A DNA stretch of 64,000 nucleotides. It comes from Candidatus Thiodiazotropha endoloripes (lineage in GTDB: Bacteria; Pseudomonadota; Gammaproteobacteria; Chromatiales; Chromatiaceae). Below are positions 1-64,000 of this stretch, one piece after another. The DNA is taken from assembly GCF_001708965.1 (NCBI RefSeq), contig NZ_LVJW01000007.1:1-64000 (forward strand). The letters are read 5' to 3'. Both the position numbers and the translations under genes were made by a program. The notes below the pieces were generated by a model. It was given only the letters and a program-made list of their open reading frames with translations, was not told the origin of the DNA and ran no database searches. Every line of letters starts with the position of its first letter. Position 1 is the stretch's first letter.

Positions 1-59
1 GGGCCACATACAGGAATACCTGGCCCAAGCTTTGGTGTAGGTTTAGGAGGGTTGTTTGA

Positions 60-305
60 GTGATTGCTGCAAATCTAATATTTGTCATTGTTTTTGTTCT
101 TGGGTTTATTTATGTGTTGATGGGGTTGGCAGCATACTCACATACTCTTAAAGAAGACAAATCTGCGAAGTCACTGGCAATTTCTCCATGGTGGGCTGTA
201 AATACATCAATATATGATAATTTTGGCCGAAAATTAGCTTGGTATGGAAAGGTTATACTTGCTGTTAATGGTATTTTGTGTGCTATTTGGTTATATATTA
301 AATAA
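60..305 (+). CDS. small two-TM membrane protein
   Basis: An 81-residue protein with a hydrophobic N-terminal helix (about residues 3-25) and a second one near the C-terminus (about 62-79), joined by a polar loop containing KEDKSAKS and an ISPWW motif. It looks like an inner-membrane protein. I chose the GTG start at 60 because AGGAGG at 45-50 lies 9 bases upstream. No family is recognised. The upstream neighbour lies outside the window, so operon context is unknown. Confidence 0.6.
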   Translation: MIAANLIFVIVFVLGFIYVLMGLAAYSHTLKEDKSAKSLAISPWWAVNTSIYDNFGRKLAWYGKVILAVNGILCAIWLYIK

Positions 306-634
306 TAGGATGACCTAACAAACAATCGGTCAATTGGAGTGGCTTATAGCCCCTTTTTATAGTCTGCGGAAGAAGTTTTTTGTGGTCAATAGCAGCAGGC
401 AGGTCAGTCCTTTCCTGTTTGAATGGTCAGTTCTTAGTAGCAGGGTGGTCATTTGGGTGCAGCACCTGCAAATGCTGATTCCACCTAAACTGAACACATT
501 CGCTGTTTTAATCTGACCACTGAATCCAGAAAAATCTGACCAATTATGGATGGCTGTCCAATTAAATATTAATTCGGTTAATTCGCATTGGTCTTTGAGT
601 GCCTGCTTGGCTATCTCGAATCGATAACTCTGGT
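306..634. other. intergenic, no convincing gene
   Basis: Short frames here lack a plausible ribosome site or recognisable protein. Bases 542-561 share 19 of 20 positions with 1038-1057 (see the repeat entries). Nothing else is supported. Confidence 0.4.
542..561. repeat. 20-bp near-perfect repeat, copy 1
   Basis: The sequence AATTATGGATGGCTGTCCAA recurs at 1038-1057 with one change (C to G at position 13). Its centre is close to a palindrome (TGGA...TGTCCA). The two copies flank the small membrane-protein gene at 635-940, so they could be operator sites or remnants of a duplication. Confidence 0.45.
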
Positions 635-940
635 TCAGGGAGTCGCTTGACCAGCGGTTTCCTGCCACAAAGTAAGCCCCAAGATGAAAAAGGCTAGTGC
701 CAGGGCGCCACAAACCACTGTCAATACTATTTGCGACCAGCGTCGTTCGGATTCCATGGAAGACTTTCCTGAAAAGAAAGCACCAGCAGCGGTTACCAGA
801 AATCCAAATTCAGTGATGAACAGGGTCGTCAACAGGGGGAGTCCGCGCTCAGCGGGTTCTGTGAAAACCCCCGAGCTGATCAGGACCATGGCCAGGGTCA
901 GGCCGAGTCCAGCCGATATCCAGGGGAAGTTTGCTTTCAT
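635..940 (-). CDS. small multi-pass membrane protein
   Basis: A 101-residue, mostly hydrophobic protein with about three membrane segments: residues 7-27, 34-57 and 70-93. A short charged stretch (SSMESERRWSQ) lies between the last two. Length and layout resemble uncharacterised small inner-membrane proteins; no specific family is recognised. The ATG at 940 is the only sensible start. It sits between two copies of a 20-bp repeat and points away from the gene at 60. Confidence 0.6.
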   Translation of the reverse strand: MKANFPWISAGLGLTLAMVLISSGVFTEPAERGLPLLTTLFITEFGFLVTAAGAFFSGKSSMESERRWSQIVLTVVCGALALAFFILGLTLWQETAGQATP

Positions 941-1037
941 TGCGAGTGTCCGTCGATTTCTGAGTGTCTGTCAATACTAACCCAAAAAAGGAAATAATTG
1001 ACACCCGGAGTTTGCTGGTAAGAAGTGTTAAACCAGA

Positions 1038-1057
1038 AATTATGGATGGGTGTCCAA
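1038..1057. repeat. 20-bp near-perfect repeat, copy 2
   Basis: One mismatch relative to 542-561. It lies just downstream of the FkbM methyltransferase gene on the minus strand and upstream of the small membrane protein at 635-940. Confidence 0.45.
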
Positions 1058-1074
1058 CTGCACTGCGAGAAAAT

Positions 1075-2130
1075 TTATGGAGCGCAGTAAAGGACCGTCT
1101 CTTCGTTATGTATCGTGTAATGACCGATGTGCAGATGATAGAAAGGGTAGGTATCACGTATATAAGTTATCAACTCAAAGATATCATTTGGTTTATGGTA
1201 TAGAGAAATGGCCAGCTTTGGTTGAAACTTCTGAATAGACTGGGCAGCACCCAGTAGAACGTCCATTTCATAACCTTCCACATCAAGTTTGATGAAATCC
1301 ACTTTCTCAATCTCTCCGCTGTCAACCAGAGAGTCTATGGTTCGCAAGGGGGCTGTTATGTTGTTGGGGCTGAATCCGGGGGCATAACCGTTGAGGGTAA
1401 TAGGCTCTGCATCAACATTTTCATTCGACAGGCCATACGGCATGATAATGACGTTTTTTAACGGAAACTGGTTGATATTATATTGAAGGATATCTAGATG
1501 GTCTTTGACGGGATCAAAAGCATAGACTTTCCCTTTTTCACCAACAGCATTTGAAAAGACTGCTGCTGAATCGCCCAGACAGGCGCCACCATCAATGACA
1601 ACATCATCTGCCTCAGGCTTGATCGACACGCCATCCCGATCATAGAAGTACTGTTTTCTTTGCAGATAATAGGAAAGACCGAGGCAATCAATGACGTAGC
1701 TTTTATTGTCATAAACAAAATCAAAGTGCTTCAGTTTTCCGAATGCGCCTGTGAACTCGAGCTCACTCTCGGTAGATACTTCAATTTTATGATATTCAGC
1801 AATCGATTCCTCATCGAGGAAATCAACCGGTAGTTTTACTGAGAAATGGCTTGCCAGACGATAAGCGATGATGTGAAGGTAGAGGCTCTTCGATTTGTCA
1901 TCTTCCAATAGTGAGTAAGCATTGGCCAGATTAACTGCATTCTTATAAAACCAATCAAAGTAGACAACTCGCTCATGAGCCATCCACTCCATGGAGCGAT
2001 CAACACCATCATAGTTAAACCGCTGCGCATCAAAATTATCATAAAAGGTATTGACCTTGATTGCAGTCAGCGTCTCACCGATGATGTCCTGGTAGAAATC
2101 ATCCGGTGTGGCCGGTAGTTTCTCAAACAT
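1075..2130 (-). CDS. FkbM-family methyltransferase
   Basis: A 351-residue protein. The C-terminal half (about 170-350) is a SAM-dependent methyltransferase of the FkbM family: motif I VVIDGGACLG (177-186), an acidic ribose-binding strand VYAFDP (202-207), and the family motif FIKLDVEGYE (279-288). FkbM enzymes O-methylate sugars, polyketides or lipids; the substrate cannot be read from sequence. The N-terminal ~160 residues are not recognised and may be a substrate-specific helical domain. The nearest strong Shine-Dalgarno (AGGAGG, 18 bases upstream of the ATG) is rather far away, so the start is less certain than the family. No glycan cluster surrounds it. Confidence 0.85.
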   Translation of the reverse strand: MFEKLPATPDDFYQDIIGETLTAIKVNTFYDNFDAQRFNYDGVDRSMEWMAHERVVYFDWFYKNAVNLANAYSLLEDDKSKSLYLHIIAYRLASHFSVKLPVDFLDEESIAEYHKIEVSTESELEFTGAFGKLKHFDFVYDNKSYVIDCLGLSYYLQRKQYFYDRDGVSIKPEADDVVIDGGACLGDSAAVFSNAVGEKGKVYAFDPVKDHLDILQYNINQFPLKNVIIMPYGLSNENVDAEPITLNGYAPGFSPNNITAPLRTIDSLVDSGEIEKVDFIKLDVEGYEMDVLLGAAQSIQKFQPKLAISLYHKPNDIFELITYIRDTYPFYHLHIGHYTIHNEETVLYCAP

Positions 2131-2338
2131 AATGAATGCTCTTTTTTACCTCCTGTAATAGGAGAATATGCAGAATAACCGCTATCGCCCCTGTATATCA
2201 AGGCTAAAAAACTGCAGCCGGAGTATGTGTAAATTATCGGTCTTTGCGGCCTTATTCTATTAACTATTTGGCTTATTAATTTAGAACTTCTCTTTGATTG
2301 TACAAATTGGACGTCTGGTATCCATGCTGGGTTTCATA

Positions 2339-5300
2339 TCAATCAGGCAGAGGTTTTGGTTGTTTTGAAAACAGTCTGTCTGACACCCTGAATACCAACG
2401 CCAGCAGAGCCGGCATAAAGGTCAAAGTCACGATCATGGAGAAGAGCAGTCCAAACAGTACGATGGCGCCGAGTCCCCGGTAGAGCTCGGTGCCGGCCCC
2501 AGGGTTGAATACCAGTGGTGATAAACCGGCCACCGTGGTGACTGTCGACATAAGGATTGGTCGCAGTCGGATACGCACCGCTTCCGTCACCGCCTCAACG
2601 ATGTTCATCCCCTTTTTCTTCAGGTTGGAAGCGGTGAGCTCAACGATCAAAATCGGGTTGTTGACCACGGTGCCGATCAATACCAGAAAGCCGAGCATGG
2701 TGATCATGTCGAAAGGTTGGTTGATCGGATTGAGACCAAGCTGATCCAGGTTGGCGCCGGCCAGGTTGATCAGATAGAGACCGGCGATACCGCCGCTGAT
2801 GCCGACCGGCAGGTTGGTCATGATCAGCAGTGGATATCCCCAATGTGAGAAGACTGCCACCATCAGCAGGTAGGCAATCAGTATCGCCACGATAAAATTG
2901 CTGAAAAGGGCTTCCCGTGTTGCGCTCAGTTGATCACTTGCACCACTGATCTCCAGGCGGATATCGGCAGGCAGTTCACCGGAGGCTTTCATCCCTTTGA
3001 GGATCTCTTCAGTCACTTTCTCCACCCCGGCTTCCAGCGGAATGTCTCTGGGCGGTATGACGCTCAGGGTGATGGTTCGATCACCGTCGACACGGCGGAT
3101 GGTCTCGGTATTGACGCTCTCCTCAAGCCGGGCGATTGCACTCAGCGGAACGATCTCCCCCCGCGAGGAGTAGAGCATCAGGGATTCGAGATCCTGAGGC
3201 TGTTCGATGTTGCCTTGAGTGGAGTAGAGGAACATGTCGATCTGGTCGTCATCCAGGAAGAACTCGTCCACATAGGCGCCGTCCGAATAGGCCCAGATGG
3301 CGTATCCCAGATCCTGGGTGTCGATGCCGAGTTCGGCCGCCCGCTCCCAGTCCGGCTGGACTTCGAGCATGGGTTGCCCCATGGTCAGGTTCGAGGGTTC
3401 GGGCCGTACCCGTGGGTTTTCAAAGATCTGCTTCGATTTGAGAAAGACCTTCAGCCCGGCATCAAACAGCGACTGGAGTTCCGGGCCGCTGATGTCGATA
3501 TTGATACTGCGCGTACCACCGAAATTGCCCGAAAAGATCGACCCCTTGGAGGAGAACGATCGCAAGCCGGGCAGTTCGCCGGCCATGGCGCTGGCGATCT
3601 CCATAAACTCATCGGTCTGCTGCCGGTCCGCCACGCCGCGAACCGAGAAGACCCGGGTATTGTTGACGAAACTCACCGAGAAGGTCATCGCCGGTATGTC
3701 GGTTTCACCCTTCGCGAACTGTTCGGGATTCGCACCCAGTTGCGGTAGAAATTGCTCTTCCACCGAATGATAGTGCTCCTTCATGGTGTCGATGTTATAG
3801 CCGGGTGGGGCGAACATGATGGTGAAGACCTTGGCCTCTTCACCTTCCGGCAGGTACTCGGTTTGCGGCGTCAGGTAGTAGAGGATGGCGCCGGCCCCCG
3901 CCAGCACGATCACAATAACCGCCAGTGGGCGTACATAGCCCTGCACCAGCCAGTGGATCAGTGATAACACCCAGCGCGATACACTGGCGCCAAGCCTGTC
4001 GAGGGATGAGTTCTTGGACTCTTTATGGATCGAGAGGAAGCGACTGCTGGCTGCCGGCACCAGGGTCACCGCCACCAGCATCGACATCAGGATCGAGGCG
4101 GCAATCGCGATGGCGATATCGGAGTAGAGTTGCCCGGCCTCTTCGTGGATGAACAGAATCGGCAGAAATACACAGACCGTGGTCAGAGTCGAGGCCAGTA
4201 CCGCCGGCCAGACCTCGGTGATGCCGTTGAGGGCGGCCTGCAGGCGATTGGTGCCCTTACTCAGATGTCGGTAGATGTTCTCCGCCACCACAATGTTGTT
4301 GTCCAGCGTCATGCCGATGGCGAAGGCGACACCGGAGAGTGAGATGACGTTGATGGTGCGTCCGGCGATCAGCAGTCCGAGAAACGCGGCGATGGCGCAG
4401 ATCGGAATCGCCATGGCGCCGATCAGGGTGCCCGAAACCGAACGCAGAAACAGGAACAGCACCAGCAGGGCGAGAATCGCACCGATCGCCAGATTGTGCT
4501 TCACCACCTCGACCGCATCGGTTACGTAGATCACGTCATCGGAGTTCAATACCAGTTCCAGGCCTTTCTCCTGCAGAACACCGGCATTGAGTTCTGCCAC
4601 CTTCGTCATCATCGCCTGTTTTATCTCGATTACGTTGGTGCCGATCTGTCGGTTCACCGCGAAGGCCAGCTGGGGTTTTCCGGCACCGTAGGCGTAGTGA
4701 CGGACTTCGGCGAAGCCAAGCTCTGCATGGCCCAGATCTTTCAATCGAACGAAGGTGCCGTCCCGTTCACTGATGACCAATTCATTCAGCTCCTCGACGG
4801 ACTGGAAGCGGCCGATGGTGCGCAGCAGATATCGTCGTTTGCCGCTGTCCAGATCACCGCCGGAGACATCCCGGTTTCTGGCTCGAATGGCGTTTCTCAC
4901 ATCCAGCAGGCTGATGTTGCGCTCGGCAAGCTTAAGCGGGTCGACATGGATTTTGATCTGGCGTTCCGCACCGCCCCAGAGGCGCACGCTGGAGACACCG
5001 GGTACCCGTTCCATCGGGCGTTTGACATACTCTTCCGCCCAGTCGTAGAGAGCGATGACTTCGTCTTCGGAAAAGTTGCCGCTGACCGGTGTCAGACGGA
5101 AATACATGAAGGAGTTGGATGAGAACGACTCGGCGCGGATACTCGGCTGACGGACGTTCTCCGGATAGTTATCGACCTGCGACAGGGCGTTGTTGACGTC
5201 CAGTAACGCTTCATCGATAGAGACGGTGTAGGGGAACTCCAGTTCGATCCTGGCGTTGCCGGTGGTTGCTGTGGAGATGACCCGCTCCAGTCCCGGGATG

Positions 5301-5512
5301 CGGGTCAGGTACTGCTCCTGCTCGATGATGATCTCCTTCTCCACATCCTGTGGCGAGGCACCGGGCCAGGTGGTGCTGACCTTGATCAGGCGGGCATCCA
5401 GATCGGGAATCATCTGTACCGGTACGCTGAAGATGGCGAGCAGGCCGAACAGGGTCAGGATCAGGATCGCGACAGTGAGAATGACCGGTTTTTCGATGCA
5501 GAAGCGAAACAT
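2339..5512 (-). CDS. RND efflux transporter, HAE1-like inner-membrane pump
   Basis: About 1057 residues, the usual RND length. It starts at MFRFCIEKPV with an N-terminal helix followed by a large periplasmic porter loop, the 12-TM duplicated architecture, and a second large loop. The TM4 proton-relay region reads GMTLDNNIVVAEN, so the usual Asp-Asp pair is Asp-Asn; this variant occurs in some HAE1-like pumps. The frame stays open upstream to 5608, but that extension overlaps the adaptor gene and lacks pump homology, so I use the ATG at 5512, 16 bases after the adaptor's stop. It should form a tripartite pump with that adaptor. No outer-membrane TolC partner lies nearby. Confidence 0.93.
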   Translation of the reverse strand: MFRFCIEKPVILTVAILILTLFGLLAIFSVPVQMIPDLDARLIKVSTTWPGASPQDVEKEIIIEQEQYLTRIPGLERVISTATTGNARIELEFPYTVSIDEALLDVNNALSQVDNYPENVRQPSIRAESFSSNSFMYFRLTPVSGNFSEDEVIALYDWAEEYVKRPMERVPGVSSVRLWGGAERQIKIHVDPLKLAERNISLLDVRNAIRARNRDVSGGDLDSGKRRYLLRTIGRFQSVEELNELVISERDGTFVRLKDLGHAELGFAEVRHYAYGAGKPQLAFAVNRQIGTNVIEIKQAMMTKVAELNAGVLQEKGLELVLNSDDVIYVTDAVEVVKHNLAIGAILALLVLFLFLRSVSGTLIGAMAIPICAIAAFLGLLIAGRTINVISLSGVAFAIGMTLDNNIVVAENIYRHLSKGTNRLQAALNGITEVWPAVLASTLTTVCVFLPILFIHEEAGQLYSDIAIAIAASILMSMLVAVTLVPAASSRFLSIHKESKNSSLDRLGASVSRWVLSLIHWLVQGYVRPLAVIVIVLAGAGAILYYLTPQTEYLPEGEEAKVFTIMFAPPGYNIDTMKEHYHSVEEQFLPQLGANPEQFAKGETDIPAMTFSVSFVNNTRVFSVRGVADRQQTDEFMEIASAMAGELPGLRSFSSKGSIFSGNFGGTRSINIDISGPELQSLFDAGLKVFLKSKQIFENPRVRPEPSNLTMGQPMLEVQPDWERAAELGIDTQDLGYAIWAYSDGAYVDEFFLDDDQIDMFLYSTQGNIEQPQDLESLMLYSSRGEIVPLSAIARLEESVNTETIRRVDGDRTITLSVIPPRDIPLEAGVEKVTEEILKGMKASGELPADIRLEISGASDQLSATREALFSNFIVAILIAYLLMVAVFSHWGYPLLIMTNLPVGISGGIAGLYLINLAGANLDQLGLNPINQPFDMITMLGFLVLIGTVVNNPILIVELTASNLKKKGMNIVEAVTEAVRIRLRPILMSTVTTVAGLSPLVFNPGAGTELYRGLGAIVLFGLLFSMIVTLTFMPALLALVFRVSDRLFSKQPKPLPD

Positions 5513-5528
5513 GGTGAGATGCCAACCC

Positions 5529-6602
5529 CTATTCGGTTTGTCCGATCTTGACGGTTTGTCCAGGGCGTAAGTTCTCGTTGCCCAGCAATACGATGCGATC
5601 ACCGGCATTCAGGCTGCTCTCAAGGATCTCCACAAGATTGCCCTGGGTGCGCCCGGTGGTCACGCTGATCTGTTTTACCTTGAATGGACTCTCCGTGCCG
5701 GTGACACGCCAGACGATCCGGCTGCCATCCGCCTTGAGAACAATCGCGTCTCTTGGCAGCATGATCGAGGCTTGCTGCTCCCCGCTCAGTTCAATGAATA
5801 TGCGCGCCGACATGCCGGGTGCAATTCGGCTTTTCGGGTTGTCGAGCAGCAACAGAAGGGGAAAGGTACGGGTGCTTCGGTTACCTGCCGCGACCATGGA
5901 AGCGACCTTGCCGGTAAACTCCTCCCCGGGTAAGGAATCGAAGCGGATTCGCGCCTTCAGGTCGGGTTCGATGCGTGAGAAGAATCGCTGCGGTATCGAT
6001 GCCCGTATGCGGATACGATCCAGCGCTACCAGTTTGACCACACCCGATTCTGCCTTTACCCACTGCCCGGTTTCCACGTTCTTCTCGGCAACGATGCCGG
6101 AGAAAGGGGCAGTAAGCAGATGCCGGGACAATAGCTCTTCCAGCCGTCTCACCTCCGCACGCTGCTTGGCGATCGATGCCTGGGCAATCTCTTCATCGGC
6201 CACAGCCGAGGCCAACTGACTGGCGGCGACCGCCTTGTTGCGGCGCAGTGACTGATACTCGTTTTTCTGGCGCACCGCCTCCCGGTGGCGGGCGATCGCC
6301 TCATCGAGCCCGGCCTTTGCCGATACCACCTCCAGTGTGGCGATAACCGAATCGAGGGAGAGAATTTTTTCGCCGGCTTCGACCCGTTCGCCTTCCTCAA
6401 CGAAGACCTCATTCACCACCCCTGATAATCGGGGTGAGAGGGGTGATTCCTGGAGCGCCTCCGCCGTGCCGGAGAAGGGGATCTCCTCACGCAGGTTCTG
6501 CTCCACGACCTCGGTGACGGTAACCAGACTGGGTTTCTTTGGAGGCGCTGCAACCGCATTGGCTATACACAGAAGACCAATGATCAGTACGCTGAGCTTC
6601 AT
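5529..6602 (-). CDS. RND efflux periplasmic adaptor (membrane fusion protein)
   Basis: About 357 residues. There is a signal peptide ending near NAVAA, then paired lipoyl/barrel-sandwich halves (PLSPRLSGVVNEVFVEEG near the N-terminus, HLLTAPFSGIVAEKNVETG after the hairpin), a coiled-coil alpha hairpin, and a C-terminal beta-barrel/membrane-proximal domain. This is the HlyD/AcrA family, bridging the inner-membrane pump to an outer-membrane channel. I chose ATG 6602, 10 bases after AGGAGG at 6613-6618; a TTG at 6611 is too close to that site. It forms an operon with the downstream RND pump. No local regulator is seen. Confidence 0.92.
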   Translation of the reverse strand: MKLSVLIIGLLCIANAVAAPPKKPSLVTVTEVVEQNLREEIPFSGTAEALQESPLSPRLSGVVNEVFVEEGERVEAGEKILSLDSVIATLEVVSAKAGLDEAIARHREAVRQKNEYQSLRRNKAVAASQLASAVADEEIAQASIAKQRAEVRRLEELLSRHLLTAPFSGIVAEKNVETGQWVKAESGVVKLVALDRIRIRASIPQRFFSRIEPDLKARIRFDSLPGEEFTGKVASMVAAGNRSTRTFPLLLLLDNPKSRIAPGMSARIFIELSGEQQASIMLPRDAIVLKADGSRIVWRVTGTESPFKVKQISVTTGRTQGNLVEILESSLNAGDRIVLLGNENLRPGQTVKIGQTE

Positions 6603-7000
6603 CACGCTCAAACCTCCTTTTCGGGTGTGGTGGACGAGTCATTCTGCGGAATCATTGCTGTCCCATTTTTTTGCAATAAGGCGGTTTGGGTTATGCGCAT
6701 TCCGAAATCATAAGAGTGCAAACAACTTATTGAATCAAAAGGGATAACCAAGCCATGGCTCATAATATACGGTATTTTCACAACGGCTCAAACTGATTTT
6801 GAGTGGTGAATTCGAAAGCCTGGGAAAACAATCTCATCGTGGTTGGGTATTTGCCGCAATGTTTCAAGCTGTTGGTAATTCATGGTTATGATGGTGGGAC
6901 AGCTATCGTAAGAAAGAGTTTGCGGGATATATTAAGGATTTTATGATGAATTCACTGCTGTAATGTTAACTCACCATTAGCCAAGGAGAGGCATAAAAGC

Positions 7001-7023
7001 CCCTCTCCCTTGATGGGAGAGGG
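7001..7023. repeat. REP-like palindrome, copy A
   Basis: A perfect 9-bp stem (CCCTCTCCC / GGGAGAGGG) around a 5-base loop. It is one of at least four intergenic copies of the same hairpin in the window. Confidence 0.6.
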
Positions 7024-7135
7024 TGTACGCGAAGCGTTTTGCCTGGCAAAAAAGATAAAAACTCATGGATCCTCTATTTTTTCTGCATTGATCCCTTATG
7101 AAGAGAGAGGTGCTCAATCTTCCCCTCTCCCCCGG

Positions 7136-7160
7136 CCCCTCTCCCGCAAGGGGAGAGGGG
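7136..7160. repeat. REP-like palindrome, copy B
   Basis: A perfect 10-bp stem (CCCCTCTCCC / GGGAGAGGGG) with loop GCAAG. The following ~45 bases (containing CTGT, TGGTACACTGA, GGTGCTTTTT) resemble the flank of the copy at 54117. Confidence 0.65.
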
Positions 7161-7530
7161 AGCTACTCTCTCTGTCTGTTTGGTACACTGATGATTGGTG
7201 CTTTTTCTAAGCTTCATCTTTTGCTTGGTTATCATTTTTCAAGTTACGGATCTCGATAGGCTAGAGAAGCCAACTGACAGTAACCCGTTAGTATCCGATC
7301 GATCAAAGTTAAGGGCACAGCAGTGTTATGAATTACATTGGATGGTATGTATCGATCGGTTTCGGTTACATGGGTTTGAGCAAATGAAATACCGAAATGA
7401 AATGGGTATGTTTCGATATACTTTCTTTAGCTCGTTATAACGGCTCCCAGGTTGTTGATCTTTCAGGTTCTGGAAATAGGAGGTTGGGGGGGTTATGATG
7501 GCCCTATTGTTGAAATTCGAGGGATCGATC

Positions 7531-9981
7531 ATGGAAAACAGACTTTCTTCAACGCTGCGCCGCCTTTTATTTTTTGGGCTGGTATTCGCATATTCCCCGT
7601 TCATCACAGCTGCCGTTCCCTCCAATCAGCCTTCAGTCACCACCTCGGGTGAGCCGGCCGATGCGACCATGTCATGGTCTCTCTCTACGGCAGATACGGA
7701 TCAATACACCCCGTTATACGATACCGAGGATGCCATTTCGGTTGAGCTGAGCATCAGTGTGGATGCGGCCTCTGTGGGGGCTGAACGTAATCTCTACCTG
7801 GTTGTCCGTGCACAGGATAATTGGCATATGCGGGATAGCGAGGGGCGCTGGTTGAACTGGAACGGCCAGGTTGACGCGTTGGTTCCGTTTACCCGCAAGA
7901 CACTCTCCGAGACCGAGACCGTCGAGGTGCACAGTGGCGGACCCTTGCCGCCGGCGGAGTTTGCCGTCTATGGTGGTTATGAGGCGGAAGATGGTTCTGT
8001 TATCTATAATCAAGATCCCTTAACCTTCATCGTCTTCGATACCGACAATCCCACCCTGCATCGCTTTCGGCACAATGTCATGTTGGAAGGCTATCTGTCC
8101 GAAGCGATGATCGCAGCCTATGCAACGGATCGTCCGCTGCCCGATACAAGTGTTGATGATTTCAGCCCGGCGCCGATTAGCAACAGCCCAATCTCTTTGA
8201 CCAATACGCAGGAGCAGGGGGTGGATGAAGCGGATTTGATCAAATCCGATGGCGTCCACTTCTATCGATTTGGTTACTGTGGCTCAAGCACCAATACCTA
8301 TTTCCGAAGTTGTCTCTTCACTTATGCCATTGAGGAGCAACCCGCCTCAAATCGGTTGTTGAATGAGGTCGGGATACCCGGTGAGAGCACGGTTGAAGGC
8401 ATCTATCTGCTCAACCAACTCGGTGAAGGGCTCTCCGATATGGTTGTGACCGTAGGCGGGGATACCATCAATGACTATGTGGCCTTTGGCTTCTTGGGGC
8501 CGGTCCCGATCTGGGAGGAGCCCAGATACTGGTCGAATGGCACCAGTGAGGTGAACCTGTTTCGGTTGGACTCTGCGGATGCACCCAGCCATGAACGTAC
8601 ATTGAGCTTTGATGGAGCAATGATCTCCAGTCGTGTCATCGGCAATACACTCTATCTGGTTACCCGTTATACCCCCTATATTGACGGTCTGGATCAATAC
8701 GCCGATTACACAGGACAATTTCAACACAATCGTACTCTGTTAGAGAATGCTACTTTAAGTCAGTTGACTCCGACCTCTACCTTAGGTGATGAACCGGAAC
8801 CTCTTATCGACACGGAGAGTTGTTATCTGGCACCAAGCGCTACCGTCGGTATGTTGGATCCGACCATCATCAATATCATCGCCGTTCCACTGGCGGATCC
8901 TGACAGCTACCAAACCAGCTGTTTCATCGGCACCTCGGAAGTGCTCTATGCCTCACAAGAGGCGATCTATCTGGTTGCTCAGGGTGCCGGTCAGACCTTG
9001 CTTGACAACGGTGAATACACGTCAACAAACGAGGTCCACAAACTGGCGCTGGTTGGAGATTCGCAGAGCGGTATGGCTGCCGAATATCGTGGTTCGGCTC
9101 AGGTGGTTGGTCATCTGGGTTATGAACCTGAGTACAAGTCCTACCGCATGGGCGAGTATCAGGGTGTATTCCGTATCGCGACATCCCTTGGCTATCTGGG
9201 TTCGGTGAATAGCTCCACCAGCGTGACCCTGTTGCGTGAAGTGGCGGATGGCGGTCGACTGGAAGTGGCCGGTAGGCTCGATGGACTGGGGCGGCCGGGA
9301 GAAGTACTCTACGCCAGCCGCTTCATTGGTAACCGGGGCTACCTGATTACGTTCAAAAAAGTTGATCCCCTCTATGTACTGGATCTCTCCGATCCGGAGA
9401 ATCCCGTATCATTAGGCGAATTGGAGGTGTCGGGTTACTCGGAATATCTCCATCCCGTGGGGGAGAACTATCTTCTCGGTATCGGTAAGGAGGCTGTTGA
9501 TGCGGTGGACTCGGGTGACCGGGGTGGATTGGGCTTTGCCTGGTACCAGGGGGTGAAGGTCTCCCTGTTCGATGTCTCTGATCCCACCATGCCAACAGAA
9601 GTCAACTCACTTATATTGGGCGGAAGAGGAACCCACGCAACGATCCTGAACCAGCCTCACGGATTTGCATCACTGCCCCAGACAGATACGCTGCCGATGC
9701 GCTTTTCCATCCCGGTGGATCTGTATGATGAGCCTCCTACCTCAAGTAATCCGCCACCCTATGTCAGCTGGGGATGGACCCATACCGGTCTCTACACTTT
9801 CGATATCCAGTTGGGTGATACCCCTGGTGTCGAGCTCGTAGACAGGTTCGTGGTTAGAGATAGTGGTTTGAGTGGTTACTCACATGGTGTTTGGAATGAC
9901 AGGTCTGTCATCCTGGGGGATAGTGTTCACTATCTGCATGGGGGTTCCCTCTATTCATCGAATCTGCCGGCGCGGGAGTAA
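7531..9981 (+). CDS. secreted beta-propeller domain protein (COG4880-like)
   Basis: About 816 residues. A signal peptide (n-region MENRLSSTLRR, hydrophobic core, cut near ITAA) is followed by a ~150-residue N-terminal domain and the hallmark TNTQEQGVDEADLIKSDG of the Beta_propel family (PF09826, COG4880). Downstream repeats such as LYVLDLSDPENPVSLGELE are propeller blades. Function is unknown; members are secreted or surface-bound. The frame also has ATG at 7495, 11 bases after an AGGAGG. I prefer 7531 because it gives a normal signal peptide and has GAGG 7 bases upstream; the longer form cannot be excluded. It is a single gene with no obvious operon partner. Confidence 0.85.
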   Translation: MENRLSSTLRRLLFFGLVFAYSPFITAAVPSNQPSVTTSGEPADATMSWSLSTADTDQYTPLYDTEDAISVELSISVDAASVGAERNLYLVVRAQDNWHMRDSEGRWLNWNGQVDALVPFTRKTLSETETVEVHSGGPLPPAEFAVYGGYEAEDGSVIYNQDPLTFIVFDTDNPTLHRFRHNVMLEGYLSEAMIAAYATDRPLPDTSVDDFSPAPISNSPISLTNTQEQGVDEADLIKSDGVHFYRFGYCGSSTNTYFRSCLFTYAIEEQPASNRLLNEVGIPGESTVEGIYLLNQLGEGLSDMVVTVGGDTINDYVAFGFLGPVPIWEEPRYWSNGTSEVNLFRLDSADAPSHERTLSFDGAMISSRVIGNTLYLVTRYTPYIDGLDQYADYTGQFQHNRTLLENATLSQLTPTSTLGDEPEPLIDTESCYLAPSATVGMLDPTIINIIAVPLADPDSYQTSCFIGTSEVLYASQEAIYLVAQGAGQTLLDNGEYTSTNEVHKLALVGDSQSGMAAEYRGSAQVVGHLGYEPEYKSYRMGEYQGVFRIATSLGYLGSVNSSTSVTLLREVADGGRLEVAGRLDGLGRPGEVLYASRFIGNRGYLITFKKVDPLYVLDLSDPENPVSLGELEVSGYSEYLHPVGENYLLGIGKEAVDAVDSGDRGGLGFAWYQGVKVSLFDVSDPTMPTEVNSLILGGRGTHATILNQPHGFASLPQTDTLPMRFSIPVDLYDEPPTSSNPPPYVSWGWTHTGLYTFDIQLGDTPGVELVDRFVVRDSGLSGYSHGVWNDRSVILGDSVHYLHGGSLYSSNLPARE

Positions 9982-10202
9982 CAGATCCAACCACCGTGCT
10001 TCACTGTTGCACACGGAGGTGCAGCGAGTTCAAGGCGCATTGGCGGATCTATCGGATACCCATCCCAATCCAAGGGCAGAGTGCGATCAATCAGTTTTCT
10101 CAGGATCAATAACAGACTCCGGTGGGATTTGTTTAAACTGAGCTGGATGCAATTTCTGCCCTGTAAGTCTGCAAAAGATGACTTTAGTAATTGAATTGCC
10201 AA

Positions 10203-10958
10203 TCAATCTCTCTCCTTCCGCTTCAGAAGTGGTTCCAGCAGATCCATTGGCAGAGGAAAGACCAGTGTGTGGCTCTTGTCACCAGCCACCTCGGTGAGGG
10301 TCTCCAGGTATCTGAGCTGAATCGCCTGAGGTTGTTCGGAGAGGATTCTTGCCGCCTCGACCAGTTTCTCAGCCGCCTGCTGTTCGCCTTGCGCATGGAT
10401 CACCTTGGCACGTCTGGCCCGTTCCGCCTCGGCCTGCCGGGCGATTGCACGAATCATGCTGTCATCCAGATCGACATGCTTGATCTCCACATTGGAGACC
10501 TTGATTCCCCAGGTGTCGGTCTGTTGATCGAGGATATTCCTTACGTCGTTGTTGAGCCGTTCACGCTCTGCCAGCATCTCATCCAACTCGTGCTGGCCAA
10601 GTACGGAGCGCAGGGTAGTCTGGGCAAGCTGACTGGTAGCTGCCATATAGTCCTCAACCTGGATGATGGCCCGCTCCGGATCGAGTACGCGGAAGTAGAC
10701 CACCGCATTGACCTTGACCGAGACATTATCCCGGGAGATCACATCCTGGGAGGGTACGTCCAAGACGATGGTTCTCAGGTCGACCCTGACGAACTGCTGA
10801 ATGACCGGAATGATGATGATCAAACCAGGTCCCTTTACCCGCCAGAAGCGACCCAACATGAAGACCACCCCTCGCTCATACTCTCGCAGAATCTTCAGCG
10901 CAGAGGCCAGGAAGGCAATCAGCAAAAATAGAATAACCGCATAGAAGTAGAGCGTCAT
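10203..10958 (-). CDS. slipin, stomatin/prohibitin-like (SPFH) membrane protein
   Basis: About 251 residues: one N-terminal membrane helix (about 2-22), then an SPFH domain starting at [15 protein letters not shown], and a coiled-coil region rich in Glu, Ala and Arg ([13 protein letters not shown]). Slipins assemble in membrane microdomains and are the usual partner of NfeD-type serine proteases. I chose ATG 10958, 8 bases after GGAG; the GTG at 10964 is only 2 bases from it. The NfeD stop overlaps this start region, so the two genes are translationally coupled. Confidence 0.93.
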
Positions 10959-10960
10959 GA

Positions 10961-12328
10961 TCACTTCTCCTTATCAGTCGGCATAACTTTCAGTATCAGT
11001 CCCTCTCTGCCGGTAATCTCTACCAGCTGATCTTTTTTCAGGGGTTGTGCAGAATGGGCCTGCCAAATCTCGCCATGGACTCTGATTTCACCTTCACCAC
11101 TGAAGTCTTCAACCACCACACCTTCACTGGTCAGCATCTCCTCACGACCGCTTACCACCGGGCGGTTGCGTGATTTGATCGCCATGCCGATGACGAAGAT
11201 CATGATGAAGGCGCTGCTGGCGGCGACGGCCAATATCAGTGGGAGTGATAGGCCATAACCAGCCTGGTCGGTATCGATAAGAATCAGTGAGCCGATGATG
11301 AAGGCAGCCACGCCACCAATACCCAGGGCGCCGAAACTGGGTACGAAGGCTTCCGCTGCCATCAGTGAGAGTCCGAGCAGGATCAATGCGACACCGGCAT
11401 AATTGATCGGCAGCAGATGAAAGCCATAGAGGGCCAACAGCAGGGTGATAGCACCCACGGTACCGGGTACGATGGAACCGGGATTGGCAAATTCATAGAT
11501 CAGACCATAGATACCCACCAGCATCAGGATATAGGCCAGGTTTGGATTGCTGATAATGCTCAACAACTGGCTTTGCCAATCAGGTAGATGTTTCTCCAGG
11601 ATAATGTTTTGGGTATTCAGGCTCTTTTTGCCCAGCGGCAGCTGCACCTCTTTGCCATTCAGCTCAGCGAGCAGGGCATTGATGTCTGTCGCAACCAGAT
11701 CAATCACACCCAGCTTCACGGCTTCCTCTGCCGAGAGACTGGCGGCCTCACGCACCGCCTTTTCCGCCCATTCGGCATTTCTGTTGCGCAGCTTGGCCAG
11801 GCTGCGTATGTAGGCGGCGGCATCGTTGATCGCTTTGCTGTTCTTGGCATCCATAGCAGGGGGTGGGGCACTCTCCTGCTCATCCTTTGGTTTGGATTTG
11901 TCAGGGCTGGTGTTCGGTGTGCCACCCAGGGTCACCGGTGTGGCGGCTCCCAGGTTGGTTGCCGGTGCCATAGCGGCGATATGGCTGGCGTAGAGTATGT
12001 AGGTGCCGGCACTGGCGGCCCGAGCCCCACTGGGGGCCACATAGGTGACCACGGGAACCCGGGAGGCGATAATGCGTTTGATGATGGCGCGCATCGAGGT
12101 GTCCAGCCCACCCGGAGTATCCATCTGCAGCAGCACCAGCTCTGTGGCCTCACTTTCCGCCTTGCTCAGTGATCTGTCCAGGTAGTCAGCCGTGGCGGGC
12201 CCGATGGTGCCGGAGACCTCAAGCAGGAGGGCCTTTGGGCTTTGGGTTTCAGCATACAGTGGGCCTGCACTACAGAAACAGAGGAAGAGAAACAATGACA
12301 CAGCGTATTGAGCCACAATCCACTCCAT
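10961..12328 (-). CDS. NfeD-family membrane serine protease
   Basis: About 455 residues. A signal peptide ([10 protein letters not shown]..., cut near PLYA) precedes a ClpP/SppA-type serine protease domain with [13 protein letters not shown] (68-80) and the catalytic-serine motif AASAGTY (Ser106). Four or so membrane helices follow (about 270-380), then a C-terminal OB-fold NfeD domain. This is the long NfeD form (as in the archaeal 1510-N protease) that cleaves or regulates its slipin partner. The frame is open to 12466, but the extra N-terminus is polar and the start at 12328 gives a proper export signal. It shares a promoter region with the divergent Nudix gene. Confidence 0.92.
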
Positions 12329-12599
12329 GATGTTTGGAGACCTCTGACTCATCGTTATACCGGCGAATGTGTAATCCATCGACTTGATCAGTCTGGACCC
12401 CGATACCTTCAGAGGATGAAGCATGATTAAATCAAAGAGGCCTTTCTTATTATATTTTAGACCCATAGCCGGCTTTGGGTGTTCCCTAACACCGGTCAGC
12501 TTTGGACGAATAGATTTATACTTATGTTTATTAACTGTTTTTTTGTGAAGACAAATTCCATGCAGGGATGCAGATGCGTGGTATTGAACAGGTCAGGCT

Positions 12600-13115
12600 A
12601 TGAAGCAATTTAATTTTTGTCCTCATTGTGGCAACGAGGGGTTGGATTGGCGTGAGGGAAAACAGTGGTTTTGTAACAATTGTGAGTTTACCTACTACCA
12701 CAATTCTGCCGCTGCGGTCGGTGCAGTGCTGAGTTGTCAGGATGAGATCCTGTTGACCGTGAGAAAGCATAATCCCTGTCAGGGTAAGCTCGATCTGCCA
12801 GGCGGTTTTGTTGACTATCATGAATCTCTGGAAGTGGCCCTGAGTCGGGAGATCCGTGAAGAGTTGAATCTGCTTGTCAGCACCCAGAGTTGGCGTTACT
12901 TGTTCTCTTATGGCAATCGCTATCCCTATGCGGATATTCAATACTACACCACAGATTCATTTTTTCATTTGCAACTGGAGGATAAGCCGGAGATTGTTGT
13001 TGGTGATGATGTGGCTGAAATAAGATGGATGAAAACCAATCAGATTGCACTGGAGGATATTGGCCTTGACTCGGTACGGAATGCTGTAGAGCACTTTATA
13101 AAAACTGACTCTTAG
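12600..13115 (+). CDS. Nudix hydrolase with N-terminal zinc ribbon
   Basis: A 171-residue protein. Residues 7-31 form a zinc ribbon (CPHCG ... CNNC), and the rest is a Nudix domain whose box reads G-x5-E-x7-REIREEL (starting GGFVDYHES near residue 64). This layout resembles NudC/ADP-ribose pyrophosphatase-like enzymes that hydrolyse nucleoside-diphosphate derivatives; the substrate is not predictable. It is transcribed divergently from nfeD with 270 bases between them and may share control. No operon partner follows on this strand. Confidence 0.9.
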   Translation: MKQFNFCPHCGNEGLDWREGKQWFCNNCEFTYYHNSAAAVGAVLSCQDEILLTVRKHNPCQGKLDLPGGFVDYHESLEVALSREIREELNLLVSTQSWRYLFSYGNRYPYADIQYYTTDSFFHLQLEDKPEIVVGDDVAEIRWMKTNQIALEDIGLDSVRNAVEHFIKTDS

Positions 13116-13200
13116 ATCAACAGAATGGGGAATTACGGTCCGAAATGGTTTGAATAAAGAGCTGAAATGTCATTGCCCACGAGCAGATGCCAATGGCAAA

Positions 13201-14010
13201 TCAGGCCCGATAGTTTCCAGCCACATTTTCAGCGCTCTCGGGAATCCCCAGATGGACGCAGGTCAATTGCAGATCCTCATCGAAGCTGATATCGCAATAG
13301 AGGCGGTCGCCCACTACAGGGTGTCCGATACCGCTCAAATGTCTGCGTATCTGGTGTTTGCGTCCGGTATCAATCTCAATCTGGAGTAGTGAGCGGTCCT
13401 GTTGCGGGTTGTATTGAAGCAGTTTTACACGACTTATCGCCGGGCGGCCATCGATCGGTTCCTCGATCAGGCTTCTGTTTTCATCAGCCACGTAGTGTCC
13501 CACTACCCAAGCCTGATAACGTTTCACGATTTTTCGTTCACGAAACAGTCGGGCCAGTTCAGTGGCAGTCCGTTTCTTGTGTGCCAGAACCATCAGACCA
13601 TCTGTAGCCCGATCGAGTCGATGCACCAGATAGACCGGCCGTTCAGGTTTCAGGTGTGTTTGCACCCATCGATCGATGGCACAGTGATCACCCCATTTGG
13701 AGCCATGGGAGAGCATCCCTTTGGGTTTGAACCAGACACTGAAGTTACCTTCATCCGCCACCAGTCGGGCCTCGGCCGGTTCTTCGGCCAGCACCTGTTG
13801 ATTGTGATAAAGGTGTAAGCGGTCACCTTGCTGTAGCCGGCCCTTGGCGCGCCGTATGCGCCGCACACCCCCATCCCGTTCCAACCAGACGGCTCCCTTC
13901 CACATGATCTTTTTGATGGATTGACGGGAAAGGCCGCTGGCTTCGGCCAGTAATTCAACCGGACTTGCAGATGGTTGATCTACGCTGATGTGAAATTCGG
14001 ATACCGACAT
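13201..14010 (-). CDS. RluA-family pseudouridine synthase
   Basis: A 269-residue protein. A small S4-like N-terminal domain (LSRQSIKKIMWKGAV) precedes the catalytic domain. Motif II reads HRLDRATDGLMVLA, whose Asp (HRLDR) is the invariant catalytic residue, and GRKHQIRRHL is the later conserved motif. It isomerises uridine to pseudouridine in rRNA or tRNA; the target position cannot be assigned. It faces the Nudix gene tail to tail. Family assignment is secure, the subfamily is not. Confidence 0.9.
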   Translation of the reverse strand: MSVSEFHISVDQPSASPVELLAEASGLSRQSIKKIMWKGAVWLERDGGVRRIRRAKGRLQQGDRLHLYHNQQVLAEEPAEARLVADEGNFSVWFKPKGMLSHGSKWGDHCAIDRWVQTHLKPERPVYLVHRLDRATDGLMVLAHKKRTATELARLFRERKIVKRYQAWVVGHYVADENRSLIEEPIDGRPAISRVKLLQYNPQQDRSLLQIEIDTGRKHQIRRHLSGIGHPVVGDRLYCDISFDEDLQLTCVHLGIPESAENVAGNYRA

Positions 14011-14371
14011 AGAGTGCGTCCAGTTACCCTGGTGGGGCTTCTGGATGAGCTGATAAGGTAGTTACAGGATCGTTATTCTACGGATTGAGGATTTTAGCAT
14101 GCCTTAGGCTGGAGATGGTGAGCAATTAAGCGAAATGCCTGAACTCAACTTAAGAGCAATCTCTCTACAGGATATGAGTTGCTATAAGGCTGTGCTTGCT
14201 TGAAGAGAATCCGATTGTAGGTGAGTTCGATATTCAATTGCCCGGATTCTCTTTGTAGAAATTGTTGTCTGTAGGTCCGCTAGCCTGTCCGATTGGTTTG
14301 GCGTGAGGTTTGGTTGTTGCGAATGTTGAGACTCAATCTCCAGATTGAAACATAGATAGATTGAATGGCGA
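14011..14371. other. intergenic, nothing convincing
   Basis: AT-rich stretch between the pseudouridine synthase and a small hypothetical gene. No hairpin with a T-run, RNA gene or coding frame with a ribosome site is evident. Confidence 0.35.
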
Positions 14372-14665
14372 TTAACTGAAGGCCAACTCTGAATTTTCAT
14401 CGAGCAGGGATCTGAATTCATCCAGGTCCAATGACGATGAACACTCTGTAGTTGACTTCGGCTTGGAATCCAAATGCATGGTCTGTTTGATTTTTAACAG
14501 TTCCAGGTTATGTAAGTAGTGACGATCCCTGATCAGCAGGCGTTTATAGATGCGAATCATCTTCTCATCATTCGCGTTTTTGGGCGGTGTATGACTGGCA
14601 ATTTTCAATTTCAGATCAGCACACTGCTTTAATGTGGAGATTGAGTAGGATTCCAAGTTGCTCAT
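14372..14665 (-). CDS. hypothetical 97-residue protein
   Basis: A polar, Lys/Leu-rich protein predicted to be mostly helical, with a central basic stretch (IRIYKRLLIRDRHYLHNLELLKIKQ) and an acidic Ser-rich tail. No signal peptide, membrane segment or known motif. No clear Shine-Dalgarno. I include it because composition and length are plausible, but it could be a chance frame. Confidence 0.4.
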   Translation of the reverse strand: MSNLESYSISTLKQCADLKLKIASHTPPKNANDEKMIRIYKRLLIRDRHYLHNLELLKIKQTMHLDSKPKSTTECSSSLDLDEFRSLLDENSELAFS

Positions 14666-15557
14666 GGTTTCATCCCGTATTGGCTTGGTCGTTAGTTGGC
14701 AAACCTAAACAAGCATCAACGATTGTTTCAGGAAGTAGGGTAGTAATAACCGGTTCATGGTAAAAAAAGCAGAAATTATGCCAACTAAATAAAAACAAAC
14801 AGTTACTACTCAATGGTGTTGAGAATGTAAAAGGATCCGACAAAATCGGATTTATTTTCTGATTGATTGAGTAACGACTTTTTTCGGGTTCGATCAAGTC
14901 GCATTCCATCAGGATTGTGGGCGGTCTTACAACGCCATCTCCAACGGCTTGATGCTAAAACACCATCTGAAGAGATGATTCTTAAATAGAGTAACTAGAG
15001 CGCGGTTAAGTTAATCGCAGTTGCAGGAGATGAAAAAGATGGATCTGGCTATTTGATCTAAACTGGTTTCGACAGCTGATTCGACATCATGCTGTGTCAT
15101 TAAGTTGTAATCCAACTTGTTGATTTGGTGTCGGAATATTTTACAGATTTTCAAATGATGTTCAGTAGAAGCCATTTAACTATTTGATCGTTCGAGGATA
15201 TGTGAGGCGGCATAAGATTTGCTTATGAGTGGGGAGTGATTTGATGCTGTTGAATTAGCAACACTCACTGAATGGATCGTTTGGTTTTTTAATTTTAAAT
15301 CCTACTATAAGGTTCTATCTTTTTTCCGTAATGGGCTGTCATCGGGCTCAATCCAAGGGATAGTGCCACAAAGCGGCATGCGCCGGTTTGAGAAAGAAGA
15401 GGGGTCTGTTTGCCGTTGGTTGTGGCAAGCAACCCTGCCTGTTAGTTATGGAAATTGGCGGATTTCACAGATGCTTCCGCCTGGATGTTTTGGATATAAG
15501 TCTATTTACAAAGTTTGTAATTACATGTTTTGGATTCTTACCCATTGGAGATGAGTC
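14666..15557. other. long intergenic region upstream of the VPLPA-CTERM gene
   Basis: About 890 bases with no convincing gene. Bases 15340-15480 are GC-richer with several inverted segments (GCCACAAAGCGGC; CGGATTTC...), which might be a leader RNA, but I could not match a known riboswitch. A shifted sigma-54-like box (TGGCA...TGC) near 15423 has the wrong spacing. Confidence 0.35.
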
Positions 15558-16394
15558 ATGGAATTGAGATTTGTTGCACCCAGTTTGCTTGCCTTGAGTC
15601 TTGTAGCCGGCAGTAGTGCCTATGCCAGCTCAACCTCTTACATTTCAGCCAATATCGATTTTACCCTGAATGGTATCTATTACATCAATGGCGATGGTAC
15701 GACCGGTAGTGCTGCGGTTGATCTGTTCGACTATGAAGCGGACGGTGCTGCTGGTGGTGGTGTTTACGGCAGTGACAATTTTGCACTTGGCGGTACTGGT
15801 ACAACATCCGGTTCGGGTTCTGTGTTTCAAGTAGGAAATCCGGCAACCAATCCTGGCGCCTACAATCTAGAGTTTGGTGGTGCGCCCATGCAAATCGGCG
15901 ACACCATATCGATGTCACTGGAGGCTTCTGCCACGGCGGACAGCGGTTTTGTCGATCGTACTCAAGTAGGTAGTGCTGATTTCAGCTTTTTGAACTATAC
16001 CGAGGATGGTCAGGGCGGGAGCAATCCGTTGCGCTTTGAGTTTACTCAACAGGGTGAGTATTTCGTCTCGCTGCAAAATGATGTTTTCGGGGATCAGGCG
16101 ATTGCTGAAATCACAACCAATATCATACTCGATGATAATGGTGATGTAACAACGACCGTTCTGCCTCCTATCGGCGAATATCTGTTTTCCGATGGTTTGT
16201 ATGAAACACCGGGTGGATTTTCGCAAGCCGTTTTCATTGATCTCTATAGTGCTTACGGTTCATTCAGTATCGATAATATCTTAAGCACACCAACCTACCT
16301 TCAGCCTGTACCTGTACCCGCTGCAGTCTGGCTGTTTGGCACAGGTCTTATCGGATTGGTGGGATTCAGTCGTAAAAACAGTGCACGGGTTTAA
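15558..16394 (+). CDS. VPLPA-CTERM (PEP-CTERM variant) surface protein
   Basis: A 278-residue protein with a signal peptide (cut near SSAYAS), a Gly/Ser/Thr-rich beta-rich body, and a C-terminal sorting tail: VPVPAAVWLFGTG, a hydrophobic helix, then basic RKNS. This is the VPLPA variant of the PEP-CTERM signal, recognised by an exosortase and associated with extracellular matrix or surface proteins. No exosortase or EPS gene is in the window, so processing must be encoded elsewhere. A GGAG lies 7 bases before the ATG. The body has no assigned function. Confidence 0.85.
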   Translation: MELRFVAPSLLALSLVAGSSAYASSTSYISANIDFTLNGIYYINGDGTTGSAAVDLFDYEADGAAGGGVYGSDNFALGGTGTTSGSGSVFQVGNPATNPGAYNLEFGGAPMQIGDTISMSLEASATADSGFVDRTQVGSADFSFLNYTEDGQGGSNPLRFEFTQQGEYFVSLQNDVFGDQAIAEITTNIILDDNGDVTTTVLPPIGEYLFSDGLYETPGGFSQAVFIDLYSAYGSFSIDNILSTPTYLQPVPVPAAVWLFGTGLIGLVGFSRKNSARV

Positions 16395-16606
16395 ACGATA
16401 AACCTGCTTGGAGTTCTTTTTCGAAGTGGTGGATAGCAGAAGGAATTGCTGTTCATCCGGAGTTGATTTACCCATGGATGGGCAGTCTGTTCAACCTGGA
16501 AACTTCAAACCGTGTGAGTGACTGATACACAGCGCTGATCTGTACGAAGCAGGCGTTGTGTCTATCGTCAGAAGCGGGTAATCGCTGGATTGCTGAGGAT
16601 CAGCTC

Positions 16607-16837
16607 TTATAAAAACCAGGCGTCAGCCACAAAAAAAGCAATCAACAGGGGGAACAGGATTGAGATGAATATACTACCGATCCCTGAGGCGATTTCCGTA
16701 CCGGTCAGAAACCAGGGCTGATCGGTCCAGCGCTCCCTGACATAATCCCGGTAATCTTTGTTGAAGAGGAATTTCCAGCCCACCAGGTAATCGATATAGC
16801 TGGTGTTGCGATAGGGGCGTACAGCGTTAGAGTTCAT
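16607..16837 (-). CDS. small membrane protein with cytosolic N-terminus
   Basis: About 76 residues: a polar N-terminal half with aromatic/basic segments (LFNKDYRDYVRERW) and one C-terminal helix (about 50-72, FISILFPLLIAFFVA). I use ATG 16837, preceded by a purine-rich GAGACGAG, rather than the ATG at 16852, which has no ribosome site. No family recognised. Confidence 0.5.
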   Translation of the reverse strand: MNSNAVRPYRNTSYIDYLVGWKFLFNKDYRDYVRERWTDQPWFLTGTEIASGIGSIFISILFPLLIAFFVADAWFL

Positions 16838-17369
16838 GGTCTCGTCTCTCATTTCAGCTGTTGCGACTCAATGTCGGCAGAGGAACAGTGCGGCTGGTTA
16901 GTGGCAGGCCTGCGGAGCTGTGAGGCAGGCGGCTTCAACCAGTCGGTTTGATACAACTATATGGTCGCAAATTAATATTGCAGGATTATGACTCTAATGT
17001 TACGAAAGGGGGGTATGTGCTTGTATTTCAACACCTTAATCCTACTGCGGATAAGCGGTACAGAATGGATTTATGCTGAAATTTCAGGTTGATATCCGAA
17101 TATCTTTATTAGCTTAGTTCGATACTGAGGATTGCCTCCGATCGGTTTAAGTTTCACGTCCAGGCCCAGACTGGCTTTTCCCGCTTATTCCATCCTGCAG
17201 TTCCGGTTCTGGTGATTGTCATCAGGTTTCTGCCTGAATCATCCCTGTCGGTTCTGAAGGCTGGCTGAAAAAAACTGGAACCAATGTGAATCCAATTGCC
17301 GACACCCCCCGTATAGGTTAGTGAAAGCTGAAACAACAGTTCTCAATATTCAAAACGAGGAGATATAAG
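16838..17369. other. intergenic region
   Basis: No gene supported between the small membrane protein and the secreted peptide gene. Contains AT-rich promoter-like sequence at about 16960-17130 but no clear motif. Confidence 0.35.
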
Positions 17370-17642
17370 ATGAAAACATTAATCGTCACTGCAGCAATGA
17401 TTCTTTCAACCAACCTGTATGCCAGTCCCTTTGATGTGACCGGCCAGAACCCCGATCTGTATGACGGCCATGCAAATTCCACCATGCTGCCGACCGCAGT
17501 TCAGCCTGGAATCGGCGACTCATATGGCAGCTCCATTCTTTACTCCGGTGGCTATGCCAAGACCAGCCATACTCTTCAGGGTGGTGTTGACGAGGGTTAT
17601 GGCAGCATTCTGATCGATGTGGGCACTCCGCTGAATTGGTAA
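17370..17642 (+). CDS. small secreted protein
   Basis: A 90-residue protein with a textbook signal peptide (MKTLIVTAAMILSTNLYAS). The mature part is Gly/Ser/Tyr-rich with two similar segments (GIGDSYGSSIL and DEGYGSILID). GAGGAG lies 8 bases upstream of the ATG. No known domain. A strong hairpin follows the stop at 17659-17689. It resembles small exported proteins found in many gammaproteobacteria; function unknown. Confidence 0.65.
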   Translation: MKTLIVTAAMILSTNLYASPFDVTGQNPDLYDGHANSTMLPTAVQPGIGDSYGSSILYSGGYAKTSHTLQGGVDEGYGSILIDVGTPLNW

Positions 17643-17658
17643 TGTCTAAGCCTGAGAG

Positions 17659-17689
17659 CCCTGGGGTACGGCCATTCTGCACCCCAGGG
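17659..17689 (+). terminator. strong hairpin after the secreted-protein gene
   Basis: A 9-bp stem (CCCTGGGGT / ACCCCAGGG) with a 13-base loop starts 16 bases after the stop codon. There is no T-run, so it may be an mRNA-stabilising hairpin or a weak terminator rather than a classic one. Confidence 0.4.
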
Positions 17690-17856
17690 AGAAGTGAGTT
17701 GGATGGGCAAAGGATAGAGGTATTGTGTCTGTCATGCGGTGGCGAGTCTGGTGATTCTCGCTGCCAATTGACAGGCAGGATACCCCTTGCTCATGCTGTG
17801 GTTTGTGGTGAATCCGGATGTTAAATAGACACCCTGTGTGTTTCGAGAGGTCTATT

Positions 17857-19611
17857 GTGCAGCCTCAGATACCTGTCTTACTGGTCACACTGACCATCAT
17901 GTTGTCGTCCTGCGCGGTCGTCGATAACAAGGCATCCAAACAGAATCGTCTTATCCCGGAAGCCAACATGGCCCAGGTGCGATCCGAGACGATGAAGCTG
18001 ATCGAACGGATGCTCGAGGAGGAGTTTGTTCCCGGGTTGAGTGTTGCCCTGGTCAACCGGGAGGGGGCTGTGTGGCTGGAGGGATTTGGCGAGGCAAACA
18101 GTCGTTCAGGGAGTTTGGTAACTGCTGATACGGTATTCAGGGCAGGTTCACTGAGTAAACCGGTAACAGCACTGGGGGTAATGCAGCTGGTGGCGCAGCA
18201 GCGCGTCGATCTGGATGCGCCCCTGAGTGAACAGCTTACCCAGTTCTCCATCCAGCGGCATGAGACCTCAGTGATGCCGGTTACCCCGCGTCAACTGCTG
18301 AGCCATCGCAGTGGACTGCCCAGTGACCTGCGTAAAGGGATGTATACCGACACCTACTTTACCCAGGTCACAGGACTGCTGAGTAATGAGTACGCCGCTT
18401 ATCATCCAAACAAAGTCTACAGCTATTCAAATCTCGGTTATGACCTGCTGGGTCATCTGATCGAGATAGAGTCTGGTACACAGTTTGCCGAGCAGATTCA
18501 GGAAAATCTGTTGAAACCCATGGGGATCAACCAGAGCGGCTTCCAGCTAACCGCCAACATGCAGCAGCAACTCTCGGCCGGGCATCTGGATGGCCAGGTC
18601 AGGCCGTTACCGCCGCTTCGTGACATGCCCGCATTGGGACTCTATTTGTCTGCCCGTGATGCAGGCCAATTGATGTCGGCGCTGCTGCGCCGGGAGGTGC
18701 CGGGTGTACCGGCGGACCTGCTGGATCAGATGTGGATACCACAAACGGTCGATGGCCAGATCTCACTGGGCGTCTCTCCAGGGCTGGGCTGGTTTCTTCA
18801 GGAGTATCCGAAAACCGGCCGGCAGGTACGTCATGGTGGCAGTACCCTGTTGTTTGGCGCTGAGATGGTGATCCTGCCCAAGCATGATTTGGGGGTGGTC
18901 GTGTTGGCCAATGGCGCCGGCAGCAATCGTATGGTACGCGAACTGGCGGCAACCATCCTGGGACTTGCCCTGACTGCCCAGGGCGGAAGTGGTTCTGTAG
19001 AGATGACACAGCTGGATGAGCAGAATGCCAACAGCTATGAAACCCCTTCAGGCGGCTATGCGACCGATCTTGGTCTGTTGATGGTTGATCCGGAACGGCC
19101 CAGGCTCTGCGCCTGCATTATTGAGCGCATCCTCGACCTGGTTCGATTCGACGATGGCAGCCTTGGGCTGACCCAGCAGAGTATCGACAGTCTTCCGGAT
19201 GGCTATCAGGTGCTGGGGGATCTACGTTTCAGGTCGCGTCAGATGAATGGCATGGATGTGCTGGTGGCCGATCGGCAGGGGGAAGAGATTCTGCTGGGGA
19301 ATAAGATTGAATCGGATCCCTGGGAGTCGGTCTGGCGTCAACGTCTTGGAAGTTATCGGACCATCAATCCCGACGGGGACTTTTCCATCCAGGACCTGCA
19401 GCTGAGTGAAGAGAGTGGTGTGTTGTGTCTGCACTATCGGGCACCCCACCTGAGTCAGAGTCTGGTGCGCTTGCCACTGCAGCCCGTTTCGGAGAATGAG
19501 GCGGTGATTCAGGGCTTTGGAAGGGGGCGAGGAGAGACGGTGCAGATTGTCACAGTGAACGGCAAACAGTGTCTGAAGTTCTCGGGTTTCATGGGAGAGC
19601 CGGTTGAATAG
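17857..19611 (+). CDS. serine hydrolase, beta-lactamase class C family lipoprotein
   Basis: About 584 residues. The N-terminal export signal ends in lipobox LSSC, so a lipoprotein is likely. The first ~370 residues are a beta-lactamase/penicillin-binding-like fold with SxxK in GSLSKPVT, the YxN motif in YSNLGYD and HGGS for the third motif. The C-terminal ~200 residues are not recognised. Such proteins are esterases, D-aminopeptidases or peptidases more often than resistance enzymes. GTG 17857 has GAGAGG 6 bases upstream, a better start than ATG 17818. Confidence 0.82.
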   Translation: MQPQIPVLLVTLTIMLSSCAVVDNKASKQNRLIPEANMAQVRSETMKLIERMLEEEFVPGLSVALVNREGAVWLEGFGEANSRSGSLVTADTVFRAGSLSKPVTALGVMQLVAQQRVDLDAPLSEQLTQFSIQRHETSVMPVTPRQLLSHRSGLPSDLRKGMYTDTYFTQVTGLLSNEYAAYHPNKVYSYSNLGYDLLGHLIEIESGTQFAEQIQENLLKPMGINQSGFQLTANMQQQLSAGHLDGQVRPLPPLRDMPALGLYLSARDAGQLMSALLRREVPGVPADLLDQMWIPQTVDGQISLGVSPGLGWFLQEYPKTGRQVRHGGSTLLFGAEMVILPKHDLGVVVLANGAGSNRMVRELAATILGLALTAQGGSGSVEMTQLDEQNANSYETPSGGYATDLGLLMVDPERPRLCACIIERILDLVRFDDGSLGLTQQSIDSLPDGYQVLGDLRFRSRQMNGMDVLVADRQGEEILLGNKIESDPWESVWRQRLGSYRTINPDGDFSIQDLQLSEESGVLCLHYRAPHLSQSLVRLPLQPVSENEAVIQGFGRGRGETVQIVTVNGKQCLKFSGFMGEPVE

Positions 19612-19900
19612 CTTGAAGCTGCAAATCGATACAACAAATGGTGATGTGGATATGGATTATTTTCAGATTAATCATATTGTTGTAGTTTTTAGGGGATCCT
19701 TGCCGGGGTCTACGAAAGTTGAGGAATGGTGATTCCACCAGAGGCGTCATACTTTTTCGAGGTATGCAGCAAACAACCGATCGAGCAGCCACTGCACAGA
19801 TTGGTGAAAGGGATTTAGCCTGATGACCCGTTGTTGAGCTTGCTGTGCAGGCTTCTGGTCAGTACCCTTGAGGATTGGTTTCAATCCCTCGGAGGGGGCA

Positions 19901-20491
19901 ATGGCGAATGGGGATATAGATCAACAGGATGCAATTAAGCAGCGCAACCAGGAACTCGAAGCGCTGCTGGCAGCTTGTGCGCTGAACGATCGTAAGGCTT
20001 TTGCCCGCTTATATCGGATGACATCGGCGAAACTGTATGGCGTGGTTCTGCGTATATTAGTTAGGGACGAGTGGGCTCAAGACTGTTTACAGGATGCCTA
20101 CATCAAGATCTGGAACAATGCTGACAGCTATCGTGCTTATCTGGCTGCACCGCTGACCTGGATGTCCACGATTGCGAGAAATCAGGCCCTGGACCTGTTA
20201 CGCAAACGTAAAAGGGAAGTCATGGAGAGCGACGATAAGGGCTTCCCGGAGCAGGTGGATGATGCACCCTTACCCTTGGATGGGCTGACCAACAGCGATG
20301 AAGGCAGGCGGCTGGAAAAGTGTCTGGGTGAGTTGAAGGAGCAGCAGAGGCAGGTGGTTGTTTTGGCCTATTTCAAGGGATTGACCCACGATGAACTGGC
20401 GTCCCATACGGATACACCGCTTGGTACGGTTAAGACATGGATACGTCGTGGTTTGAATCAACTTAGGAGGTGTCTGGAAAATGATGCCTGA
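19901..20491 (+). CDS. ECF-family RNA polymerase sigma factor (SigK-like)
   Basis: About 196 residues with sigma region 2 (ARLYRMTSAKLYGVV ... QDCLQDAYIKIWNNAD) and region 4 (ELKEQQRQVVVLAYFKGLTHDELA, then helix-turn-helix GTVKTWIRRGL), separated by an acidic linker. The ATG at 19901 follows GGAGGGGG; the frame is open further upstream without a ribosome site. It overlaps the downstream anti-sigma gene by 11 bases, the usual arrangement of SigK/RskA pairs, so the anti-sigma factor should hold this sigma inactive at the membrane. The regulon is unknown; a self-promoter in 19612-19900 would be typical. Confidence 0.92.
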   Translation: MANGDIDQQDAIKQRNQELEALLAACALNDRKAFARLYRMTSAKLYGVVLRILVRDEWAQDCLQDAYIKIWNNADSYRAYLAAPLTWMSTIARNQALDLLRKRKREVMESDDKGFPEQVDDAPLPLDGLTNSDEGRRLEKCLGELKEQQRQVVVLAYFKGLTHDELASHTDTPLGTVKTWIRRGLNQLRRCLENDA

Positions 20492-21179
20492 AAACGAACA
20501 TTACGATAGCACGACACAGGCCGGTGAATATGTGCTCGGAACCCTTGAGGGTGAAGAGCGGGCAGAGTTCGAGCGCCGGCTGCGTGACGATATCAGGCTC
20601 CAGGAAGAGGTCGATGCCTGGCAGCAGCGTTTGGCGCCGATGCTGGAGGGTATTGAGCCGGTCTCGCCGCCGGATGCCGTCTGGCAGGCGGTGGAATCCC
20701 GCCTCACTGATCACGGGCAGCCTGACGCTCAGACAACAACCAGAACAAGCTTCTGGGACAGCCTCAGTATCTGGCGCAACATTGGTATGGTGGCGGCCAC
20801 CCTGGTATTGGCTTTCGGTGTCATGCTGATGACCCAGCAGCCGGAAACCGGCATGAACAATGTGCTGGTGGTGATGAACGACCAGGATCGCACCGGCTGG
20901 GTGGTTGCCGCCAAGCCTGATCACGGGTTTGTCAATGTCAGTGCGGTGGAGCCGACCCAATTACCGGCCGGTAAGGCCTGTCAATTGTGGATGGAGGATC
21001 AGCATGGGAATCTACATCCTGTCGGCGTGCTGCCCCACGATGGTCGCCATGAAATGCCCCTGCCGATGATGCCGAAATCGGAGAATGTGTTTAAGGTTTC
21101 CGTCGAGGAGATGGACGACATGCCTACAGAAAAACCAACCGGTGAAATCGTCTTTGAAGGAAAACTGACTGAGATATAA
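20481..21179 (+). CDS. anti-sigma-K factor, RskA family
   Basis: A 232-residue protein. The N-terminal cytosolic part (EYVLGTLEGEERAEFERRL, residues about 16-34) is the anti-sigma domain, without a zinc motif. A single membrane helix (about 101-118) follows, then a periplasmic RskA domain (QLWMEDQHGNLHPVGVL). RskA proteins bind the adjacent ECF sigma factor and release it after regulated proteolysis. AGGAGG at 20465-20470 lies inside the sigma gene. A Rho-independent terminator follows at 21221-21250, closing the two-gene operon. Confidence 0.92.
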   Translation: MMPENEHYDSTTQAGEYVLGTLEGEERAEFERRLRDDIRLQEEVDAWQQRLAPMLEGIEPVSPPDAVWQAVESRLTDHGQPDAQTTTRTSFWDSLSIWRNIGMVAATLVLAFGVMLMTQQPETGMNNVLVVMNDQDRTGWVVAAKPDHGFVNVSAVEPTQLPAGKACQLWMEDQHGNLHPVGVLPHDGRHEMPLPMMPKSENVFKVSVEEMDDMPTEKPTGEIVFEGKLTEI

Positions 21180-21220
21180 GCCTTTAACAGATCTTTGTCT
21201 CTAGATATGCCAATGCACTG

Positions 21221-21250
21221 AAACCCGGATTTAAATCCGGGTTTTTTGTT
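21221..21250 (+). terminator. Rho-independent terminator of the sigma/anti-sigma operon
   Basis: A fully complementary hairpin AAACCCGGATTT / AAATCCGGGTTT is followed by a T-run, 41 bases after the rskA-like stop codon. Confidence 0.88.
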
Positions 21251-21642
21251 TATCTGTCAATCAATTGCTCAGCGTCAATTGGTTCCCGACCACATCTTGT
21301 ATACTTCTGCGCTGCTTAGTGGCGCCTGTAATGGGCGTGCCGTTTGCTGCGAGTCGGGTCTTGTTCAGGTTTGATGTGGCAGCTCTGAATGGAACAGACC
21401 CCATGATGAGGTGCACTGGATATTACGTCGTACAGGTTTCGTACACCCCTGACAGAGACAAACTCTCAAGTAAGCAGGCTTTAAGTCATGGCTTGAGGAA
21501 TTGGCAAATTGAGTAGATATCAATTTATCGACTGAATTTTCCTCTCCGTACTTCAGTCAGATTAATTAATGGACAAACCAAACTCCTACGCAGTGTTCTG
21601 GGATTAGGTTGCTGGGATTGGTAACAACATGAGTTTTTCTGC
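21251..21642. other. intergenic region upstream of the GGDEF-EAL gene
   Basis: No gene supported. A seven-codon frame (ATG at 21629) overlaps the start of the next gene and could be a leader peptide, but nothing else supports it. Confidence 0.35.
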
Positions 21643-24189
21643 ATGCGCCTGAACAGAGAGAGGCCCATCTTACCTGGACTTGATTCCTACCGGGGGCGCT
21701 ATACCTATTTGGCTGTACTGGTTGGCGCTGCGCTGATCGCGTTTGCTTTAGTGGGTTGGAGTCTGGTCAAGTCCTCCACCCAGACCCAGATATCAAATAT
21801 CACATCCCGTACGCTGGCCTCCGGCGTCCTCGCCGATGCCCAGACGCAACTGAATTTAATTGAAAACCATCTGCAGCGAATTCTGATCGATCCAGTCGAG
21901 GAGGAACCGGAGGATATCAATCATGGTTTAACTCAGCTGGAGCAGGTTATTACCGACCTGACGGAGTCATTGAAACGTCTGCCAGCCGGAAACTCCGATG
22001 TCGCTCTGGCCCTGCAGACAGACCATCAGCATCTAAAGCGGCAAGTCAAACAGCTGATCAATGTACGGCGGGATGTGCAGGCCTGGTTTCCCGCCATGCA
22101 ACTGATGCTCGATGAGATGTACCCCTACAATCAGAGGGTGCTGGGTAATCTGCAACTGCTGCAGCATGAAATTCAGTCTGATGAGGAAGCAGGGATGGAT
22201 CTGAGTATGCAGCTCTCATCGATGCAGCGGCTTTGGTTGGGAATGACTGGAGAATTCCGGTTGGTCATTGCGAATCGTTTTGGCATCTTTCTCGCCAAAT
22301 CCAACCCGGCGCCTGAAGAGCGGTACGATAAGATTATCAACTACTCTGTACGTTTCAGTGAACGTCTAAAGGTCCTGCAGGACCATTTTCATCAACAGAA
22401 TAGTGATTTTCTTGTAGTTGAACCCCTGCATGGTATTGAAGTGGATTATCTCGCCTGGATGGCTGACTTCAATCAGGTCAGGGAGGTTATGCGGAAGCCG
22501 ACCTGGCGCCAGGATCTGAACTTCATGCAGGAGCAGGTCACTCCGGTGTTCAATGAGATGCGGCAGAAATTATCGGTTGTTAATCTGAGCCTGGACACCC
22601 AATCCGCAGAGGACATTACCCAGCTTACACAGACGGCAAAACGGCTCTCAATCTCAATTCTGGTGATGGCGGTGATGGGCCTGTTGATGTTGGTGCTTGC
22701 CTATCTGTTCATCAAACGCAATCTGTTGCAGCCGATCGCGGATACGGCCCATGCCTTGAAAATGGAAGCCAGCGGTTCACTTGATGCGGCAAGTCATCCA
22801 AGTTCCAATCTCAGAGAGACCCGGGATCTGGTGGAGGCATTCAGTGAGATGCGTCGACAGGTACACAACCGGCAGAGTCATCTGGATCATATGGTGCATC
22901 ATGATGCACTGACACAACTGCCAAATCGGATTCTGTTTCGGGATCGTCTCTCCCATGCCCTTGAGATTGCGCTCAGAGGGGAGTTGATGGTGGGCTTGAT
23001 GTTCCTTGATCTGGATCGATTCAAGCAGGTCAATGACAGCCTCGGGCATCTGGTCGGGGATGAGTTGTTGAAGGTGGTGGCCGATCGATTGACGTCATTG
23101 ATGCGCAGTTCCGATACGGTGGCCAGATTGAGTGGTGATGAGTTTGCGATTCTGATTGAAGGTATCAGTTGCCGGGAGGATATGGAGCCTCTGGCGTTGA
23201 AAATACTCAACGCCATCAAGCAGCCGATCGATATAGCCGATAATGAGCTTCGTGTCTCGGCTTCCATCGGCATAGCCATTGCACCACACGACGATATCTC
23301 TGTTGAGCATCTGTTGAGAGACGCGGATACCGCGATGTATGAGGCAAAACGCCAAGGCCGTTCAGCGTACCGTTTTTTCAGCGGTGAGATGACCAAGCGG
23401 GCCTCGGAGAGCCTGTTGCTCGAAAATGAAATCCGTCAGGCGGTGGAATCAGAGCAGTTTATCTACCATTTTCAGCCAATCGTTGAGACCCAGACCGGGC
23501 GACTGTTCTGTTTTGAGGCGCTGTTGCGCTGGGATCATCCTGATCGGGGTTTACTGGATCCAGAGGTGTTTCTCGATGTTTTGGATGAGACGGGCATGAT
23601 CAATACACTGTTTGAACCCATGCTGGCCCATGCAATCACCTTCCAGCAGGAGCAGAGCAAGGAGCGAAATGAGACGGTTGCGGTCTCGATCAACCTCTCC
23701 GCACGTCTGCTCAACGACCCAACCTTTTGTCGAGGTCTGCTTGAGAGCCTGGTCTCCGGAGAGGTACCGCTGGGCAGCCTGATCCTGGAAATAACTGAAG
23801 ATACACTCACCCAAGAGCTGGCGGAAGCCGATGTCTTTCTGCAGCAGGCGAAAGCACTTGGCGCTCGAATCGCACTGGACGATTTTGGTACCGGACAGGC
23901 ATCCCTGAGTCATCTGCGACAGTTTCCCTTCGATATACTGAAGATCGATCGTGATTTTGTGAAAAATGTTAATGTGGATAACTACGATGCCAGCCTGGTA
24001 ACTGCCATGATCCAGTTGGCGCATGCATTCCAGATCGATGTGGTGGCTGAGGGTGTGGAGAGTCAAGCTCAGCTGGCGTTTCTGCAACAGCAGGGGTGTG
24101 ACTATATCCAGGGTTATCTGATTGGCATACCGCAACATGCCGAGGAGCCTTTGGAGTCGATCAGTGACATCCCACTGTTTCAGACCTGA
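21643..24189 (+). CDS. membrane GGDEF-EAL c-di-GMP protein
   Basis: An 848-residue protein: membrane helix about 22-45, a large helical periplasmic sensor region (about 46-345), a second helix about 345-366, a HAMP-like linker, a GGDEF domain (about 425-590) and an EAL domain (about 605-840). The GGDEF signature is SGDEF (497-501), a variant that can keep cyclase activity; the EAL motif (625-627) and DDFGTGQASL are intact, so phosphodiesterase activity is the safer prediction. The periplasmic ligand is unknown. The start ATG lacks a strong ribosome site. No operon partner. Confidence 0.9.
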   Translation: MRLNRERPILPGLDSYRGRYTYLAVLVGAALIAFALVGWSLVKSSTQTQISNITSRTLASGVLADAQTQLNLIENHLQRILIDPVEEEPEDINHGLTQLEQVITDLTESLKRLPAGNSDVALALQTDHQHLKRQVKQLINVRRDVQAWFPAMQLMLDEMYPYNQRVLGNLQLLQHEIQSDEEAGMDLSMQLSSMQRLWLGMTGEFRLVIANRFGIFLAKSNPAPEERYDKIINYSVRFSERLKVLQDHFHQQNSDFLVVEPLHGIEVDYLAWMADFNQVREVMRKPTWRQDLNFMQEQVTPVFNEMRQKLSVVNLSLDTQSAEDITQLTQTAKRLSISILVMAVMGLLMLVLAYLFIKRNLLQPIADTAHALKMEASGSLDAASHPSSNLRETRDLVEAFSEMRRQVHNRQSHLDHMVHHDALTQLPNRILFRDRLSHALEIALRGELMVGLMFLDLDRFKQVNDSLGHLVGDELLKVVADRLTSLMRSSDTVARLSGDEFAILIEGISCREDMEPLALKILNAIKQPIDIADNELRVSASIGIAIAPHDDISVEHLLRDADTAMYEAKRQGRSAYRFFSGEMTKRASESLLLENEIRQAVESEQFIYHFQPIVETQTGRLFCFEALLRWDHPDRGLLDPEVFLDVLDETGMINTLFEPMLAHAITFQQEQSKERNETVAVSINLSARLLNDPTFCRGLLESLVSGEVPLGSLILEITEDTLTQELAEADVFLQQAKALGARIALDDFGTGQASLSHLRQFPFDILKIDRDFVKNVNVDNYDASLVTAMIQLAHAFQIDVVAEGVESQAQLAFLQQQGCDYIQGYLIGIPQHAEEPLESISDIPLFQT

Positions 24190-24362
24190 AAGTGGTGGCA
24201 CGCCTCTGGGGCGGGTCGAGAAAGTATGGGATCTGTTTCTAAGTCGCTGAATATCTGGCAACTTTGATTGGATCACTGTTTTCAGTCGAAGGATTCCATC
24301 GACTAGACTGGCCACAGAATGGATTAATTCCTTGTTCAGGTTCAGCTAGCAACAGATAAACC

Positions 24363-24391
24363 TTGACAGCGTCATCAAAGTGCCGTAGATT
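24363..24391 (+). promoter_or_regulatory. sigma-70 promoter of tRNA-Glu
   Basis: TTGACA at 24363-24368 and TAGATT at 24386-24391 with a 17-base spacer, about 55 bases upstream of the mature tRNA 5' end. Position and quality fit a strong tRNA promoter. Confidence 0.65.
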
Positions 24392-24444
24392 TCGCGCTCC
24401 ACTTTACGAGTGATTGCCCATTTAGGGTGTCTTAGTAAAGACCT

Positions 24445-24520
24445 GTCCCCATCGTCTAGAGGCCTAGGACACTGGCCTTTCACGCCGGTAACAGGGGTTC
24501 GACTCCCCTTGGGGACGCCA
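24445..24520 (+). tRNA. tRNA-Glu (TTC anticodon)
   Basis: A 76-base cloverleaf with encoded CCA end: acceptor GTCCCCA pairs with TGGGGAC, T-loop GGTTCGACTCC, and anticodon loop CTTTCAC giving anticodon TTC. It is complete on this side of the element, and its 3' 48 bases plus one flanking base recur at 38900-38948, marking it as the integration target. Confidence 0.95.
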
Positions 24521-24521
24521 T
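24473..24521 (+). repeat. att repeat, tRNA side
   Basis: A 49-base perfect direct repeat with 38900-38948, covering the anticodon-stem to CCA part of tRNA-Glu plus one base. This is the typical core of a tRNA-targeting tyrosine-integrase element. Confidence 0.93.
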
Positions 24522-24637
24522 AAATATCAATGACTTAGGGTATTTACTGGCTCCTTCTTAGTTTCTTCTGAAGAATTTCTGAACATTTGATTTTGGGTGG
24601 TAGTTATTGCTTACCCTCCTTTCAAGATAGGGATTTT

Positions 24638-25351
24638 ATGAAGGCAGATCAATCTATAATCTTATCTCTCATTACCTTCTTTGTCGGTATATTATTCGGA
24701 AGCATCTTTCTTACTGGTTATCTTGAAATCACACCAGAAGCATTTTATCCAGCTTTAACAACTCTGGTGGCGGCCTTTTTGGGTGCCTATACAGCCTACT
24801 CACTACAAAATGAAAAAGAGAAGAGAAAAGAAGAGAGGCATAATCTCACGCAAGCGAATGAAGTCTTACAGGCTATAAAAGATCATATTGCAATACTCAG
24901 TATATTTAATGAACAAAGTATTGCTCCTTTCCGTAAGCATCCCTATAGGTATTTGGCTATATTGCCACTTGGATTCGAATTAAAGCCAAATCTAGAAATA
25001 GATGTATCAAAACTAAGTTTTTTATGGCAAAAAGGCGATGTTGTAGCTACAGATAAAGTATGTAGTGCGAAATTTGGTTTTACTATGGCTCTGGATCATA
25101 TAAACAGGCGATCTCAATTTTATAATAGCGATATTCAGCCAGCTTTCGACTCATCTGATCTCCGTCATGATGGAAAGATAGATGCTACTAAGGCCAAAGA
25201 AACCCTAGGTGAACGCAGATACAAAAAAATTGTCGATCATACTAATAACATGATTGATGCTGTTGATACTACTATCCAATCGCTTTTTGATGCTAGAGAT
25301 GAGCTACGTACAGAAATAAATAAAATGTATCCACATGGAACAGCGCTTTAA
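24638..25351 (+). CDS. element cargo: two-TM protein with coiled-coil cytosolic part
   Basis: About 237 residues: two membrane helices at about 5-27 and 36-57, then a charged coiled-coil (QNEKEKRKEERHNLTQANEV) and a polar C-terminal domain of about 150 residues with no known motif. I use ATG 24638, preceded by GATAGGGA, rather than upstream codons. It is the first gene inside the element next to the tRNA and runs opposite to the structural block, a usual place for cargo. The layout resembles uncharacterised membrane proteins of phages and defence islands, but I cannot assign a role. Confidence 0.7.
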   Translation: MKADQSIILSLITFFVGILFGSIFLTGYLEITPEAFYPALTTLVAAFLGAYTAYSLQNEKEKRKEERHNLTQANEVLQAIKDHIAILSIFNEQSIAPFRKHPYRYLAILPLGFELKPNLEIDVSKLSFLWQKGDVVATDKVCSAKFGFTMALDHINRRSQFYNSDIQPAFDSSDLRHDGKIDATKAKETLGERRYKKIVDHTNNMIDAVDTTIQSLFDARDELRTEINKMYPHGTAL

Positions 25352-25413
25352 CAGAATTACAGTGGATTTGTTTTTTGTTATAATTACATCAGTAACAGGG
25401 AAGAGGGATTGGA

Positions 25414-25797
25414 ATGTTTAAAGCTATCATTATCGCATCACTCATTTTTCTTTTCGGTTGTACTCCCACTAGTTCTACTGTCGTTATGCTAGATGATTCA
25501 GTTATTTATCCAGTATCTGCCAAAACTGAAATTCTCTTCGAACCACCGGATCGTAAATATAAGCAGATAGCCATGATTGAGACTAAAGGAGGAGGCAATA
25601 CTGACTTACCTACTATTTTGGAAGGTATGAGAAGTGAGGCGATGAAAGTTGGTGCTGATGCTGTGATGCCTACAGAAGATGCTAGTCGAACCACACCAAA
25701 ATCCGTTATTTATAATCCTTGGCTTGGCGGCTACCAGACATTAGGCGGGATCAATATACCGAAACTCCGAGGAATAGCGATCAAGTATACCGATTAA
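25414..25797 (+). CDS. element cargo: small lipoprotein
   Basis: A 127-residue protein with a lipoprotein signal (MFKAIIIASLIFLFGC, lipobox LFGC, Cys16). The mature part contains KQIAMIETKGGGN and MRSEAMKVGADAVMP, similar in style to small outer-membrane or periplasmic lipoproteins of the YajI/DUF4156 kind, where a conserved GADAV segment is common. GAGGGA lies upstream of the ATG. It follows the membrane protein by 62 bases and precedes the zinc-knuckle gene by 11 bases, so the three are probably co-transcribed. Surface exclusion is one possible role; there is no direct evidence. Confidence 0.7.
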   Translation: MFKAIIIASLIFLFGCTPTSSTVVMLDDSVIYPVSAKTEILFEPPDRKYKQIAMIETKGGGNTDLPTILEGMRSEAMKVGADAVMPTEDASRTTPKSVIYNPWLGGYQTLGGINIPKLRGIAIKYTD

Positions 25798-25808
25798 TGG
25801 GAAGTACC

Positions 25809-26060
25809 ATGGACCTCAAGAAAGACCTACCCGTAGCCATTTGTACAAGATGTAATGCTGTAACAACAAATATTACTCTTGCTAATCAGCGATGTGGGCA
25901 AAGGTATGATGGGAAGCGCTGTAAAGGTGTCTATCAAAGTGCCATATGCGAAAATGATTGGGATGAGTGCCCTATCTGTAATGCAACAGGTCGAGTAAAT
26001 GGTGAAAAATGTCATCGATGTAATGGAGAGGGATGGATCTTTGTAAGAAAAAGTCCCTGA
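25809..26060 (+). CDS. element cargo: cysteine-rich zinc-knuckle protein
   Basis: An 83-residue protein with ten cysteines. CTRC begins the N-terminal part; the C-terminal part holds two motifs close to the DnaJ zinc centre (CPICNATGRV and CHRCNGEGW). It probably binds two zinc ions and acts in protein or nucleic-acid binding. ATG 25809 has GGGAAG just upstream; an earlier ATG at 25797 would overlap the lipoprotein stop. A bidirectional terminator follows. Confidence 0.65.
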   Translation: MDLKKDLPVAICTRCNAVTTNITLANQRCGQRYDGKRCKGVYQSAICENDWDECPICNATGRVNGEKCHRCNGEGWIFVRKSP

Positions 26061-26087
26061 GTAGATAACATTATATGGGCACATATA

Positions 26088-26112
26088 AGGCCCCACGAAG
26101 GGGCCTATTTTC
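26088..26112. terminator. bidirectional terminator between convergent element genes
   Basis: A 7-bp stem AGGCCCC / GGGGCCT with loop ACGAA and a following ATTTTCTC. It lies between the rightward cargo genes and the leftward structural operon. Confidence 0.75.
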
Positions 26113-26131
26113 TCTCAGCAAGGGGTAGGTA

Positions 26132-26443
26132 TTACTCTGAGGTGATCTCGTCTAATTCACCCGTTTTATGGGCCTTCCCGGCCTGTTTCTGGGCCTTCAT
26201 TAACTTCCTATGAAGCCTTAGTAGTTCCTGAAAAGCCTCATTACACTTATCGGCTTGTTCTCTACATTGGTACATCATTGAATTAAGGCTATTACCATCA
26301 AGCTGATCAAGGCTGTCGTCAGTGTTCATGGTCATGGTAAAAAGCAGATCAGCTAGACCGTGAATGAATCCATCAGCGATGCTGAATTGGCCCTCAAGTT
26401 CTCTAATTTTGCTGAATTCTTCAGAAATGGCCTGTGTATTCAT
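26132..26443 (-). CDS. element protein, helical, 103 residues
   Basis: A polar helical protein, last gene of the leftward block. The C-terminal half is basic (LHRKLMKAQKQAGKAHK) and ends acidic. The middle contains GFIHGLADLLF and MYQCREQADKC. Its start overlaps the upstream stop by 4 bases (ATGA), so the two are translationally coupled. No family recognised. Confidence 0.65.
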   Translation of the reverse strand: MNTQAISEEFSKIRELEGQFSIADGFIHGLADLLFTMTMNTDDSLDQLDGNSLNSMMYQCREQADKCNEAFQELLRLHRKLMKAQKQAGKAHKTGELDEITSE

Positions 26444-26661
26444 GACTCCACCTCATCAGTTTCCTTGATATTAATAGCTATCTCTGCGAGCTCCCCTATC
26501 TCTTGGGCTAAGCTACTAACAAATTGAGGAGCTAGAAGCTTTTCATTTCCATAGTCAACATTAGTGCTCATTGAAAGCAAGGCACTCATATCTTTGATTG
26601 CGAACAGAAGCTGTTCACGTAGATCTGCTGGGCTGGTTTTAATAATGGTTGCAGTGGCCAT
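26440..26661 (-). CDS. element protein, helical, 73 residues
   Basis: A small protein starting MATATIIKTSPADLREQL and containing two helical segments and an acidic C-terminus. A strong ribosome site (AGGAGG, 26667-26672) lies 5 bases before the ATG and overlaps the stop of the open frame at 26671. Overlaps the next gene by 4 bases. Its amino-terminal style recurs among small phage proteins, but I assign no function. Confidence 0.7.
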   Translation of the reverse strand: MATATIIKTSPADLREQLLFAIKDMSALLSMSTNVDYGNEKLLAPQFVSSLAQEIGELAEIAINIKETDEVES

Positions 26662-26671
26662 GATGACCTCC

Positions 26672-26685
26672 TATCGTTTAGTAGT
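26672..26685. repeat. 14-bp direct repeat, copy 1
   Basis: TATCGTTTAGTAGT, identical to 26847-26860. This copy lies directly upstream of the 73-residue gene, next to its ribosome site. Confidence 0.7.
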
Positions 26686-26810
26686 CGCCACCAGATAAGG
26701 GTGACGGGACTCAACTACCGCGATAAGGCGGCTGGACTTATTTCCCGAAGGTCTTGTATTCGGTCCTATCATCCCGTCATAGGAAATCGTAACGCCTGAG
26801 AAACAGGCAC

Positions 26811-26838
26811 AAAAAAACCGCAGGTCTGACGGGTGCGG
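26811..26838 (-). terminator. candidate terminator within the leftward block
   Basis: On the minus strand CCGCA and TGCGG can pair (5 bp, 11-base loop), followed by seven T. A second hairpin (GCCTG/CAGGC at 26794-26808) follows. This would separate the ejection-like genes from the two small downstream genes, or attenuate transcription into them. Confidence 0.5.
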
Positions 26839-26846
26839 AATCCGCT

Positions 26847-26860
26847 TATCGTTTAGTAGT
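26847..26860. repeat. 14-bp direct repeat, copy 2
   Basis: Identical to 26672-26685, 175 bases away, just after the end of the 332-residue gene. The pair brackets the terminator and the stop-free frame. Confidence 0.7.
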
Positions 26861-26897
26861 ACCTCGAATACTACACCATAACTTGGTAAACTGCTAT

Positions 26898-27896
26898 CTA
26901 ATCTTCACTCAATAACAGCCCCGCAATTGCACCAATTGCTGCTCCCAAATAACCACCAGTCTGACCGCCCATAGCCGCCCCAGCAGACGCTCCAGACATT
27001 GCGCCGCCTGCCATGCTTCCTATAGCTGAAGTGGTACCTGTGGTCATGGTTTCAGAATTAGTCCCACCTGGCGCACCCCATACTAGCTGAGCATATCGAT
27101 TCAGATTGTTCCACGGTTGCTGTGTTTGGTAATTGTAACGGTTGACTGCGTCTTGAATCTCAGTCTGTTGCTCATTCCTATAGAAGTCACCTGCCTCTAG
27201 GGGAACACCTGCAAAACCTAATTGAGATTGACCAAATGCCGGAACCTGGCCGAATAGTGAAGAAGCCGTATTCATACGGGAAGCATCCGCAATAGCGCCT
27301 TGAGAATAAAGATCCACAGCTTGATCTACACCCTGTGAGGCTCTGTTCTGAGCATTGGTATAGGCCCCTAGATACATATTCGACAGATTGTCTTGTAGCT
27401 GAGCATTTGCATTACTTCTTAAAATACCCTCAGCGACACCGTGACGACTTGATCCACTCTGCCCCATTAACGCCGCTGCCTGATCATTTTGCCCAACCTG
27501 AGAGTCAACCGACCTGTTGGTTTGATTAATCATGGCTTCTGCTGCCTGATTATACGGCACTAAGTTAACCTCGCCAGATAGTGCTTGTCTGAGGCTATTC
27601 GATGGATCTACTGTGGGTGATTGACTATGGGCTGCTTGTAGCCCCGCCATGGTCGCCAGATTATAAACATTCTGCCCCGCCGCATTTGTCATCTGTCCGT
27701 ATTGATCAGACACATTCATGCGATCTGAAAAGCCCCTGTCATGGAGTGCGTTACTCCTTGCAAAAGTTTCACCAGGATAATAGGGAATGTCTTCCTGTGC
27801 TAACGCTTGTGATTGGGCAAATATGTCCTCAATGTAGGGCATTTGTTCGTCATAAGGTTCTGCGCTCTGAATTGTGTTTCTGCCGCCGCTTCCCAT
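26898..27896 (-). CDS. podovirus-like internal virion / DNA-ejection protein, glycine zipper
   Basis: A 332-residue protein. The N-terminal half contains PYIEDIFAQSQALAQ and IPYYPGETFA, a pattern I associate with internal or tail-associated proteins of podoviruses. The middle is Gln/Asn/Ala-rich and helical. The C-terminus is a glycine zipper (GSMAGGAMSGASAGAAMGG, then GAAIGAIAGLLL), which usually marks membrane insertion. It ends the main structural block. The assignment as an ejection-type protein is inference from architecture and position. Confidence 0.6.
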   Translation of the reverse strand: MGSGGRNTIQSAEPYDEQMPYIEDIFAQSQALAQEDIPYYPGETFARSNALHDRGFSDRMNVSDQYGQMTNAAGQNVYNLATMAGLQAAHSQSPTVDPSNSLRQALSGEVNLVPYNQAAEAMINQTNRSVDSQVGQNDQAAALMGQSGSSRHGVAEGILRSNANAQLQDNLSNMYLGAYTNAQNRASQGVDQAVDLYSQGAIADASRMNTASSLFGQVPAFGQSQLGFAGVPLEAGDFYRNEQQTEIQDAVNRYNYQTQQPWNNLNRYAQLVWGAPGGTNSETMTTGTTSAIGSMAGGAMSGASAGAAMGGQTGGYLGAAIGAIAGLLLSED

Positions 27897-27905
27897 GTCT
27901 TTCTC

Positions 27906-28658
27906 CTAATATCCGAAATATGAATCATCAACGCCAGAACCTGGATTGAACCCGGCTTGTCTGCGCGATCTTTGCCAATCACTCAAGTTGTACATCCTTC
28001 TTAAGTAAGTATCGTTACCTATGGCATTGAGGAATTGATCAATAGACATTTGTGAAATGTCTGGCGCTCCAGCATCCCCCCAAGGGTTCAACGCCGTTCC
28101 TTCCCCTGGTGGTAATGGTAGAAGGCTATTTGATTCACCCTCTGTTGGTGGAACGGCTGGTACTGGCGTAGGTTGCACTAGCTGATCCCTGAGCGGGGTT
28201 GGTCCTGATGGAAGACCAGCACCAGAGCCATTCAATCCGCCAAATTCCGCTGACGGTGCCCCGATTGTCATATTAGGATTATGGCTGGTTGTAACCGTAC
28301 CAGGGGGCCGCCATCTGTTTTGTAGGTCGTCTTCTTCATATGATCCATAGCCGCCACCATGACCACCAATTAATGATGCCAATGCTCCAGTTATTTGCTG
28401 AAGTGTTGGCCTGGGCCTTGGTTGTGATAAAGGCCCTTGTGTCCGATTAATGGGAGGGCCAAAATCGTTGTTAGGCGCAGGAATATACCCAGGCTGGACA
28501 GTAGCATGGTGGATGCCCTGCGCTCTGCCCGATGTAGAGCTTAATGGCCCTACTGCAGGACTAGGACCAAAGCCCGCATCATGATTTACCTGGATAGTTG
28601 GATTATAGGTCGGGTTGTATGTACTCGCCGCAATCCCGTGTTGTGTTGATCCGCCCAT
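27906..28658 (-). CDS. Pro/Gly-rich element protein
   Basis: A 250-residue low-complexity protein rich in Pro, Gly, Asn and Ser (GPLSSTSGR, PPINRTQGPLSQPRPRPTL) that ends in a more structured helical tail (MSIDQFLNAIGNDTYLRRMYNLS). It has no membrane segment. It lies between two ejection-like proteins and may be a flexible virion component. An AAGG lies upstream of the ATG, overlapping the end of the 40-residue frame. No family recognised. Confidence 0.6.
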   Translation of the reverse strand: MGGSTQHGIAASTYNPTYNPTIQVNHDAGFGPSPAVGPLSSTSGRAQGIHHATVQPGYIPAPNNDFGPPINRTQGPLSQPRPRPTLQQITGALASLIGGHGGGYGSYEEDDLQNRWRPPGTVTTSHNPNMTIGAPSAEFGGLNGSGAGLPSGPTPLRDQLVQPTPVPAVPPTEGESNSLLPLPPGEGTALNPWGDAGAPDISQMSIDQFLNAIGNDTYLRRMYNLSDWQRSRRQAGFNPGSGVDDSYFGY

Positions 28659-28669
28659 AGTTGTTACCT

Positions 28670-28792
28670 TTAGCTTTTGTCCTTCAGATATACGTATCTT
28701 GTTTTTTTAGAGTTAATACTTGGCTTATAAACAAGGATTTTCTCTTCCTTGTTCGCCCGCAATCTCTTAACAATGACACCCACAAGAATCAC
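28670..28792 (-). CDS. possible 40-residue basic protein
   Basis: A short frame tiles exactly between the 188-residue and 250-residue genes. The GTG start shares a base with the upstream stop codon, and the TAA sits next to the downstream ribosome site. The product has a hydrophobic start (MILVGVIV) followed by a strongly basic stretch (KRLRANKEEK, SKKTRYVYLK). A hairpin (AACAAGGA/TCCTTGTT) falls inside it. Tiling and composition suggest a real gene, but it is too short to be sure. Confidence 0.45.
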   Translation of the reverse strand: MILVGVIVKRLRANKEEKILVYKPSINSKKTRYVYLKDKS

Positions 28793-29358
28793 TAGGCTGC
28801 CTGTGATTCGTTTGCTCTGTCTAGTTTGGCCTCAATCAGCGCCTTTTCTCTCTCTGCCTGGCGTTCAATGTCTGTCATGTCAACATCGAATCGTTTGCAC
28901 CCTTTCACAACTTTATCAATACTGAGCAAGTATTTCTTGAGATTTCTTATGTAATCATTCATAACCTGAGTTTTGACATAAGATTTATGGAATAAAAGCT
29001 CATTCTTTTCTTGCTTTCTCATCCGTTCATCATAATCATTCAAGCGCTTAACAGTGTTGGTAGCAAAATGCATGATCTCCTCACTCATTCGAGTGGCATG
29101 ATCGTACGCTACCCGTGCGTTTTTATGTTGTGCTTCCAGGTTATCGAGTGCCTTTTTTTCTTTGGGATCTGTGAACACACAAGATAGATCCTCTTTATTC
29201 CTCTCAATTGCCTGAGAAGCTATGATTTGTTTAGCATTCAAATCCCAGTTTTGCTTCGCTTCTAAGTACTTGTTTATGATGTCCTCGGCATCTGATTCCA
29301 TCGCTCGGTAATCATATAGCGACTTCATGAGCTCATCTTTGATTACTTGGTCTAACAT
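28792..29358 (-). CDS. coiled-coil element protein
   Basis: A 188-residue, charged, almost entirely helical protein with heptad-like Lys/Glu/Leu spacing and no membrane segment or export signal. Starts 2 bases after the 629-residue gene, so it belongs to the same translational block. In podovirus modules such proteins sit among the internal or assembly proteins; no specific family is recognised. Confidence 0.65.
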   Translation of the reverse strand: MLDQVIKDELMKSLYDYRAMESDAEDIINKYLEAKQNWDLNAKQIIASQAIERNKEDLSCVFTDPKEKKALDNLEAQHKNARVAYDHATRMSEEIMHFATNTVKRLNDYDERMRKQEKNELLFHKSYVKTQVMNDYIRNLKKYLLSIDKVVKGCKRFDVDMTDIERQAEREKALIEAKLDRANESQAA

Positions 29359-29360
29359 AT

Positions 29361-31250
29361 TTACTCCACATTCCCGATTAATACGCCAACAGCCGCACCT
29401 AGAGCGTTATAAAACTGCTTTTCTCTTGGGCTGATGTCTTTAAGTAGTTTTACTTGCGTCCTCAATTTCATCATGCCTTGAGGATCTGTCATGATTCTGG
29501 CGAGGTTTTCCGAGTACTTGCCTAGCTTCATGTCTTGATACCATTCCGCCACCTTAGAGGGGATTCTGTGCGGTGATATTGCATTACTCATCGCAGGAGT
29601 TGCCTCACGCCTTAACTCCTTGATCATCTCAGTACGTTGTGCTGTCATGGATTGACCTTTCATTGCTCGGCCTGTGGCTTCAAGTACGTCTGATAGATCC
29701 ATTAAAGCTTGGTACTGCTGTTTATTTAGGGCGTTCTTCAGCATTCGCTGTTTAGACTGTGTTCCCATCAGTCGCTTACGGAATACACCACCTAAATTGG
29801 CGGCTTCACCCACTGAGCTCTCTGCCATTTCCTCTAGTGTGTTTTGAATATGCCCCCTGACGACCCCATTCCATGCCTTGGGGTCGTGAGCTGTAATAAT
29901 CCTTTTGGCTTGTTTTATAGCAGCCGGGCTTGAACGTCTGCCAAATAGGATCTTGCCTAGATTTGGTGCGGCCTGGCTGCCTTCTCGGATCATGTCACCG
30001 ACTAAGGAGTTATCCAGTTCATTAATGGGTAAACTGCGCTCCTCGAATATCTGCCTACCTGTTCGATAGGTAGGCGAAGCCTGATCCATTGCGGAAACAA
30101 GTTCCTGCTTGAATGCGGTCAATTCCCTTAAACGGGTTTTTCTACCATCTCGTTTTGCCTTAGCTATCAGATCGTCCAAGTCACCCTTTACAGCATCTAT
30201 CTGCCCAATCAGGTTCTTAGGCTGCTCTCCATTCTTCAAGGCTTTCTCAATCTGGGTTAATGTTTTACCGACCTTAGTACCTGAAAACTTGTTGATCGAT
30301 ACTTTGAGACTGTCTAATACATGACTGATGTCCACCTGATCATTTGCCGCATCCTGATAATAAGGGCTTGAGGCTTTCATTCTTGACTGCTCTAGCGCCT
30401 CTCTGGCTCCTTCTGCCGCATTTACGCCCTTCTTGTAGGCAAAGTGCGGGGTCTGTTCAGGAGAGAGCTTTTCTAGATACTGATAGACGCCCCTCTGTAC
30501 CTGCTTATTTCTCAGTTTCAGGAAATCCTCAACAATGTCGGCACTGTCCGGTAAATCCCTCAAGAGTGCTTGTCGGTTAATGAGTGATCGTAGGTTAGTG
30601 ATCTCAGCAGGGGTTAGCGTGATTCCAGCCTCATTTGCTTTTCGGCTCAACTGGTTCGCTGCAACTTCATCAAACCTCGATATATCCTTAACCGCTTTCC
30701 GGCTTAGTGCTCGACCTAACAATTGACCGGCCCCTTCACCTGCCGCTGCTAATCCGCCCTCAATCGCCATAGACTTGAGGTTTCCTGTTGGGGTTTGAGG
30801 TTCATCATAAGCTAGATTGGCGTGTATCTTCCTTGAACTCTCTCCTGAAGCACCACCTAACGCAGCGCCTAACAAGCCACCAACTGGCCCACCTGTAACA
30901 GTACCCAGAATTGCACCACCAGCCGATCCAAGCAGACTTTCACCATGCGCAAGCGTACTGGCCCCAAACTGCTTTGCGCCTTGCCAGAATCCGTTAGGTT
31001 CCTCTAGATACCATTTGCCATCATTACCTAGATACGCAATGCCCTCAGGAGTCTGTCTGTATCTCTGTGTGCGTTGCTGCTCACTTAAGTTAGGGAAACG
31101 GTTTTCAGCGAGAATACGCATTCTCGTACCAGGATCATCAGCTCGGTAAGCTTCTGCTAGGTCAAGAAACTCTGCCCCTCGATCAGAGTCCGATACCGGC
31201 TTGATCTGTTGGGGTGCGGTGCCAAGTACCGCTGATGCAAATTTACCCAT
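29361..31250 (-). CDS. large internal virion-like protein with glycine zipper
   Basis: A 629-residue protein. Residues about 108-136 form a long glycine zipper (GSAGGAILGTVTGGPVGG...), and the C-terminus has another short hydrophobic Gly/Ala segment (GAAVGVLIG). Between them is a long helical, charged region. This architecture matches podovirus DNA-ejection proteins that leave the capsid and form a channel across the cell envelope. The start overlaps the preceding stop by one base (TAATG). It carries no lysozyme-like motif that I can see. Confidence 0.65.
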   Translation of the reverse strand: MGKFASAVLGTAPQQIKPVSDSDRGAEFLDLAEAYRADDPGTRMRILAENRFPNLSEQQRTQRYRQTPEGIAYLGNDGKWYLEEPNGFWQGAKQFGASTLAHGESLLGSAGGAILGTVTGGPVGGLLGAALGGASGESSRKIHANLAYDEPQTPTGNLKSMAIEGGLAAAGEGAGQLLGRALSRKAVKDISRFDEVAANQLSRKANEAGITLTPAEITNLRSLINRQALLRDLPDSADIVEDFLKLRNKQVQRGVYQYLEKLSPEQTPHFAYKKGVNAAEGAREALEQSRMKASSPYYQDAANDQVDISHVLDSLKVSINKFSGTKVGKTLTQIEKALKNGEQPKNLIGQIDAVKGDLDDLIAKAKRDGRKTRLRELTAFKQELVSAMDQASPTYRTGRQIFEERSLPINELDNSLVGDMIREGSQAAPNLGKILFGRRSSPAAIKQAKRIITAHDPKAWNGVVRGHIQNTLEEMAESSVGEAANLGGVFRKRLMGTQSKQRMLKNALNKQQYQALMDLSDVLEATGRAMKGQSMTAQRTEMIKELRREATPAMSNAISPHRIPSKVAEWYQDMKLGKYSENLARIMTDPQGMMKLRTQVKLLKDISPREKQFYNALGAAVGVLIGNVE

Positions 31251-32215
31251 TACAACCCAAACTCCCTTCTTACCTGCTCTATAGCCCGTCTTTCAGCTTC
31301 TTTCGCGCTCATCCCTTGTTTAAGGAATTGAGCCTCTATTTCAGCTCCACGTTTATCAATCAGACCTCCCATGTTGTTCAATGGAATGTTCTGCCACTTC
31401 AATCCGTGTGTTTGCGCGTACTGATAGCGCATAGCGGCCTTCCTTAATTCGGAAGTAACCGCTTCGAGTTTTGCCTGAAACTCAGTAGGGGAGTCTCCAT
31501 CGAATACACCCAAACCAGGGTTAGGCATGGCGGCTGTGAGTCGCTTGCTTTCCTGTTCGGTAACCGTTGCCCCACTGGCCTCCTTGATTGTGGCATTTAG
31601 ATTAGTAATTGCGTGTGTCTTGAAGGTCGCCATTTCGGAAAGCTCTTTTTGCTCCTGTGGGGTAGTACCAAAACCAGCCTTCTCTTTGGTCGATGTCCAG
31701 GCTGCTCCAGCCCTGGTTGAGAACCTCTGAAAATCAGGTTTAAACGCTTGCTCTATGGCGTTTAAACGCTCTAATTGTTCCATGACATTAAACTGTTTTT
31801 CCTGTACCTTGTTTCTATTGGTATTGGTCAGTTCCAGGGGCCTACCTTGCGCAAACTGTACCCCACCATCAGGACCGACATTCAATTGCATACCAGCATT
31901 AGGATTCCATCTCGGACCCTCTGAAATGGTTACCCATTCCCCTCTGAGCGTGTCCCACTGCTTCATTACTCGCTTGTCGCCCTCAATGAACTCACGTACC
32001 AAGGGTTTAGAGGTACTGGGTTGATTCATGCGGTGTTTTGACTCATTAATCTTTGCTTGAGCCAATTGCCGATTAATATCGTTGTTTTGGAATCGTGCTG
32101 CCAGATTCAATCCGGTTAGCAGTCCGTCCCGATTGCCTCCTGAACCCAGTAAGCCCATTCCCATCAGGAACATGGGATTTGACAATAGACCATTAATTTT
32201 TGAATTGTCTGTCAT
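31250..32215 (-). CDS. podovirus-like DNA-ejection / internal protein
   Basis: A 321-residue protein. The N-terminus is Gly/Leu/Met-rich (MFLMGMGLLGSGG) and could insert in a membrane. The C-terminal half contains NATIKEASGATVTEQESKRL and PTEFQAKLEAVTSELR, a pattern I associate with internal head proteins of podoviruses. Helical throughout, with 13 bases between the terminase stop and this start. Together with the next gene it makes up the element's ejection-like module. No portal or capsid signature is present in it. Confidence 0.65.
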   Translation of the reverse strand: MTDNSKINGLLSNPMFLMGMGLLGSGGNRDGLLTGLNLAARFQNNDINRQLAQAKINESKHRMNQPSTSKPLVREFIEGDKRVMKQWDTLRGEWVTISEGPRWNPNAGMQLNVGPDGGVQFAQGRPLELTNTNRNKVQEKQFNVMEQLERLNAIEQAFKPDFQRFSTRAGAAWTSTKEKAGFGTTPQEQKELSEMATFKTHAITNLNATIKEASGATVTEQESKRLTAAMPNPGLGVFDGDSPTEFQAKLEAVTSELRKAAMRYQYAQTHGLKWQNIPLNNMGGLIDKRGAEIEAQFLKQGMSAKEAERRAIEQVRREFGL

Positions 32216-32228
32216 TATCTGTACTCAT

Positions 32229-33608
32229 TTAACTTAAACCAATACCTGGATATATAAGAGGTTCACTCCAGTTTGTCCGTCTTTTACTCTTGATCAAAGC
32301 TCGACCTTCACCGGCACCGACCATGAGATACTGTCCCGCCTCACAGATATGGGAGAACATGCCTTTATCGGGTACATCCCTGTATCGCTCATCCCCTGAT
32401 ACCTGAATGCGTTTATAACAGTAACCACCTGACATCCCCTTGCGGGCATTGATACAACCCGGAGACATCAATAGACCTGGCTTACCATCAACCATGGTAG
32501 TCAGTGCCTTAGCAACAGACTCTCGCCTCAATATGAAATCATTGGTCGGGGCTGGCTCTGCTGGAATACCGTTCGCGTTCAATATCTCGAATGGGGTTGT
32601 TTCATCGGTTTGCGCTCTCTGATCACCCGCTGGATCACCATATATTCTGAACTCATACCCTTGGTACTTATCTCTTAGTACGCGCCCTAACTCTTCAGAA
32701 AACCTCAAGGCCCCCATGTCCTTTGAAACTACTTCTTCTAACCAAATCCAGCGGCCATCACCCAGACGTTGAGCAATCATGGCCGCTGGCGTTAGACCAA
32801 AATCAATCCCGATATAAATTGGCTCATCTTCTACCGGACTGAGGTCTTCAGTGGCTATATGAACCTGATCATTGAATTCGGGATAGACTGCCTTACCATC
32901 TGAGATAAAGCCGTATTTCCCTTTAACATAGACATCTATCCATTGCTGGTTTTTGCCTTGCATCAATCGGCCATAATAACTGGTTGGGAGGTTTGCAATA
33001 TTCTCCGCATCCTTGCCGATACCTGATGGTTGTTTGTAGATACTCCAGCCTTTTGGCCGCTCTTCCTCAAAAAGCTTGTACCACCAGTGGTCTACATCAG
33101 GTGGGTTTGTATCCAGTATTACTCCCGACCAAGTAGCGCCGCCGTTTTTCATTGCAGGGTATCTGCCTACGCGACCCTGGAGCATGTCTATAACAGCCCT
33201 AGGGATCTCCTTAGCCTCATTCACCCAAGCCCCTGTTAACTCCAGCGACAACAGCTTTTTTGCATCTTCAGGGCGGTCTAAGGCTCTAAATAAGAACTCA
33301 GCATCCATAGTCCTGGTCTTAATATGAAAGGACATGTTTTGTTGATTCCAGTCACCAATTCTATCGTCTATCCAGTCAAAAAATGTCCTTACAGAAGTAT
33401 CATTAAGCTCTCTATAGACGTTACGGATAATCGCCCATCGTGTCCTTCTTACACCATCCTCTCCTGGTTTCTGTTCGTTCGCTCTCCTGAATAGCTCACT
33501 CACCATCGCTGAGCTCTTGCCACTCCCAATTGGCCCCATAACCCCACGCATGAAGTCATCAGACTTATGGAACTGGCTTAGCGTTGGAGTAGCGATATAG
33601 TCAACCAT
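32229..33608 (-). CDS. terminase large subunit
   Basis: About 459 residues from MVDYIATP. The ATPase part has Walker A GPIGSGKS (25-32), a Walker B-like strand ELTGAWVNEAKEI (123-135) and a coupling segment LDTNPP (165-170). The nuclease part has YIGIDFGLTPA (Asp269) and YGDPAGDQR (Asp325), the acidic residues of the RNase H-like fold. It packages DNA into a prohead through a portal. The frame is open to 33680, but the start at 33608 overlaps the TerS stop by 8 bases. No portal gene follows, where phages normally have one. Confidence 0.93.
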   Translation of the reverse strand: MVDYIATPTLSQFHKSDDFMRGVMGPIGSGKSSAMVSELFRRANEQKPGEDGVRRTRWAIIRNVYRELNDTSVRTFFDWIDDRIGDWNQQNMSFHIKTRTMDAEFLFRALDRPEDAKKLLSLELTGAWVNEAKEIPRAVIDMLQGRVGRYPAMKNGGATWSGVILDTNPPDVDHWWYKLFEEERPKGWSIYKQPSGIGKDAENIANLPTSYYGRLMQGKNQQWIDVYVKGKYGFISDGKAVYPEFNDQVHIATEDLSPVEDEPIYIGIDFGLTPAAMIAQRLGDGRWIWLEEVVSKDMGALRFSEELGRVLRDKYQGYEFRIYGDPAGDQRAQTDETTPFEILNANGIPAEPAPTNDFILRRESVAKALTTMVDGKPGLLMSPGCINARKGMSGGYCYKRIQVSGDERYRDVPDKGMFSHICEAGQYLMVGAGEGRALIKSKRRTNWSEPLIYPGIGLS

Positions 33609-33870
33609 CAAAACCCATCCTGAAGATAAACGGCTCACCACTACCCTGTGACAGTTCCACAGCTTTCTTCTTAGGCTCAATGTATTGCGCTACTTCCTTG
33701 TGTGCCTGAAATCTAAGTTCTTTCGGTAGTTTCTCATCATTAGCAATTTCCGCCATAGCTATTACAGGATGATATCCAGGCCACTTACCCTCCAAGGCAT
33801 CCAATAAGGGCTGCTTGTCCTTATTCGGAGTACCTTTCTGCCTACCACCGGTTTTAACGCCTTTTGCCAT
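33601..33870 (-). CDS. terminase small subunit-like DNA-binding protein
   Basis: An 89-residue protein starting with a basic GGRQKGTPNKDKQ tract, seen in many podovirus small terminases, then two helices (HPVIAMAEIANDE, RFQAHKEVAQYIEPKKKAVE). It overlaps the large subunit by 8 bases. It would recognise the packaging site of the element. It is short compared with many small terminases, but typical for this type. Confidence 0.75.
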   Translation of the reverse strand: MAKGVKTGGRQKGTPNKDKQPLLDALEGKWPGYHPVIAMAEIANDEKLPKELRFQAHKEVAQYIEPKKKAVELSQGSGEPFIFRMGFDG

Positions 33871-33890
33871 CTACTTTATGTACCTTAGAT

Positions 33891-34706
33891 TCAGTTAATG
33901 ATCTCTCGAATTCGCAAAGCAGCCGCTCGCCGCGAGGTCGGATAGTCTTTCATCCATCTCTTTTCCTCATTTGTATAGTTTACTTTTGGTCCCTGCTTCT
34001 TGCGTTTCACCTTGACCTTGTTTGCCTTACTAAGCTTCTGCTCAGCCAACATCGCATCCCTCACCAGTTTGATTTGACGATGATCCAGGGTGCTATCAAT
34101 CTCACCATCGGTGAAGCCGCTGTCTTTAAGGTACTTGCGCATAGCCCTGGCTTCCTTCTCACGGACCTTGTCATTTCTCCACGCAGGAATGACATTCATG
34201 AGTTTGGCTTGTTCATTCTGGATATATTCATTCAACTCCGTTTGCTGCTTTTGCATGGTGCCGTTATTCATTTCACCTGCAATCTGGGAGAGATAGTCTT
34301 TCTGTTGTTTCAACTGGCTAAATTGGTCTTTGTACTGCAACCTCAAGGCTGCGAACTCAGCCGGATCATCCTCTCTGAGTTCATTCCAATTGATTTGGTT
34401 GTACTGATGTTGAAGTACTGCCTCTGCCCGTAATGCCTGAGACATTGCTGTGTGTAGATCTTCACGAGCAGGCGATTTGCTGTATTCAGGGGCAGAGGAG
34501 GATTGATCCCAATCCGGTTCGTCTTCAATGAGTTCTACCTCATGATCCTCACCAGGGATCGAGATAGCCTCACTGATCATTTTTGTAACATCTTCCTTGG
34601 ACTTTTGCTCAGTATCGAAGGCTTGCACCTGCTCCCGATTTGGTGTGGGATTACTTTCTTCTGCGCTATTTATTGAGTTTTCAATCTGGTCTGCGAGTTC
34701 GCCCAT
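33891..34706 (-). CDS. scaffold-like assembly protein
   Basis: A 271-residue, very polar protein. The N-terminal half is acidic (EDHEVELIEDEPDWDQ); the middle is a coiled coil (SQLKQQKDYLSQIAGEM); the C-terminus is strongly basic (KVKVKRKKQGPK ... RRAAALRIR). An acidic-helical-basic layout next to terminase genes is typical of phage capsid scaffolding proteins, whose basic tail binds the coat protein. No coat gene accompanies it. AGGAG lies 7 bases before the ATG. The call rests on layout rather than on a recognised family. Confidence 0.55.
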   Translation of the reverse strand: MGELADQIENSINSAEESNPTPNREQVQAFDTEQKSKEDVTKMISEAISIPGEDHEVELIEDEPDWDQSSSAPEYSKSPAREDLHTAMSQALRAEAVLQHQYNQINWNELREDDPAEFAALRLQYKDQFSQLKQQKDYLSQIAGEMNNGTMQKQQTELNEYIQNEQAKLMNVIPAWRNDKVREKEARAMRKYLKDSGFTDGEIDSTLDHRQIKLVRDAMLAEQKLSKANKVKVKRKKQGPKVNYTNEEKRWMKDYPTSRRAAALRIREIIN

Positions 34707-34776
34707 GTGTCGTCTCCTGTTTGCCTACAATAATTAGACAACAGGTTTTTTTTAGGCCGCACATGGGATAGCCGTC

Positions 34777-35199
34777 TTAAGTCACGATCCGTAAGTAAAA
34801 ACGTTTGCCTTTGGGTAGCTGACCGCCACCGGCCTTTATCGCAGCCGCAATTCGAAGTTCATACTCATCAGCATTTTCATCTACGGCATAACCCTCTAAC
34901 TTCGTCTTCATGAATTCTTCTATATCGTACATGAGAATAGCGACACGCTCTTGAATTTCATAATGTGGTGATAACATCGCAAACGCATCACGAAGGTATC
35001 GATCTCTCAGAGCTAATTGAGCTTTAGTTCGGGCATTCCGGCCTTTTCCACCAGCCAGACCTAATAACTCATCGAGTCTCTCACCTGTCTCTAGATGAAC
35101 CAGAAACGCATCAGATACCCACTCCTCAACCTCGTCGGGTAATGGGTAACCCGACAGGTTGGCCTCTCTTGCTAGTAGCAGTAGGTCTTCAGGACTCAA
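34777..35199 (-). CDS. element protein, helical, 140 residues
   Basis: A helical protein with an acidic N-terminus (PLPDEVEEWVSDAFLVHLETGERLDELLGLAGGKG). The N-terminal motif and GRNARTKAQLALRDRYLRDA resemble uncharacterised small proteins from proteobacterial prophages. Overlaps the preceding gene by 4 bases. Function unknown; it may be a regulator of the late block. Confidence 0.65.
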   Translation of the reverse strand: MSPEDLLLLAREANLSGYPLPDEVEEWVSDAFLVHLETGERLDELLGLAGGKGRNARTKAQLALRDRYLRDAFAMLSPHYEIQERVAILMYDIEEFMKTKLEGYAVDENADEYELRIAAAIKAGGGQLPKGKRFYLRIVT

Positions 35200-35480
35200 T
35201 GCTTATCCTCCTGAAATTCAGTCTCCAAAAGCCTCTGTCCTTCTATAATTATTGCCTGGCGTACCTTACGTATGCCTGTAATAGCATCCGCGAAATACGC
35301 GAGTATTCGCTCAGTCTCCTGTAGCTGGTCTTCAGGGTAATCCCTGCCTGTCTTCTCTATCGCGCCTTCCATCACCCGGTAAACTTGCTCAAGTTGCTGC
35401 AAGTGGTGTCCCAGTGGCTGAGTTGTCCAAATGAAACTCTGGGCCAGTTCTTCTTTGCTGTATTCATTAACATCAGACAT
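35196..35480 (-). CDS. element protein, helical, 94 residues
   Basis: From MSDVNEYSKEEL about 94 residues, helical and acidic. I use ATG 35480 because TAGGAGG lies 9 bases upstream; the frame is open to 35582 and overlaps an iteron-like repeat, which argues against the longer form. No family recognised. Confidence 0.65.
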   Translation of the reverse strand: MSDVNEYSKEELAQSFIWTTQPLGHHLQQLEQVYRVMEGAIEKTGRDYPEDQLQETERILAYFADAITGIRKVRQAIIIEGQRLLETEFQEDKH

Positions 35481-35557
35481 CTTTAAAAACCTCCTACCTG
35501 TGGTAGATATATAAAGCAGTACACATACGGACCTCAAAACAACGAAAAATGGTGCTG

Positions 35558-35648
35558 ATTGGTACTCATACGGGGTAATCATTCAGCTAGCCTGTTGAAA
35601 TATCCGATAATTGGTACTCATTGGGGGCACATTGGTACTTATTGGGGG
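35558..35648. promoter_or_regulatory. iteron-like repeats, possible element origin
   Basis: Three copies of an 18-bp unit in the same orientation: ATTGGTACTCATACGGGG (35558-35575), ATTGGTACTCATTGGGGG (35610-35627) and ATTGGTACTTATTGGGGG (35631-35648). The last two are 21 bp apart, two helical turns, and lie in the 3' end of the replication-like gene. This is how phage and plasmid origins are often embedded next to or inside the initiator gene. Confidence 0.6.
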
Positions 35649-36045
35649 TAGCGAATCTGTTTTTCTTCCAGCTATTGAGCGCTGTAACGGTTGGTTGTAC
35701 GTCTAACTTGCCTTTGCACTCATCAATAGCTCTGAAGGTGATCGCGTAAAGCGAAGGCTTATGTTTACCGCCCTGCCGGGTTAGTACGAGGAATCCTCTT
35801 TCAAGAAGACCTTTTATGGCTCTGTAGAGTGTTCCCTTAGACTTCCAGCCCTTGGTTTTCATCATGCTCCACGCAACGCATAGATCACCGTTATTACTGC
35901 CGTTGTATTGAACAGTAAGATCTATTAACAGTTTCACTTCATGAGCGGTAAGCACAGCATATGCCGAGGATTCGAGAACCTGTTTTGGTATGGCAACGAA
36001 CGGACCGCTTTCTTTACGACCCCTTGCCTTTTGGCGTGAAGGCAT
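35587..36045 (-). CDS. helix-turn-helix replication-like protein
   Basis: A 152-residue protein. After a basic N-terminus (MPSRQKARGRKES) comes FVAIPKQVLESSAYAVLTAHEVKLL and a winged-helix-like stretch (MKTKGWKSKGTLYRAIKGLLERGF). The family is common in prophages and plasmids and is often called replication or helix-turn-helix protein. The C-terminal tail encodes PNKYQCAPNEYQ, and this DNA is the iteron pair. It may bind these repeats as an initiator; that is inference. No helicase or primase accompanies it. Confidence 0.65.
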   Translation of the reverse strand: MPSRQKARGRKESGPFVAIPKQVLESSAYAVLTAHEVKLLIDLTVQYNGSNNGDLCVAWSMMKTKGWKSKGTLYRAIKGLLERGFLVLTRQGGKHKPSLYAITFRAIDECKGKLDVQPTVTALNSWKKNRFATPNKYQCAPNEYQLSDISTG

Positions 36046-36239
36046 TAGTAACCCTCACTAGTTTGCCTAACCTCATAGAGGGGACAGGCCGGGGAGGTGC
36101 AATTCTCCACCTGTTTTCGCCATGTTCCGGGCTGGTAAGGGTCATATATACACTCAGCACATTTAGCGTTTATTTTGCCACTTAAACCGGCCTTACCGGC
36201 CTCTCTGGCAATGACTGCTGAACTGTGGTCTGTTTCCAT
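36045..36239 (-). CDS. small zinc-binding phage protein
   Basis: A 64-residue protein with four cysteines in CAECIYDPYQPGTW and CTSPACPLYEVR. This zinc-knuckle arrangement is a recurrent small phage family in proteobacterial prophages, of unknown function. It overlaps the next gene by one base on each side, so it belongs to the early leftward block. Confidence 0.7.
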   Translation of the reverse strand: METDHSSAVIAREAGKAGLSGKINAKCAECIYDPYQPGTWRKQVENCTSPACPLYEVRQTSEGY

Positions 36240-36577
36240 TAGACACCCCCCAGCATCCGATTAACTTTCGGATGCTCTGAAGTGTCAATCCAGTAACGGC
36301 AAACCCGAACAGGTTTTCCCTGATAACCAGGCACCTTTTCAAAAGCCCTGTTGACAATAATGCCTTTGCCCTGAAGGGCGGCGGCGGTCGTGTGCAAACA
36401 CCAGTCATGGAGTTCGCGAGCCGCTTCAAAACGATTGTATGAGCGCCTCATCAGAGCAATGGCTACTTTGCCTTCTTTCGTCTTATGGGAAAGTTTGCTA
36501 TCTTTACTCTCGATTGCTGCCACGCAATTTACGCCCTGGATGCCCCGTTGCTCCGGGGCGTTTACTTTTGTATTCAT
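36239..36577 (-). CDS. element protein of 112 residues
   Basis: A basic protein of 112 residues containing MRRSYNRFEAARELHDWCLHT and a C-terminal RYWIDTSEHPKVNRML. Its place between the AlpA-like regulator and the zinc-knuckle gene suggests an early regulatory or replication accessory role, but no family is recognised. Confidence 0.6.
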   Translation of the reverse strand: MNTKVNAPEQRGIQGVNCVAAIESKDSKLSHKTKEGKVAIALMRRSYNRFEAARELHDWCLHTTAAALQGKGIIVNRAFEKVPGYQGKPVRVCRYWIDTSEHPKVNRMLGGV

Positions 36578-36586
36578 GTGAACCCC

Positions 36587-36775
36587 CTAAGCCGTCTTAT
36601 CCATGACAGGCTGACTTTCCAGCCATTTCTGAAGGGTAGACTCCAGCCAGCCAGGACGGCCTAAGATATTTTGTGGGGACGGGAATTCACCAGCGCGTAC
36701 CTTGCGCCAGATTGTGGTACGGTCTCCGAAACCTTTTTCTTTAAGGTCTGAGTAACGATTAATTGAATCAACCAT
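36587..36775 (-). CDS. AlpA-like transcriptional regulator / excisionase
   Basis: A 62-residue winged-helix protein with the pattern of the AlpA/MerR-like excisionase family (GFGDRTTIWRKVRAGEFPSPQ followed by GRPGWLESTLQKWLE). AlpA proteins in P4-like and PICI-type satellites activate or derepress the element and assist excision. It heads the leftward operon and faces the rightward gene at 36847 across a 70-bp gap likely to hold both promoters. Confidence 0.8.
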   Translation of the reverse strand: MVDSINRYSDLKEKGFGDRTTIWRKVRAGEFPSPQNILGRPGWLESTLQKWLESQPVMDKTA

Positions 36776-36846
36776 GTTGCACTCTCTGTTTGTTACGTGA
36801 TTACGACGATTCGCAACCTTCTGAGAGCTAGTTAATCATCACAGAT

Positions 36847-37116
36847 TTGGATATGAGAGGGTATTTACTAGGGCCTAAAAATCCCCCCTCCCGTTGCCTG
36901 AAAGTCTCGGAAAGGGTGGCGATTCTGGATGCGATAGATAAAAAGTCTCTTGGTGACAATCAACACAATGGGTCGGAAAAAATTCCGACCCTCTCTCAAG
37001 CCGCTCAAAAAGCCGGATTCGGAAACGAAAAGACAGCCCGCCAAGCCACAAAAGTAGTCCATGAAGGAGCGCCGGAACTCATAGAAGCGGGTAACGATTC
37101 TTTCTATAAAATATGA
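36847..37116 (+). CDS. possible divergent helix-turn-helix regulator
   Basis: An 89-residue frame whose C-terminal part (TLSQAAQKAGFGNEKTARQATKVVHEGAPELIEAG) looks like the helix-turn-helix segment of ParB/phage regulators, where a similar EGAPELIEA motif follows the recognition helix. The N-terminus is poorly conserved and there is no clear ribosome site (TTG 36847 or ATG 36853 are possible starts). It is the only rightward gene in the right half of the element and could be its repressor. Overlaps the end of the 176-residue gene by 13 bases. Confidence 0.5.
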   Translation: MDMRGYLLGPKNPPSRCLKVSERVAILDAIDKKSLGDNQHNGSEKIPTLSQAAQKAGFGNEKTARQATKVVHEGAPELIEAGNDSFYKI

Positions 37117-37634
37117 CGACCAGTAACTTCTCTGTATTGTGGGATTAATATCTCTAGTTTTTCTTTGGTAGATTCTTTTATCTTCCAAAACGATTTTCTT
37201 TTAGAGAATATTTTTCTAACAGTATCTACATCATTGTAGCCATACATATCCGCAACATGCTCATATGCTCCTTTGTCTTTAGTAGAGGATTTATACCTAC
37301 CTAATTGCAAAAAAGCATACTGAATCTCTAAGCACAATAAGTGCTTCTTGAGTAACTCTTTGTACTTATTCTTTGGCATCAAGTTTTTTATATTAAAGGC
37401 TCGATCAATGTCCTTGCCGCCGTGATTCTTTCCGTATGATGATACTATTAATGCTTTACCTATATAACTATTTAAGGGCTCTGGAATTAGTTGTTTATGT
37501 TGAAGATAAATAGCTGCTTCAGCCATCAGTACCTTTGCAGCCTCTACGCTCCCATCCTGTGCCAATTCAATCCAATATTGATGGTTTTCAGGACTGGCCT
37601 CATCCAGTTCTAAAGAAGTAAATCTAGTAGTCAT
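37104..37634 (-). CDS. hypothetical protein next to the integrase
   Basis: A 176-residue soluble helical protein. Opening residues resemble a Sel1-like repeat start (WIELAQDGSVEAAKVLMAEAA), followed by a longer helical domain with VADMYGYNDVDTVRKIFSKRKSFW, perhaps a helix-turn-helix near the C-terminus. Its start overlaps the integrase stop by 4 bases (ATGA), so the two are coupled. It may modulate integration or be a regulator; unproven. Confidence 0.65.
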   Translation of the reverse strand: MTTRFTSLELDEASPENHQYWIELAQDGSVEAAKVLMAEAAIYLQHKQLIPEPLNSYIGKALIVSSYGKNHGGKDIDRAFNIKNLMPKNKYKELLKKHLLCLEIQYAFLQLGRYKSSTKDKGAYEHVADMYGYNDVDTVRKIFSKRKSFWKIKESTKEKLEILIPQYREVTGRHIL

Positions 37635-38764
37635 GATTTAACATTCCCCAATAAAACCCGGTTCATCATCCTGCGACGGTCAGTCGCCATAAACTTGCCA
37701 TAGTGCTTTTCCAGCATCCTGATACTGGTTCCACAATTCTCTGCGACCACCTGGGCAGGGATTCCGGCCAACAGCGCTTTTGATATGTGGTAGTGCCGGA
37801 TTGAGTAGAAAACGGTCTCCTTGGGTAGCTTTGCAGCCTTGACGGCCTCTTTCATGGGGCGGTGTTGGTGAGACTTTCCCCATGGCATACCATCATCCCT
37901 AACCAATAGATAGGCATCTGGTAATCGTTCTTTACTGATTTTCTTAAGAAAGGCTATAGCTTCATCCGATAGGTAGCTATCCCTTTTTCCTGTCTTACCC
38001 ACTAGCCGTAGGGTGCCATGGGCTGTGTCAAAGTCGCGAACTTTAACAGAGGCTAACTCCCCGTACCTAGCTCCGGTGAGGATTGCTGCCCTGATCAGGT
38101 TGTGGAATCCGTCTTTTGTATGAGTGAGGAGGTTATTTATCTGTTTGTCCGTCAGGAACAGTTTTCGGCTCTCTCCTACATCACGGAAAGATTGGACGAT
38201 TTTCCATGCCCGGTCAGAATCCACCAACCCGTTTCTATAGGCTAGATTGAAGGCAGCTTTAGCAACAGAAAGGATACGATTTGTATTGTCTTTTGATCGC
38301 CTGACATCTTCCTCATCATCGGAAACTCGGACTAGCCCGTCTCTCCACTGCTTGAGCTGGGCCGGAGTGAGTTTGCCCAACTCATATTTCTTGAACTTTG
38401 GAATAAGATGCTTGTATAGGCGCTGTTTGACAGACGTAGAAGATTTCTCTCCATTTTCAACTTTCAAATGAGAAACATAATCATCTACGGCTTGCTGGAC
38501 GGTATAGCTGGTATCTTTGACTAGATTCTTCTTTTTGAACCAAGCAAGGGCTAGTTTGAGCATCTCCTCATATTCTGAGTCGATCTCACCTCCGAGTTTC
38601 TCATAGTCCTGGGTGCCAGTAATCGAGATCCGGGCATGCCAGGTTCCACCATTTGGGCCTCGATAGAACCCGATGAACTGACCTTTAACTATCCGCTCCC
38701 AGTACGGCCATGTCCTAGGAGCAAGTTTCCTGCGTTTGGTGAGTGTGTCTATTTTGCTAGCCAT
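37631..38764 (-). CDS. tyrosine recombinase / integrase
   Basis: A 377-residue protein. An N-terminal arm/SAM-like domain (about 85-200, including VQQAVDDYVSHLKVENG) precedes the catalytic domain. Expected residues are visible: Arg233 in LTGARYGEL, Arg323 in FYSIRHYHIS, and the nucleophile Tyr355 in LEKHYGKF. The usual HxxR histidine is replaced by Tyr320. It lies 136 bp from the right att repeat, at the end distal to the intact tRNA gene. It should catalyse integration at tRNA-Glu. Confidence 0.93.
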   Translation of the reverse strand: MASKIDTLTKRRKLAPRTWPYWERIVKGQFIGFYRGPNGGTWHARISITGTQDYEKLGGEIDSEYEEMLKLALAWFKKKNLVKDTSYTVQQAVDDYVSHLKVENGEKSSTSVKQRLYKHLIPKFKKYELGKLTPAQLKQWRDGLVRVSDDEEDVRRSKDNTNRILSVAKAAFNLAYRNGLVDSDRAWKIVQSFRDVGESRKLFLTDKQINNLLTHTKDGFHNLIRAAILTGARYGELASVKVRDFDTAHGTLRLVGKTGKRDSYLSDEAIAFLKKISKERLPDAYLLVRDDGMPWGKSHQHRPMKEAVKAAKLPKETVFYSIRHYHISKALLAGIPAQVVAENCGTSIRMLEKHYGKFMATDRRRMMNRVLLGNVKS

Positions 38765-38899
38765 AAAACTTCAGATCTGAAAAAATTCTGAAAAATCGAA
38801 CTGAAACCGCCTGTAATATAATGAAACATTATACTACTAAAATAGAATAAAAACAGTTAGTTAATGAAATAGAGTGCAACAGGCTGAAACGGTAAATAT

Positions 38900-38948
38900 T
38901 GGCCTTTCACGCCGGTAACAGGGGTTCGACTCCCCTTGGGGACGCCAT
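38900..38948 (+). repeat. att repeat, integrase side
   Basis: 49 bases identical to 24473-24521. Only the 3' part of tRNA-Glu is present, so this is the second att site and not a second tRNA gene. Confidence 0.93.
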
Positions 38949-39195
38949 CTAAAATCGACACTCCGGTTATTTGGTCGTTTCACGATTCTCTCTCAAACAA
39001 CACTCCAATGGCTTTGGTCGTTGCTGTCAAACCGGTTTGCACTCTTACTACCAACTCTCTCCTAAGCCGTTCCAAATACCCGACTGGCCGGCTCACAAAT
39101 AGTTTACATTTGAACTATATCTTTAATACGCAAACTGCTTTAAATCCTCTGCTCACTACAAGTAATTATGTTGATTTATTCCGGGTAATCTATCA

Positions 39196-39510
39196 GTGAA
39201 ATTGACCGATCCATTCGGCCGTATGGAAAGACGGCATCAGCTGGGCTATGAAATGATGCGCAACGCCCTTCGTGAGGCGGGTGTTGAAACCCCGGATGAG
39301 GCGAGGGATGCCATCAGTCAGGTGTGGAAGCGGGGATTTAAAATCATGGGTGTGGGAATGCTGTTACTTTTGGGAGTACTGGCAATCATACCTAATGCAG
39401 CACCACTGATTCTGGTATTGGCGATTATCATGGTGGCCTGGGTGGTCAGTTCTAACATCAATGGTCAAAAGTATATCAATCGCTATATTAAAGAGGAGAT
39501 GAAGCCGTAG
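39196..39510 (+). CDS. small membrane protein flanking the element
   Basis: A 104-residue protein: a helical cytosolic N-terminus (about 50 residues, MERRHQLGYEMMRNALREAG), then two hydrophobic segments (about 54-82, MGVGMLLLLGVLAIIPN and LILVLAIIMVAWVV) and a short charged tail. No family recognised. It is the first host gene after the element. The GTG start at 39196 lacks a strong ribosome site; the ATG at 39223 is an alternative. Confidence 0.6.
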   Translation: MKLTDPFGRMERRHQLGYEMMRNALREAGVETPDEARDAISQVWKRGFKIMGVGMLLLLGVLAIIPNAAPLILVLAIIMVAWVVSSNINGQKYINRYIKEEMKP

Positions 39511-39595
39511 TCTGGTCCTCTGCCAGTTAGAGTAGGCCCTCTGTTGGAAGCGACAGGATTGCCCGTGCTGCCTTTAACATCCAAACCCGGAGCCT

Positions 39596-42532
39596 ATGGT
39601 GTTGCCATTCAGTAGCCGAGATTTAAAAACGATCCTATTGATCGTGGCAGGTCAATTGCTACTGACTGCTTGGGCACTCTCACTGGTGGTTTCACCTGAT
39701 GGCATCTCTTTGATGTGGCTGCCTGACGGTTATTTGCTGGGTGTGCTGTTACTACTACCCAGGCGTCTCTGGTTGCCGCTTCTACTGGCCAGCGCTCTGG
39801 CTGTATTTACTTTTGAAAGCCTTACTACCGACAGGCCTGCCAGTATGATACTGCTTTTCATGATGGCCAATATCATAGAAAGCTGGGGAGCTGCGTGGCT
39901 CTATTCAAGTTTTGCTTCCAACCATCGGAAACTTGAAGAGTTCAGGGATCTGGTGCTTTTTGTACTGGTCTGTGTGGTTATACTGCCGGTTATTAGCGCA
40001 TCGATCGGTGCCTGGGGAGTAGTGTCACACGGCTACAGTGAAAGTTTCTGGAGTGTCTATCGGATCTGGCTGATGTCAGCCGGGCTTGGAATACTGTTTG
40101 TCGCACCGTTGATTTTATATGTCGCTCATTGGTTTAAGCAGTTGAATAGGGAACTGCTTAAAAATCAGGCGCCGCTCTACATCGTGGTCCTGATTGCGGC
40201 GATGATTGTCACGGTGCCGGCCTTTGTGTTTGAAGGTCCCCATAACCTGCTTATGCTCTCATTGTTTATTACCATCCCCTTGTTGATCTGGTCGTCACTC
40301 TACTATGGCTTATGGGGCGCGTTGCTGTTTTCGTCACTGCTGGTGATAACCACAGTACAACTCAGTGCACTGGGGATCGGGCCATTCTCCGCCACCTCCC
40401 AGACCTCTGCTGATGCTGTCCTGAAACTTCAAGGCTATCTTGCCTCAGTGATCGTTGCCTCGATGTTTACCGGACTCTCAACCGAAAAATTACGGTCAAT
40501 CAGAGAGCGTCTTGAGTTGATTCTGAATACACTACCGTATGGGATTCAGGAGAATACAAACGATGGAAAGGTCACCTATAGCAATCCGGCCCATCATGAG
40601 ATTCTCGGATACCCGGAAGGTGATCTTATCGGTAAAAGAATCTGGGATAATGAAATCAGTGAAGAGGCAAGCAATAGATTAAAGGGGTATCTCGATTATT
40701 TGGTCAAAGAGAGACCGGAACCAGAACCCTATATCACAAAAAACATCAGAAAGGATGGATCTTCTTTATGGATGAAAGTGGTTTGGGATTACCAATTGAA
40801 CGAGGCCCAAGAGGTACAGGGATTTATATCGGTTATCTCGGACATCAGCGACAGTGTTGCCAAGGAGCAGAGGCTGCAGCAGGCAGCAGAAGTCTTCAAG
40901 AGTACCGGTGAGGGTGTGATCATTACCGACAGGGATACTAATATCATCGATGTCAATCAGGCATTTTGCGAAATCACAGGATATGCTGAAGATGAGATCA
41001 TTGGTAAACAACCAAACTATTTTTCATCGGGGAAACATGATCGTTGGTTTTATGAAGATCTATGGGAAACCATCAAGAGCAAAGGACATTGGCGAGGGGA
41101 GATATGGGATCGTCGCAAAAATGGTGAACTGTTCCCGCAATTGATGACGATCAGTGAGATGACCGATGATCAGGGGGAGGTGAGCGGCTATGTGGCAGTT
41201 AGCAGAGATATCACCGCATTCAAGGATGTGGAGCAGCGGCTCGAGTTTCTGGCAAATCACGATCCCCTGACGGAACTGCCAAACCGGGTGCTGCTGATCG
41301 AGAGACTGCAGCAGAGTATTCTTCATGCTGAACGTAATAACACTTTACTCGCAATATTGTTGATTGACATTGATCGATTAAAGACCGTCAACGACTCTCT
41401 GGGACATGCGGTGGGAGATCGGATTCTGAAAGAGTTGTCGGGTCGCTTACTGGAGTCTGTGCGGGCAGACGACACAGTTGCCAGAATCAGTGGTGATGAA
41501 TATGTGGTAATTCTGCAGGATGTTGGCAGTGTGGAGCACACGATCAATGCAGTCTCCAAAATCATGTCCGTATTCATGCCTGTTTTTAAATATGGTCAGC
41601 ATGAAATTGGTGTGACGGGGAGTATTGGCATCAGCATGTATCCCAGTGACGGCAAGGATTTCGCCACCCTATTACGTAATGCGGATGTTGCGATGTATCG
41701 AGCTAAAGAGGATGGTCGGAATACCTATCAGTTCTACAAGGAAGAGATGACCGCAATAGCTTTTGAACGGCTGTTTCTTGAAAATGCGATCCGCAAAGCG
41801 ATCCAGAACGAAGAGTTTTTTATCGTCTACCAACCTCAGATTGATATGCCGAGTCGGCGTATTATCGGTATCGAGGCGTTGATTCGGTGGAATCACCCGG
41901 AACAGGGCGTTGTCTCTCCCGGTAAGTTCATTCAAGTGGCCGAACAGACCGGGCAGATTCGGGAAATCGGTAGTTGGGTGTTGCGGCAAGCCTGTCAGCA
42001 GGCGGCCCAGTGGTTGGAGCAGGGTTTATCCTTCGGTCGTATATCAGTCAATGTGGCCGGCCCACAAATTCAACAGGCACATTTCGAACAACATGTCAGG
42101 CAGATTTTACAACAGACTGGTCTGGCGGCTGAGTATCTGGAGCTTGAAGTTACCGAGAGCTTTGTGATGCAGGGTATCCGGCATGGAGTCGGTTATCTAC
42201 ACGCTTTGAGACAGCTGGGTGTCAGGATCTCCATCGATGACTTTGGTACGGGTTACTCTTCACTGAGTTATCTGAAATCGCTGCCGGTCGATAAGATAAA
42301 AATTGATCAATCGTTCATTCATGATATACCCCTCGATCCAAATGATATGGCAATTACCCAGGCTATCATTGCACTGTCAGAAGCACTTGAGCTGGAGGTG
42401 CTGGCTGAGGGGGTCGAGACCCGGGAACAGGTTGAGTTTTTGACTCGACATGGTTGTGAGCAGGCGCAGGGCTTTCTCTTTAGCCAGCCTGTTGATCAGC
42501 ATCAAATTACGATGTTGTTGAGTCAGCAGTAA
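39596..42532 (+). CDS. MASE1-PAS-PAS-GGDEF-EAL c-di-GMP protein
   Basis: A 978-residue protein. The N-terminal ~300 residues are a MASE1 membrane sensor with about eight helices and MWLPDGYLLGVLLLLP near the start. Two PAS domains follow (about 300-420 and 425-545; NPAHHEILGYPEGDLIGK, VNQAFCEITGYAEDEIIGK). The GGDEF domain has SGDEY (632-636), a degenerate active site, while the EAL domain keeps IGIEALIRWNHP (E760) and DDFGTGYSSLSYL. I expect phosphodiesterase activity tuned by the sensor. GGAG lies just upstream; ATG 39596 or GTG 39599 may be used. Confidence 0.9.
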   Translation: MVLPFSSRDLKTILLIVAGQLLLTAWALSLVVSPDGISLMWLPDGYLLGVLLLLPRRLWLPLLLASALAVFTFESLTTDRPASMILLFMMANIIESWGAAWLYSSFASNHRKLEEFRDLVLFVLVCVVILPVISASIGAWGVVSHGYSESFWSVYRIWLMSAGLGILFVAPLILYVAHWFKQLNRELLKNQAPLYIVVLIAAMIVTVPAFVFEGPHNLLMLSLFITIPLLIWSSLYYGLWGALLFSSLLVITTVQLSALGIGPFSATSQTSADAVLKLQGYLASVIVASMFTGLSTEKLRSIRERLELILNTLPYGIQENTNDGKVTYSNPAHHEILGYPEGDLIGKRIWDNEISEEASNRLKGYLDYLVKERPEPEPYITKNIRKDGSSLWMKVVWDYQLNEAQEVQGFISVISDISDSVAKEQRLQQAAEVFKSTGEGVIITDRDTNIIDVNQAFCEITGYAEDEIIGKQPNYFSSGKHDRWFYEDLWETIKSKGHWRGEIWDRRKNGELFPQLMTISEMTDDQGEVSGYVAVSRDITAFKDVEQRLEFLANHDPLTELPNRVLLIERLQQSILHAERNNTLLAILLIDIDRLKTVNDSLGHAVGDRILKELSGRLLESVRADDTVARISGDEYVVILQDVGSVEHTINAVSKIMSVFMPVFKYGQHEIGVTGSIGISMYPSDGKDFATLLRNADVAMYRAKEDGRNTYQFYKEEMTAIAFERLFLENAIRKAIQNEEFFIVYQPQIDMPSRRIIGIEALIRWNHPEQGVVSPGKFIQVAEQTGQIREIGSWVLRQACQQAAQWLEQGLSFGRISVNVAGPQIQQAHFEQHVRQILQQTGLAAEYLELEVTESFVMQGIRHGVGYLHALRQLGVRISIDDFGTGYSSLSYLKSLPVDKIKIDQSFIHDIPLDPNDMAITQAIIALSEALELEVLAEGVETREQVEFLTRHGCEQAQGFLFSQPVDQHQITMLLSQQ

Positions 42533-42691
42533 CAATTCCTAGTGTTGACTTTACAGATGTCTTCAAACTGTCAGGTTGCGCCAGGCCGGTTAGATCAACA
42601 ACAGTCGATCGGGATTTCAGATTGCGCGAACAATCCTGCCTTTGTATTGTCTTCTAAAGAATCCACTAACATTCGCTAAGACGCTTTATTA

Positions 42692-43204
42692 ATGACAGTT
42701 GAAACATCTGAGAATCAGCCGAAGCGTAATCTGTTGCTTTGGATTACGCTTGGGCTCTTGCTGGCTGCACTTACCCTGGTGGCGATCTATAAAGCCTGGC
42801 CGATCCTGTTTCCTCAGATCAGTCAATCCGCCGCCGTAGATCCGAATTGTGACCTGCGAAAGGCCCCCTGTGTCTCTTCGATCACTGGCGAAGTTGAAGT
42901 CGGTTTTTCAATCGAACCCCGGGAAATACCCCTGGTGAAACCCCTGAAACTGGCCGTGGAGATCGCTGGGGTGGCGGTGGAGCGGGTGGAGGTGGATTTT
43001 GCCGGTGTCGACATGAACATGGGTTACAACCGGGTGGTTCTGCAACCTGTCGCTGAGGGGCAATTCGAGGGAGAGGGGATGATTCCGGTCTGTGTCATGG
43101 ACTCCATGGAGTGGGAGGCAAAAGTCTTGCTTACAACAAAACAGGGGGTGTTGGCCGCCCCTTATCGTTTTGTCACGGTACGCCCCGGTCTGACACTGCC
43201 CTGA
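42692..43204 (+). CDS. membrane-anchored periplasmic protein, unknown
   Basis: A 170-residue protein with one N-terminal helix (about 14-38) and a periplasmic part of ~130 residues that contains Cys48, Cys55 and a later Cys in MIPVCVMDSMEWEAKV. Cysteines could form a disulfide or bind copper, but no motif is decisive. It resembles small membrane-anchored proteins found near respiratory genes in gammaproteobacteria, though no such genes are adjacent. Confidence 0.65.
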   Translation: MTVETSENQPKRNLLLWITLGLLLAALTLVAIYKAWPILFPQISQSAAVDPNCDLRKAPCVSSITGEVEVGFSIEPREIPLVKPLKLAVEIAGVAVERVEVDFAGVDMNMGYNRVVLQPVAEGQFEGEGMIPVCVMDSMEWEAKVLLTTKQGVLAAPYRFVTVRPGLTLP

Positions 43205-43691
43205 TTTCCGGATTCCGCCTGGAGGACGGGGGGATATACGGCCGAGGGTTGACGCCCGGCAAGGATTCGCTTTCTGCCTCAATATCTAAAAAACCAATAC
43301 TATTTATAAAAATAATGAATACTGAATTGAATCGCGTATTCCTTTAATGCTTATGCTGAAACCCAGGCGCCACGCAGACTTGCTCAAAGGTCCATCCGGA
43401 CCACTTCGTACAACTTCCATGCAACATTCCCTATTACTGATTTTCGTCACTGTCAATTGAGCAACTCCTGTGTTAAATACTTGCCCTGCTTGTGGATATC
43501 GAAATTTCCACAGCAAGGCAGAAAGACCTGGAACGCTATTGTTGCGGCGCAATAAAACAATCATGCAACACGACATGATGTGTATAACGCAAGCCGCTAT
43601 CCAGGATTACAAACAGATAAATTCTGAATGTTGAAACACCGGATTGACCGGTGTTTCGCGTTCAGGGCAGAAAAACACGGAGGAATCCACT
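43205..43691. other. intergenic region upstream of the mcl operon
   Basis: Mostly noncoding. A short frame at about 43467-43632 encodes a peptide with a CPACG knuckle, but there is no ribosome site. It contains a 10-bp-stem hairpin at 43633-43657. Confidence 0.4.
43633..43657 (+). promoter_or_regulatory. hairpin in the mcl 5' leader
   Basis: A perfect 10-bp inverted repeat GAAACACCGG / CCGGTGTTTC with loop ATTGA, 34 bases before the mcl ATG. No T-run follows, so it is either a regulator-binding palindrome or an mRNA 5' hairpin controlling the operon. Confidence 0.5.
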
Positions 43692-44672
43692 ATGGCCTTC
43701 AAGAATCGCCTTCATAGAAGCGAACTGGCCGTACCGGGCAGTAATATGCGGATGCTTGAAAAAGCCCCGCACTCTGGCGCTGACCTGGTATTCATCGATC
43801 TGGAGGATGCGGTTGCACCGTCAGACAAAGAGCAAGCCAGAAGAAATGCCATCCATGCACTGAATGAGTACGACTGGTCGAGCTGTTCAGTTTCCGTTCG
43901 CATCAATGGTCTGGACTCCCACTTCTGTTATCGGGACATCGTTGATGTGGTTGAGCAGGCCGGTGACAAGCTGGATACCCTGCTGGTCCCCAAGGTCGGG
44001 CAACCATCCGATCTGGAATTTGTTGCGCTGTTGTTGGAACAGATTGAAGCAGCCAAAGGCTACAAGCAGATCAACCTGCACGCGTTGATCGAAACGGCCA
44101 TGGGAATGGCGAATGTGGAAGCGATTGCGCAGAGCTGTCCCGATCGGCTTGAAGCGCTGGTCTTCGGTGTTGCGGATTATGCTGCTTCCACACAGGCACG
44201 GACCGTCAGCATGGGTGGCGTCAACCCGGACTACCATGTGTTGTCTGATGCGGATGCCGAAGGCAACCGTGATGTCTATCTGGGTAACCAGTGGCACTTT
44301 GCCATGTCGCGCATGATCGTGGCCTGCCGCGCCTATGGCTTACGTCCGATCGACGGACCGTTTGGTGATTACAGTGATCCTGATGGTTATCTGGCTGTGG
44401 CCAAATCATTTGCTGCCCTGGGTGGTGAGGGTAAATGGGCCATCCATCCCGCGCAGATCGAGTTGGCCAATCAGGTCTTCACGCCCAGTGCGAAAGAGGT
44501 GGATCGGGCCCGTCGTATCGTCCAGGCGATGGAAGAGGCGGCAGCAGCCGGCCAGGGTGCGGTCAGTCTCGACGGTCGTATGATCGACGCCGCTTCGATT
44601 CGCCAGGCCGAAGTGATGCTGTCGAAGGTTGAGCAGATCGAACGCAACTCCAAGCAGGAGGCGGCCGCGTGA
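43692..44672 (+). CDS. mcl: malyl-CoA / beta-methylmalyl-CoA lyase
   Basis: About 326 residues of the CitE-like aldolase family (TIM barrel). Signature segments are LVFIDLEDAVAPSDKEQAR, INLHALIETAMGM (conserved Glu) and VFGVADYAAS. It cleaves L-malyl-CoA to acetyl-CoA and glyoxylate, or the methyl analogue. ATG 43692 follows GGAGG by 8 bases; the frame is open to 43644. The assignment over citrate lyase or other CitE-like proteins rests mainly on the two downstream malate-CoA ligase genes. It overlaps mtkA by 4 bases. Confidence 0.85.
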   Translation: MAFKNRLHRSELAVPGSNMRMLEKAPHSGADLVFIDLEDAVAPSDKEQARRNAIHALNEYDWSSCSVSVRINGLDSHFCYRDIVDVVEQAGDKLDTLLVPKVGQPSDLEFVALLLEQIEAAKGYKQINLHALIETAMGMANVEAIAQSCPDRLEALVFGVADYAASTQARTVSMGGVNPDYHVLSDADAEGNRDVYLGNQWHFAMSRMIVACRAYGLRPIDGPFGDYSDPDGYLAVAKSFAALGGEGKWAIHPAQIELANQVFTPSAKEVDRARRIVQAMEEAAAAGQGAVSLDGRMIDAASIRQAEVMLSKVEQIERNSKQEAAA

Positions 44673-45841
44673 ATATTCATGAATATCAGACCAAGGATCT
44701 GTTTCGTCACTACAAGATCCCAGTACCCGAAGGCCGCATGGCTCACTCCGCTAATCAGGCCCTGACCGCAGCGGAACAACTTGGTGGCGAGGGTTGGGTC
44801 GTTAAGGCCCAGATCCACGCCGGTGGACGGGGTAAGGCGGGTGGCGTGCTGCTTGCGAAACAGCTCGATGAAGTACGTGAGCACGCGGAAAAACTGATCG
44901 GTAGCCACCTGGTGACCAAGCAGACCGGTGAACAGGGCCGGATGGTCAACCGGGTACTGGTTGAACAGATGCAGGATATCAAGGCGGAGTATTACCTTGG
45001 TCTGGTGATCAACCGGGCAAATCAACGGATCACCCTGATCGCATCAGCGGCCGGTGGAATGGATATCGAGGAGGTGGCCGCCAAATCACCCGACAAGGTG
45101 ATCAATGAGGTGGTTGACCCCGCCGTCGGCCTGCAGGATTTTCAATGCCGTAAGGTGGCAGCCGGTATCGGTCTCAGTGGTAAACAGATCAATATGGCGG
45201 CAAGTATCATGAAGCGCCTCTATCGCTGTTTTCGTGATAAGGATGCGCTGATGGCTGAGATCAATCCGCTGGTAACCACCGGAGACGGTCAATTTCTCGC
45301 CCTGGATGCGAAGATGTCGTTTGACGGCAATGCACTGTTCCGTCAGCCGGAGATCGCAGACCAGCGTGATTTCGATGAAGAGGATCCCAAAGAGGTCGAA
45401 GCCTCGGGGCACGATCTCAACTATATCGCCCTGGATGGCAGCGTCGGTTGCATCGTCAATGGTGCGGGACTGGCGATGGCGACGATGGATGCGATCAGCC
45501 TGTATGGGGGACGGCCCGCCAATTTTCTCGATGTGGGTGGTGGTGCTTCACCGGAGAAGATTGCCAACGCTTTCCGCATCGTTCTGGAAGATCCAAACGT
45601 GAAGGTACTGATGTTGAATATCTACGCCGGAATCAATCGCTGTGACTGGATCGCAGAAGGGATTGTCAAAGCGGTTTCAGATCTTGAGGTCAATGTGCCC
45701 ATCGTGGTGCGGCTGGCCGGTACCAACCTGGAGGAGGGGCGGAAGATTCTGGCCGACTCGGGGTTACAGTATATCCATGCCGATCGTTTGAGTGATGCGG
45801 CTGAGAAGTCTGTCAAGGCACTGGCGGGAGGTGCGGCATGA
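44669..45841 (+). CDS. mtkA: malate-CoA ligase beta subunit
   Basis: A 390-residue ATP-grasp plus CoA-ligase protein of the SucC family: MNIHEYQTKDLF at the N-terminus, AQIHAGGRGKAGGV, ALDAKMSFDGNALFR and FLDVGGGASPEKI. The pattern around ALDAKMSFD...ALFR follows methylotroph MtkA more closely than I would expect for SucC. With MtkB it forms malyl-CoA from malate, CoA and ATP. GTG start overlaps the mcl stop (GTGA), and the stop overlaps mtkB, so the operon is coupled. Confidence 0.88.
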   Translation: MNIHEYQTKDLFRHYKIPVPEGRMAHSANQALTAAEQLGGEGWVVKAQIHAGGRGKAGGVLLAKQLDEVREHAEKLIGSHLVTKQTGEQGRMVNRVLVEQMQDIKAEYYLGLVINRANQRITLIASAAGGMDIEEVAAKSPDKVINEVVDPAVGLQDFQCRKVAAGIGLSGKQINMAASIMKRLYRCFRDKDALMAEINPLVTTGDGQFLALDAKMSFDGNALFRQPEIADQRDFDEEDPKEVEASGHDLNYIALDGSVGCIVNGAGLAMATMDAISLYGGRPANFLDVGGGASPEKIANAFRIVLEDPNVKVLMLNIYAGINRCDWIAEGIVKAVSDLEVNVPIVVRLAGTNLEEGRKILADSGLQYIHADRLSDAAEKSVKALAGGAA

Positions 45842-46725
45842 GTATTTTGGTCAACAAGGATTCGAAGGTTATCTTTCAAGGTTTTACCGGACAGCATGCC
45901 ACTTTTCATGCGCAGGAGGCGATTCGCATGGGCACCCAGGTGGTTGGCGGTGTAACTCCTGGTAAGGGTGGTCAAACCCATATCGACAGACCGGTTTTCG
46001 ATACGGTCAAGGATGCGGTGGAGCAGACCGGTGCCGATGTGAGTGTGGTTTTCGTACCGCCGGCATTCACTGCCGATGCCGTGATGGAGGCGATCGATGG
46101 TGGCATCAAGGTGATCGTGGTGATTACCGATGGGGTGCCGGTGCAGGATATGGTGCGGGTGAAGCGTTATCTGATTGGCCATGACACCATCATTGTCGGC
46201 CCCAACACCGCCGGTGTGATCACACCGGAAGCGTGTAAGGTGGGAATCATGCCGGCTCATATCTACCGCACAGGACGAATCGGTGTGGTCTCACGTTCCG
46301 GTACGCTCAACTATGAAGCGGTGGAACAGATGAGTGAACTGGGTCTGGGTATCTCCACCAGTATCAGCATTGGCGGTGATCCGGTGAATGGTTGTGATTT
46401 TCTGACCCTGATGAAGCAGTTTGCCGAGGATGATGAAACCGACGCGGTATTGATGATCGGTGAGATCGGTGGATCACAAGAGGTCGAGGCGGCCACCTGG
46501 GCCAGGGATCATATGGATAAACCGCTGATTGGCTTTATCGCTGGCGCAACCGCCCCCCCAGGGCGAACCATGGGGCATGCCGGGGCGATCATCTCCGGTG
46601 AGGACGATACCGCCCAGGCAAAGATGAAGCGTCTGGCTGAACTGGATGTGCATGTGGTTCAGAATGCGGCAGAGATTGGACGCACGGTTCAACAGAGCCT
46701 GGAACCTCAGGAGTGTGTCGCCTAG
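45838..46725 (+). CDS. mtkB: malate-CoA ligase alpha subunit
   Basis: A 295-residue SucD-family protein. It has the CoA-binding fold start (VIFQGFTGQHATFHAQEAI), GGVTPGKGG, and the phosphohistidine segment FIAGATAPPGRTMGHAGAI (catalytic His in GHAGA). With MtkA it activates malate to malyl-CoA, which mcl then splits. Overlaps mtkA by 4 bases. A hairpin follows at 46739-46765. It could in principle be a succinyl-CoA synthetase alpha subunit, but the mcl context argues otherwise. Confidence 0.88.
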   Translation: MSILVNKDSKVIFQGFTGQHATFHAQEAIRMGTQVVGGVTPGKGGQTHIDRPVFDTVKDAVEQTGADVSVVFVPPAFTADAVMEAIDGGIKVIVVITDGVPVQDMVRVKRYLIGHDTIIVGPNTAGVITPEACKVGIMPAHIYRTGRIGVVSRSGTLNYEAVEQMSELGLGISTSISIGGDPVNGCDFLTLMKQFAEDDETDAVLMIGEIGGSQEVEAATWARDHMDKPLIGFIAGATAPPGRTMGHAGAIISGEDDTAQAKMKRLAELDVHVVQNAAEIGRTVQQSLEPQECVA

Positions 46726-47056
46726 TCATTAGGCTTGTCGGTTGGCCTGGCCACAATGCCAACCGGGATGTTGATTGGGTCAGGCTATTTGTGAAGCGCT
46801 GCAGGTTTAGGTTTTAATCTGCAAAATCATTATATTAACAACCCCTGATGACCATTGGTGGTGCCTGGCAAGGGATTGGGATGGTTGCATCGCCGGGTAG
46901 GGGTTGGATCATGGCAGGCGCTTTGAAGGGTAACGGATTGCGGCTGACAGATGCTGATGAAGCCCTCTAAACTCAGGCTTGGTCAACCAGAACTTGTAAT
47001 TGGCATAGAATAGGAGGAACATTCCTCAAATTCACCCCTGTCACAGGTTCGGTGTG
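46726..47056. other. intergenic region with a hairpin after mtkB
   Basis: CGGTTGGC (46739-46746) pairs with GCCAACCG (46758-46765), 14 bases after the stop, without a T-run. The rest, up to the ParA-like gene, holds no recognisable gene. Confidence 0.4.
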
Positions 47057-47761
47057 ATGAAAAGGCTTTTGATACTCAACAGCAAGGGAGGCTGTGGGAA
47101 GACAACGATCGCGACCAATCTGGCGGGTTACTACGCCTCGGCCGGGACGCCGACTGCATTGTTCGACTATGATCCTCAAGGTTCCAGTCATCGCTGGCTG
47201 GAGATGCGTTCCGATGAGCTCTCAAATATTCATGGTGTTTTTGCAGCAAAGCCAACCCAGGGTGCAGTAACCCAGGCGTTTGCTCAGCGGGTGCCTGGAG
47301 AGACAGAGCGGATCGTGGTGGATACGCCAGCCTCCATGAAACGCATGGAGATGATGAATATGCTGAGAAATGCAGCGGCAGTCATCGTTCCGGTTCTGCC
47401 CTCCGCAATCGATCGTCATGTCACTCTCGATTTCATACAGGAGCTGACAACCCTCTGTCGTCAAATGGGGATCAATATCCCGGTAGGTATCGTGGCCAAT
47501 CGGGTGCGTTTGAATACCCGCGCCTTCAAACAGCTTCAGGAGACCCTGGAACTTCTGGATATCCCACTGGTGGCCTTTCTGCGGGATACGCAAAACTATG
47601 TCCATGCTGCGGAATCCGGTTGCGCGATTGTCGAGTTGAAAACCGCCTCGATGAAAAAAGACCGGCAGCAGTGGCTGGCATTGATCGAGTGGTTGGAGAG
47701 TGCTCATACGCCACCGATGACGCCTACCGCCGAAAAACAACAGGCTGGACTGCATAGCTAG
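47057..47761 (+). CDS. ParA/MinD-family ATPase
   Basis: About 234 residues with the deviant Walker A SKGGCGKTT (residues about 10-18), the switch segment FDYDPQGSS and IVVDTPAS for the second. This is the ParA/Soj family; orphan copies without parB can position cellular cargo such as protein clusters or carboxysomes. No partner gene is adjacent, so cargo is unknown. ATG 47057 directly follows a GTG; the frame's other start is equivalent. Confidence 0.85.
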   Translation: MKRLLILNSKGGCGKTTIATNLAGYYASAGTPTALFDYDPQGSSHRWLEMRSDELSNIHGVFAAKPTQGAVTQAFAQRVPGETERIVVDTPASMKRMEMMNMLRNAAAVIVPVLPSAIDRHVTLDFIQELTTLCRQMGINIPVGIVANRVRLNTRAFKQLQETLELLDIPLVAFLRDTQNYVHAAESGCAIVELKTASMKKDRQQWLALIEWLESAHTPPMTPTAEKQQAGLHS

Positions 47762-47862
47762 CCTCCAGGGTTGATTCGACTTCTGTTAACAGGCCCTGGA
47801 TTCTGTACCATTCACCCACTCCTCATTAATATTCCTTTTTTAACTCGTATTAGGCGTTGTTT

Positions 47863-49044
47863 ATGACCACCATTGGTACCCCCTTCACCTCCAATGCAAC
47901 AAAAGTTCTGTTTTGTGGATCCGGTGAGCTGGGTAAAGAGGTGGTTATCGAATTACAGCGTTATGGCTGTGAGGTGATTGCCTGTGATCGCTATGAGAAT
48001 GCACCGGCCATGCAGGTGGCTGATCGTTCCTATACATTCTCAATGCTTGATGGTGAGGCGCTGAGGGAGGTGATCGAACAGGAGAAGCCGGATTACATCG
48101 TGCCGGAGATCGAGGCCATATCCACCGATACCCTGGTCGAACTGGAAGCAGAAGGGTTTCATGTGATTCCGACCGCCAATGCCGCCAGACTGACCATGAA
48201 CCGGGAGGGTATCCGCCGACTGGCAGCGGAGACGCTGGGCATACCGACCTCCGACTACCGTTTTGTCGACAACCGGCAGGACTTCATGGATGCGGTCTCC
48301 GAGATCGGTATCCCCTGTGTGGTCAAGCCGATCATGAGCTCATCGGGTAAAGGTCAGAGTACCATTCAAAGTGATGCGGATATTGAGAACAGCTGGACCT
48401 ATGCGCAAGAGGGTGGGCGTGCCGGGGCAGGGCGGGTCATCGTCGAGGGTTATGTCGACTTTGACTATGAGATCACTCTGCTGACCATACGCCATATCGA
48501 TGGGGTCAGTTTCTGCCTGCCGATCGGACATCGTCAGGAGGATGGGGATTATCAGGAGTCATGGCAACCTCAACTGATGAGCGATGCCGCCCTGAGCAAA
48601 GCCAAGGAGATTGCTGAAAAGGTGACCTCGGCGTTAGGGGGACGGGGGATTTTCGGTGTGGAGCTGTTTATCAAGGGTGATCATGTCTACTTCAGTGAGG
48701 TCTCTCCCAGACCCCATGACACCGGTATGGTGACTATGATCTCTCAGGATCTGTCCCAGTTTGCCCTGCACAGCCGGGCGATTTTAGGTTTGCCGATTCC
48801 TAACATCAGACAGCATGGCCCCTCGGCATCTGCCGTGGTGTTGGTTGAGGGTGAATCGGATAACGTCCGTTTCGGCAATCTCGAAGCGGCCGTCGCAGAG
48901 GCGGACACTCAACTCAGGCTGTTCGGTAAGCCGGAAGTCAGCGGCAAGCGCCGTATGGGCGTGGCGCTGGCCCGAGGTGAGGATATCTCTCAGGCAAGAG
49001 AGAAGGCCACAAAAGCAGCCGCTGCGGTGACCACTGAGCTTTAA
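47863..49044 (+). CDS. purT: formate-dependent GAR transformylase
   Basis: About 393 residues, the usual PurT length. The ATP-grasp layout and family motifs are clear: [14 protein letters not shown] near the N-terminus, [28 protein letters not shown], and [19 protein letters not shown]. It makes formyl-GAR from GAR, formate and ATP in purine synthesis. The ATG 47863 start is preferred over TTG 47857. It stands alone, as in many genomes. Confidence 0.95.
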
Positions 49045-49355
49045 TCCATTTGGGTTGAAATGAGTCATAGGTCTTCTGTGTAAACACGCGTGCGCCACTT
49101 GAAAACTACTGACCTTCAATCGAGTTGTCACTTCCAATAATCTGATTTATCAAGAAAAATCAGATAAAGCTCAACCTTTTTCCAAAGGTGTGATACGCCA
49201 GTCGAATCGGGTTCAATGTGAAAATTTGTGCCCAACATCATTGGGATGAATTTTTGTGGAGAAATAATATAGAATATTCGAAATTTTTAATGCACTAACG
49301 AAATTGGCCTGCCACCGGCACTTCTGTGGCCAGTCCTCTGACAGGAGTGAATCTG
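49045..49355. other. intergenic region
   Basis: About 310 bases between purT and the OmpA-like gene. AT-rich at 49230-49300, consistent with a promoter. No RNA gene or terminator with a T-run is seen. Confidence 0.35.
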
Positions 49356-50801
49356 ATGTTTCGCAAACGCCCTATTGTGACCATGATGCTTGGCCTGATG
49401 ATCTCTGCCGCTCCGGCAACCCTTCCGGCTGATGATAAAGCTGGATCAGAATGTCCACCGATGACCGCTTCCGAATCTGTTCAGGTCCCGGATTGGGTTA
49501 AGCAGCGCCGTGCTGAAATGGAGAGAATGCATGAGCAATATGCAGCACAGCGGGAGGCCATGATGACGCGTCAAATGGTGCCCATGCAGCCTTATCAACC
49601 CGCCGAGATGCCGGATTGGGTGGCCGAACGCCGCAACCGCTTACCAATGGCGCCACAGATGCCGGAGTTCGAGCTGCCCAAAGTACCGGATTGGGTCACT
49701 GAAAGTCGTCGTCAGAGAGCTGTCGCAGCCTTCGAAATGCAGCATTACAAGGTGCCGGAGTGGCTGGCTCAGCGTCGCGCCCAACAACCCGTAGTGCCAC
49801 AAATGCCGGCCTTTCAGCCACCACAGTTTCCCTCCAGACCGATGATCGATCATGCCGCGAACCCGTATCCCCACTCGATGGGATTTGAGCGTCCTGAACT
49901 ACCGGATTGGGTGAAAGAGCGGCGGGCCCGGATGACGGCGATACCTCATCCGCCAGCACCCAACCACTCTCCGGATGCTGCTCAATACCAGGCACCTGTC
50001 GCTCCTGCGAAGGGTCTGCCGGTCTACAGCGCTCCCGTGCCTTTTTACGGTCGTCCCTATCCTCGCCATGGCTGGGGTGGGTCTGATTGGGGGCCGTTTG
50101 ATGGCATGGGTGACCTGTTTGGTGACATGGATATGAGTTTCAACTTCAAACTGCGTGGCTCAGGATCCGGCTATGGTGACGGTCGGGGGTATCACGGTTA
50201 TGGCTATGGGCCTCATGCCTGGGCGCCGTTAGCAGCACCGTCCCAGCTTAATGCACCAGCTGTCGCTGCTGTTGAAGCGGAACAACCCGCCGCCCTAGAC
50301 GATTCAGTGGTGGCTACACCAGAGAACGAGGAGCAGCCGGCAACTGTCGAGGTATCGACTGTGGCTACCGACAGCGACGGCGATGGGGTGCTGGATATCG
50401 CAGATATCTGTCCCGATTCTCCGGCCGGTGCGGAGGTTGACGGTCTGGGTTGTGAGCAGACTGCCTCCATTGTATTGCGTGGGGTCAACTTCAAGACCGA
50501 CTCCGACCAGTTGACCGATACCTCTACCGAGATTCTCGATCGAGTGGCCAATACTCTGATCGCCAATCCAACCGTGGCGGTTGAAATCGCCGGCCACACA
50601 GACAGCGATGCGGATGAGGCCTATAACAAGGATCTGTCCCAACGTCGGGCAGAGATGGTTATGAGCTACCTGACAGAGAAAGGAGTGATCGCCGATAACC
50701 TGAGTGCCATGGGATACGGTGAAGAGCAGCCGATCGCTTCCAATGAGACGGCTGAAGGCAAAGCGCAGAATCGTCGGGTTGAGCTGGTTCGGAACAACTA
50801 A
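49356..50801 (+). CDS. OmpA-like protein with N-terminal PDWV repeats
   Basis: About 481 residues. A signal peptide (cut near LPA) is followed by five copies of a P-[DE]-W-[VL]-x-x-[RS]-R motif: VPDWVKQRR, MPDWVAERR, VPDWVTESR, VPEWLAQRR and LPDWVKERR, spaced about 35-65 residues apart. Then come Pro/Gln-rich linkers, a Gly/Tyr/His stretch (GYGDGRGYHGYGYG), a thrombospondin type 3-like repeat (DSDGDGVLDIADICPD) and an OmpA peptidoglycan-binding domain (GHTDSDADEAYNKDLSQRRA). It likely anchors to the cell wall. AGGAG lies 8 bases before the ATG. The repeat region is unfamiliar. Confidence 0.85.
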   Translation: MFRKRPIVTMMLGLMISAAPATLPADDKAGSECPPMTASESVQVPDWVKQRRAEMERMHEQYAAQREAMMTRQMVPMQPYQPAEMPDWVAERRNRLPMAPQMPEFELPKVPDWVTESRRQRAVAAFEMQHYKVPEWLAQRRAQQPVVPQMPAFQPPQFPSRPMIDHAANPYPHSMGFERPELPDWVKERRARMTAIPHPPAPNHSPDAAQYQAPVAPAKGLPVYSAPVPFYGRPYPRHGWGGSDWGPFDGMGDLFGDMDMSFNFKLRGSGSGYGDGRGYHGYGYGPHAWAPLAAPSQLNAPAVAAVEAEQPAALDDSVVATPENEEQPATVEVSTVATDSDGDGVLDIADICPDSPAGAEVDGLGCEQTASIVLRGVNFKTDSDQLTDTSTEILDRVANTLIANPTVAVEIAGHTDSDADEAYNKDLSQRRAEMVMSYLTEKGVIADNLSAMGYGEEQPIASNETAEGKAQNRRVELVRNN

Positions 50802-50819
50802 ACTGACTTTTACCAATCT

Positions 50820-50862
50820 TTCAGGGGGCGCATTTTACGCCCCCTGAAAAGATGAATTTTTT
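50820..50862 (+). terminator. Rho-independent terminator
   Basis: A stem of about 10 bp (TCAGGGGGCG with CGCCCCCTGA) is followed after a short spacer by a T-run. Terminates the OmpA-like gene; the opposite strand would also end the decayed regulator. Confidence 0.8.
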
Positions 50863-50866
50863 GTGG

Positions 50867-51037
50867 TCAACGGGTCTGATTGATACCGTGTTTTCTCAGT
50901 TTTCTGTAGAGGGTGTTACGGCTCATACCCAAAGCTTCCGCTGTCTTGGAGATATTCCGGTTATGTTCTCCAAGGGAGGCAATGATCACCTGCTGTTCGG
51001 CTGACTGCAGCGGATCGTCCTCTGACTCATCTTCCGG
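50867..51037 (-). pseudogene. remnant of a Fis-type helix-turn-helix regulator
   Basis: The minus strand encodes a stop-terminated stretch of about 56 codons with a classic Fis/NtrC-family helix-turn-helix: SAEQQVIIASLGEHNRNI, then SKTAEALGMSRNTLYRKLRKHG. An in-frame TGA precedes it and there is no start. It is the C-terminal end of a sigma-54-dependent activator (NorR/AcoR-like) whose ATPase and sensor parts are gone. A REP-like palindrome lies just upstream. Confidence 0.8.
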
Positions 51038-51321
51038 TCATCAGCAGAACATCGGTTTCAAAACCTACTACAAACAGCAACAAGACAAAAAGCCCCTCTC
51101 CCGCAAGGGGAGAGGGGAGTTATAGGACACTAACAGCGTAATGCATTGTGTTTAATCAGAGCGTATTGGTGGGGCAGGGCACAACCCTGCCATTGAGTTC
51201 AGGGTGTAGGGTGGGGCTCTGCCCCACCAATGGGTACAGCTGACATCACCAAGGTTTGTCAATTCACAACAACTGGATACAATACGCCCCCACTTTACGA
51301 ATTGAAGATACAAGGTGATCC
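51038..51321. other. intergenic region with a REP-like element and promoter of the lipoprotein gene
   Basis: Contains the palindrome at 51093-51117 and imperfect GGGTGGGGC...GCCCCACC inverted segments (about 51160-51235), which can pair as GGTGGGGCAG / CTGCCCCACC. No gene. Confidence 0.4.
51093..51117. repeat. REP-like palindrome, copy C
   Basis: A perfect 10-bp stem identical in sequence and loop (GCAAG) to copy B at 7136. Confidence 0.65.
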
Positions 51322-51942
51322 ATGAGACACATCAGGAAAGTACTCTCTTACTCCATCGCTGGAACAATTGGATTGAGCACGATTGCCAGTCTGAATGGCT
51401 GTAGCGACCAGGGTAATCCACCGCAAGGCAGCGGCTTCGGCAACCAATCCGGGATGGAACGGGGGCAGCATGTCTTCATGGTGATCGAGCAGGTTGCTGC
51501 AAACCCGGACAGCTATCGCTTGGTAGAGAAACACCCTACTAGTGGCCCGACTCGCGCGATCCTTCGCGATCAGCAGGGAAATGAGCGATTTCTTAGTGAA
51601 GATGAACTCAAGCAGATTGCCGAACAGGAAGCCGCGAAGGTCGAAGCGGGCTCATCACGCCTGACGCAGGATCCTTCCATGCACTCTGGCGGACTGTCGC
51701 TGGGTGAAACCCTATTGGCTGCCGCCGCAGGCTCCCTGATTGGTGGTATGCTGGCCAACCGATTGGCCGGTAACAACAATTTTCAGCGCACGCAACAGCA
51801 GTATGGCGGAGGCCGTCCTACCAGTACAATCTCGCAGCCCTATAACAAGACGGCAAAAAGTCAGCCCAAGAGTGGCTTTTTCGGTGGTAATAAATCAGGC
51901 AGCAGCAGTTCCAGCAGCCGATTCAACTCCTTTGGCGGCTGA
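51322..51942 (+). CDS. UPF0323-family lipoprotein
   Basis: A 206-residue lipoprotein (lipobox LNGC, Cys27). It contains VEKHPTSGPTRAILRDQQGNER and FLSEDELKQIAEQEAAKVEAG, then a glycine-zipper-like segment (GETLLAAAAGSLIGGMLANRL) and a Gly/Ser-rich tail. This matches the UPF0323 family, best known from epsilonproteobacteria. It sits 3 bases before a glutathionylspermidine-synthase-like gene, a pairing that also recalls the ygiB-ygiC layout of E. coli. Function unknown; outer-membrane location is likely. Confidence 0.75.
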   Translation: MRHIRKVLSYSIAGTIGLSTIASLNGCSDQGNPPQGSGFGNQSGMERGQHVFMVIEQVAANPDSYRLVEKHPTSGPTRAILRDQQGNERFLSEDELKQIAEQEAAKVEAGSSRLTQDPSMHSGGLSLGETLLAAAAGSLIGGMLANRLAGNNNFQRTQQQYGGGRPTSTISQPYNKTAKSQPKSGFFGGNKSGSSSSSSRFNSFGG

Positions 51943-51945
51943 TTC

Positions 51946-53160
51946 ATGGTCGAAACTCTGAAGGTTGAGCCCCTCAGTAAAGGGGTCATGGAAGAGATCG
52001 GCATGAGCTGGCATACCGATGCGGATGGCAGTGACTATATCGTCAGTGATCTGGTTCAATTGAGTGAAGCAGAAGCGGAGGCCTACTACCAAGCTGCAAA
52101 TACTCTTTATGATATGTATGTGGAGGGAGCCCAGTACGTCATAGACAATCAGCTCTACTATGAGTTGGGTATACCCGCTAATCTTGTCGGGCTGATTGAG
52201 AACAGCTGGGATCGAGATGACTGGCATCTCTACGGGCGTTTCGATCTGGCCGGGGGACTCGATGGTCAGCCCATCAAATTAATCGAATTCAACGCTGATA
52301 CCCCAACGAGCCTGTTCGAAACAGCCATTATTCAGTGGGCAATTCTGAAGGCGAATGGCATGGACGAGGCCCGCCAGTTCAACAATTTGCATGAGATGTT
52401 GAAAGAGAACTTCCGGCGTCTGATCAGCGGTGACGATGCCGATTTCGATTTTGCATGCCGCTACAATGGGGAAAAGCTGCTCTTTTCCAGTATCAGCGAT
52501 CTGCCGGAGGATGAGCGTACAACCCGCTATCTTCAGCAGGCAGCACACGAGGCAGGCTTTTTTACCGACTTCTGCTACCTGAATGAAGCGGGCTTTAGCC
52601 GTGACGAAGGTGTGTTCAACAAGGATGGCCAGCTGGCTGACTTCTGGTTCAAACTCTTTCCCTGGGAGGATATCGCCGAGCAGGAGCTAGAGCTAACCCG
52701 GATGCTTGGGCAGAGTGCAAAGCAGGGGGGAACCCGCATTATCAATCCGCCCTACACACTTCTGTTTCAGAGTAAGGGGATGATGAAGATCCTGTATGAT
52801 CTCTTTCCCAACTCACCCTACCTGCTGCCCACCGCATTCGAGCCTCTGGCCGGTGTGGCTCAGGTCGAAAAGAAGTTGTTTGGTCGCGAGGGTGCCAACA
52901 TGCGCATCCTGGATGCCGGCGGGCAACTGATTCAGCAGAGCGGTGGTCCTTACGATTTCCATAAAAACATCTATCAGGAGTGGGTTGATTTCCCCAAGGA
53001 CCGTGTTGGGCAAAACTATCAGGCCGGTGTTTTCTATGTTTGGGAGGCCTGTGGCCTGGGCTTTCGCCGTGGCGGCAAGATTCTTGACGACATGAGTAAG
53101 TTCGTGGGCCATGTGATCATTGAAGAGGAGCCGCTACAGCTTGGTTCTCCTATCTCTTAA
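51946..53160 (+). CDS. glutathionylspermidine synthase-like ATP-grasp enzyme
   Basis: A 404-residue protein of the GSP_synth family (PF03738), as in YgiC/YjfC. Markers are LYGRFDLAGG, KLIEFNADTPTSLFE, LFPWEDI, and GREGANMRI near the C-terminus. It lacks the amidase domain of true bifunctional Gss and, like YgiC, may make an unknown peptide bond rather than glutathionylspermidine. The ATG follows the UPF0323 stop by 3 bases, so the two are coupled. Confidence 0.85.
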   Translation: MVETLKVEPLSKGVMEEIGMSWHTDADGSDYIVSDLVQLSEAEAEAYYQAANTLYDMYVEGAQYVIDNQLYYELGIPANLVGLIENSWDRDDWHLYGRFDLAGGLDGQPIKLIEFNADTPTSLFETAIIQWAILKANGMDEARQFNNLHEMLKENFRRLISGDDADFDFACRYNGEKLLFSSISDLPEDERTTRYLQQAAHEAGFFTDFCYLNEAGFSRDEGVFNKDGQLADFWFKLFPWEDIAEQELELTRMLGQSAKQGGTRIINPPYTLLFQSKGMMKILYDLFPNSPYLLPTAFEPLAGVAQVEKKLFGREGANMRILDAGGQLIQQSGGPYDFHKNIYQEWVDFPKDRVGQNYQAGVFYVWEACGLGFRRGGKILDDMSKFVGHVIIEEEPLQLGSPIS

Positions 53161-53641
53161 CCTAAACAAGGCGTGTTAACCGGGATCGAATCTCTCTGTT
53201 TTGTCTGTCTGGTTGAGTGTCGAAGCCTATCGCAACCATCCGGCTGTGGCGTTGTCTGCAATGGAGACCAAAGGACTTGCCAAACGTGCCCGGATTCCCA
53301 CACAACGACCTGTGAAAAAGCCCTAAGCCCGCCACCGACTCTGTCACCTGCAGCCGAAGCGTGGGTTCCTCGCACGCTTCGGTCTGAAACCTGTTGGCGT
53401 GTTTAGCCCCCACCTGCACTGTGCTGTGGCTGATTGGTGTGGGGTAGGGGGCTCAGACAGCCGCACCCTCTGCCTTGCTCGCAAGAATCCCCGGCGCTTG
53501 ATTGCAGAAGCCGTTTTGAGGATTGGTGGGGTATATCAGAAATTATGATATAAAATCATGAATTATCATTTTTCATAAAATGGATTCTCTTCCATACTCC
53601 TCTTCAATACTTAACACAACTAGCCGCAGGAGATTGAGATC
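53161..53641. other. intergenic region with a strong hairpin
   Basis: Contains a 10-bp-stem hairpin (CCGAAGCGTG at 53354-53363, CACGCTTCGG at 53373-53382, loop of 9) without a T-run, and a very AT-rich segment (53530-53600) with ATGAT/ATCAT inverted repeats likely to be the promoter of the DsrC-like gene. Confidence 0.45.
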
Positions 53642-53983
53642 ATGGTTCAGACAGCCGTAGATCAATCCGCCAACGTACAACCACTGATCCGCTTTGATGA
53701 GGATGGTTTCCTGATCGATCACCAGCTCTGGAACGAGGAGCTGGCTCGTGATCTGGCCCATCAGGAGGGTGTGGATCACCTGGGTGAGCAGCATTGGCAC
53801 ATCATTCATCACATCCGTGAACGTTACCTGAGCCTCGGGGCACTACCGAATATGCGTCTGGTCTGCCGGGCAACCGGGATACCCAGGCATAAGGTCCACC
53901 ATCTGTTTGGCAGTTGCCTGAGCATCTGGCGAATCGCCGGTCTGCCCGATCCGGGTGAAGAGGCGAAAAGCTATTTCAGTTGA
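53642..53983 (+). CDS. DsrC/TusE-family protein lacking the canonical cysteines
   Basis: A 113-residue protein with the family's features: FDEDGFLIDHQLWNEELARDLA, then HWHIIHHIRERYL, a helix-turn-helix-like section, and the C-terminal signature RIAGLPDPGE. In DsrC the cysteines sit at the residue before KIAGLP and at the penultimate position; here those positions are Trp and Phe. A single Cys lies four residues earlier (FGSC). It cannot form the Cys-Cys or trisulfide chemistry of DsrC and may be a regulatory family member. AGGAG lies 9 bases before the ATG. It stands alone, without dsr genes. Confidence 0.85.
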   Translation: MVQTAVDQSANVQPLIRFDEDGFLIDHQLWNEELARDLAHQEGVDHLGEQHWHIIHHIRERYLSLGALPNMRLVCRATGIPRHKVHHLFGSCLSIWRIAGLPDPGEEAKSYFS

Positions 53984-54116
53984 GTATTATTAAGTACACG
54001 AATCAATGCAGTCCGGAAGCTGAAATAGTAATCCGGTGTTTTTCAGAGCTGCTGTAATAGGGTAACTATCGATAACGCTGCTGATCCGTTTACTCTGAAA
54101 AAGCAAATTTCAATGT

Positions 54117-54139
54117 CCCTCTCCTACAAGGGGAGAGGG
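54117..54139. repeat. REP-like palindrome, copy D
   Basis: CCCTCTCC pairs with GGAGAGGG across a short loop (one arm changed relative to copies B and C). The ~45 bases that follow (CACGCTCTGTTCCTG...GGTTTGTGCTTTT) resemble the flank of copy B, so the repeat unit is longer than the hairpin. Confidence 0.6.
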
Positions 54140-54256
54140 GAGCCACGCTCTGTTCCTGTATGGCACTCTGAAGGTTTGTGCTTTTATCTGTCCTTCAAAC
54201 CAGCCTGATAACATTTACGTTTATTAGCGTTCATTTGCGGTCTTGATTTTAATACC

Positions 54257-55012
54257 TCAGGTCCTGTTACGTGCATTGATCAGGGTTTCGTACTCATCCG
54301 GGGCGAGGATCTGTCGCAGATCGATATAGCTGCCACTTTCAAATCCCTTGATCTCTGGCAGGGCCTTCAGGATTCTCTCTGCGGCCGCCGTAGGTGTGAG
54401 AGTTTTTCCCTCCTCACGAGCCTGTCTGATCCGTTGCAGGGCAGGGTAGGCATGACTGTCTGCTTCGTTACACAGATAGTCCATCATGGTCGATTCGATC
54501 AGTCCCGGCGCAATGGCGGTAATGTGGGTTTCACCTAACTCGTGGGCATAGAGACGTCCAAGCATATTCAATCCGCTCTTCGAAAGGGCATAACCGCCCC
54601 ATCCCTTATTGCCCAGTACGGCAGCACCGGATGACATGAGGAGAATCTGATCGATATTCAGTTCTGATTTCAGCAACCAATCCAGGATGACCTTGTTCGG
54701 CCAAAGGTTGATCTCCATGATCTGTCTCAGTTCATCCAGTGACGTGTCACTGATGTTTTTGATCTCTCCCAGAATACCCGCGTTGAGTATCACCAGATCC
54801 AGTCTGTTAACACCGTTTAAAAGTTGTTCAAGGTTGTCGGGAATTGTCTCCGACCGGGTCAGATCGCAATGTTGATCCACGATATCCCCCTGCAGATTGC
54901 AGCCACGTCGGCTGCACCCATATACCCGATAATCATGGTTTAACAAAACCTGGCTGAGTCCCTTGCCGAGACCGCTGCTGTTACCTGTGATGAATGCTGT
55001 TTTTTTATTCAT
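54257..55012 (-). CDS. short-chain dehydrogenase/reductase
   Basis: A 251-residue Rossmann-fold SDR: NAD(P)-binding FITGNSSGLGKGL (TGxxxGxG), LVILNAGILG, the active-site Ser in LLMSSGAAV and YALSK (Tyr-x-x-x-Lys). This is the classical SDR length. Substrate is unknown; several carbonyl reductases look alike. It stands alone. Confidence 0.88.
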   Translation of the reverse strand: MNKKTAFITGNSSGLGKGLSQVLLNHDYRVYGCSRRGCNLQGDIVDQHCDLTRSETIPDNLEQLLNGVNRLDLVILNAGILGEIKNISDTSLDELRQIMEINLWPNKVILDWLLKSELNIDQILLMSSGAAVLGNKGWGGYALSKSGLNMLGRLYAHELGETHITAIAPGLIESTMMDYLCNEADSHAYPALQRIRQAREEGKTLTPTAAAERILKALPEIKGFESGSYIDLRQILAPDEYETLINARNRT

Positions 55013-55227
55013 ATCGGCGAATCAAAAATGGTGATCTATAGTCATACAATCGTTGTAATGTATCAGTGGGCTAATTTAGCAGTGTTTTATGTTTTTCTGA
55101 TAACGCTATTTCCAATCTGTGATGGTAAGTCAGTCAAATAACAGCTTGGAATATTGAGACACGGCTCGCACCTCGACATATAGCAAATTCCTATACTATC
55201 GCGAAATTGCTGAACTGGAGATTGTGT

Positions 55228-56016
55228 ATGGAAACCTTCAATCGGGAAGGAAATGTAGCGACTCTTCTGACCACGCTCTTTGCCCTGGACATGGCAGAGA
55301 CAAAGAGAAAATCACTACAGGCGACAGCAGAACTTCAGGCCCAGGTAAAGATTGCATTGGAGCTTGCACAGTCACCTTCAACAAATCAAAAACTGCCGGA
55401 GAAACCCATCGAGGGTGAGTGGTTGGCAGATTTGAATGAGATGGGTGTTAGTCTGGTTGAGGCACTCACGGTCAAGGAGTTATACCATATACAGGGATTG
55501 TTACAGCCCGCCACTCTACGACAGGTGGAAATATTGAAACATTTCAAAATGCCTGGTGCTGTGAAGATGAACAAAACAATGGCTAATTACTATATCAGGC
55601 GTCTCTTCTCGGAGCGTGAAAATGTCGATGCCTGGCAGCGACGCCCCCCCACCTCCCGGGTGATGCAGGGTCTGCTCTACATAAACGGCAGTTTTACCCG
55701 TGGCATGACCCAGCATCAGGCACAGCGTAGACTCAGGAAGTCCGGGATTCAGAGCCCATCGAAATATCGTGAATGGAAACACATCGAAACACTCTTTCTC
55801 GGGGTTAATGATCTGGTGATCCGGCAACGAAACGCCACCCGAAAGATCACATGGAAGCGTTTTTATCACTACTATGATGAATTAAAAAGCAATGGCGTGC
55901 CCAGCGATGAAATCTCGGTGGAGATGATGCTTGCCCGGATAGCCTATCATCAGCGTGGCAAACTCCGATCGACTCATTTTGGCGGCGATGAAAGTGCCCT
56001 GTTGGCTGCGATATAA
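55228..56016 (+). CDS. uncharacterised 262-residue protein
   Basis: From METFNREG; GGAG lies upstream. It is polar and mostly helical. The first ~60 residues form a coiled coil, followed by VSLVEALTVKELYHIQGLL, a basic helix (RQNRATRKITWKRFYHYYDELK) and an Arg-rich C-terminus. Two regions (MNKTMANYYIRRLF and ITWKRFYHYYDEL) could be DNA-binding helices. No signal peptide or membrane segment. No family is recognised. Confidence 0.65.
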   Translation: METFNREGNVATLLTTLFALDMAETKRKSLQATAELQAQVKIALELAQSPSTNQKLPEKPIEGEWLADLNEMGVSLVEALTVKELYHIQGLLQPATLRQVEILKHFKMPGAVKMNKTMANYYIRRLFSERENVDAWQRRPPTSRVMQGLLYINGSFTRGMTQHQAQRRLRKSGIQSPSKYREWKHIETLFLGVNDLVIRQRNATRKITWKRFYHYYDELKSNGVPSDEISVEMMLARIAYHQRGKLRSTHFGGDESALLAAI

Positions 56017-56094
56017 AAACTTTGGTGATCGGCTGATTTTGAGCGGATGCAAAACAGATTGGTTCTGACCCTGTGACACACCGCGACTGCCAAC

Positions 56095-57954
56095 TCAAGC
56101 CTCCTCTCTGGTCACCGGTAGACGAATGATAAACGTGGTGCCAACACCCTGTTCTGTTTCAAACAACAGTTCACCCTGATGCTTACCCACGATGATGTCC
56201 TGGGCGATCGCCAGGCCCTGGCCGGTACCTCGTCCCACATCCTTGGTAGTGAAAAATGGATTGAAGACATACTCCTGGGCCTCTTCGGGTATGCCGGTTC
56301 CGGTGTCACTGACACGGATTTCCACCTGCTCATCTTTTAATGCAGAGGTGATGGTGATGGTGCCTTTCTCTTCCCGCTTGGCGGCTTCAATGGCATGCGC
56401 TGCATTGACGATGATATTCAGTACAACCTGAGATACCTCTCCCGCAAGGCACCTCACGTCTGGCAGGTTGTCACTCAGCTCCAGCTTAGTGTCCGCAACA
56501 TATTTCCACTCATTCTTACATACCGCCACCGCATTACTGACAATACGGTTCAGGTCGGCTAAGGCCATATCCTTACCACCTGGATGTGCAAACTCTTTCA
56601 TTGCCAATACAATTCTGGCCACCTGTGATGCGCCGGATATGGATTGATCGATGGCATTGGTGGTTTCTTCAGTGAGATACTCCAAGTCGATCTCTTCAAT
56701 GGTCTTATCGATTTTTTCCAGTTCGTCTTGCAGTTCAGGTTGCTGTTTCGCTTTACTTGAAAGTTCCGCATATTGCTGTAACAAGCTTTGCATATCCTGC
56801 TGTGACTCTTGAATGAACTTCAGATTGTCACCAATGTACTGTATCGGGGTGTTGATCTCATGGGCGATGCCACCGGCCAATTGTCCGACCGCTTCCATTT
56901 TGTGGGTCTGGTTCAACTGGCGTTCCAGATCGATGCGTTCTCTATCAGCACGTTTGCGTTCCGAGATGTCACTGAATGTCAACACTACCTGTTTGTCATT
57001 TTCATTCTGCAGCATGGGCGATACTGAAAAAACGATATCAATCTCATGCCCGGCTTTGTGGCAAAAGAGATCATCATTGTCAGCGCGGATAACACCGTCC
57101 TTCAATGTATCCATGACTGTCGTTTCGACAGTTTTGTCTTTGTCCGGTTTTTTCTCCGCATAGACAATCTGACTGAACTGCTTGTCCAGCATGTCATTTT
57201 CAGTCCATCCAATCAGCCTCGCACTTTCTGGATTGGTATATTTGACGACGCCATCGTTGTCCAGCACCACGAAACCTTCACTCATACTGTTGGTGACGTC
57301 ACTCAGAAATTGTTCTTTATCCTTTAGGTTCTGTTGTGTCAGTTTCAGTTTCAACCAGTGTTTTCTCAATTGACTCATTAGAAAATTACTGGTGACTGAG
57401 ATCATCAGAAAGCCGATGAAGTGTAGCAGTGTCATGATCTGCTTGGCTTCGTCCTGGGCGGCAATAATGGGTTCCGCGAAGACTTTTACACTGATGCCAC
57501 CACGTACATCGCCAACTCTTTTACCCTCATAGCCATGGCATTTAAGGCACTGTTCCTGCATATACACCGGACCGATGTATCTGAAGTAGGCTGGTTCCTG
57601 GTTCAGAAACGGTTCGAATTTAAACTCTGTGCCTTGCTGGAACTGACTCAGAGCCTGGCTCTCCCAGGTATCGGAGATGTTCTCCGGATTCATGGGTTTC
57701 GATGAAACGGCTCGATACTGAATATCCTTAACGTTCTGCTTTTTGAAGAGGGTGGGGTCATTCGCCATCAACACGGGATTGATTTTTGTCAGTCTGACCA
57801 TCTCATACATGATTTGACCGCGCTCAAAGGCAATTTTTTCGACAGAGTTGTCGATAACACTGAGATTCCATATCAAAGAGACCAGGGTCAATGCCAACCA
57901 GAAGATGGTTGGGAACATCCAGTAGTATGTGGATTGTAATAGTCGAATCAACAT
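56095..57954 (-). CDS. haem-binding DUF3365 sensor histidine kinase
   Basis: A 619-residue protein: an N-terminal helix (about 14-32), a periplasmic DUF3365/Tll0287-like domain with a covalent c-haem motif CLKCH (136-140), a second helix (about 158-180), a PAS domain (about 205-330), a His-phosphotransfer region ([17 protein letters not shown]) and a HATPase domain ([26 protein letters not shown]). The haem suggests sensing of redox state, oxygen, NO or a sulfur compound. No response regulator is adjacent, so the kinase is an orphan. Confidence 0.9.
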
Positions 57955-58282
57955 GGCAACATCCGTTTGATTATTCGGTCAATTCTCAGCAATCGACCCG
58001 TTTTTTCACTGCACAACTACACATGGCAGCAGGATGTTGCGGAATGGGATCAGCCCCTGGGCACTAAATCTGAACTGCCTGTTCCATCTGTGAACCTGCT
58101 AGCGATATAGAGCGCTTATAAAAATATAGCGTTCGAATTGATTATTACTTGAGGATCTAACTTCTGTTTTAATCACATCTTCATCAGTCTATAAAGCTGA
58201 TTGATTACCCTTGTGGCTGTTACTTATCTGATAATAAGTAACTTGCACATGTTTTCTGGATTCTTATGAGGGCCGACCTGCC
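57955..58282. other. divergent promoter region of the kinase and nitroreductase genes
   Basis: Holds the inverted repeat at 58219-58242 and AT-rich sequence at about 58110-58200. No gene. Confidence 0.4.
58219..58242. promoter_or_regulatory. operator-like inverted repeat upstream of the nitroreductase
   Basis: A 9-bp inverted repeat, GTTACTTAT / ATAAGTAAC with loop CTGATA, about 40 bases before the nitroreductase start. Its placement suits a dimeric regulator; no regulator gene is adjacent. Confidence 0.5.
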
Positions 58283-59023
58283 ATGGCACTGACAGCAACA
58301 CAGCAATTACAGATCAATCACCGCTCAGTGAGGCGGTTTCTCGATAAGCCTATGGAACCAGGGCAGTTGGAAGCGTTGATCCGTTGTGGACAGAGTGCGG
58401 CGACATCCAGTTTTATCCAGGCCTATTCCGTCATTCGGGTGACAAGCCCAGAAGCGAGGCGGGCGATCGCCGTTGCGGCAGGTGGTCAGGTGTGGATTGA
58501 GAAGGCGACCGAGTTTCTGGTTTTTTGTGCTGACCTAAGACGCATCAATCAGGTGTGTGAAGCCGTAGGCAAGGGTGGATTGGAAGGATATAGCGAACAT
58601 GGGCTGGCCGCTGTAATCGATGTGGCATTGATGGGCCAGAATGTGATTCTGGCTGCTGAATCCCAGGGCTTGGGTGGTGTCTTTATCGGCGGTATTCGTA
58701 ATCAGCCTGAGGTGGTGGTGGAGCAGCTCGAACTACCCCACAGAGTCGTGCCACTGTTTGGGATGTGCCTGGGCTGGCCGGATGCGAATACCGAGGTGAA
58801 ACCCAGAATGCCGGTTGAGTGCATTCTGCATCAGGATCGATATCAGGAGATGGATCCACACAGCGTGGCTGAATATGATGAGACGATGTCAAAATACTAT
58901 GCCAGCCGCGGCTCCAATGTGAAACTGACCGATTGGTCGAATGCCACCGCGCAAGCCATGCAGGGAAAGAAGCGGGAACATATGCTTGATTTTCTGCGCT
59001 CAAGGGGCTTCTTCGTCTGTTAA
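58283..59023 (+). CDS. nfsA: oxygen-insensitive NADPH nitroreductase, NfsA-like
   Basis: A 246-residue flavin nitroreductase: HRSVRRFLDKPMEPGQLEALI (FMN phosphate contact), SQAATSS-type segment QSAATSSFIQAYSVI, LGGVFIGGIRNQPE and LFGMCLGWPD. Length and motifs match NfsA (240 residues in E. coli). It reduces nitroaromatics or quinones using NADPH. An inverted repeat lies upstream. No partner in the same operon. Confidence 0.88.
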   Translation: MALTATQQLQINHRSVRRFLDKPMEPGQLEALIRCGQSAATSSFIQAYSVIRVTSPEARRAIAVAAGGQVWIEKATEFLVFCADLRRINQVCEAVGKGGLEGYSEHGLAAVIDVALMGQNVILAAESQGLGGVFIGGIRNQPEVVVEQLELPHRVVPLFGMCLGWPDANTEVKPRMPVECILHQDRYQEMDPHSVAEYDETMSKYYASRGSNVKLTDWSNATAQAMQGKKREHMLDFLRSRGFFVC

Positions 59024-59418
59024 TGCTCCATATTAGTGCAGAGAATTGAAACGATTGTCTTACTGTTTGGGTGGCCTTTGTCAGCTCGGTTATTTACCCG
59101 ATGACCGGGATTGGCGAACAGACATCTGCGAGAAGTGAATCGCCAGATCTGTGTCACCATTCATAATCCACTCACTTGATGCCGCTTGACAGCCAGTAGC
59201 GCTAACTTCAGGACAGCAACACTCTGTGTCACGGTTCACAGGCGCCATTGCATGTACTCTTCAAGCTGAGTGATATCACACAGAAAGCCAGTGATATCTC
59301 GGTTGTTTCACTGGTCGGCTCGATCGAATCAACCATAACCATTTGAATTTAAGTACAAAGGTCAAATGGCCTGATTTCTGCCATGTGCGGGTACCTGTTT
59401 AAATGGAGATTCTTTCAG
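59024..59418. other. intergenic region
   Basis: About 395 bases with no gene, RNA or terminator recognised. Confidence 0.35.
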
Positions 59419-60048
59419 ATGGTTCGAAATATAAGTTTACTCGTTGTGTTGTCGGTTTTAACACTCTCCTAGGTCCAGGCCGGCTGGGGAAACGGTGGCG
59501 GTCAGGGGCAGATTGCGGAGAGCCTCACAACAGTGGAGGCTGAACATTTACAGTGGTTGAGAGAAGAGGAGAAAGTGTCACGGGATGTCTATGATCTGCT
59601 CTATCAGCATTGGGGGCTCTATGTGTTCAGTAATATTGCTGCGGCAGAGCAACGTCATATGGACTCTGTGCTGATGCAGTTGCAACGTTACGGTCTGGTC
59701 GATCCTGCTTTGCAAGCGGGTCTGTTCAGCAACCAGGAGTTGCAAGCGCTTTACGAAAGCCTGATCCTGCAGGGTACAACCTCAGAAATGGATGCGCTTC
59801 ATACCGGCGCTTTGATTGAAGAGGTGGATATGCAGGATCTTCACGAGATGATCGCCTCCACAGACAACAGTGGATTGATCAGTCTCTATGAGAAACTGCT
59901 GTGTGGATCGAGAAATCATCTGCGGGCGTTTGTCAGTCAGATCGAGAGCCGGGGCATGGTTTATCAGGCACAGGTGATGGATCAGGAAGCGGTCGATCTG
60001 ATTGTGGACAGCCCCATGGAGCGTCGCTGTGGACGTCGCTACAGATGA
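59419..60048 (+). pseudogene. DUF2202 ferritin-like protein with an amber codon in its signal peptide
   Basis: From ATG 59419 (GGAG about 10 bases upstream) the frame encodes MVRNISLLVVLSVLTLS, then TAG at 59470-59472, then VQAGWGNGGG and an intact DUF2202 domain (EEEKVSRDVYDLLYQHWG, EQRHMDSVL). The stop interrupts an otherwise normal export signal (cleavage near VQA). A downstream GTG (59533) could start a cytosolic form, but it lacks a ribosome site. DUF2202 is a four-helix, ferritin-like, probably metal-binding fold. Sequencing error, nonsense mutation and readthrough are all possible. Confidence 0.75.
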
Positions 60049-60112
60049 TGTCAGGCATAGGGCCTATTGGATTAGTGTTAACAGGCCCTGGCACCTTGGA
60101 TCAGCAAATGCG

Positions 60113-60134
60113 TCGCCCCCTGAAGAGGGGGCGA
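60113..60134. terminator. hairpin between convergent genes
   Basis: A 9-bp stem TCGCCCCCT / AGGGGGCGA with loop GAAG lies between the DUF2202 gene and ettA. It can serve both directions, though the T-run is weak. Confidence 0.65.
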
Positions 60135-60140
60135 TTCTGA

Positions 60141-61805
60141 TCAACTCAAACGTTTGTATTTGATGCGGTGTGGCTGATCGGCTTCTGCGCCGAGGCGGCG
60201 TTTCCGGTCAGCCTCATAATCTGCGTAATTACCTTCAAACCATACCACTCCGGAGTCACCCTCAAAGGCCAGGATGTGGGTGGCGATTCGATCGAGAAAC
60301 CAGCGGTCATGGCTGATAACCACGGCGCAGCCCGGAAATGAGAGCAACGCTTCCTCCAGTGCTCTCAAGGTCTCCACATCCAGGTCGTTGGTCGGCTCAT
60401 CGAGTAACAACAGATTGCCACCACTTTTCAGCAGCTTCGCCAGATGAACCCGATTGCGTTCACCACCGGAGAGATCGCCAATGCGTTTCTGTTGGTCTGA
60501 ACCTTTGAAGTTAAAGTGGCTGACATAAGCCCGCGAAGGCATCTGAAAGCGGTCGACCGTAATGATGTCCTGACTGTCAGAGATCTCTTCCCAGACGGTT
60601 TTGTCTCCGTTCAGTGTATCCCGACTCTGATCCACATAGGCGACCTGTACGGTCTCACCGATACGCATTTCACCCCCATCAGGCTTCTCCTGTCCGGTGA
60701 TGATGCGAAACAGGGTGGTCTTGCCCGCGCCATTCGGGCCGATGATGCCCACAATACCGCCTTTGGGCAGATTGAAGGTGATGTCATCGTAGAGTACCCG
60801 GTCACCAAAGGCTTTCTTCAGCGATTCGGCTTCGATCACCAGGTCGCCCAGTCTTGGGCCGGGCGGTATGTAGAGCTCATTGGTCTCATTGCGCTTCTGG
60901 AACTCCTGGGACTGCAGCTCTTCAAAGCGTTGCAAGCGGGCTTTGCTTTTGGCGTGTCGGCCTTTCGGATTGGAGCGTACCCATTCCAGCTCCGCTTTCA
61001 TGGATTTGATATGGGCGGCCTCCTCACGGGACTCCTGTTCCAGGCGCTGCTCTTTCTGTTCCAGCCAGGAGGAGTAGTTGCCCTCCCAGGGAATGCCGTA
61101 GCCCCGATCCAGCTCGAGTATCCAGCCGGCCACATTGTCGAGAAAATAGCGGTCATGGGTAACCGCTACCACGGTGCCGGTGTACTCATGGAGAAAACGC
61201 TCCAACCAGGCGACAGACTCCGCATCCAGATGGTTGGTCGGTTCGTCGAGCAACAACATATCCGGTTTTTCCAGCAGTAACCGGCAGAGTGCGACCCGGC
61301 GTCGTTCGCCACCGGAGAGGGTTTTTACATCCGCGTCCCAGGGCGGCAGTCGCAGGGCATCAGCAGCAATTTCCAATTGCCTCTCGAGGTTGTGTCCGTC
61401 ACAAGTCTGGATAATGTCTTCAAGTTGAGCCTGTTCTTTGGCCAGGGCGTCAAAATCGGCATCCGCTTCCGCATAGGCGGCATACACCTCTTCGAGACGA
61501 CTGAGGGCCTGTTTCACCTCGGCCAGTGCCCCCTCCACATTGCCCCGAACATCCAGGGTCTCATCGAGTTGGGGTTCCTGGGGCAGGTAGCCCACCCGGA
61601 TACCGGCCTGGGGACGGGCTTCACCTTCGATGTCGGTATCCACACCGGCCATGATACGCAACAGAGTCGACTTACCGGCGCCGTTGAGGCCGAGAACGCC
61701 GATCTTCGCGCCAGGAAAGAATGAGAGTGAGATATCCCGCAGAATCTGCTTTTTCGGGGGGACGACTTTGCCCACCCGATTCATTGTATAGATGTATTGG
61801 GCCAT
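60141..61805 (-). CDS. ettA: energy-dependent translational throttle protein EttA
   Basis: About 554 residues, as in E. coli EttA (555). It is an ABC-F protein with two ATPase cassettes: Walker A GLNGAGKS and GPNGAGKT, signature LSGGERRRV and LSGGERNRV, and Walker B followed by DEPTNHLD and DEPTNDLD. The arm sequence between them ([21 protein letters not shown]) is the ribosome-contact insert. It regulates the first elongation steps on the ribosome E-site when ATP is low. The start MAQYIYTMN is the standard EttA N-terminus; the frame is open further upstream. Confidence 0.95.
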
Positions 61806-62288
61806 GGAACCTGTATCGTAGATTGAACTGTTGTGGTGTGGCCTTCGAATCACACGCTGACACTAACCTGGGTGCGATTCTGCTGACCAGTTTTCGGCGC
61901 TTATCCTACCATGAGACTATGCCTGCAGGTAGATTTACCTTAGGACCTTCTAACACTAATCCAATCTGCCCAGTTGCGTCTGAAAAAGTGCCTCTCAAAG
62001 AGCGATGAGCGTAGATTGGTTGCTCCAAATGAGCGACGAGCAGCGGTTCATGGTGTTTTTAAAGTGTAACCCCCAGGTTGATATCTAAGGAAGGGGCTGA
62101 GGCTGTTTTTGCGCCCAGCGGCGTTATTATTCGCTCATTTAGCATAATTACACCGCGCTCATTCTGCCTTACTGAGCAGAAAAACAGACCTGGCAGGAGG
62201 TATTGGATTCGTGTTACTGGCAATAGCACTCGCTAGATTCAGCCAGGTCACTACTTGCAAGCCACCCGGCAGGTTGCGTTCGGGCAGA
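61806..62288. other. intergenic region
   Basis: About 480 bases between ettA and the truncated lipoprotein. No gene, RNA or terminator is clear. Confidence 0.35.
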
Positions 62289-62819
62289 TTAAGAACGGAT
62301 CAGACAGGTTTCAAAATCGATGTCCGTCGAGCCATCTAGCTCAAAACCAAATCTAAGTACTTCAAGGATTCATACCTCAGAGAAACACAAGCGGTCTTGG
62401 TTGATCGTGAAAAAGGCATCGATAGGATACTTTTCTCCATCAAAGTTGAATTCGATGATGAGGCTCCTGCCGATGATGCCCACCTGCAGCATCGTCTCTC
62501 CAAGGTCCTGATAGGTGTCTGGTTGGTGGCGGTGTATTGGTACAGGATCGTTCGTTTGAGGGCGCGGCCGTGTACAGTCTGAGTCATAGTATGCTTTGGG
62601 TTCAATATAGATGGCGCCAAAACTTGTAAACTCATAACTTACTTTTGCCCGGATTTGACTCGAATTCGATGCTTCATGTTCAACGTGCTCACAAGACTCT
62701 GTCACCCATAGACCAGCCAGTGGTGATTGCTCAGTACGGTTTTCAGAGTTGTTGTCATCGTTGCATCCATTGAGAAGAGCAGAAGTAAAGACCATCGAAA
62801 ACAACAGTGATTTTTGCAT
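62289..62819 (-). pseudogene. lipoprotein gene interrupted by an opal codon
   Basis: From ATG 62819 the lipoprotein signal (MQKSLLFSMVFTSALLNGC, lipobox LNGC) leads to a 149-residue product that ends at TGA (62370-62372). The same frame continues for 26 codons, ILEVLRFGFELDGSTDIDFE..., to TAA at 62289. The tail includes a Cys that could pair with one in the N-terminal part, so the full protein was probably ~176 residues. The shorter version may still be made. Mature protein is polar and beta-rich; no family recognised. Confidence 0.6.
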
Positions 62820-63049
62820 GATATCCCTATCCAATTTTTTTCAACATTGTATTGAAGACTTGATTCAATCATTCCGTCCGTCAATGAGGCGATTGTGTTT
62901 CAATTAAGTTCATGGCAGGGGTGAAGATTTGTCACTCTTACCGGATGGCAATTGACTGAAGCAGGGTGATTAACACGCTTTAAAAGGATCTCTGTAAATC
63001 AGTTCTGCAAGCGTGTCGGGTGGAGCGATGCTGCAGCAGATGGGTGTTT

Positions 63050-64000
63050 TCAGTTGATCGAGTTCGGCTGGGACTTGACCATCTTCAGAAACTCATCTTC
63101 CGGCAGGGGACGGCTGTAGAAAAAGCCCTGTGCCAGATGACAGCCGGCACTGTTCAGCTGATCGACCTGTGTCTGACTTTCAACCCCTTCGGCGATCAGA
63201 TCCAGATTGAGTCCTCGGGCCATTGAGATGATTGCGGTGACGATGGAGTTGTCTCCCTTGGACTTGATGCCCTCGACAAAGGAGCGGTCCATTTTCAGGG
63301 TATTGATCGGCAGGGATTGCAGATAACCCAGGGAGGAGTAACCGGTACCGAAGTCGTCGATGGCGATCCGTATGCCTCGATGGGATAACCGGGAGAGGGT
63401 GTCGATGGCCTTTTCCATATCCTGCATGATGGCATGTTCGGTAATCTCAAGTTCCAGTACATTTCTATCCAGGTTATGACGCTTGATGATTGCCAGGGTT
63501 TTATTGACGAATTGGTCCATCTCCAATTGCTGCACTGATATATTCACCGACAGGCTCAGGCTGATGTTCTCCTCGGTCTGCCAGCGCTGCATATCCTGAC
63601 AGGCTTTGCGCATTACCCACTCGCCCAGTGGTACGATCAGCCCTGACTCTTCAGCAACATTGATGAACTCATTGGGTTGTATGATGCCCTTATCCGGATG
63701 CTGCCATCTCACCAGTGCCTCCACACCCACGATCTTCTCCTCCATGGTGTTGTATTGAGGCTGATAGTAGATACAGAGTTCATCCGTGGAGATGGCTTTG
63801 CGCAGGCCGTTTTCGATGTCCAGGGAGGCGGCAAAATGGCTTTTCATCCTGTCCGAATAGAAGGCATAGCCGTTCTTACCTGAGTTTTTCACCTTGTACA
63901 TGGCGATGTCGGCGTGTTTGATCAGGGAGTCTTTGGTGTCACCATCTGTTGGATAGACCGAGATACCGATACTGAAGCTGATAAAGATCTCTTCGTTTTT
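63050..64000 (-). CDS. GGDEF-EAL protein, partial
   Basis: The frame runs off the window's right edge, so the N-terminal part is missing. The visible end of the GGDEF domain (FSIGISVYPTDGDTKDSLIKHADIAMYK) is followed by a complete EAL domain: VGVEALVRWQHPDKG, NVAEESGLIVPLGEW, ELEITEHAIM, DDFGTGYSSLGYLQSLP and AEGVESQTQ. Catalytic residues look intact, so phosphodiesterase activity is likely. The sensor domain is not visible. Confidence 0.92.
   Translation of the reverse strand, partial: KNEEIFISFSIGISVYPTDGDTKDSLIKHADIAMYKVKNSGKNGYAFYSDRMKSHFAASLDIENGLRKAISTDELCIYYQPQYNTMEEKIVGVEALVRWQHPDKGIIQPNEFINVAEESGLIVPLGEWVMRKACQDMQRWQTEENISLSLSVNISVQQLEMDQFVNKTLAIIKRHNLDRNVLELEITEHAIMQDMEKAIDTLSRLSHRGIRIAIDDFGTGYSSLGYLQSLPINTLKMDRSFVEGIKSKGDNSIVTAIISMARGLNLDLIAEGVESQTQVDQLNSAGCHLAQGFFYSRPLPEDEFLKMVKSQPNSIN

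Follow-up and report, generated by a model that had tools for sequence, protein, structure and literature searches.

A candidate phage satellite at tRNA-Glu of Candidatus Thiodiazotropha endoloripes with terminase, scaffold, and ejection-type genes and no recognized portal or capsid gene

The PICI family relies on the large terminase subunit (TerL) of its helper, and P4-like satellites carry an AlpA-type regulator. In the available portions of the literature, most described satellites take the large terminase from a helper or else make the head along with it. The closest described system found for the element reported here is EcCIMP1, an E. coli PICI of phage Kapi1 that measures 19,963 bp and is functional, though it was first regarded as part of a defective prophage (PMC11773190, available sections). 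PICMI, which are found in Vibrionaceae, have a reduced gene content without capsid-remodeling genes (PMC10803314, available sections). Here, we describe an element at a tRNA-Glu gene of Candidatus Thiodiazotropha endoloripes, located in a window (the whole stretch of DNA analyzed) of 64,000 nucleotides, whose two 49-nt repeats are spaced 14,427 bp apart. The host belongs to the same genus as a clam-symbiont MAG.

The att pair proposed in an initial annotation of the window proved to be exact, with two fully identical copies, one of which forms the 3' part of the tRNA gene (Table 1). The tRNA-Glu site is empty in two congeners (L142 in G012 and L143 in G008), where the flanks overlap in a single repeat copy. 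The integrase and AlpA-like regulator named in that annotation were both recovered by family profiles; this is the pairing of integrase and AlpA or Stl regulator by which PICIs are recognized, albeit with an AlpA match below the Pfam cutoff. The annotation's further statement that all coding space is assigned was too strong, since 90% of the sequence between the repeats is coding. One gap, at 25798, measures 334 nt, and another, at 36776, measures 328 nt and contains most of an opposite-strand 89-aa ORF. The only match that bears on a PICI-type primase/replication module is a weak one to a replication initiator (0.0015). The 64-aa early protein has a homologue upstream of TerL in a viral contig (L024), the candidate lipoprotein had no family match in PHROGs, Pfam, or PADLOC, and an NCBIfam scan returned only matches below curated cutoffs.

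Table 1. Features of the tRNA-Glu element, in window positions
Feature	Position	Strand	Evidence
attL	24473..24521	+	3' part of tRNA-Glu(ttc) 24445-24520
254-aa candidate membrane protein, possible accessory gene	24587..25351	+	hydrophobic N-terminal stretch; phrog_21267 (family without assigned function) 1.3e-7
127-aa candidate lipoprotein, possible accessory gene	25414..25797	+	signal-like N terminus with Cys
103-aa protein	26132..26443	-	short homologue at tRNA-Glu of G016, 4.4e-10
73-aa protein	26440..26661	-	short homologue at tRNA-Glu of G016, 3.1e-21
332-aa DNA ejection protein	26898..27896	-	phrog_4287 "DNA ejection protein" 1.4e-12; phrog_7477 1.2e-15
250-aa Pro/Gly/Asn-rich late protein	27906..28658	-	homologue only in G007 element among loci compared
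188-aa late protein	28792..29358	-	homologue only in G007 element among loci compared
629-aa large internal/ejection protein, glycine-rich stretch	29361..31250	-	691-aa L019 homologue, 1.8e-37
321-aa ejection-module protein	31250..32215	-	383-aa L019 homologue, 4.2e-16
Terminase large subunit, 459 aa from ATG	32229..33608	-	phrog_2 2.9e-29; PF04466 2.3e-7
Small terminase candidate, 89 aa	33601..33870	-	phrog_641 0.05; phrog_8771 (family without assigned function) 3e-9
Scaffolding protein, 271 aa	33891..34706	-	phrog_3927 3.3e-28
140-aa protein, present in all three elements	34777..35199	-	L004 50%; L235 1.3e-11
128-aa protein	35196..35582	-	L004 homologue
152-aa protein, possible replication initiator	35587..36045	-	phrog_678 0.0015; phrog_186 0.0019; L004 90% identical
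64-aa cysteine-containing early protein	36045..36239	-	L004: 80% identity over 55 aa
112-aa early protein	36239..36577	-	35% identical homologue, same place in L004
AlpA-like excisionase/regulator, 62 aa	36587..36775	-	phrog_66 7.8e-6; Pfam AlpA 0.018, below cutoff
176-aa protein after integrase	37104..37634	-	phrog_27213 0.0034 only
Tyrosine integrase, 377 aa	37631..38764	-	phrog_1 1.7e-42; PF00589 1.8e-13
attR	38900..38948	+	49-nt copy, 100% identical to attL

The packaging and ejection genes of the initial annotation also held up. TerL and the scaffold-like protein matched named families, and the TerL is 47 to 49% identical to those of Ss1, VA-RY-3, and BcepC6B; its ATG start at 33608 is better placed than a TTG at 33680. 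For the small terminase (TerS), the named matches are weak, and a profile grown from the candidate found 11 ORFs beyond those of the satellite loci; in 9 cases the ORF immediately precedes a TerL, an arrangement seen in viral contigs. The 332-aa protein matches a named ejection family and a particle protein of Lyrsu02 (3.2e-8, small set). In podovirus MW202691, the 321-aa and 629-aa proteins have their matches in two neighboring late genes (E-values from a small set), a pair that follows the phrog_598 "DNA ejection" gene of that phage and precedes its tail spike. The 321-aa protein also has a 387-aa homologue in phage L192 (1.2e-7, small comparison set), and the 629-aa protein matches phrog_5880 (8e-12). 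AlphaFold models of the 629-aa and 321-aa proteins (pLDDT 49, from 4- and 3-row alignments) were too poor to serve as evidence, and Foldseek searches of the PDB with them returned nothing under an E-value of 0.6.

No portal or major capsid protein (MCP) had been seen in the initial annotation, and profile searches bore this out. When seven portal and MCP profiles were run against 82 ORF products from three related elements and their flanks, the best value was 0.0085, which came from an ejection protein in the G007 element with filters off, whereas the same profiles gave 2e-202 (portal) and 8e-109 (MCP) in a full phage (L236) used as the positive control. No lysis gene was recognized in the tRNA-Glu element, and the sole match to tail families was a weak one to a tape-measure family (phrog_167, 3e-4) in the 629-aa ejection-type protein. 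The element combines what is found in satellites generally, namely, integration between att sites and a partial set of virion genes, and it contains no recognized portal and major capsid pair of the kind that a complete podovirus prophage carries.

The initial annotation had suggested a search for relatives with the same gene order, and one was found in a congener. The element in G007 (locus L004) is ~13.7 kb long, with an uncertain boundary, and matches the tRNA-Glu element in order from the 112-aa gene through the 332-aa ejection gene; its integrase and insertion site differ. Between the two, pN/pS lay between 0.10 and 0.26 in TerL, TerS, the 152-aa protein, and the three ejection-type proteins; the scaffold gave 0.42 and the other six proteins 0.36 to 0.70. 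These values are rough because pS is close to saturation. Judged from these alignments, the substitution pattern is conservative. The third element (L235) comes from another gammaproteobacterial family and lies at tRNA-Val between identical 53-nt repeats spaced 13,564 nt (13.6 kb) apart. It carries a related integrase (2.8e-69), a 140-aa-type gene, a phrog_3927 scaffold, and a 686-aa protein that matches phage proteins annotated as "ejection" and "putative injection" (2e-25 and 1e-20), together with a TerL from another family (phrog_38, 4e-50), an initiator, and a DnaC-like loader. One of its proteins weakly resembles the 321-aa protein (3.6e-4, filters off); neither AlpA nor TerS was recognized in it, nor was a portal or MCP in the profile test. 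Since the two congener elements may share one origin, the three elements amount to two independent cases.

The same tRNA-Glu gene holds a probable scar with relatives of the 73-aa and 103-aa proteins in G016 and, in another congener, an element (L139) in which ten scanned proteins included a portal and a tape measure and no terminase or capsid. Two further loci with this type of TerL and no recognized portal beside it (L135 in G300 and L005 in SAR324) were not counted as members, as no scaffold or ejection gene was seen in their incomplete stretches. The satellite type is rare: its TerL occurred in 3 of 190 genomes, the window's own included and one being a fragment in G082, and the 629-aa protein occurred in 2 of 379 genomes, again including the window's own, and in 1 of 398, which was the window's own. 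A search of IMG/VR with query P0008 gave no match and so no virome contig with the satellite; alignment A1 retrieved three distant relatives, and the 686-aa protein of L235 retrieved no relative from viromes.

We compared the order of these genes with that at viral loci, near-identical contigs included. Among 85 TerL loci (the best 80 of 588 IMG/VR matches plus L006 to L011), a recognized portal lay within 6.5 kb downstream of TerL in 64, an ORF of at least 450 aa occupied the portal place in 14, and 6 had too little sequence, leaving a single locus (L078) with neither. Among the best 80 of 86 viral scaffold matches, an MCP lay within 2.5 kb of the scaffold in 76, and the remaining 4 contigs end within 225 bp. 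None of these 80 loci had a TerL within 2 kb downstream of the scaffold, whereas the scaffold precedes TerS and TerL in the tRNA-Glu element. The element's TerL falls outside the Ss1 TerL group (32 loci; portal types 25 Ss1, 4 B, 2 M, and 1 not seen) and in a group of 39 loci with 14 B, 12 M, 6 P22, and 1 Ss1 portals and 6 not seen. Given that this TerL group mostly accompanies non-Ss1 portals and that the scaffold family adjoins Ss1-type capsids, the sequences suggest that the element is a chimera, with TerL and scaffold seemingly drawn from different phage lineages. The scaffolds of the three elements are 268 to 301 aa long versus a median of 361 aa in 86 phage ORFs, 85 of which exceed 301 aa, and we regard the short scaffold of all three, to which the initial annotation gave too little weight, as a candidate size-setting part.

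Taken together, these data are best fitted by the reading put forward in the initial annotation, namely, a satellite with a terminase and ejection proteins of its own that takes shell, tail, and lysis functions from a helper. It is supported by the exact att repeats and empty sites, the lack of a recognized portal or MCP under positive controls, the congener element in which the core order is kept and substitutions are conservative, and the third element, whose scaffold is of the same family and stands with an ejection protein and a terminase from a different family. We put the probability at about 0.74 that the tRNA-Glu element is an integrative satellite of a short-tailed (podovirus-type) helper phage; helper dependence, particle formation, and transfer are inferred. 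During helper growth, AlpA and Int would excise the satellite, which would then replicate; its terminase would dock on helper portals and load satellite DNA, and its shortened scaffold would mix with or displace the helper scaffold. The result would probably be a shell reduced to hold about 14 kb, or roughly one-third of 40 to 42 kb, although size is no proof of a small shell because a full-size head could also take three genome lengths (43 kb). Satellite ejection proteins built into the particle would bring the DNA into the next cell, and the helper would contribute coat, portal, tail, and lysis. Helper searches, which had no working positive control, found an Ss1-type portal or MCP in 0 of 93 genomes each and phrog_1328 in 0 of 22 congeners.

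That the element is instead a decaying, immobile prophage whose portal, capsid, and tail genes were deleted is unlikely. Its late genes with known kin do have phage relatives, the scaffold, MCP, and late internal genes of phages L192 and L236 are clustered together, and the probable scar in G016 lies at the same tRNA. Simple deletion, however, would not give the scaffold-TerS-TerL order that is absent from the 80 viral scaffold loci examined (best 80 of 86), nor does decay sit well with open, tightly spaced genes, with a congener that lacks the same parts and shows conservative substitutions, with a third element that lacks them beside another terminase, or with the apparent mixed ancestry of TerL and scaffold.

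Somewhat less probable still is a phage-interference island that uses its scaffold, terminase, and ejection proteins to spoil particle assembly by incoming phages and is not itself transferred in particles. Competing assembly parts would indeed disturb a helper, and satellites typically interfere with helper replication (PMC10690885, available sections), but a full terminase and ejection set would exceed the needs of interference, the att sites, integrase, and empty sites attest to mobility at some time, and none of 10 element proteins matched a PADLOC defense family. We consider it very improbable that the element is a complete small phage with a portal and capsid too divergent for recognition. 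Several of the late proteins match no family with a named function, and the structure models are too poor to exclude folds. Against this, the homologues of the 321-aa and 629-aa proteins occur in a phage with its own annotated portal and coat genes, the remaining late proteins without an assigned role are at most 250 aa long (one of low complexity), and the lack of recognized lysis and further tail genes accompanies the negative portal and MCP profiles.

If the satellite reading is correct, a motor, scaffold, and injection proteins carried without a shell would reveal a further joint at which the virion can be divided. Injection proteins would become testable as a target of piracy, and the short scaffolds would offer natural variants for the study of capsid size setting. 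The satellite also predicts a podovirus that infects this symbiont group, on whose phages no paper was seen among those listed by our literature search. More tentatively, at somewhat less than even odds, the three elements may represent a recurrent, convergently assembled class that replaces every part in contact with the DNA, joining a terminase of any family to a shortened, shell-sizing podovirus scaffold and its own ejection proteins, with coat, portal, tail, and lysis left to the helper. Since packaging and injection would then be self-supplied, several helpers sharing only the coat type might be usable, and L139 would solve the same problem in yet another way. We found no described class with its own terminase, scaffold, and ejection proteins and no shell in open-license PMC, in which subscription papers are mostly missing.

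As far as the available sections of the cited papers go, EcCIMP1 resembles the tRNA-Glu element in its tRNA integration, its integrase and AlpA, and three genes somewhat similar to DNA-transfer and head-morphogenesis proteins, but it has a primase/helicase and no identifiable terminase or capsid-morphogenesis gene (PMC11773190). SaPI-type PICIs with CpmB or TerS likewise specify their own packaging and, through a competing scaffold, form small shells; the accounts consulted name TerS but no TerL or ejection set of their own, and CpmB, at about 72 residues by the numbering given there, is much smaller than the satellite scaffold (PMC5644958, PMC10690885). The tRNA-Glu element differs from PICIs in having its own TerL. 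Capsid-forming PICIs share the possession of TerS and TerL, but they produce the capsid, portal, and connectors themselves and obtain only tails from the helper, whereas no capsid or portal was recognized here (PMC10690885, PMC13230959, in part). P4-like satellites also control size through a scaffold, Sid, but P4 depends on the terminase of P2 for packaging, and Sid is said in these partial accounts to have no sequence homologues, unlike the satellite scaffold, which is akin to phage scaffolds (PMC10690885, PMC11389934); no element protein had a match named Sid or Psu in PHROGs or Pfam. PhiAH14b, a Pseudomonas satellite of 16.8 kb, is similar in its integrase, AlpA-like, and lipoprotein genes and in being about one-third of the helper genome; its authors, in the part available, found no terminase and suggest trimers in full-size heads (PMC4936722). 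The element departs from PICMI in having a scaffold and TerL and in residing in a host of the clam-symbiont MAG genus. Finally, the podoviruses Ss1, VA-RY-3, Lyrsu02, and MW202691 have homologous TerL, scaffold, or ejection genes, but each is a complete phage whose annotation includes a portal gene and, wherever that stretch was covered, capsid and tail genes as well.

The initial annotation had placed a 49-bp att pair at a tRNA-Glu gene, and this held: the two copies that delimit the element are identical, and the flanks overlap in a single repeat copy, as an empty site, in two congeners (L142 in G012 and L143 in G008). A congeneric MAG of the window genome is NAUB01000025.1 ("gamma proteobacterium symbiont of Stewartia floridana"), whose clam host suggests Candidatus Thiodiazotropha as the shared genus. 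GC content per kb is 0.39 to 0.49 within the element, below that of the left flank (~0.49 to 0.57 over the preceding six kb) and similar to that of the right flank (0.47 to 0.48), and 90% of the sequence between the repeats is coding.

Read from the right, the element encodes an integrase, a 176-aa protein, an AlpA-like regulator, small early genes that include a possible replication initiator, and a 140-aa protein; the scaffold, a TerS candidate, TerL, the 321- and 629-aa proteins and two unnamed late proteins follow, and the left end holds the 332-aa ejection protein and two small genes, with a candidate lipoprotein and a candidate membrane protein encoded on the opposite strand. TerL is 47 to 49% identical to the TerLs of phages Ss1, VA-RY-3 and BcepC6B; the gene after TerL is the annotated portal in Ss1 and VA-RY-3, and the second gene after TerL is a "head-tail adaptor" in BcepC6B. 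The TerS profile matched 11 ORFs outside the satellite loci, some on duplicate contigs, and 9 of the 11 lie directly before TerL. The 321/629-aa pair matches an adjacent 383/691-aa pair in podovirus MW202691, located between a phrog_598 DNA-ejection gene and the tail spike, and the 629-aa protein further shows weak similarity to a tape-measure family (phrog_167, 3e-4). The 332-aa protein matches phrog_4287 ("DNA ejection protein") and a particle protein of podovirus Lyrsu02. The integrase, AlpA-like, TerL, scaffold and ejection-like genes initially annotated are all present.

Features of the window element and of related loci
Locus	Feature	Coordinates (strand)	Detail
Window	Left repeat	24473-24521	49 nt; 3' part of tRNA-Glu
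Window	Right repeat	38900-38948	49 nt
Window	64-, 152- and 128-aa early genes	35196-36239	Compared with L136
Window	89-aa ORF beside AlpA, opposite to main gene row	36847-37116 (+)	Weak ParB-like match (0.0069); possible regulator
L004 (G007)	Antirepressor-like gene	16850-17317 (+)	Weak; phrog_245, 1.7e-4
L004 (G007)	Repressor-like gene	17314-17595 (+)	phrog_3, 1.3e-5
L136 (G007)	Element ends	~3350-3998; 17075-17723	Overlap in matches to a single G010 stretch
L235 (G170)	att		53-nt identical repeats at tRNA-Val, 13,564 bp apart
L235	Integrase		Related to window integrase, 2.8e-69
L235	Replication initiator and DnaC-like loader		
L235	140-aa-type gene		Window 140-aa protein, 1.3e-11
L235	Relative of 321-aa protein		Weak, 3.6e-4
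L235	Scaffold, 268 aa		phrog_3927, 8.9e-14
L235	TerL		phrog_38, 4.3e-50
L235	686-aa protein		Kin to annotated phage ejection/injection proteins
L139 (G010:C18:46000-64500)	Different ~14.8-kb element of a congener, same tRNA-Glu	1596-16500	Integrase 62% identical
L135 (G300:C53:284000-296581)	AlpA-like regulator, topoisomerase-type protein, initiator, DnaB, Sir2 protein	2818-11552	TerL of window family, no recognised portal beside it; contig ends there
L144 (G016:C14)	Short homologues of window 73- and 103-aa genes near tRNA-Glu	17200-17610	

The proposed lack of a portal and MCP also stood. When seven portal and MCP profiles were run with filters off against the products of 82 ORFs in the three elements and their flanks, the best value was 0.0085, for an ejection protein, versus 2e-202 and 8e-109 for the portal and MCP of the full phage control, L236. 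Family scans likewise recognised neither protein among the window proteins, nor among ten products of the third element compared with PHROGs and ten compared with Pfam. The 321- and 629-aa proteins were judged to be the only function-unnamed late proteins big enough for either role, and both have homologues in a phage for which a separate portal and coat gene are annotated.

Phage loci with related parts provided a further control. Among 85 TerL loci (the best 80 of 588 IMG/VR matches plus L006 to L011, near-identical contigs left in), a recognised portal lies within 6.5 kb downstream in 64, an ORF of at least 450 aa within 4 kb in 14 and a contig end within 2.5 kb in 6; one, L078, has neither portal nor large ORF. 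Among the best 80 of 86 IMG/VR scaffold matches, again with near-identical contigs left in, the MCP lies within 2.5 kb of the scaffold in 76 loci and the remaining four end within 225 bp; a portal is upstream in 71, and TerL is within 2 kb downstream in none.

A related element in congener G007 (L004/L136) keeps the gene order of the window element from the 112-aa to the 332-aa gene. Its integration site differs, and its integrase, also phrog_1, does not match that of the window at 1e-3. A 56-nt, 75% repeat spaced 13,727 bp suggests its length, the boundary being uncertain; its two ends seem to hold an imperfect duplication of ~650 bp, which involves the integrase gene. This element is absent from the window's own genome, where its flanks lie 217 bp apart. 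The antirepressor- and repressor-like genes of L004 occupy the position that the 73- and 103-aa genes take in the window element. pN/pS values between the two elements, rough because overall pS is 0.75, were 0.10 (152 aa), 0.13 (629 aa), 0.14 (TerL), 0.18 (TerS), 0.24 (332 aa), 0.26 (321 aa), 0.36 (128 and 188 aa), 0.39 (64 aa), 0.42 (140 aa and scaffold), 0.46 (250 aa) and 0.70 (112 aa). The lower pS of the three tabulated early genes (0.45 to 0.56, versus 0.70 to 0.94 in the other ten compared) suggests that the two elements recently exchanged the early module.

The third element, in L235, comes from another family of the same class (G170), and neither AlpA nor TerS was recognised in it. Its 686-aa protein has four matches in all: the "ejection protein" of Pseudanabaena phage Pan3 (2e-25), the "putative injection protein" of Rhizobium phage RHph_Y1_10 (1e-20) and two hypothetical proteins. 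Genes for scaffold, motor and ejection are common to the three elements, all of which lack the shell, while the terminase type varies; because the window and G007 elements are kin, these are two rather than three independent cases. The element type is rare among the genomes searched: counting the window's own genome, its type of TerL occurred in 3 of 190, the TerL profile in 4 of 369 and the 629-aa protein in 2 of 379 (in a further count, 1 of 398, the window's own), and the scaffold profile in 3 of 369 (the window's own, L235 and L236).

Other loci hold different combinations. L139 encodes an HTH_17 regulator, an HTH_36 protein, DnaB, a 757-aa tape measure protein, an FRG-domain protein and a 688-aa fusion of a Mu-type portal with a Mu F-like domain; no terminase or capsid was found among ten of its proteins scanned against Pfam. 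L144, with its short homologues near tRNA-Glu and a single att copy found, is probably the scar left by a related element of earlier date.

Could the element be a prophage with a hole? A single phage can combine such parts with its own coat gene, since viral contig L192 carries, downstream of a scaffold and MCP, genes whose products show weak homology to the 332- and 321-aa proteins, together with an 894-aa protein that does not match the 629-aa protein. In a 110-row TerL tree, the window and G007 satellites form one supported branch inside a 44-row part (SH-aLRT 85) of unresolved inner order, and Ss1 falls in a separate 35-row group (97). Portal types in 39 loci of the former (leaving out the two satellites, L005 and two G300 rows) were B in 14, M in 12, P22 in 6, Ss1 in 1 and none seen in 6; in 32 loci of the latter (leaving out three duplicate rows) they were Ss1 in 25, B in 4, M in 2 and none in 1. 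The scaffold family has capsids of the Ss1 type (phrog_1328) as neighbours in almost every contig examined. With its TerL outside the Ss1 group and its scaffold from a family found beside Ss1-type capsids, the element is more suggestive of a chimera than of a prophage with a gap, which is support and not proof because the tree was quick and both TerL groups are mixed.

The satellite scaffolds are 271 aa (window), 301 aa (L004; 278 aa if translation starts at the L004:8936 ATG) and 268 aa (L235), and 86 complete phage scaffold ORFs, taken by the longest-start rule, span 286 to 404 aa (median, 361), with 85 of the 86 exceeding 301 aa. Relative to Ss1 and VA-RY-3, all three lack an N-terminal part and a middle block and differ at the C-terminal end; the scaffolds of Lyrsu02 and viral contig L008 likewise lack part of that N terminus. 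In the portion of the literature consulted, T=4 shells result from SaPI1 CpmB, a rival of the helper scaffold for coat protein (PMC5644958), and by analogy the short satellite scaffold may shrink the shell. The 14.4-kb element is 0.34 of the Ss1 genome (42.2 kb). Three lengths (3 x 14.4 = 43.3 kb) would suit a full-size head as well; PhiAH14b, in its authors' view, is packaged as trimers in full heads (PMC4936722).

The element is best explained as a podovirus satellite that provides motor, scaffold and injection itself. The initial proposal of a satellite with its own terminase and ejection proteins is supported by the demonstrated anatomy, relatives and constraint of the element; a helper, induction, a particle and transfer are inferred. 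The open-licence literature searched yielded no report of terminase, scaffold and ejection proteins without a shell, consistent with the suggestion that this combination is not a described class. As far as the sources consulted go, cfPICIs carry a terminase plus capsid and portal, whereas the window element has a terminase and neither shell part recognised (PMC10690885, PMC13230959). The nearest system in those sources is EcCIMP1, a functional PICI of phage Kapi1 whose region was earlier mistaken for a defective prophage (PMC11773190). According to the sections consulted, three of its genes somewhat resemble DNA-transfer and head-morphogenesis proteins, and it has no identifiable terminase, whereas the window element has its own TerL. 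EcCIMP1 is the closest precedent in the literature consulted and shows that such elements can function.
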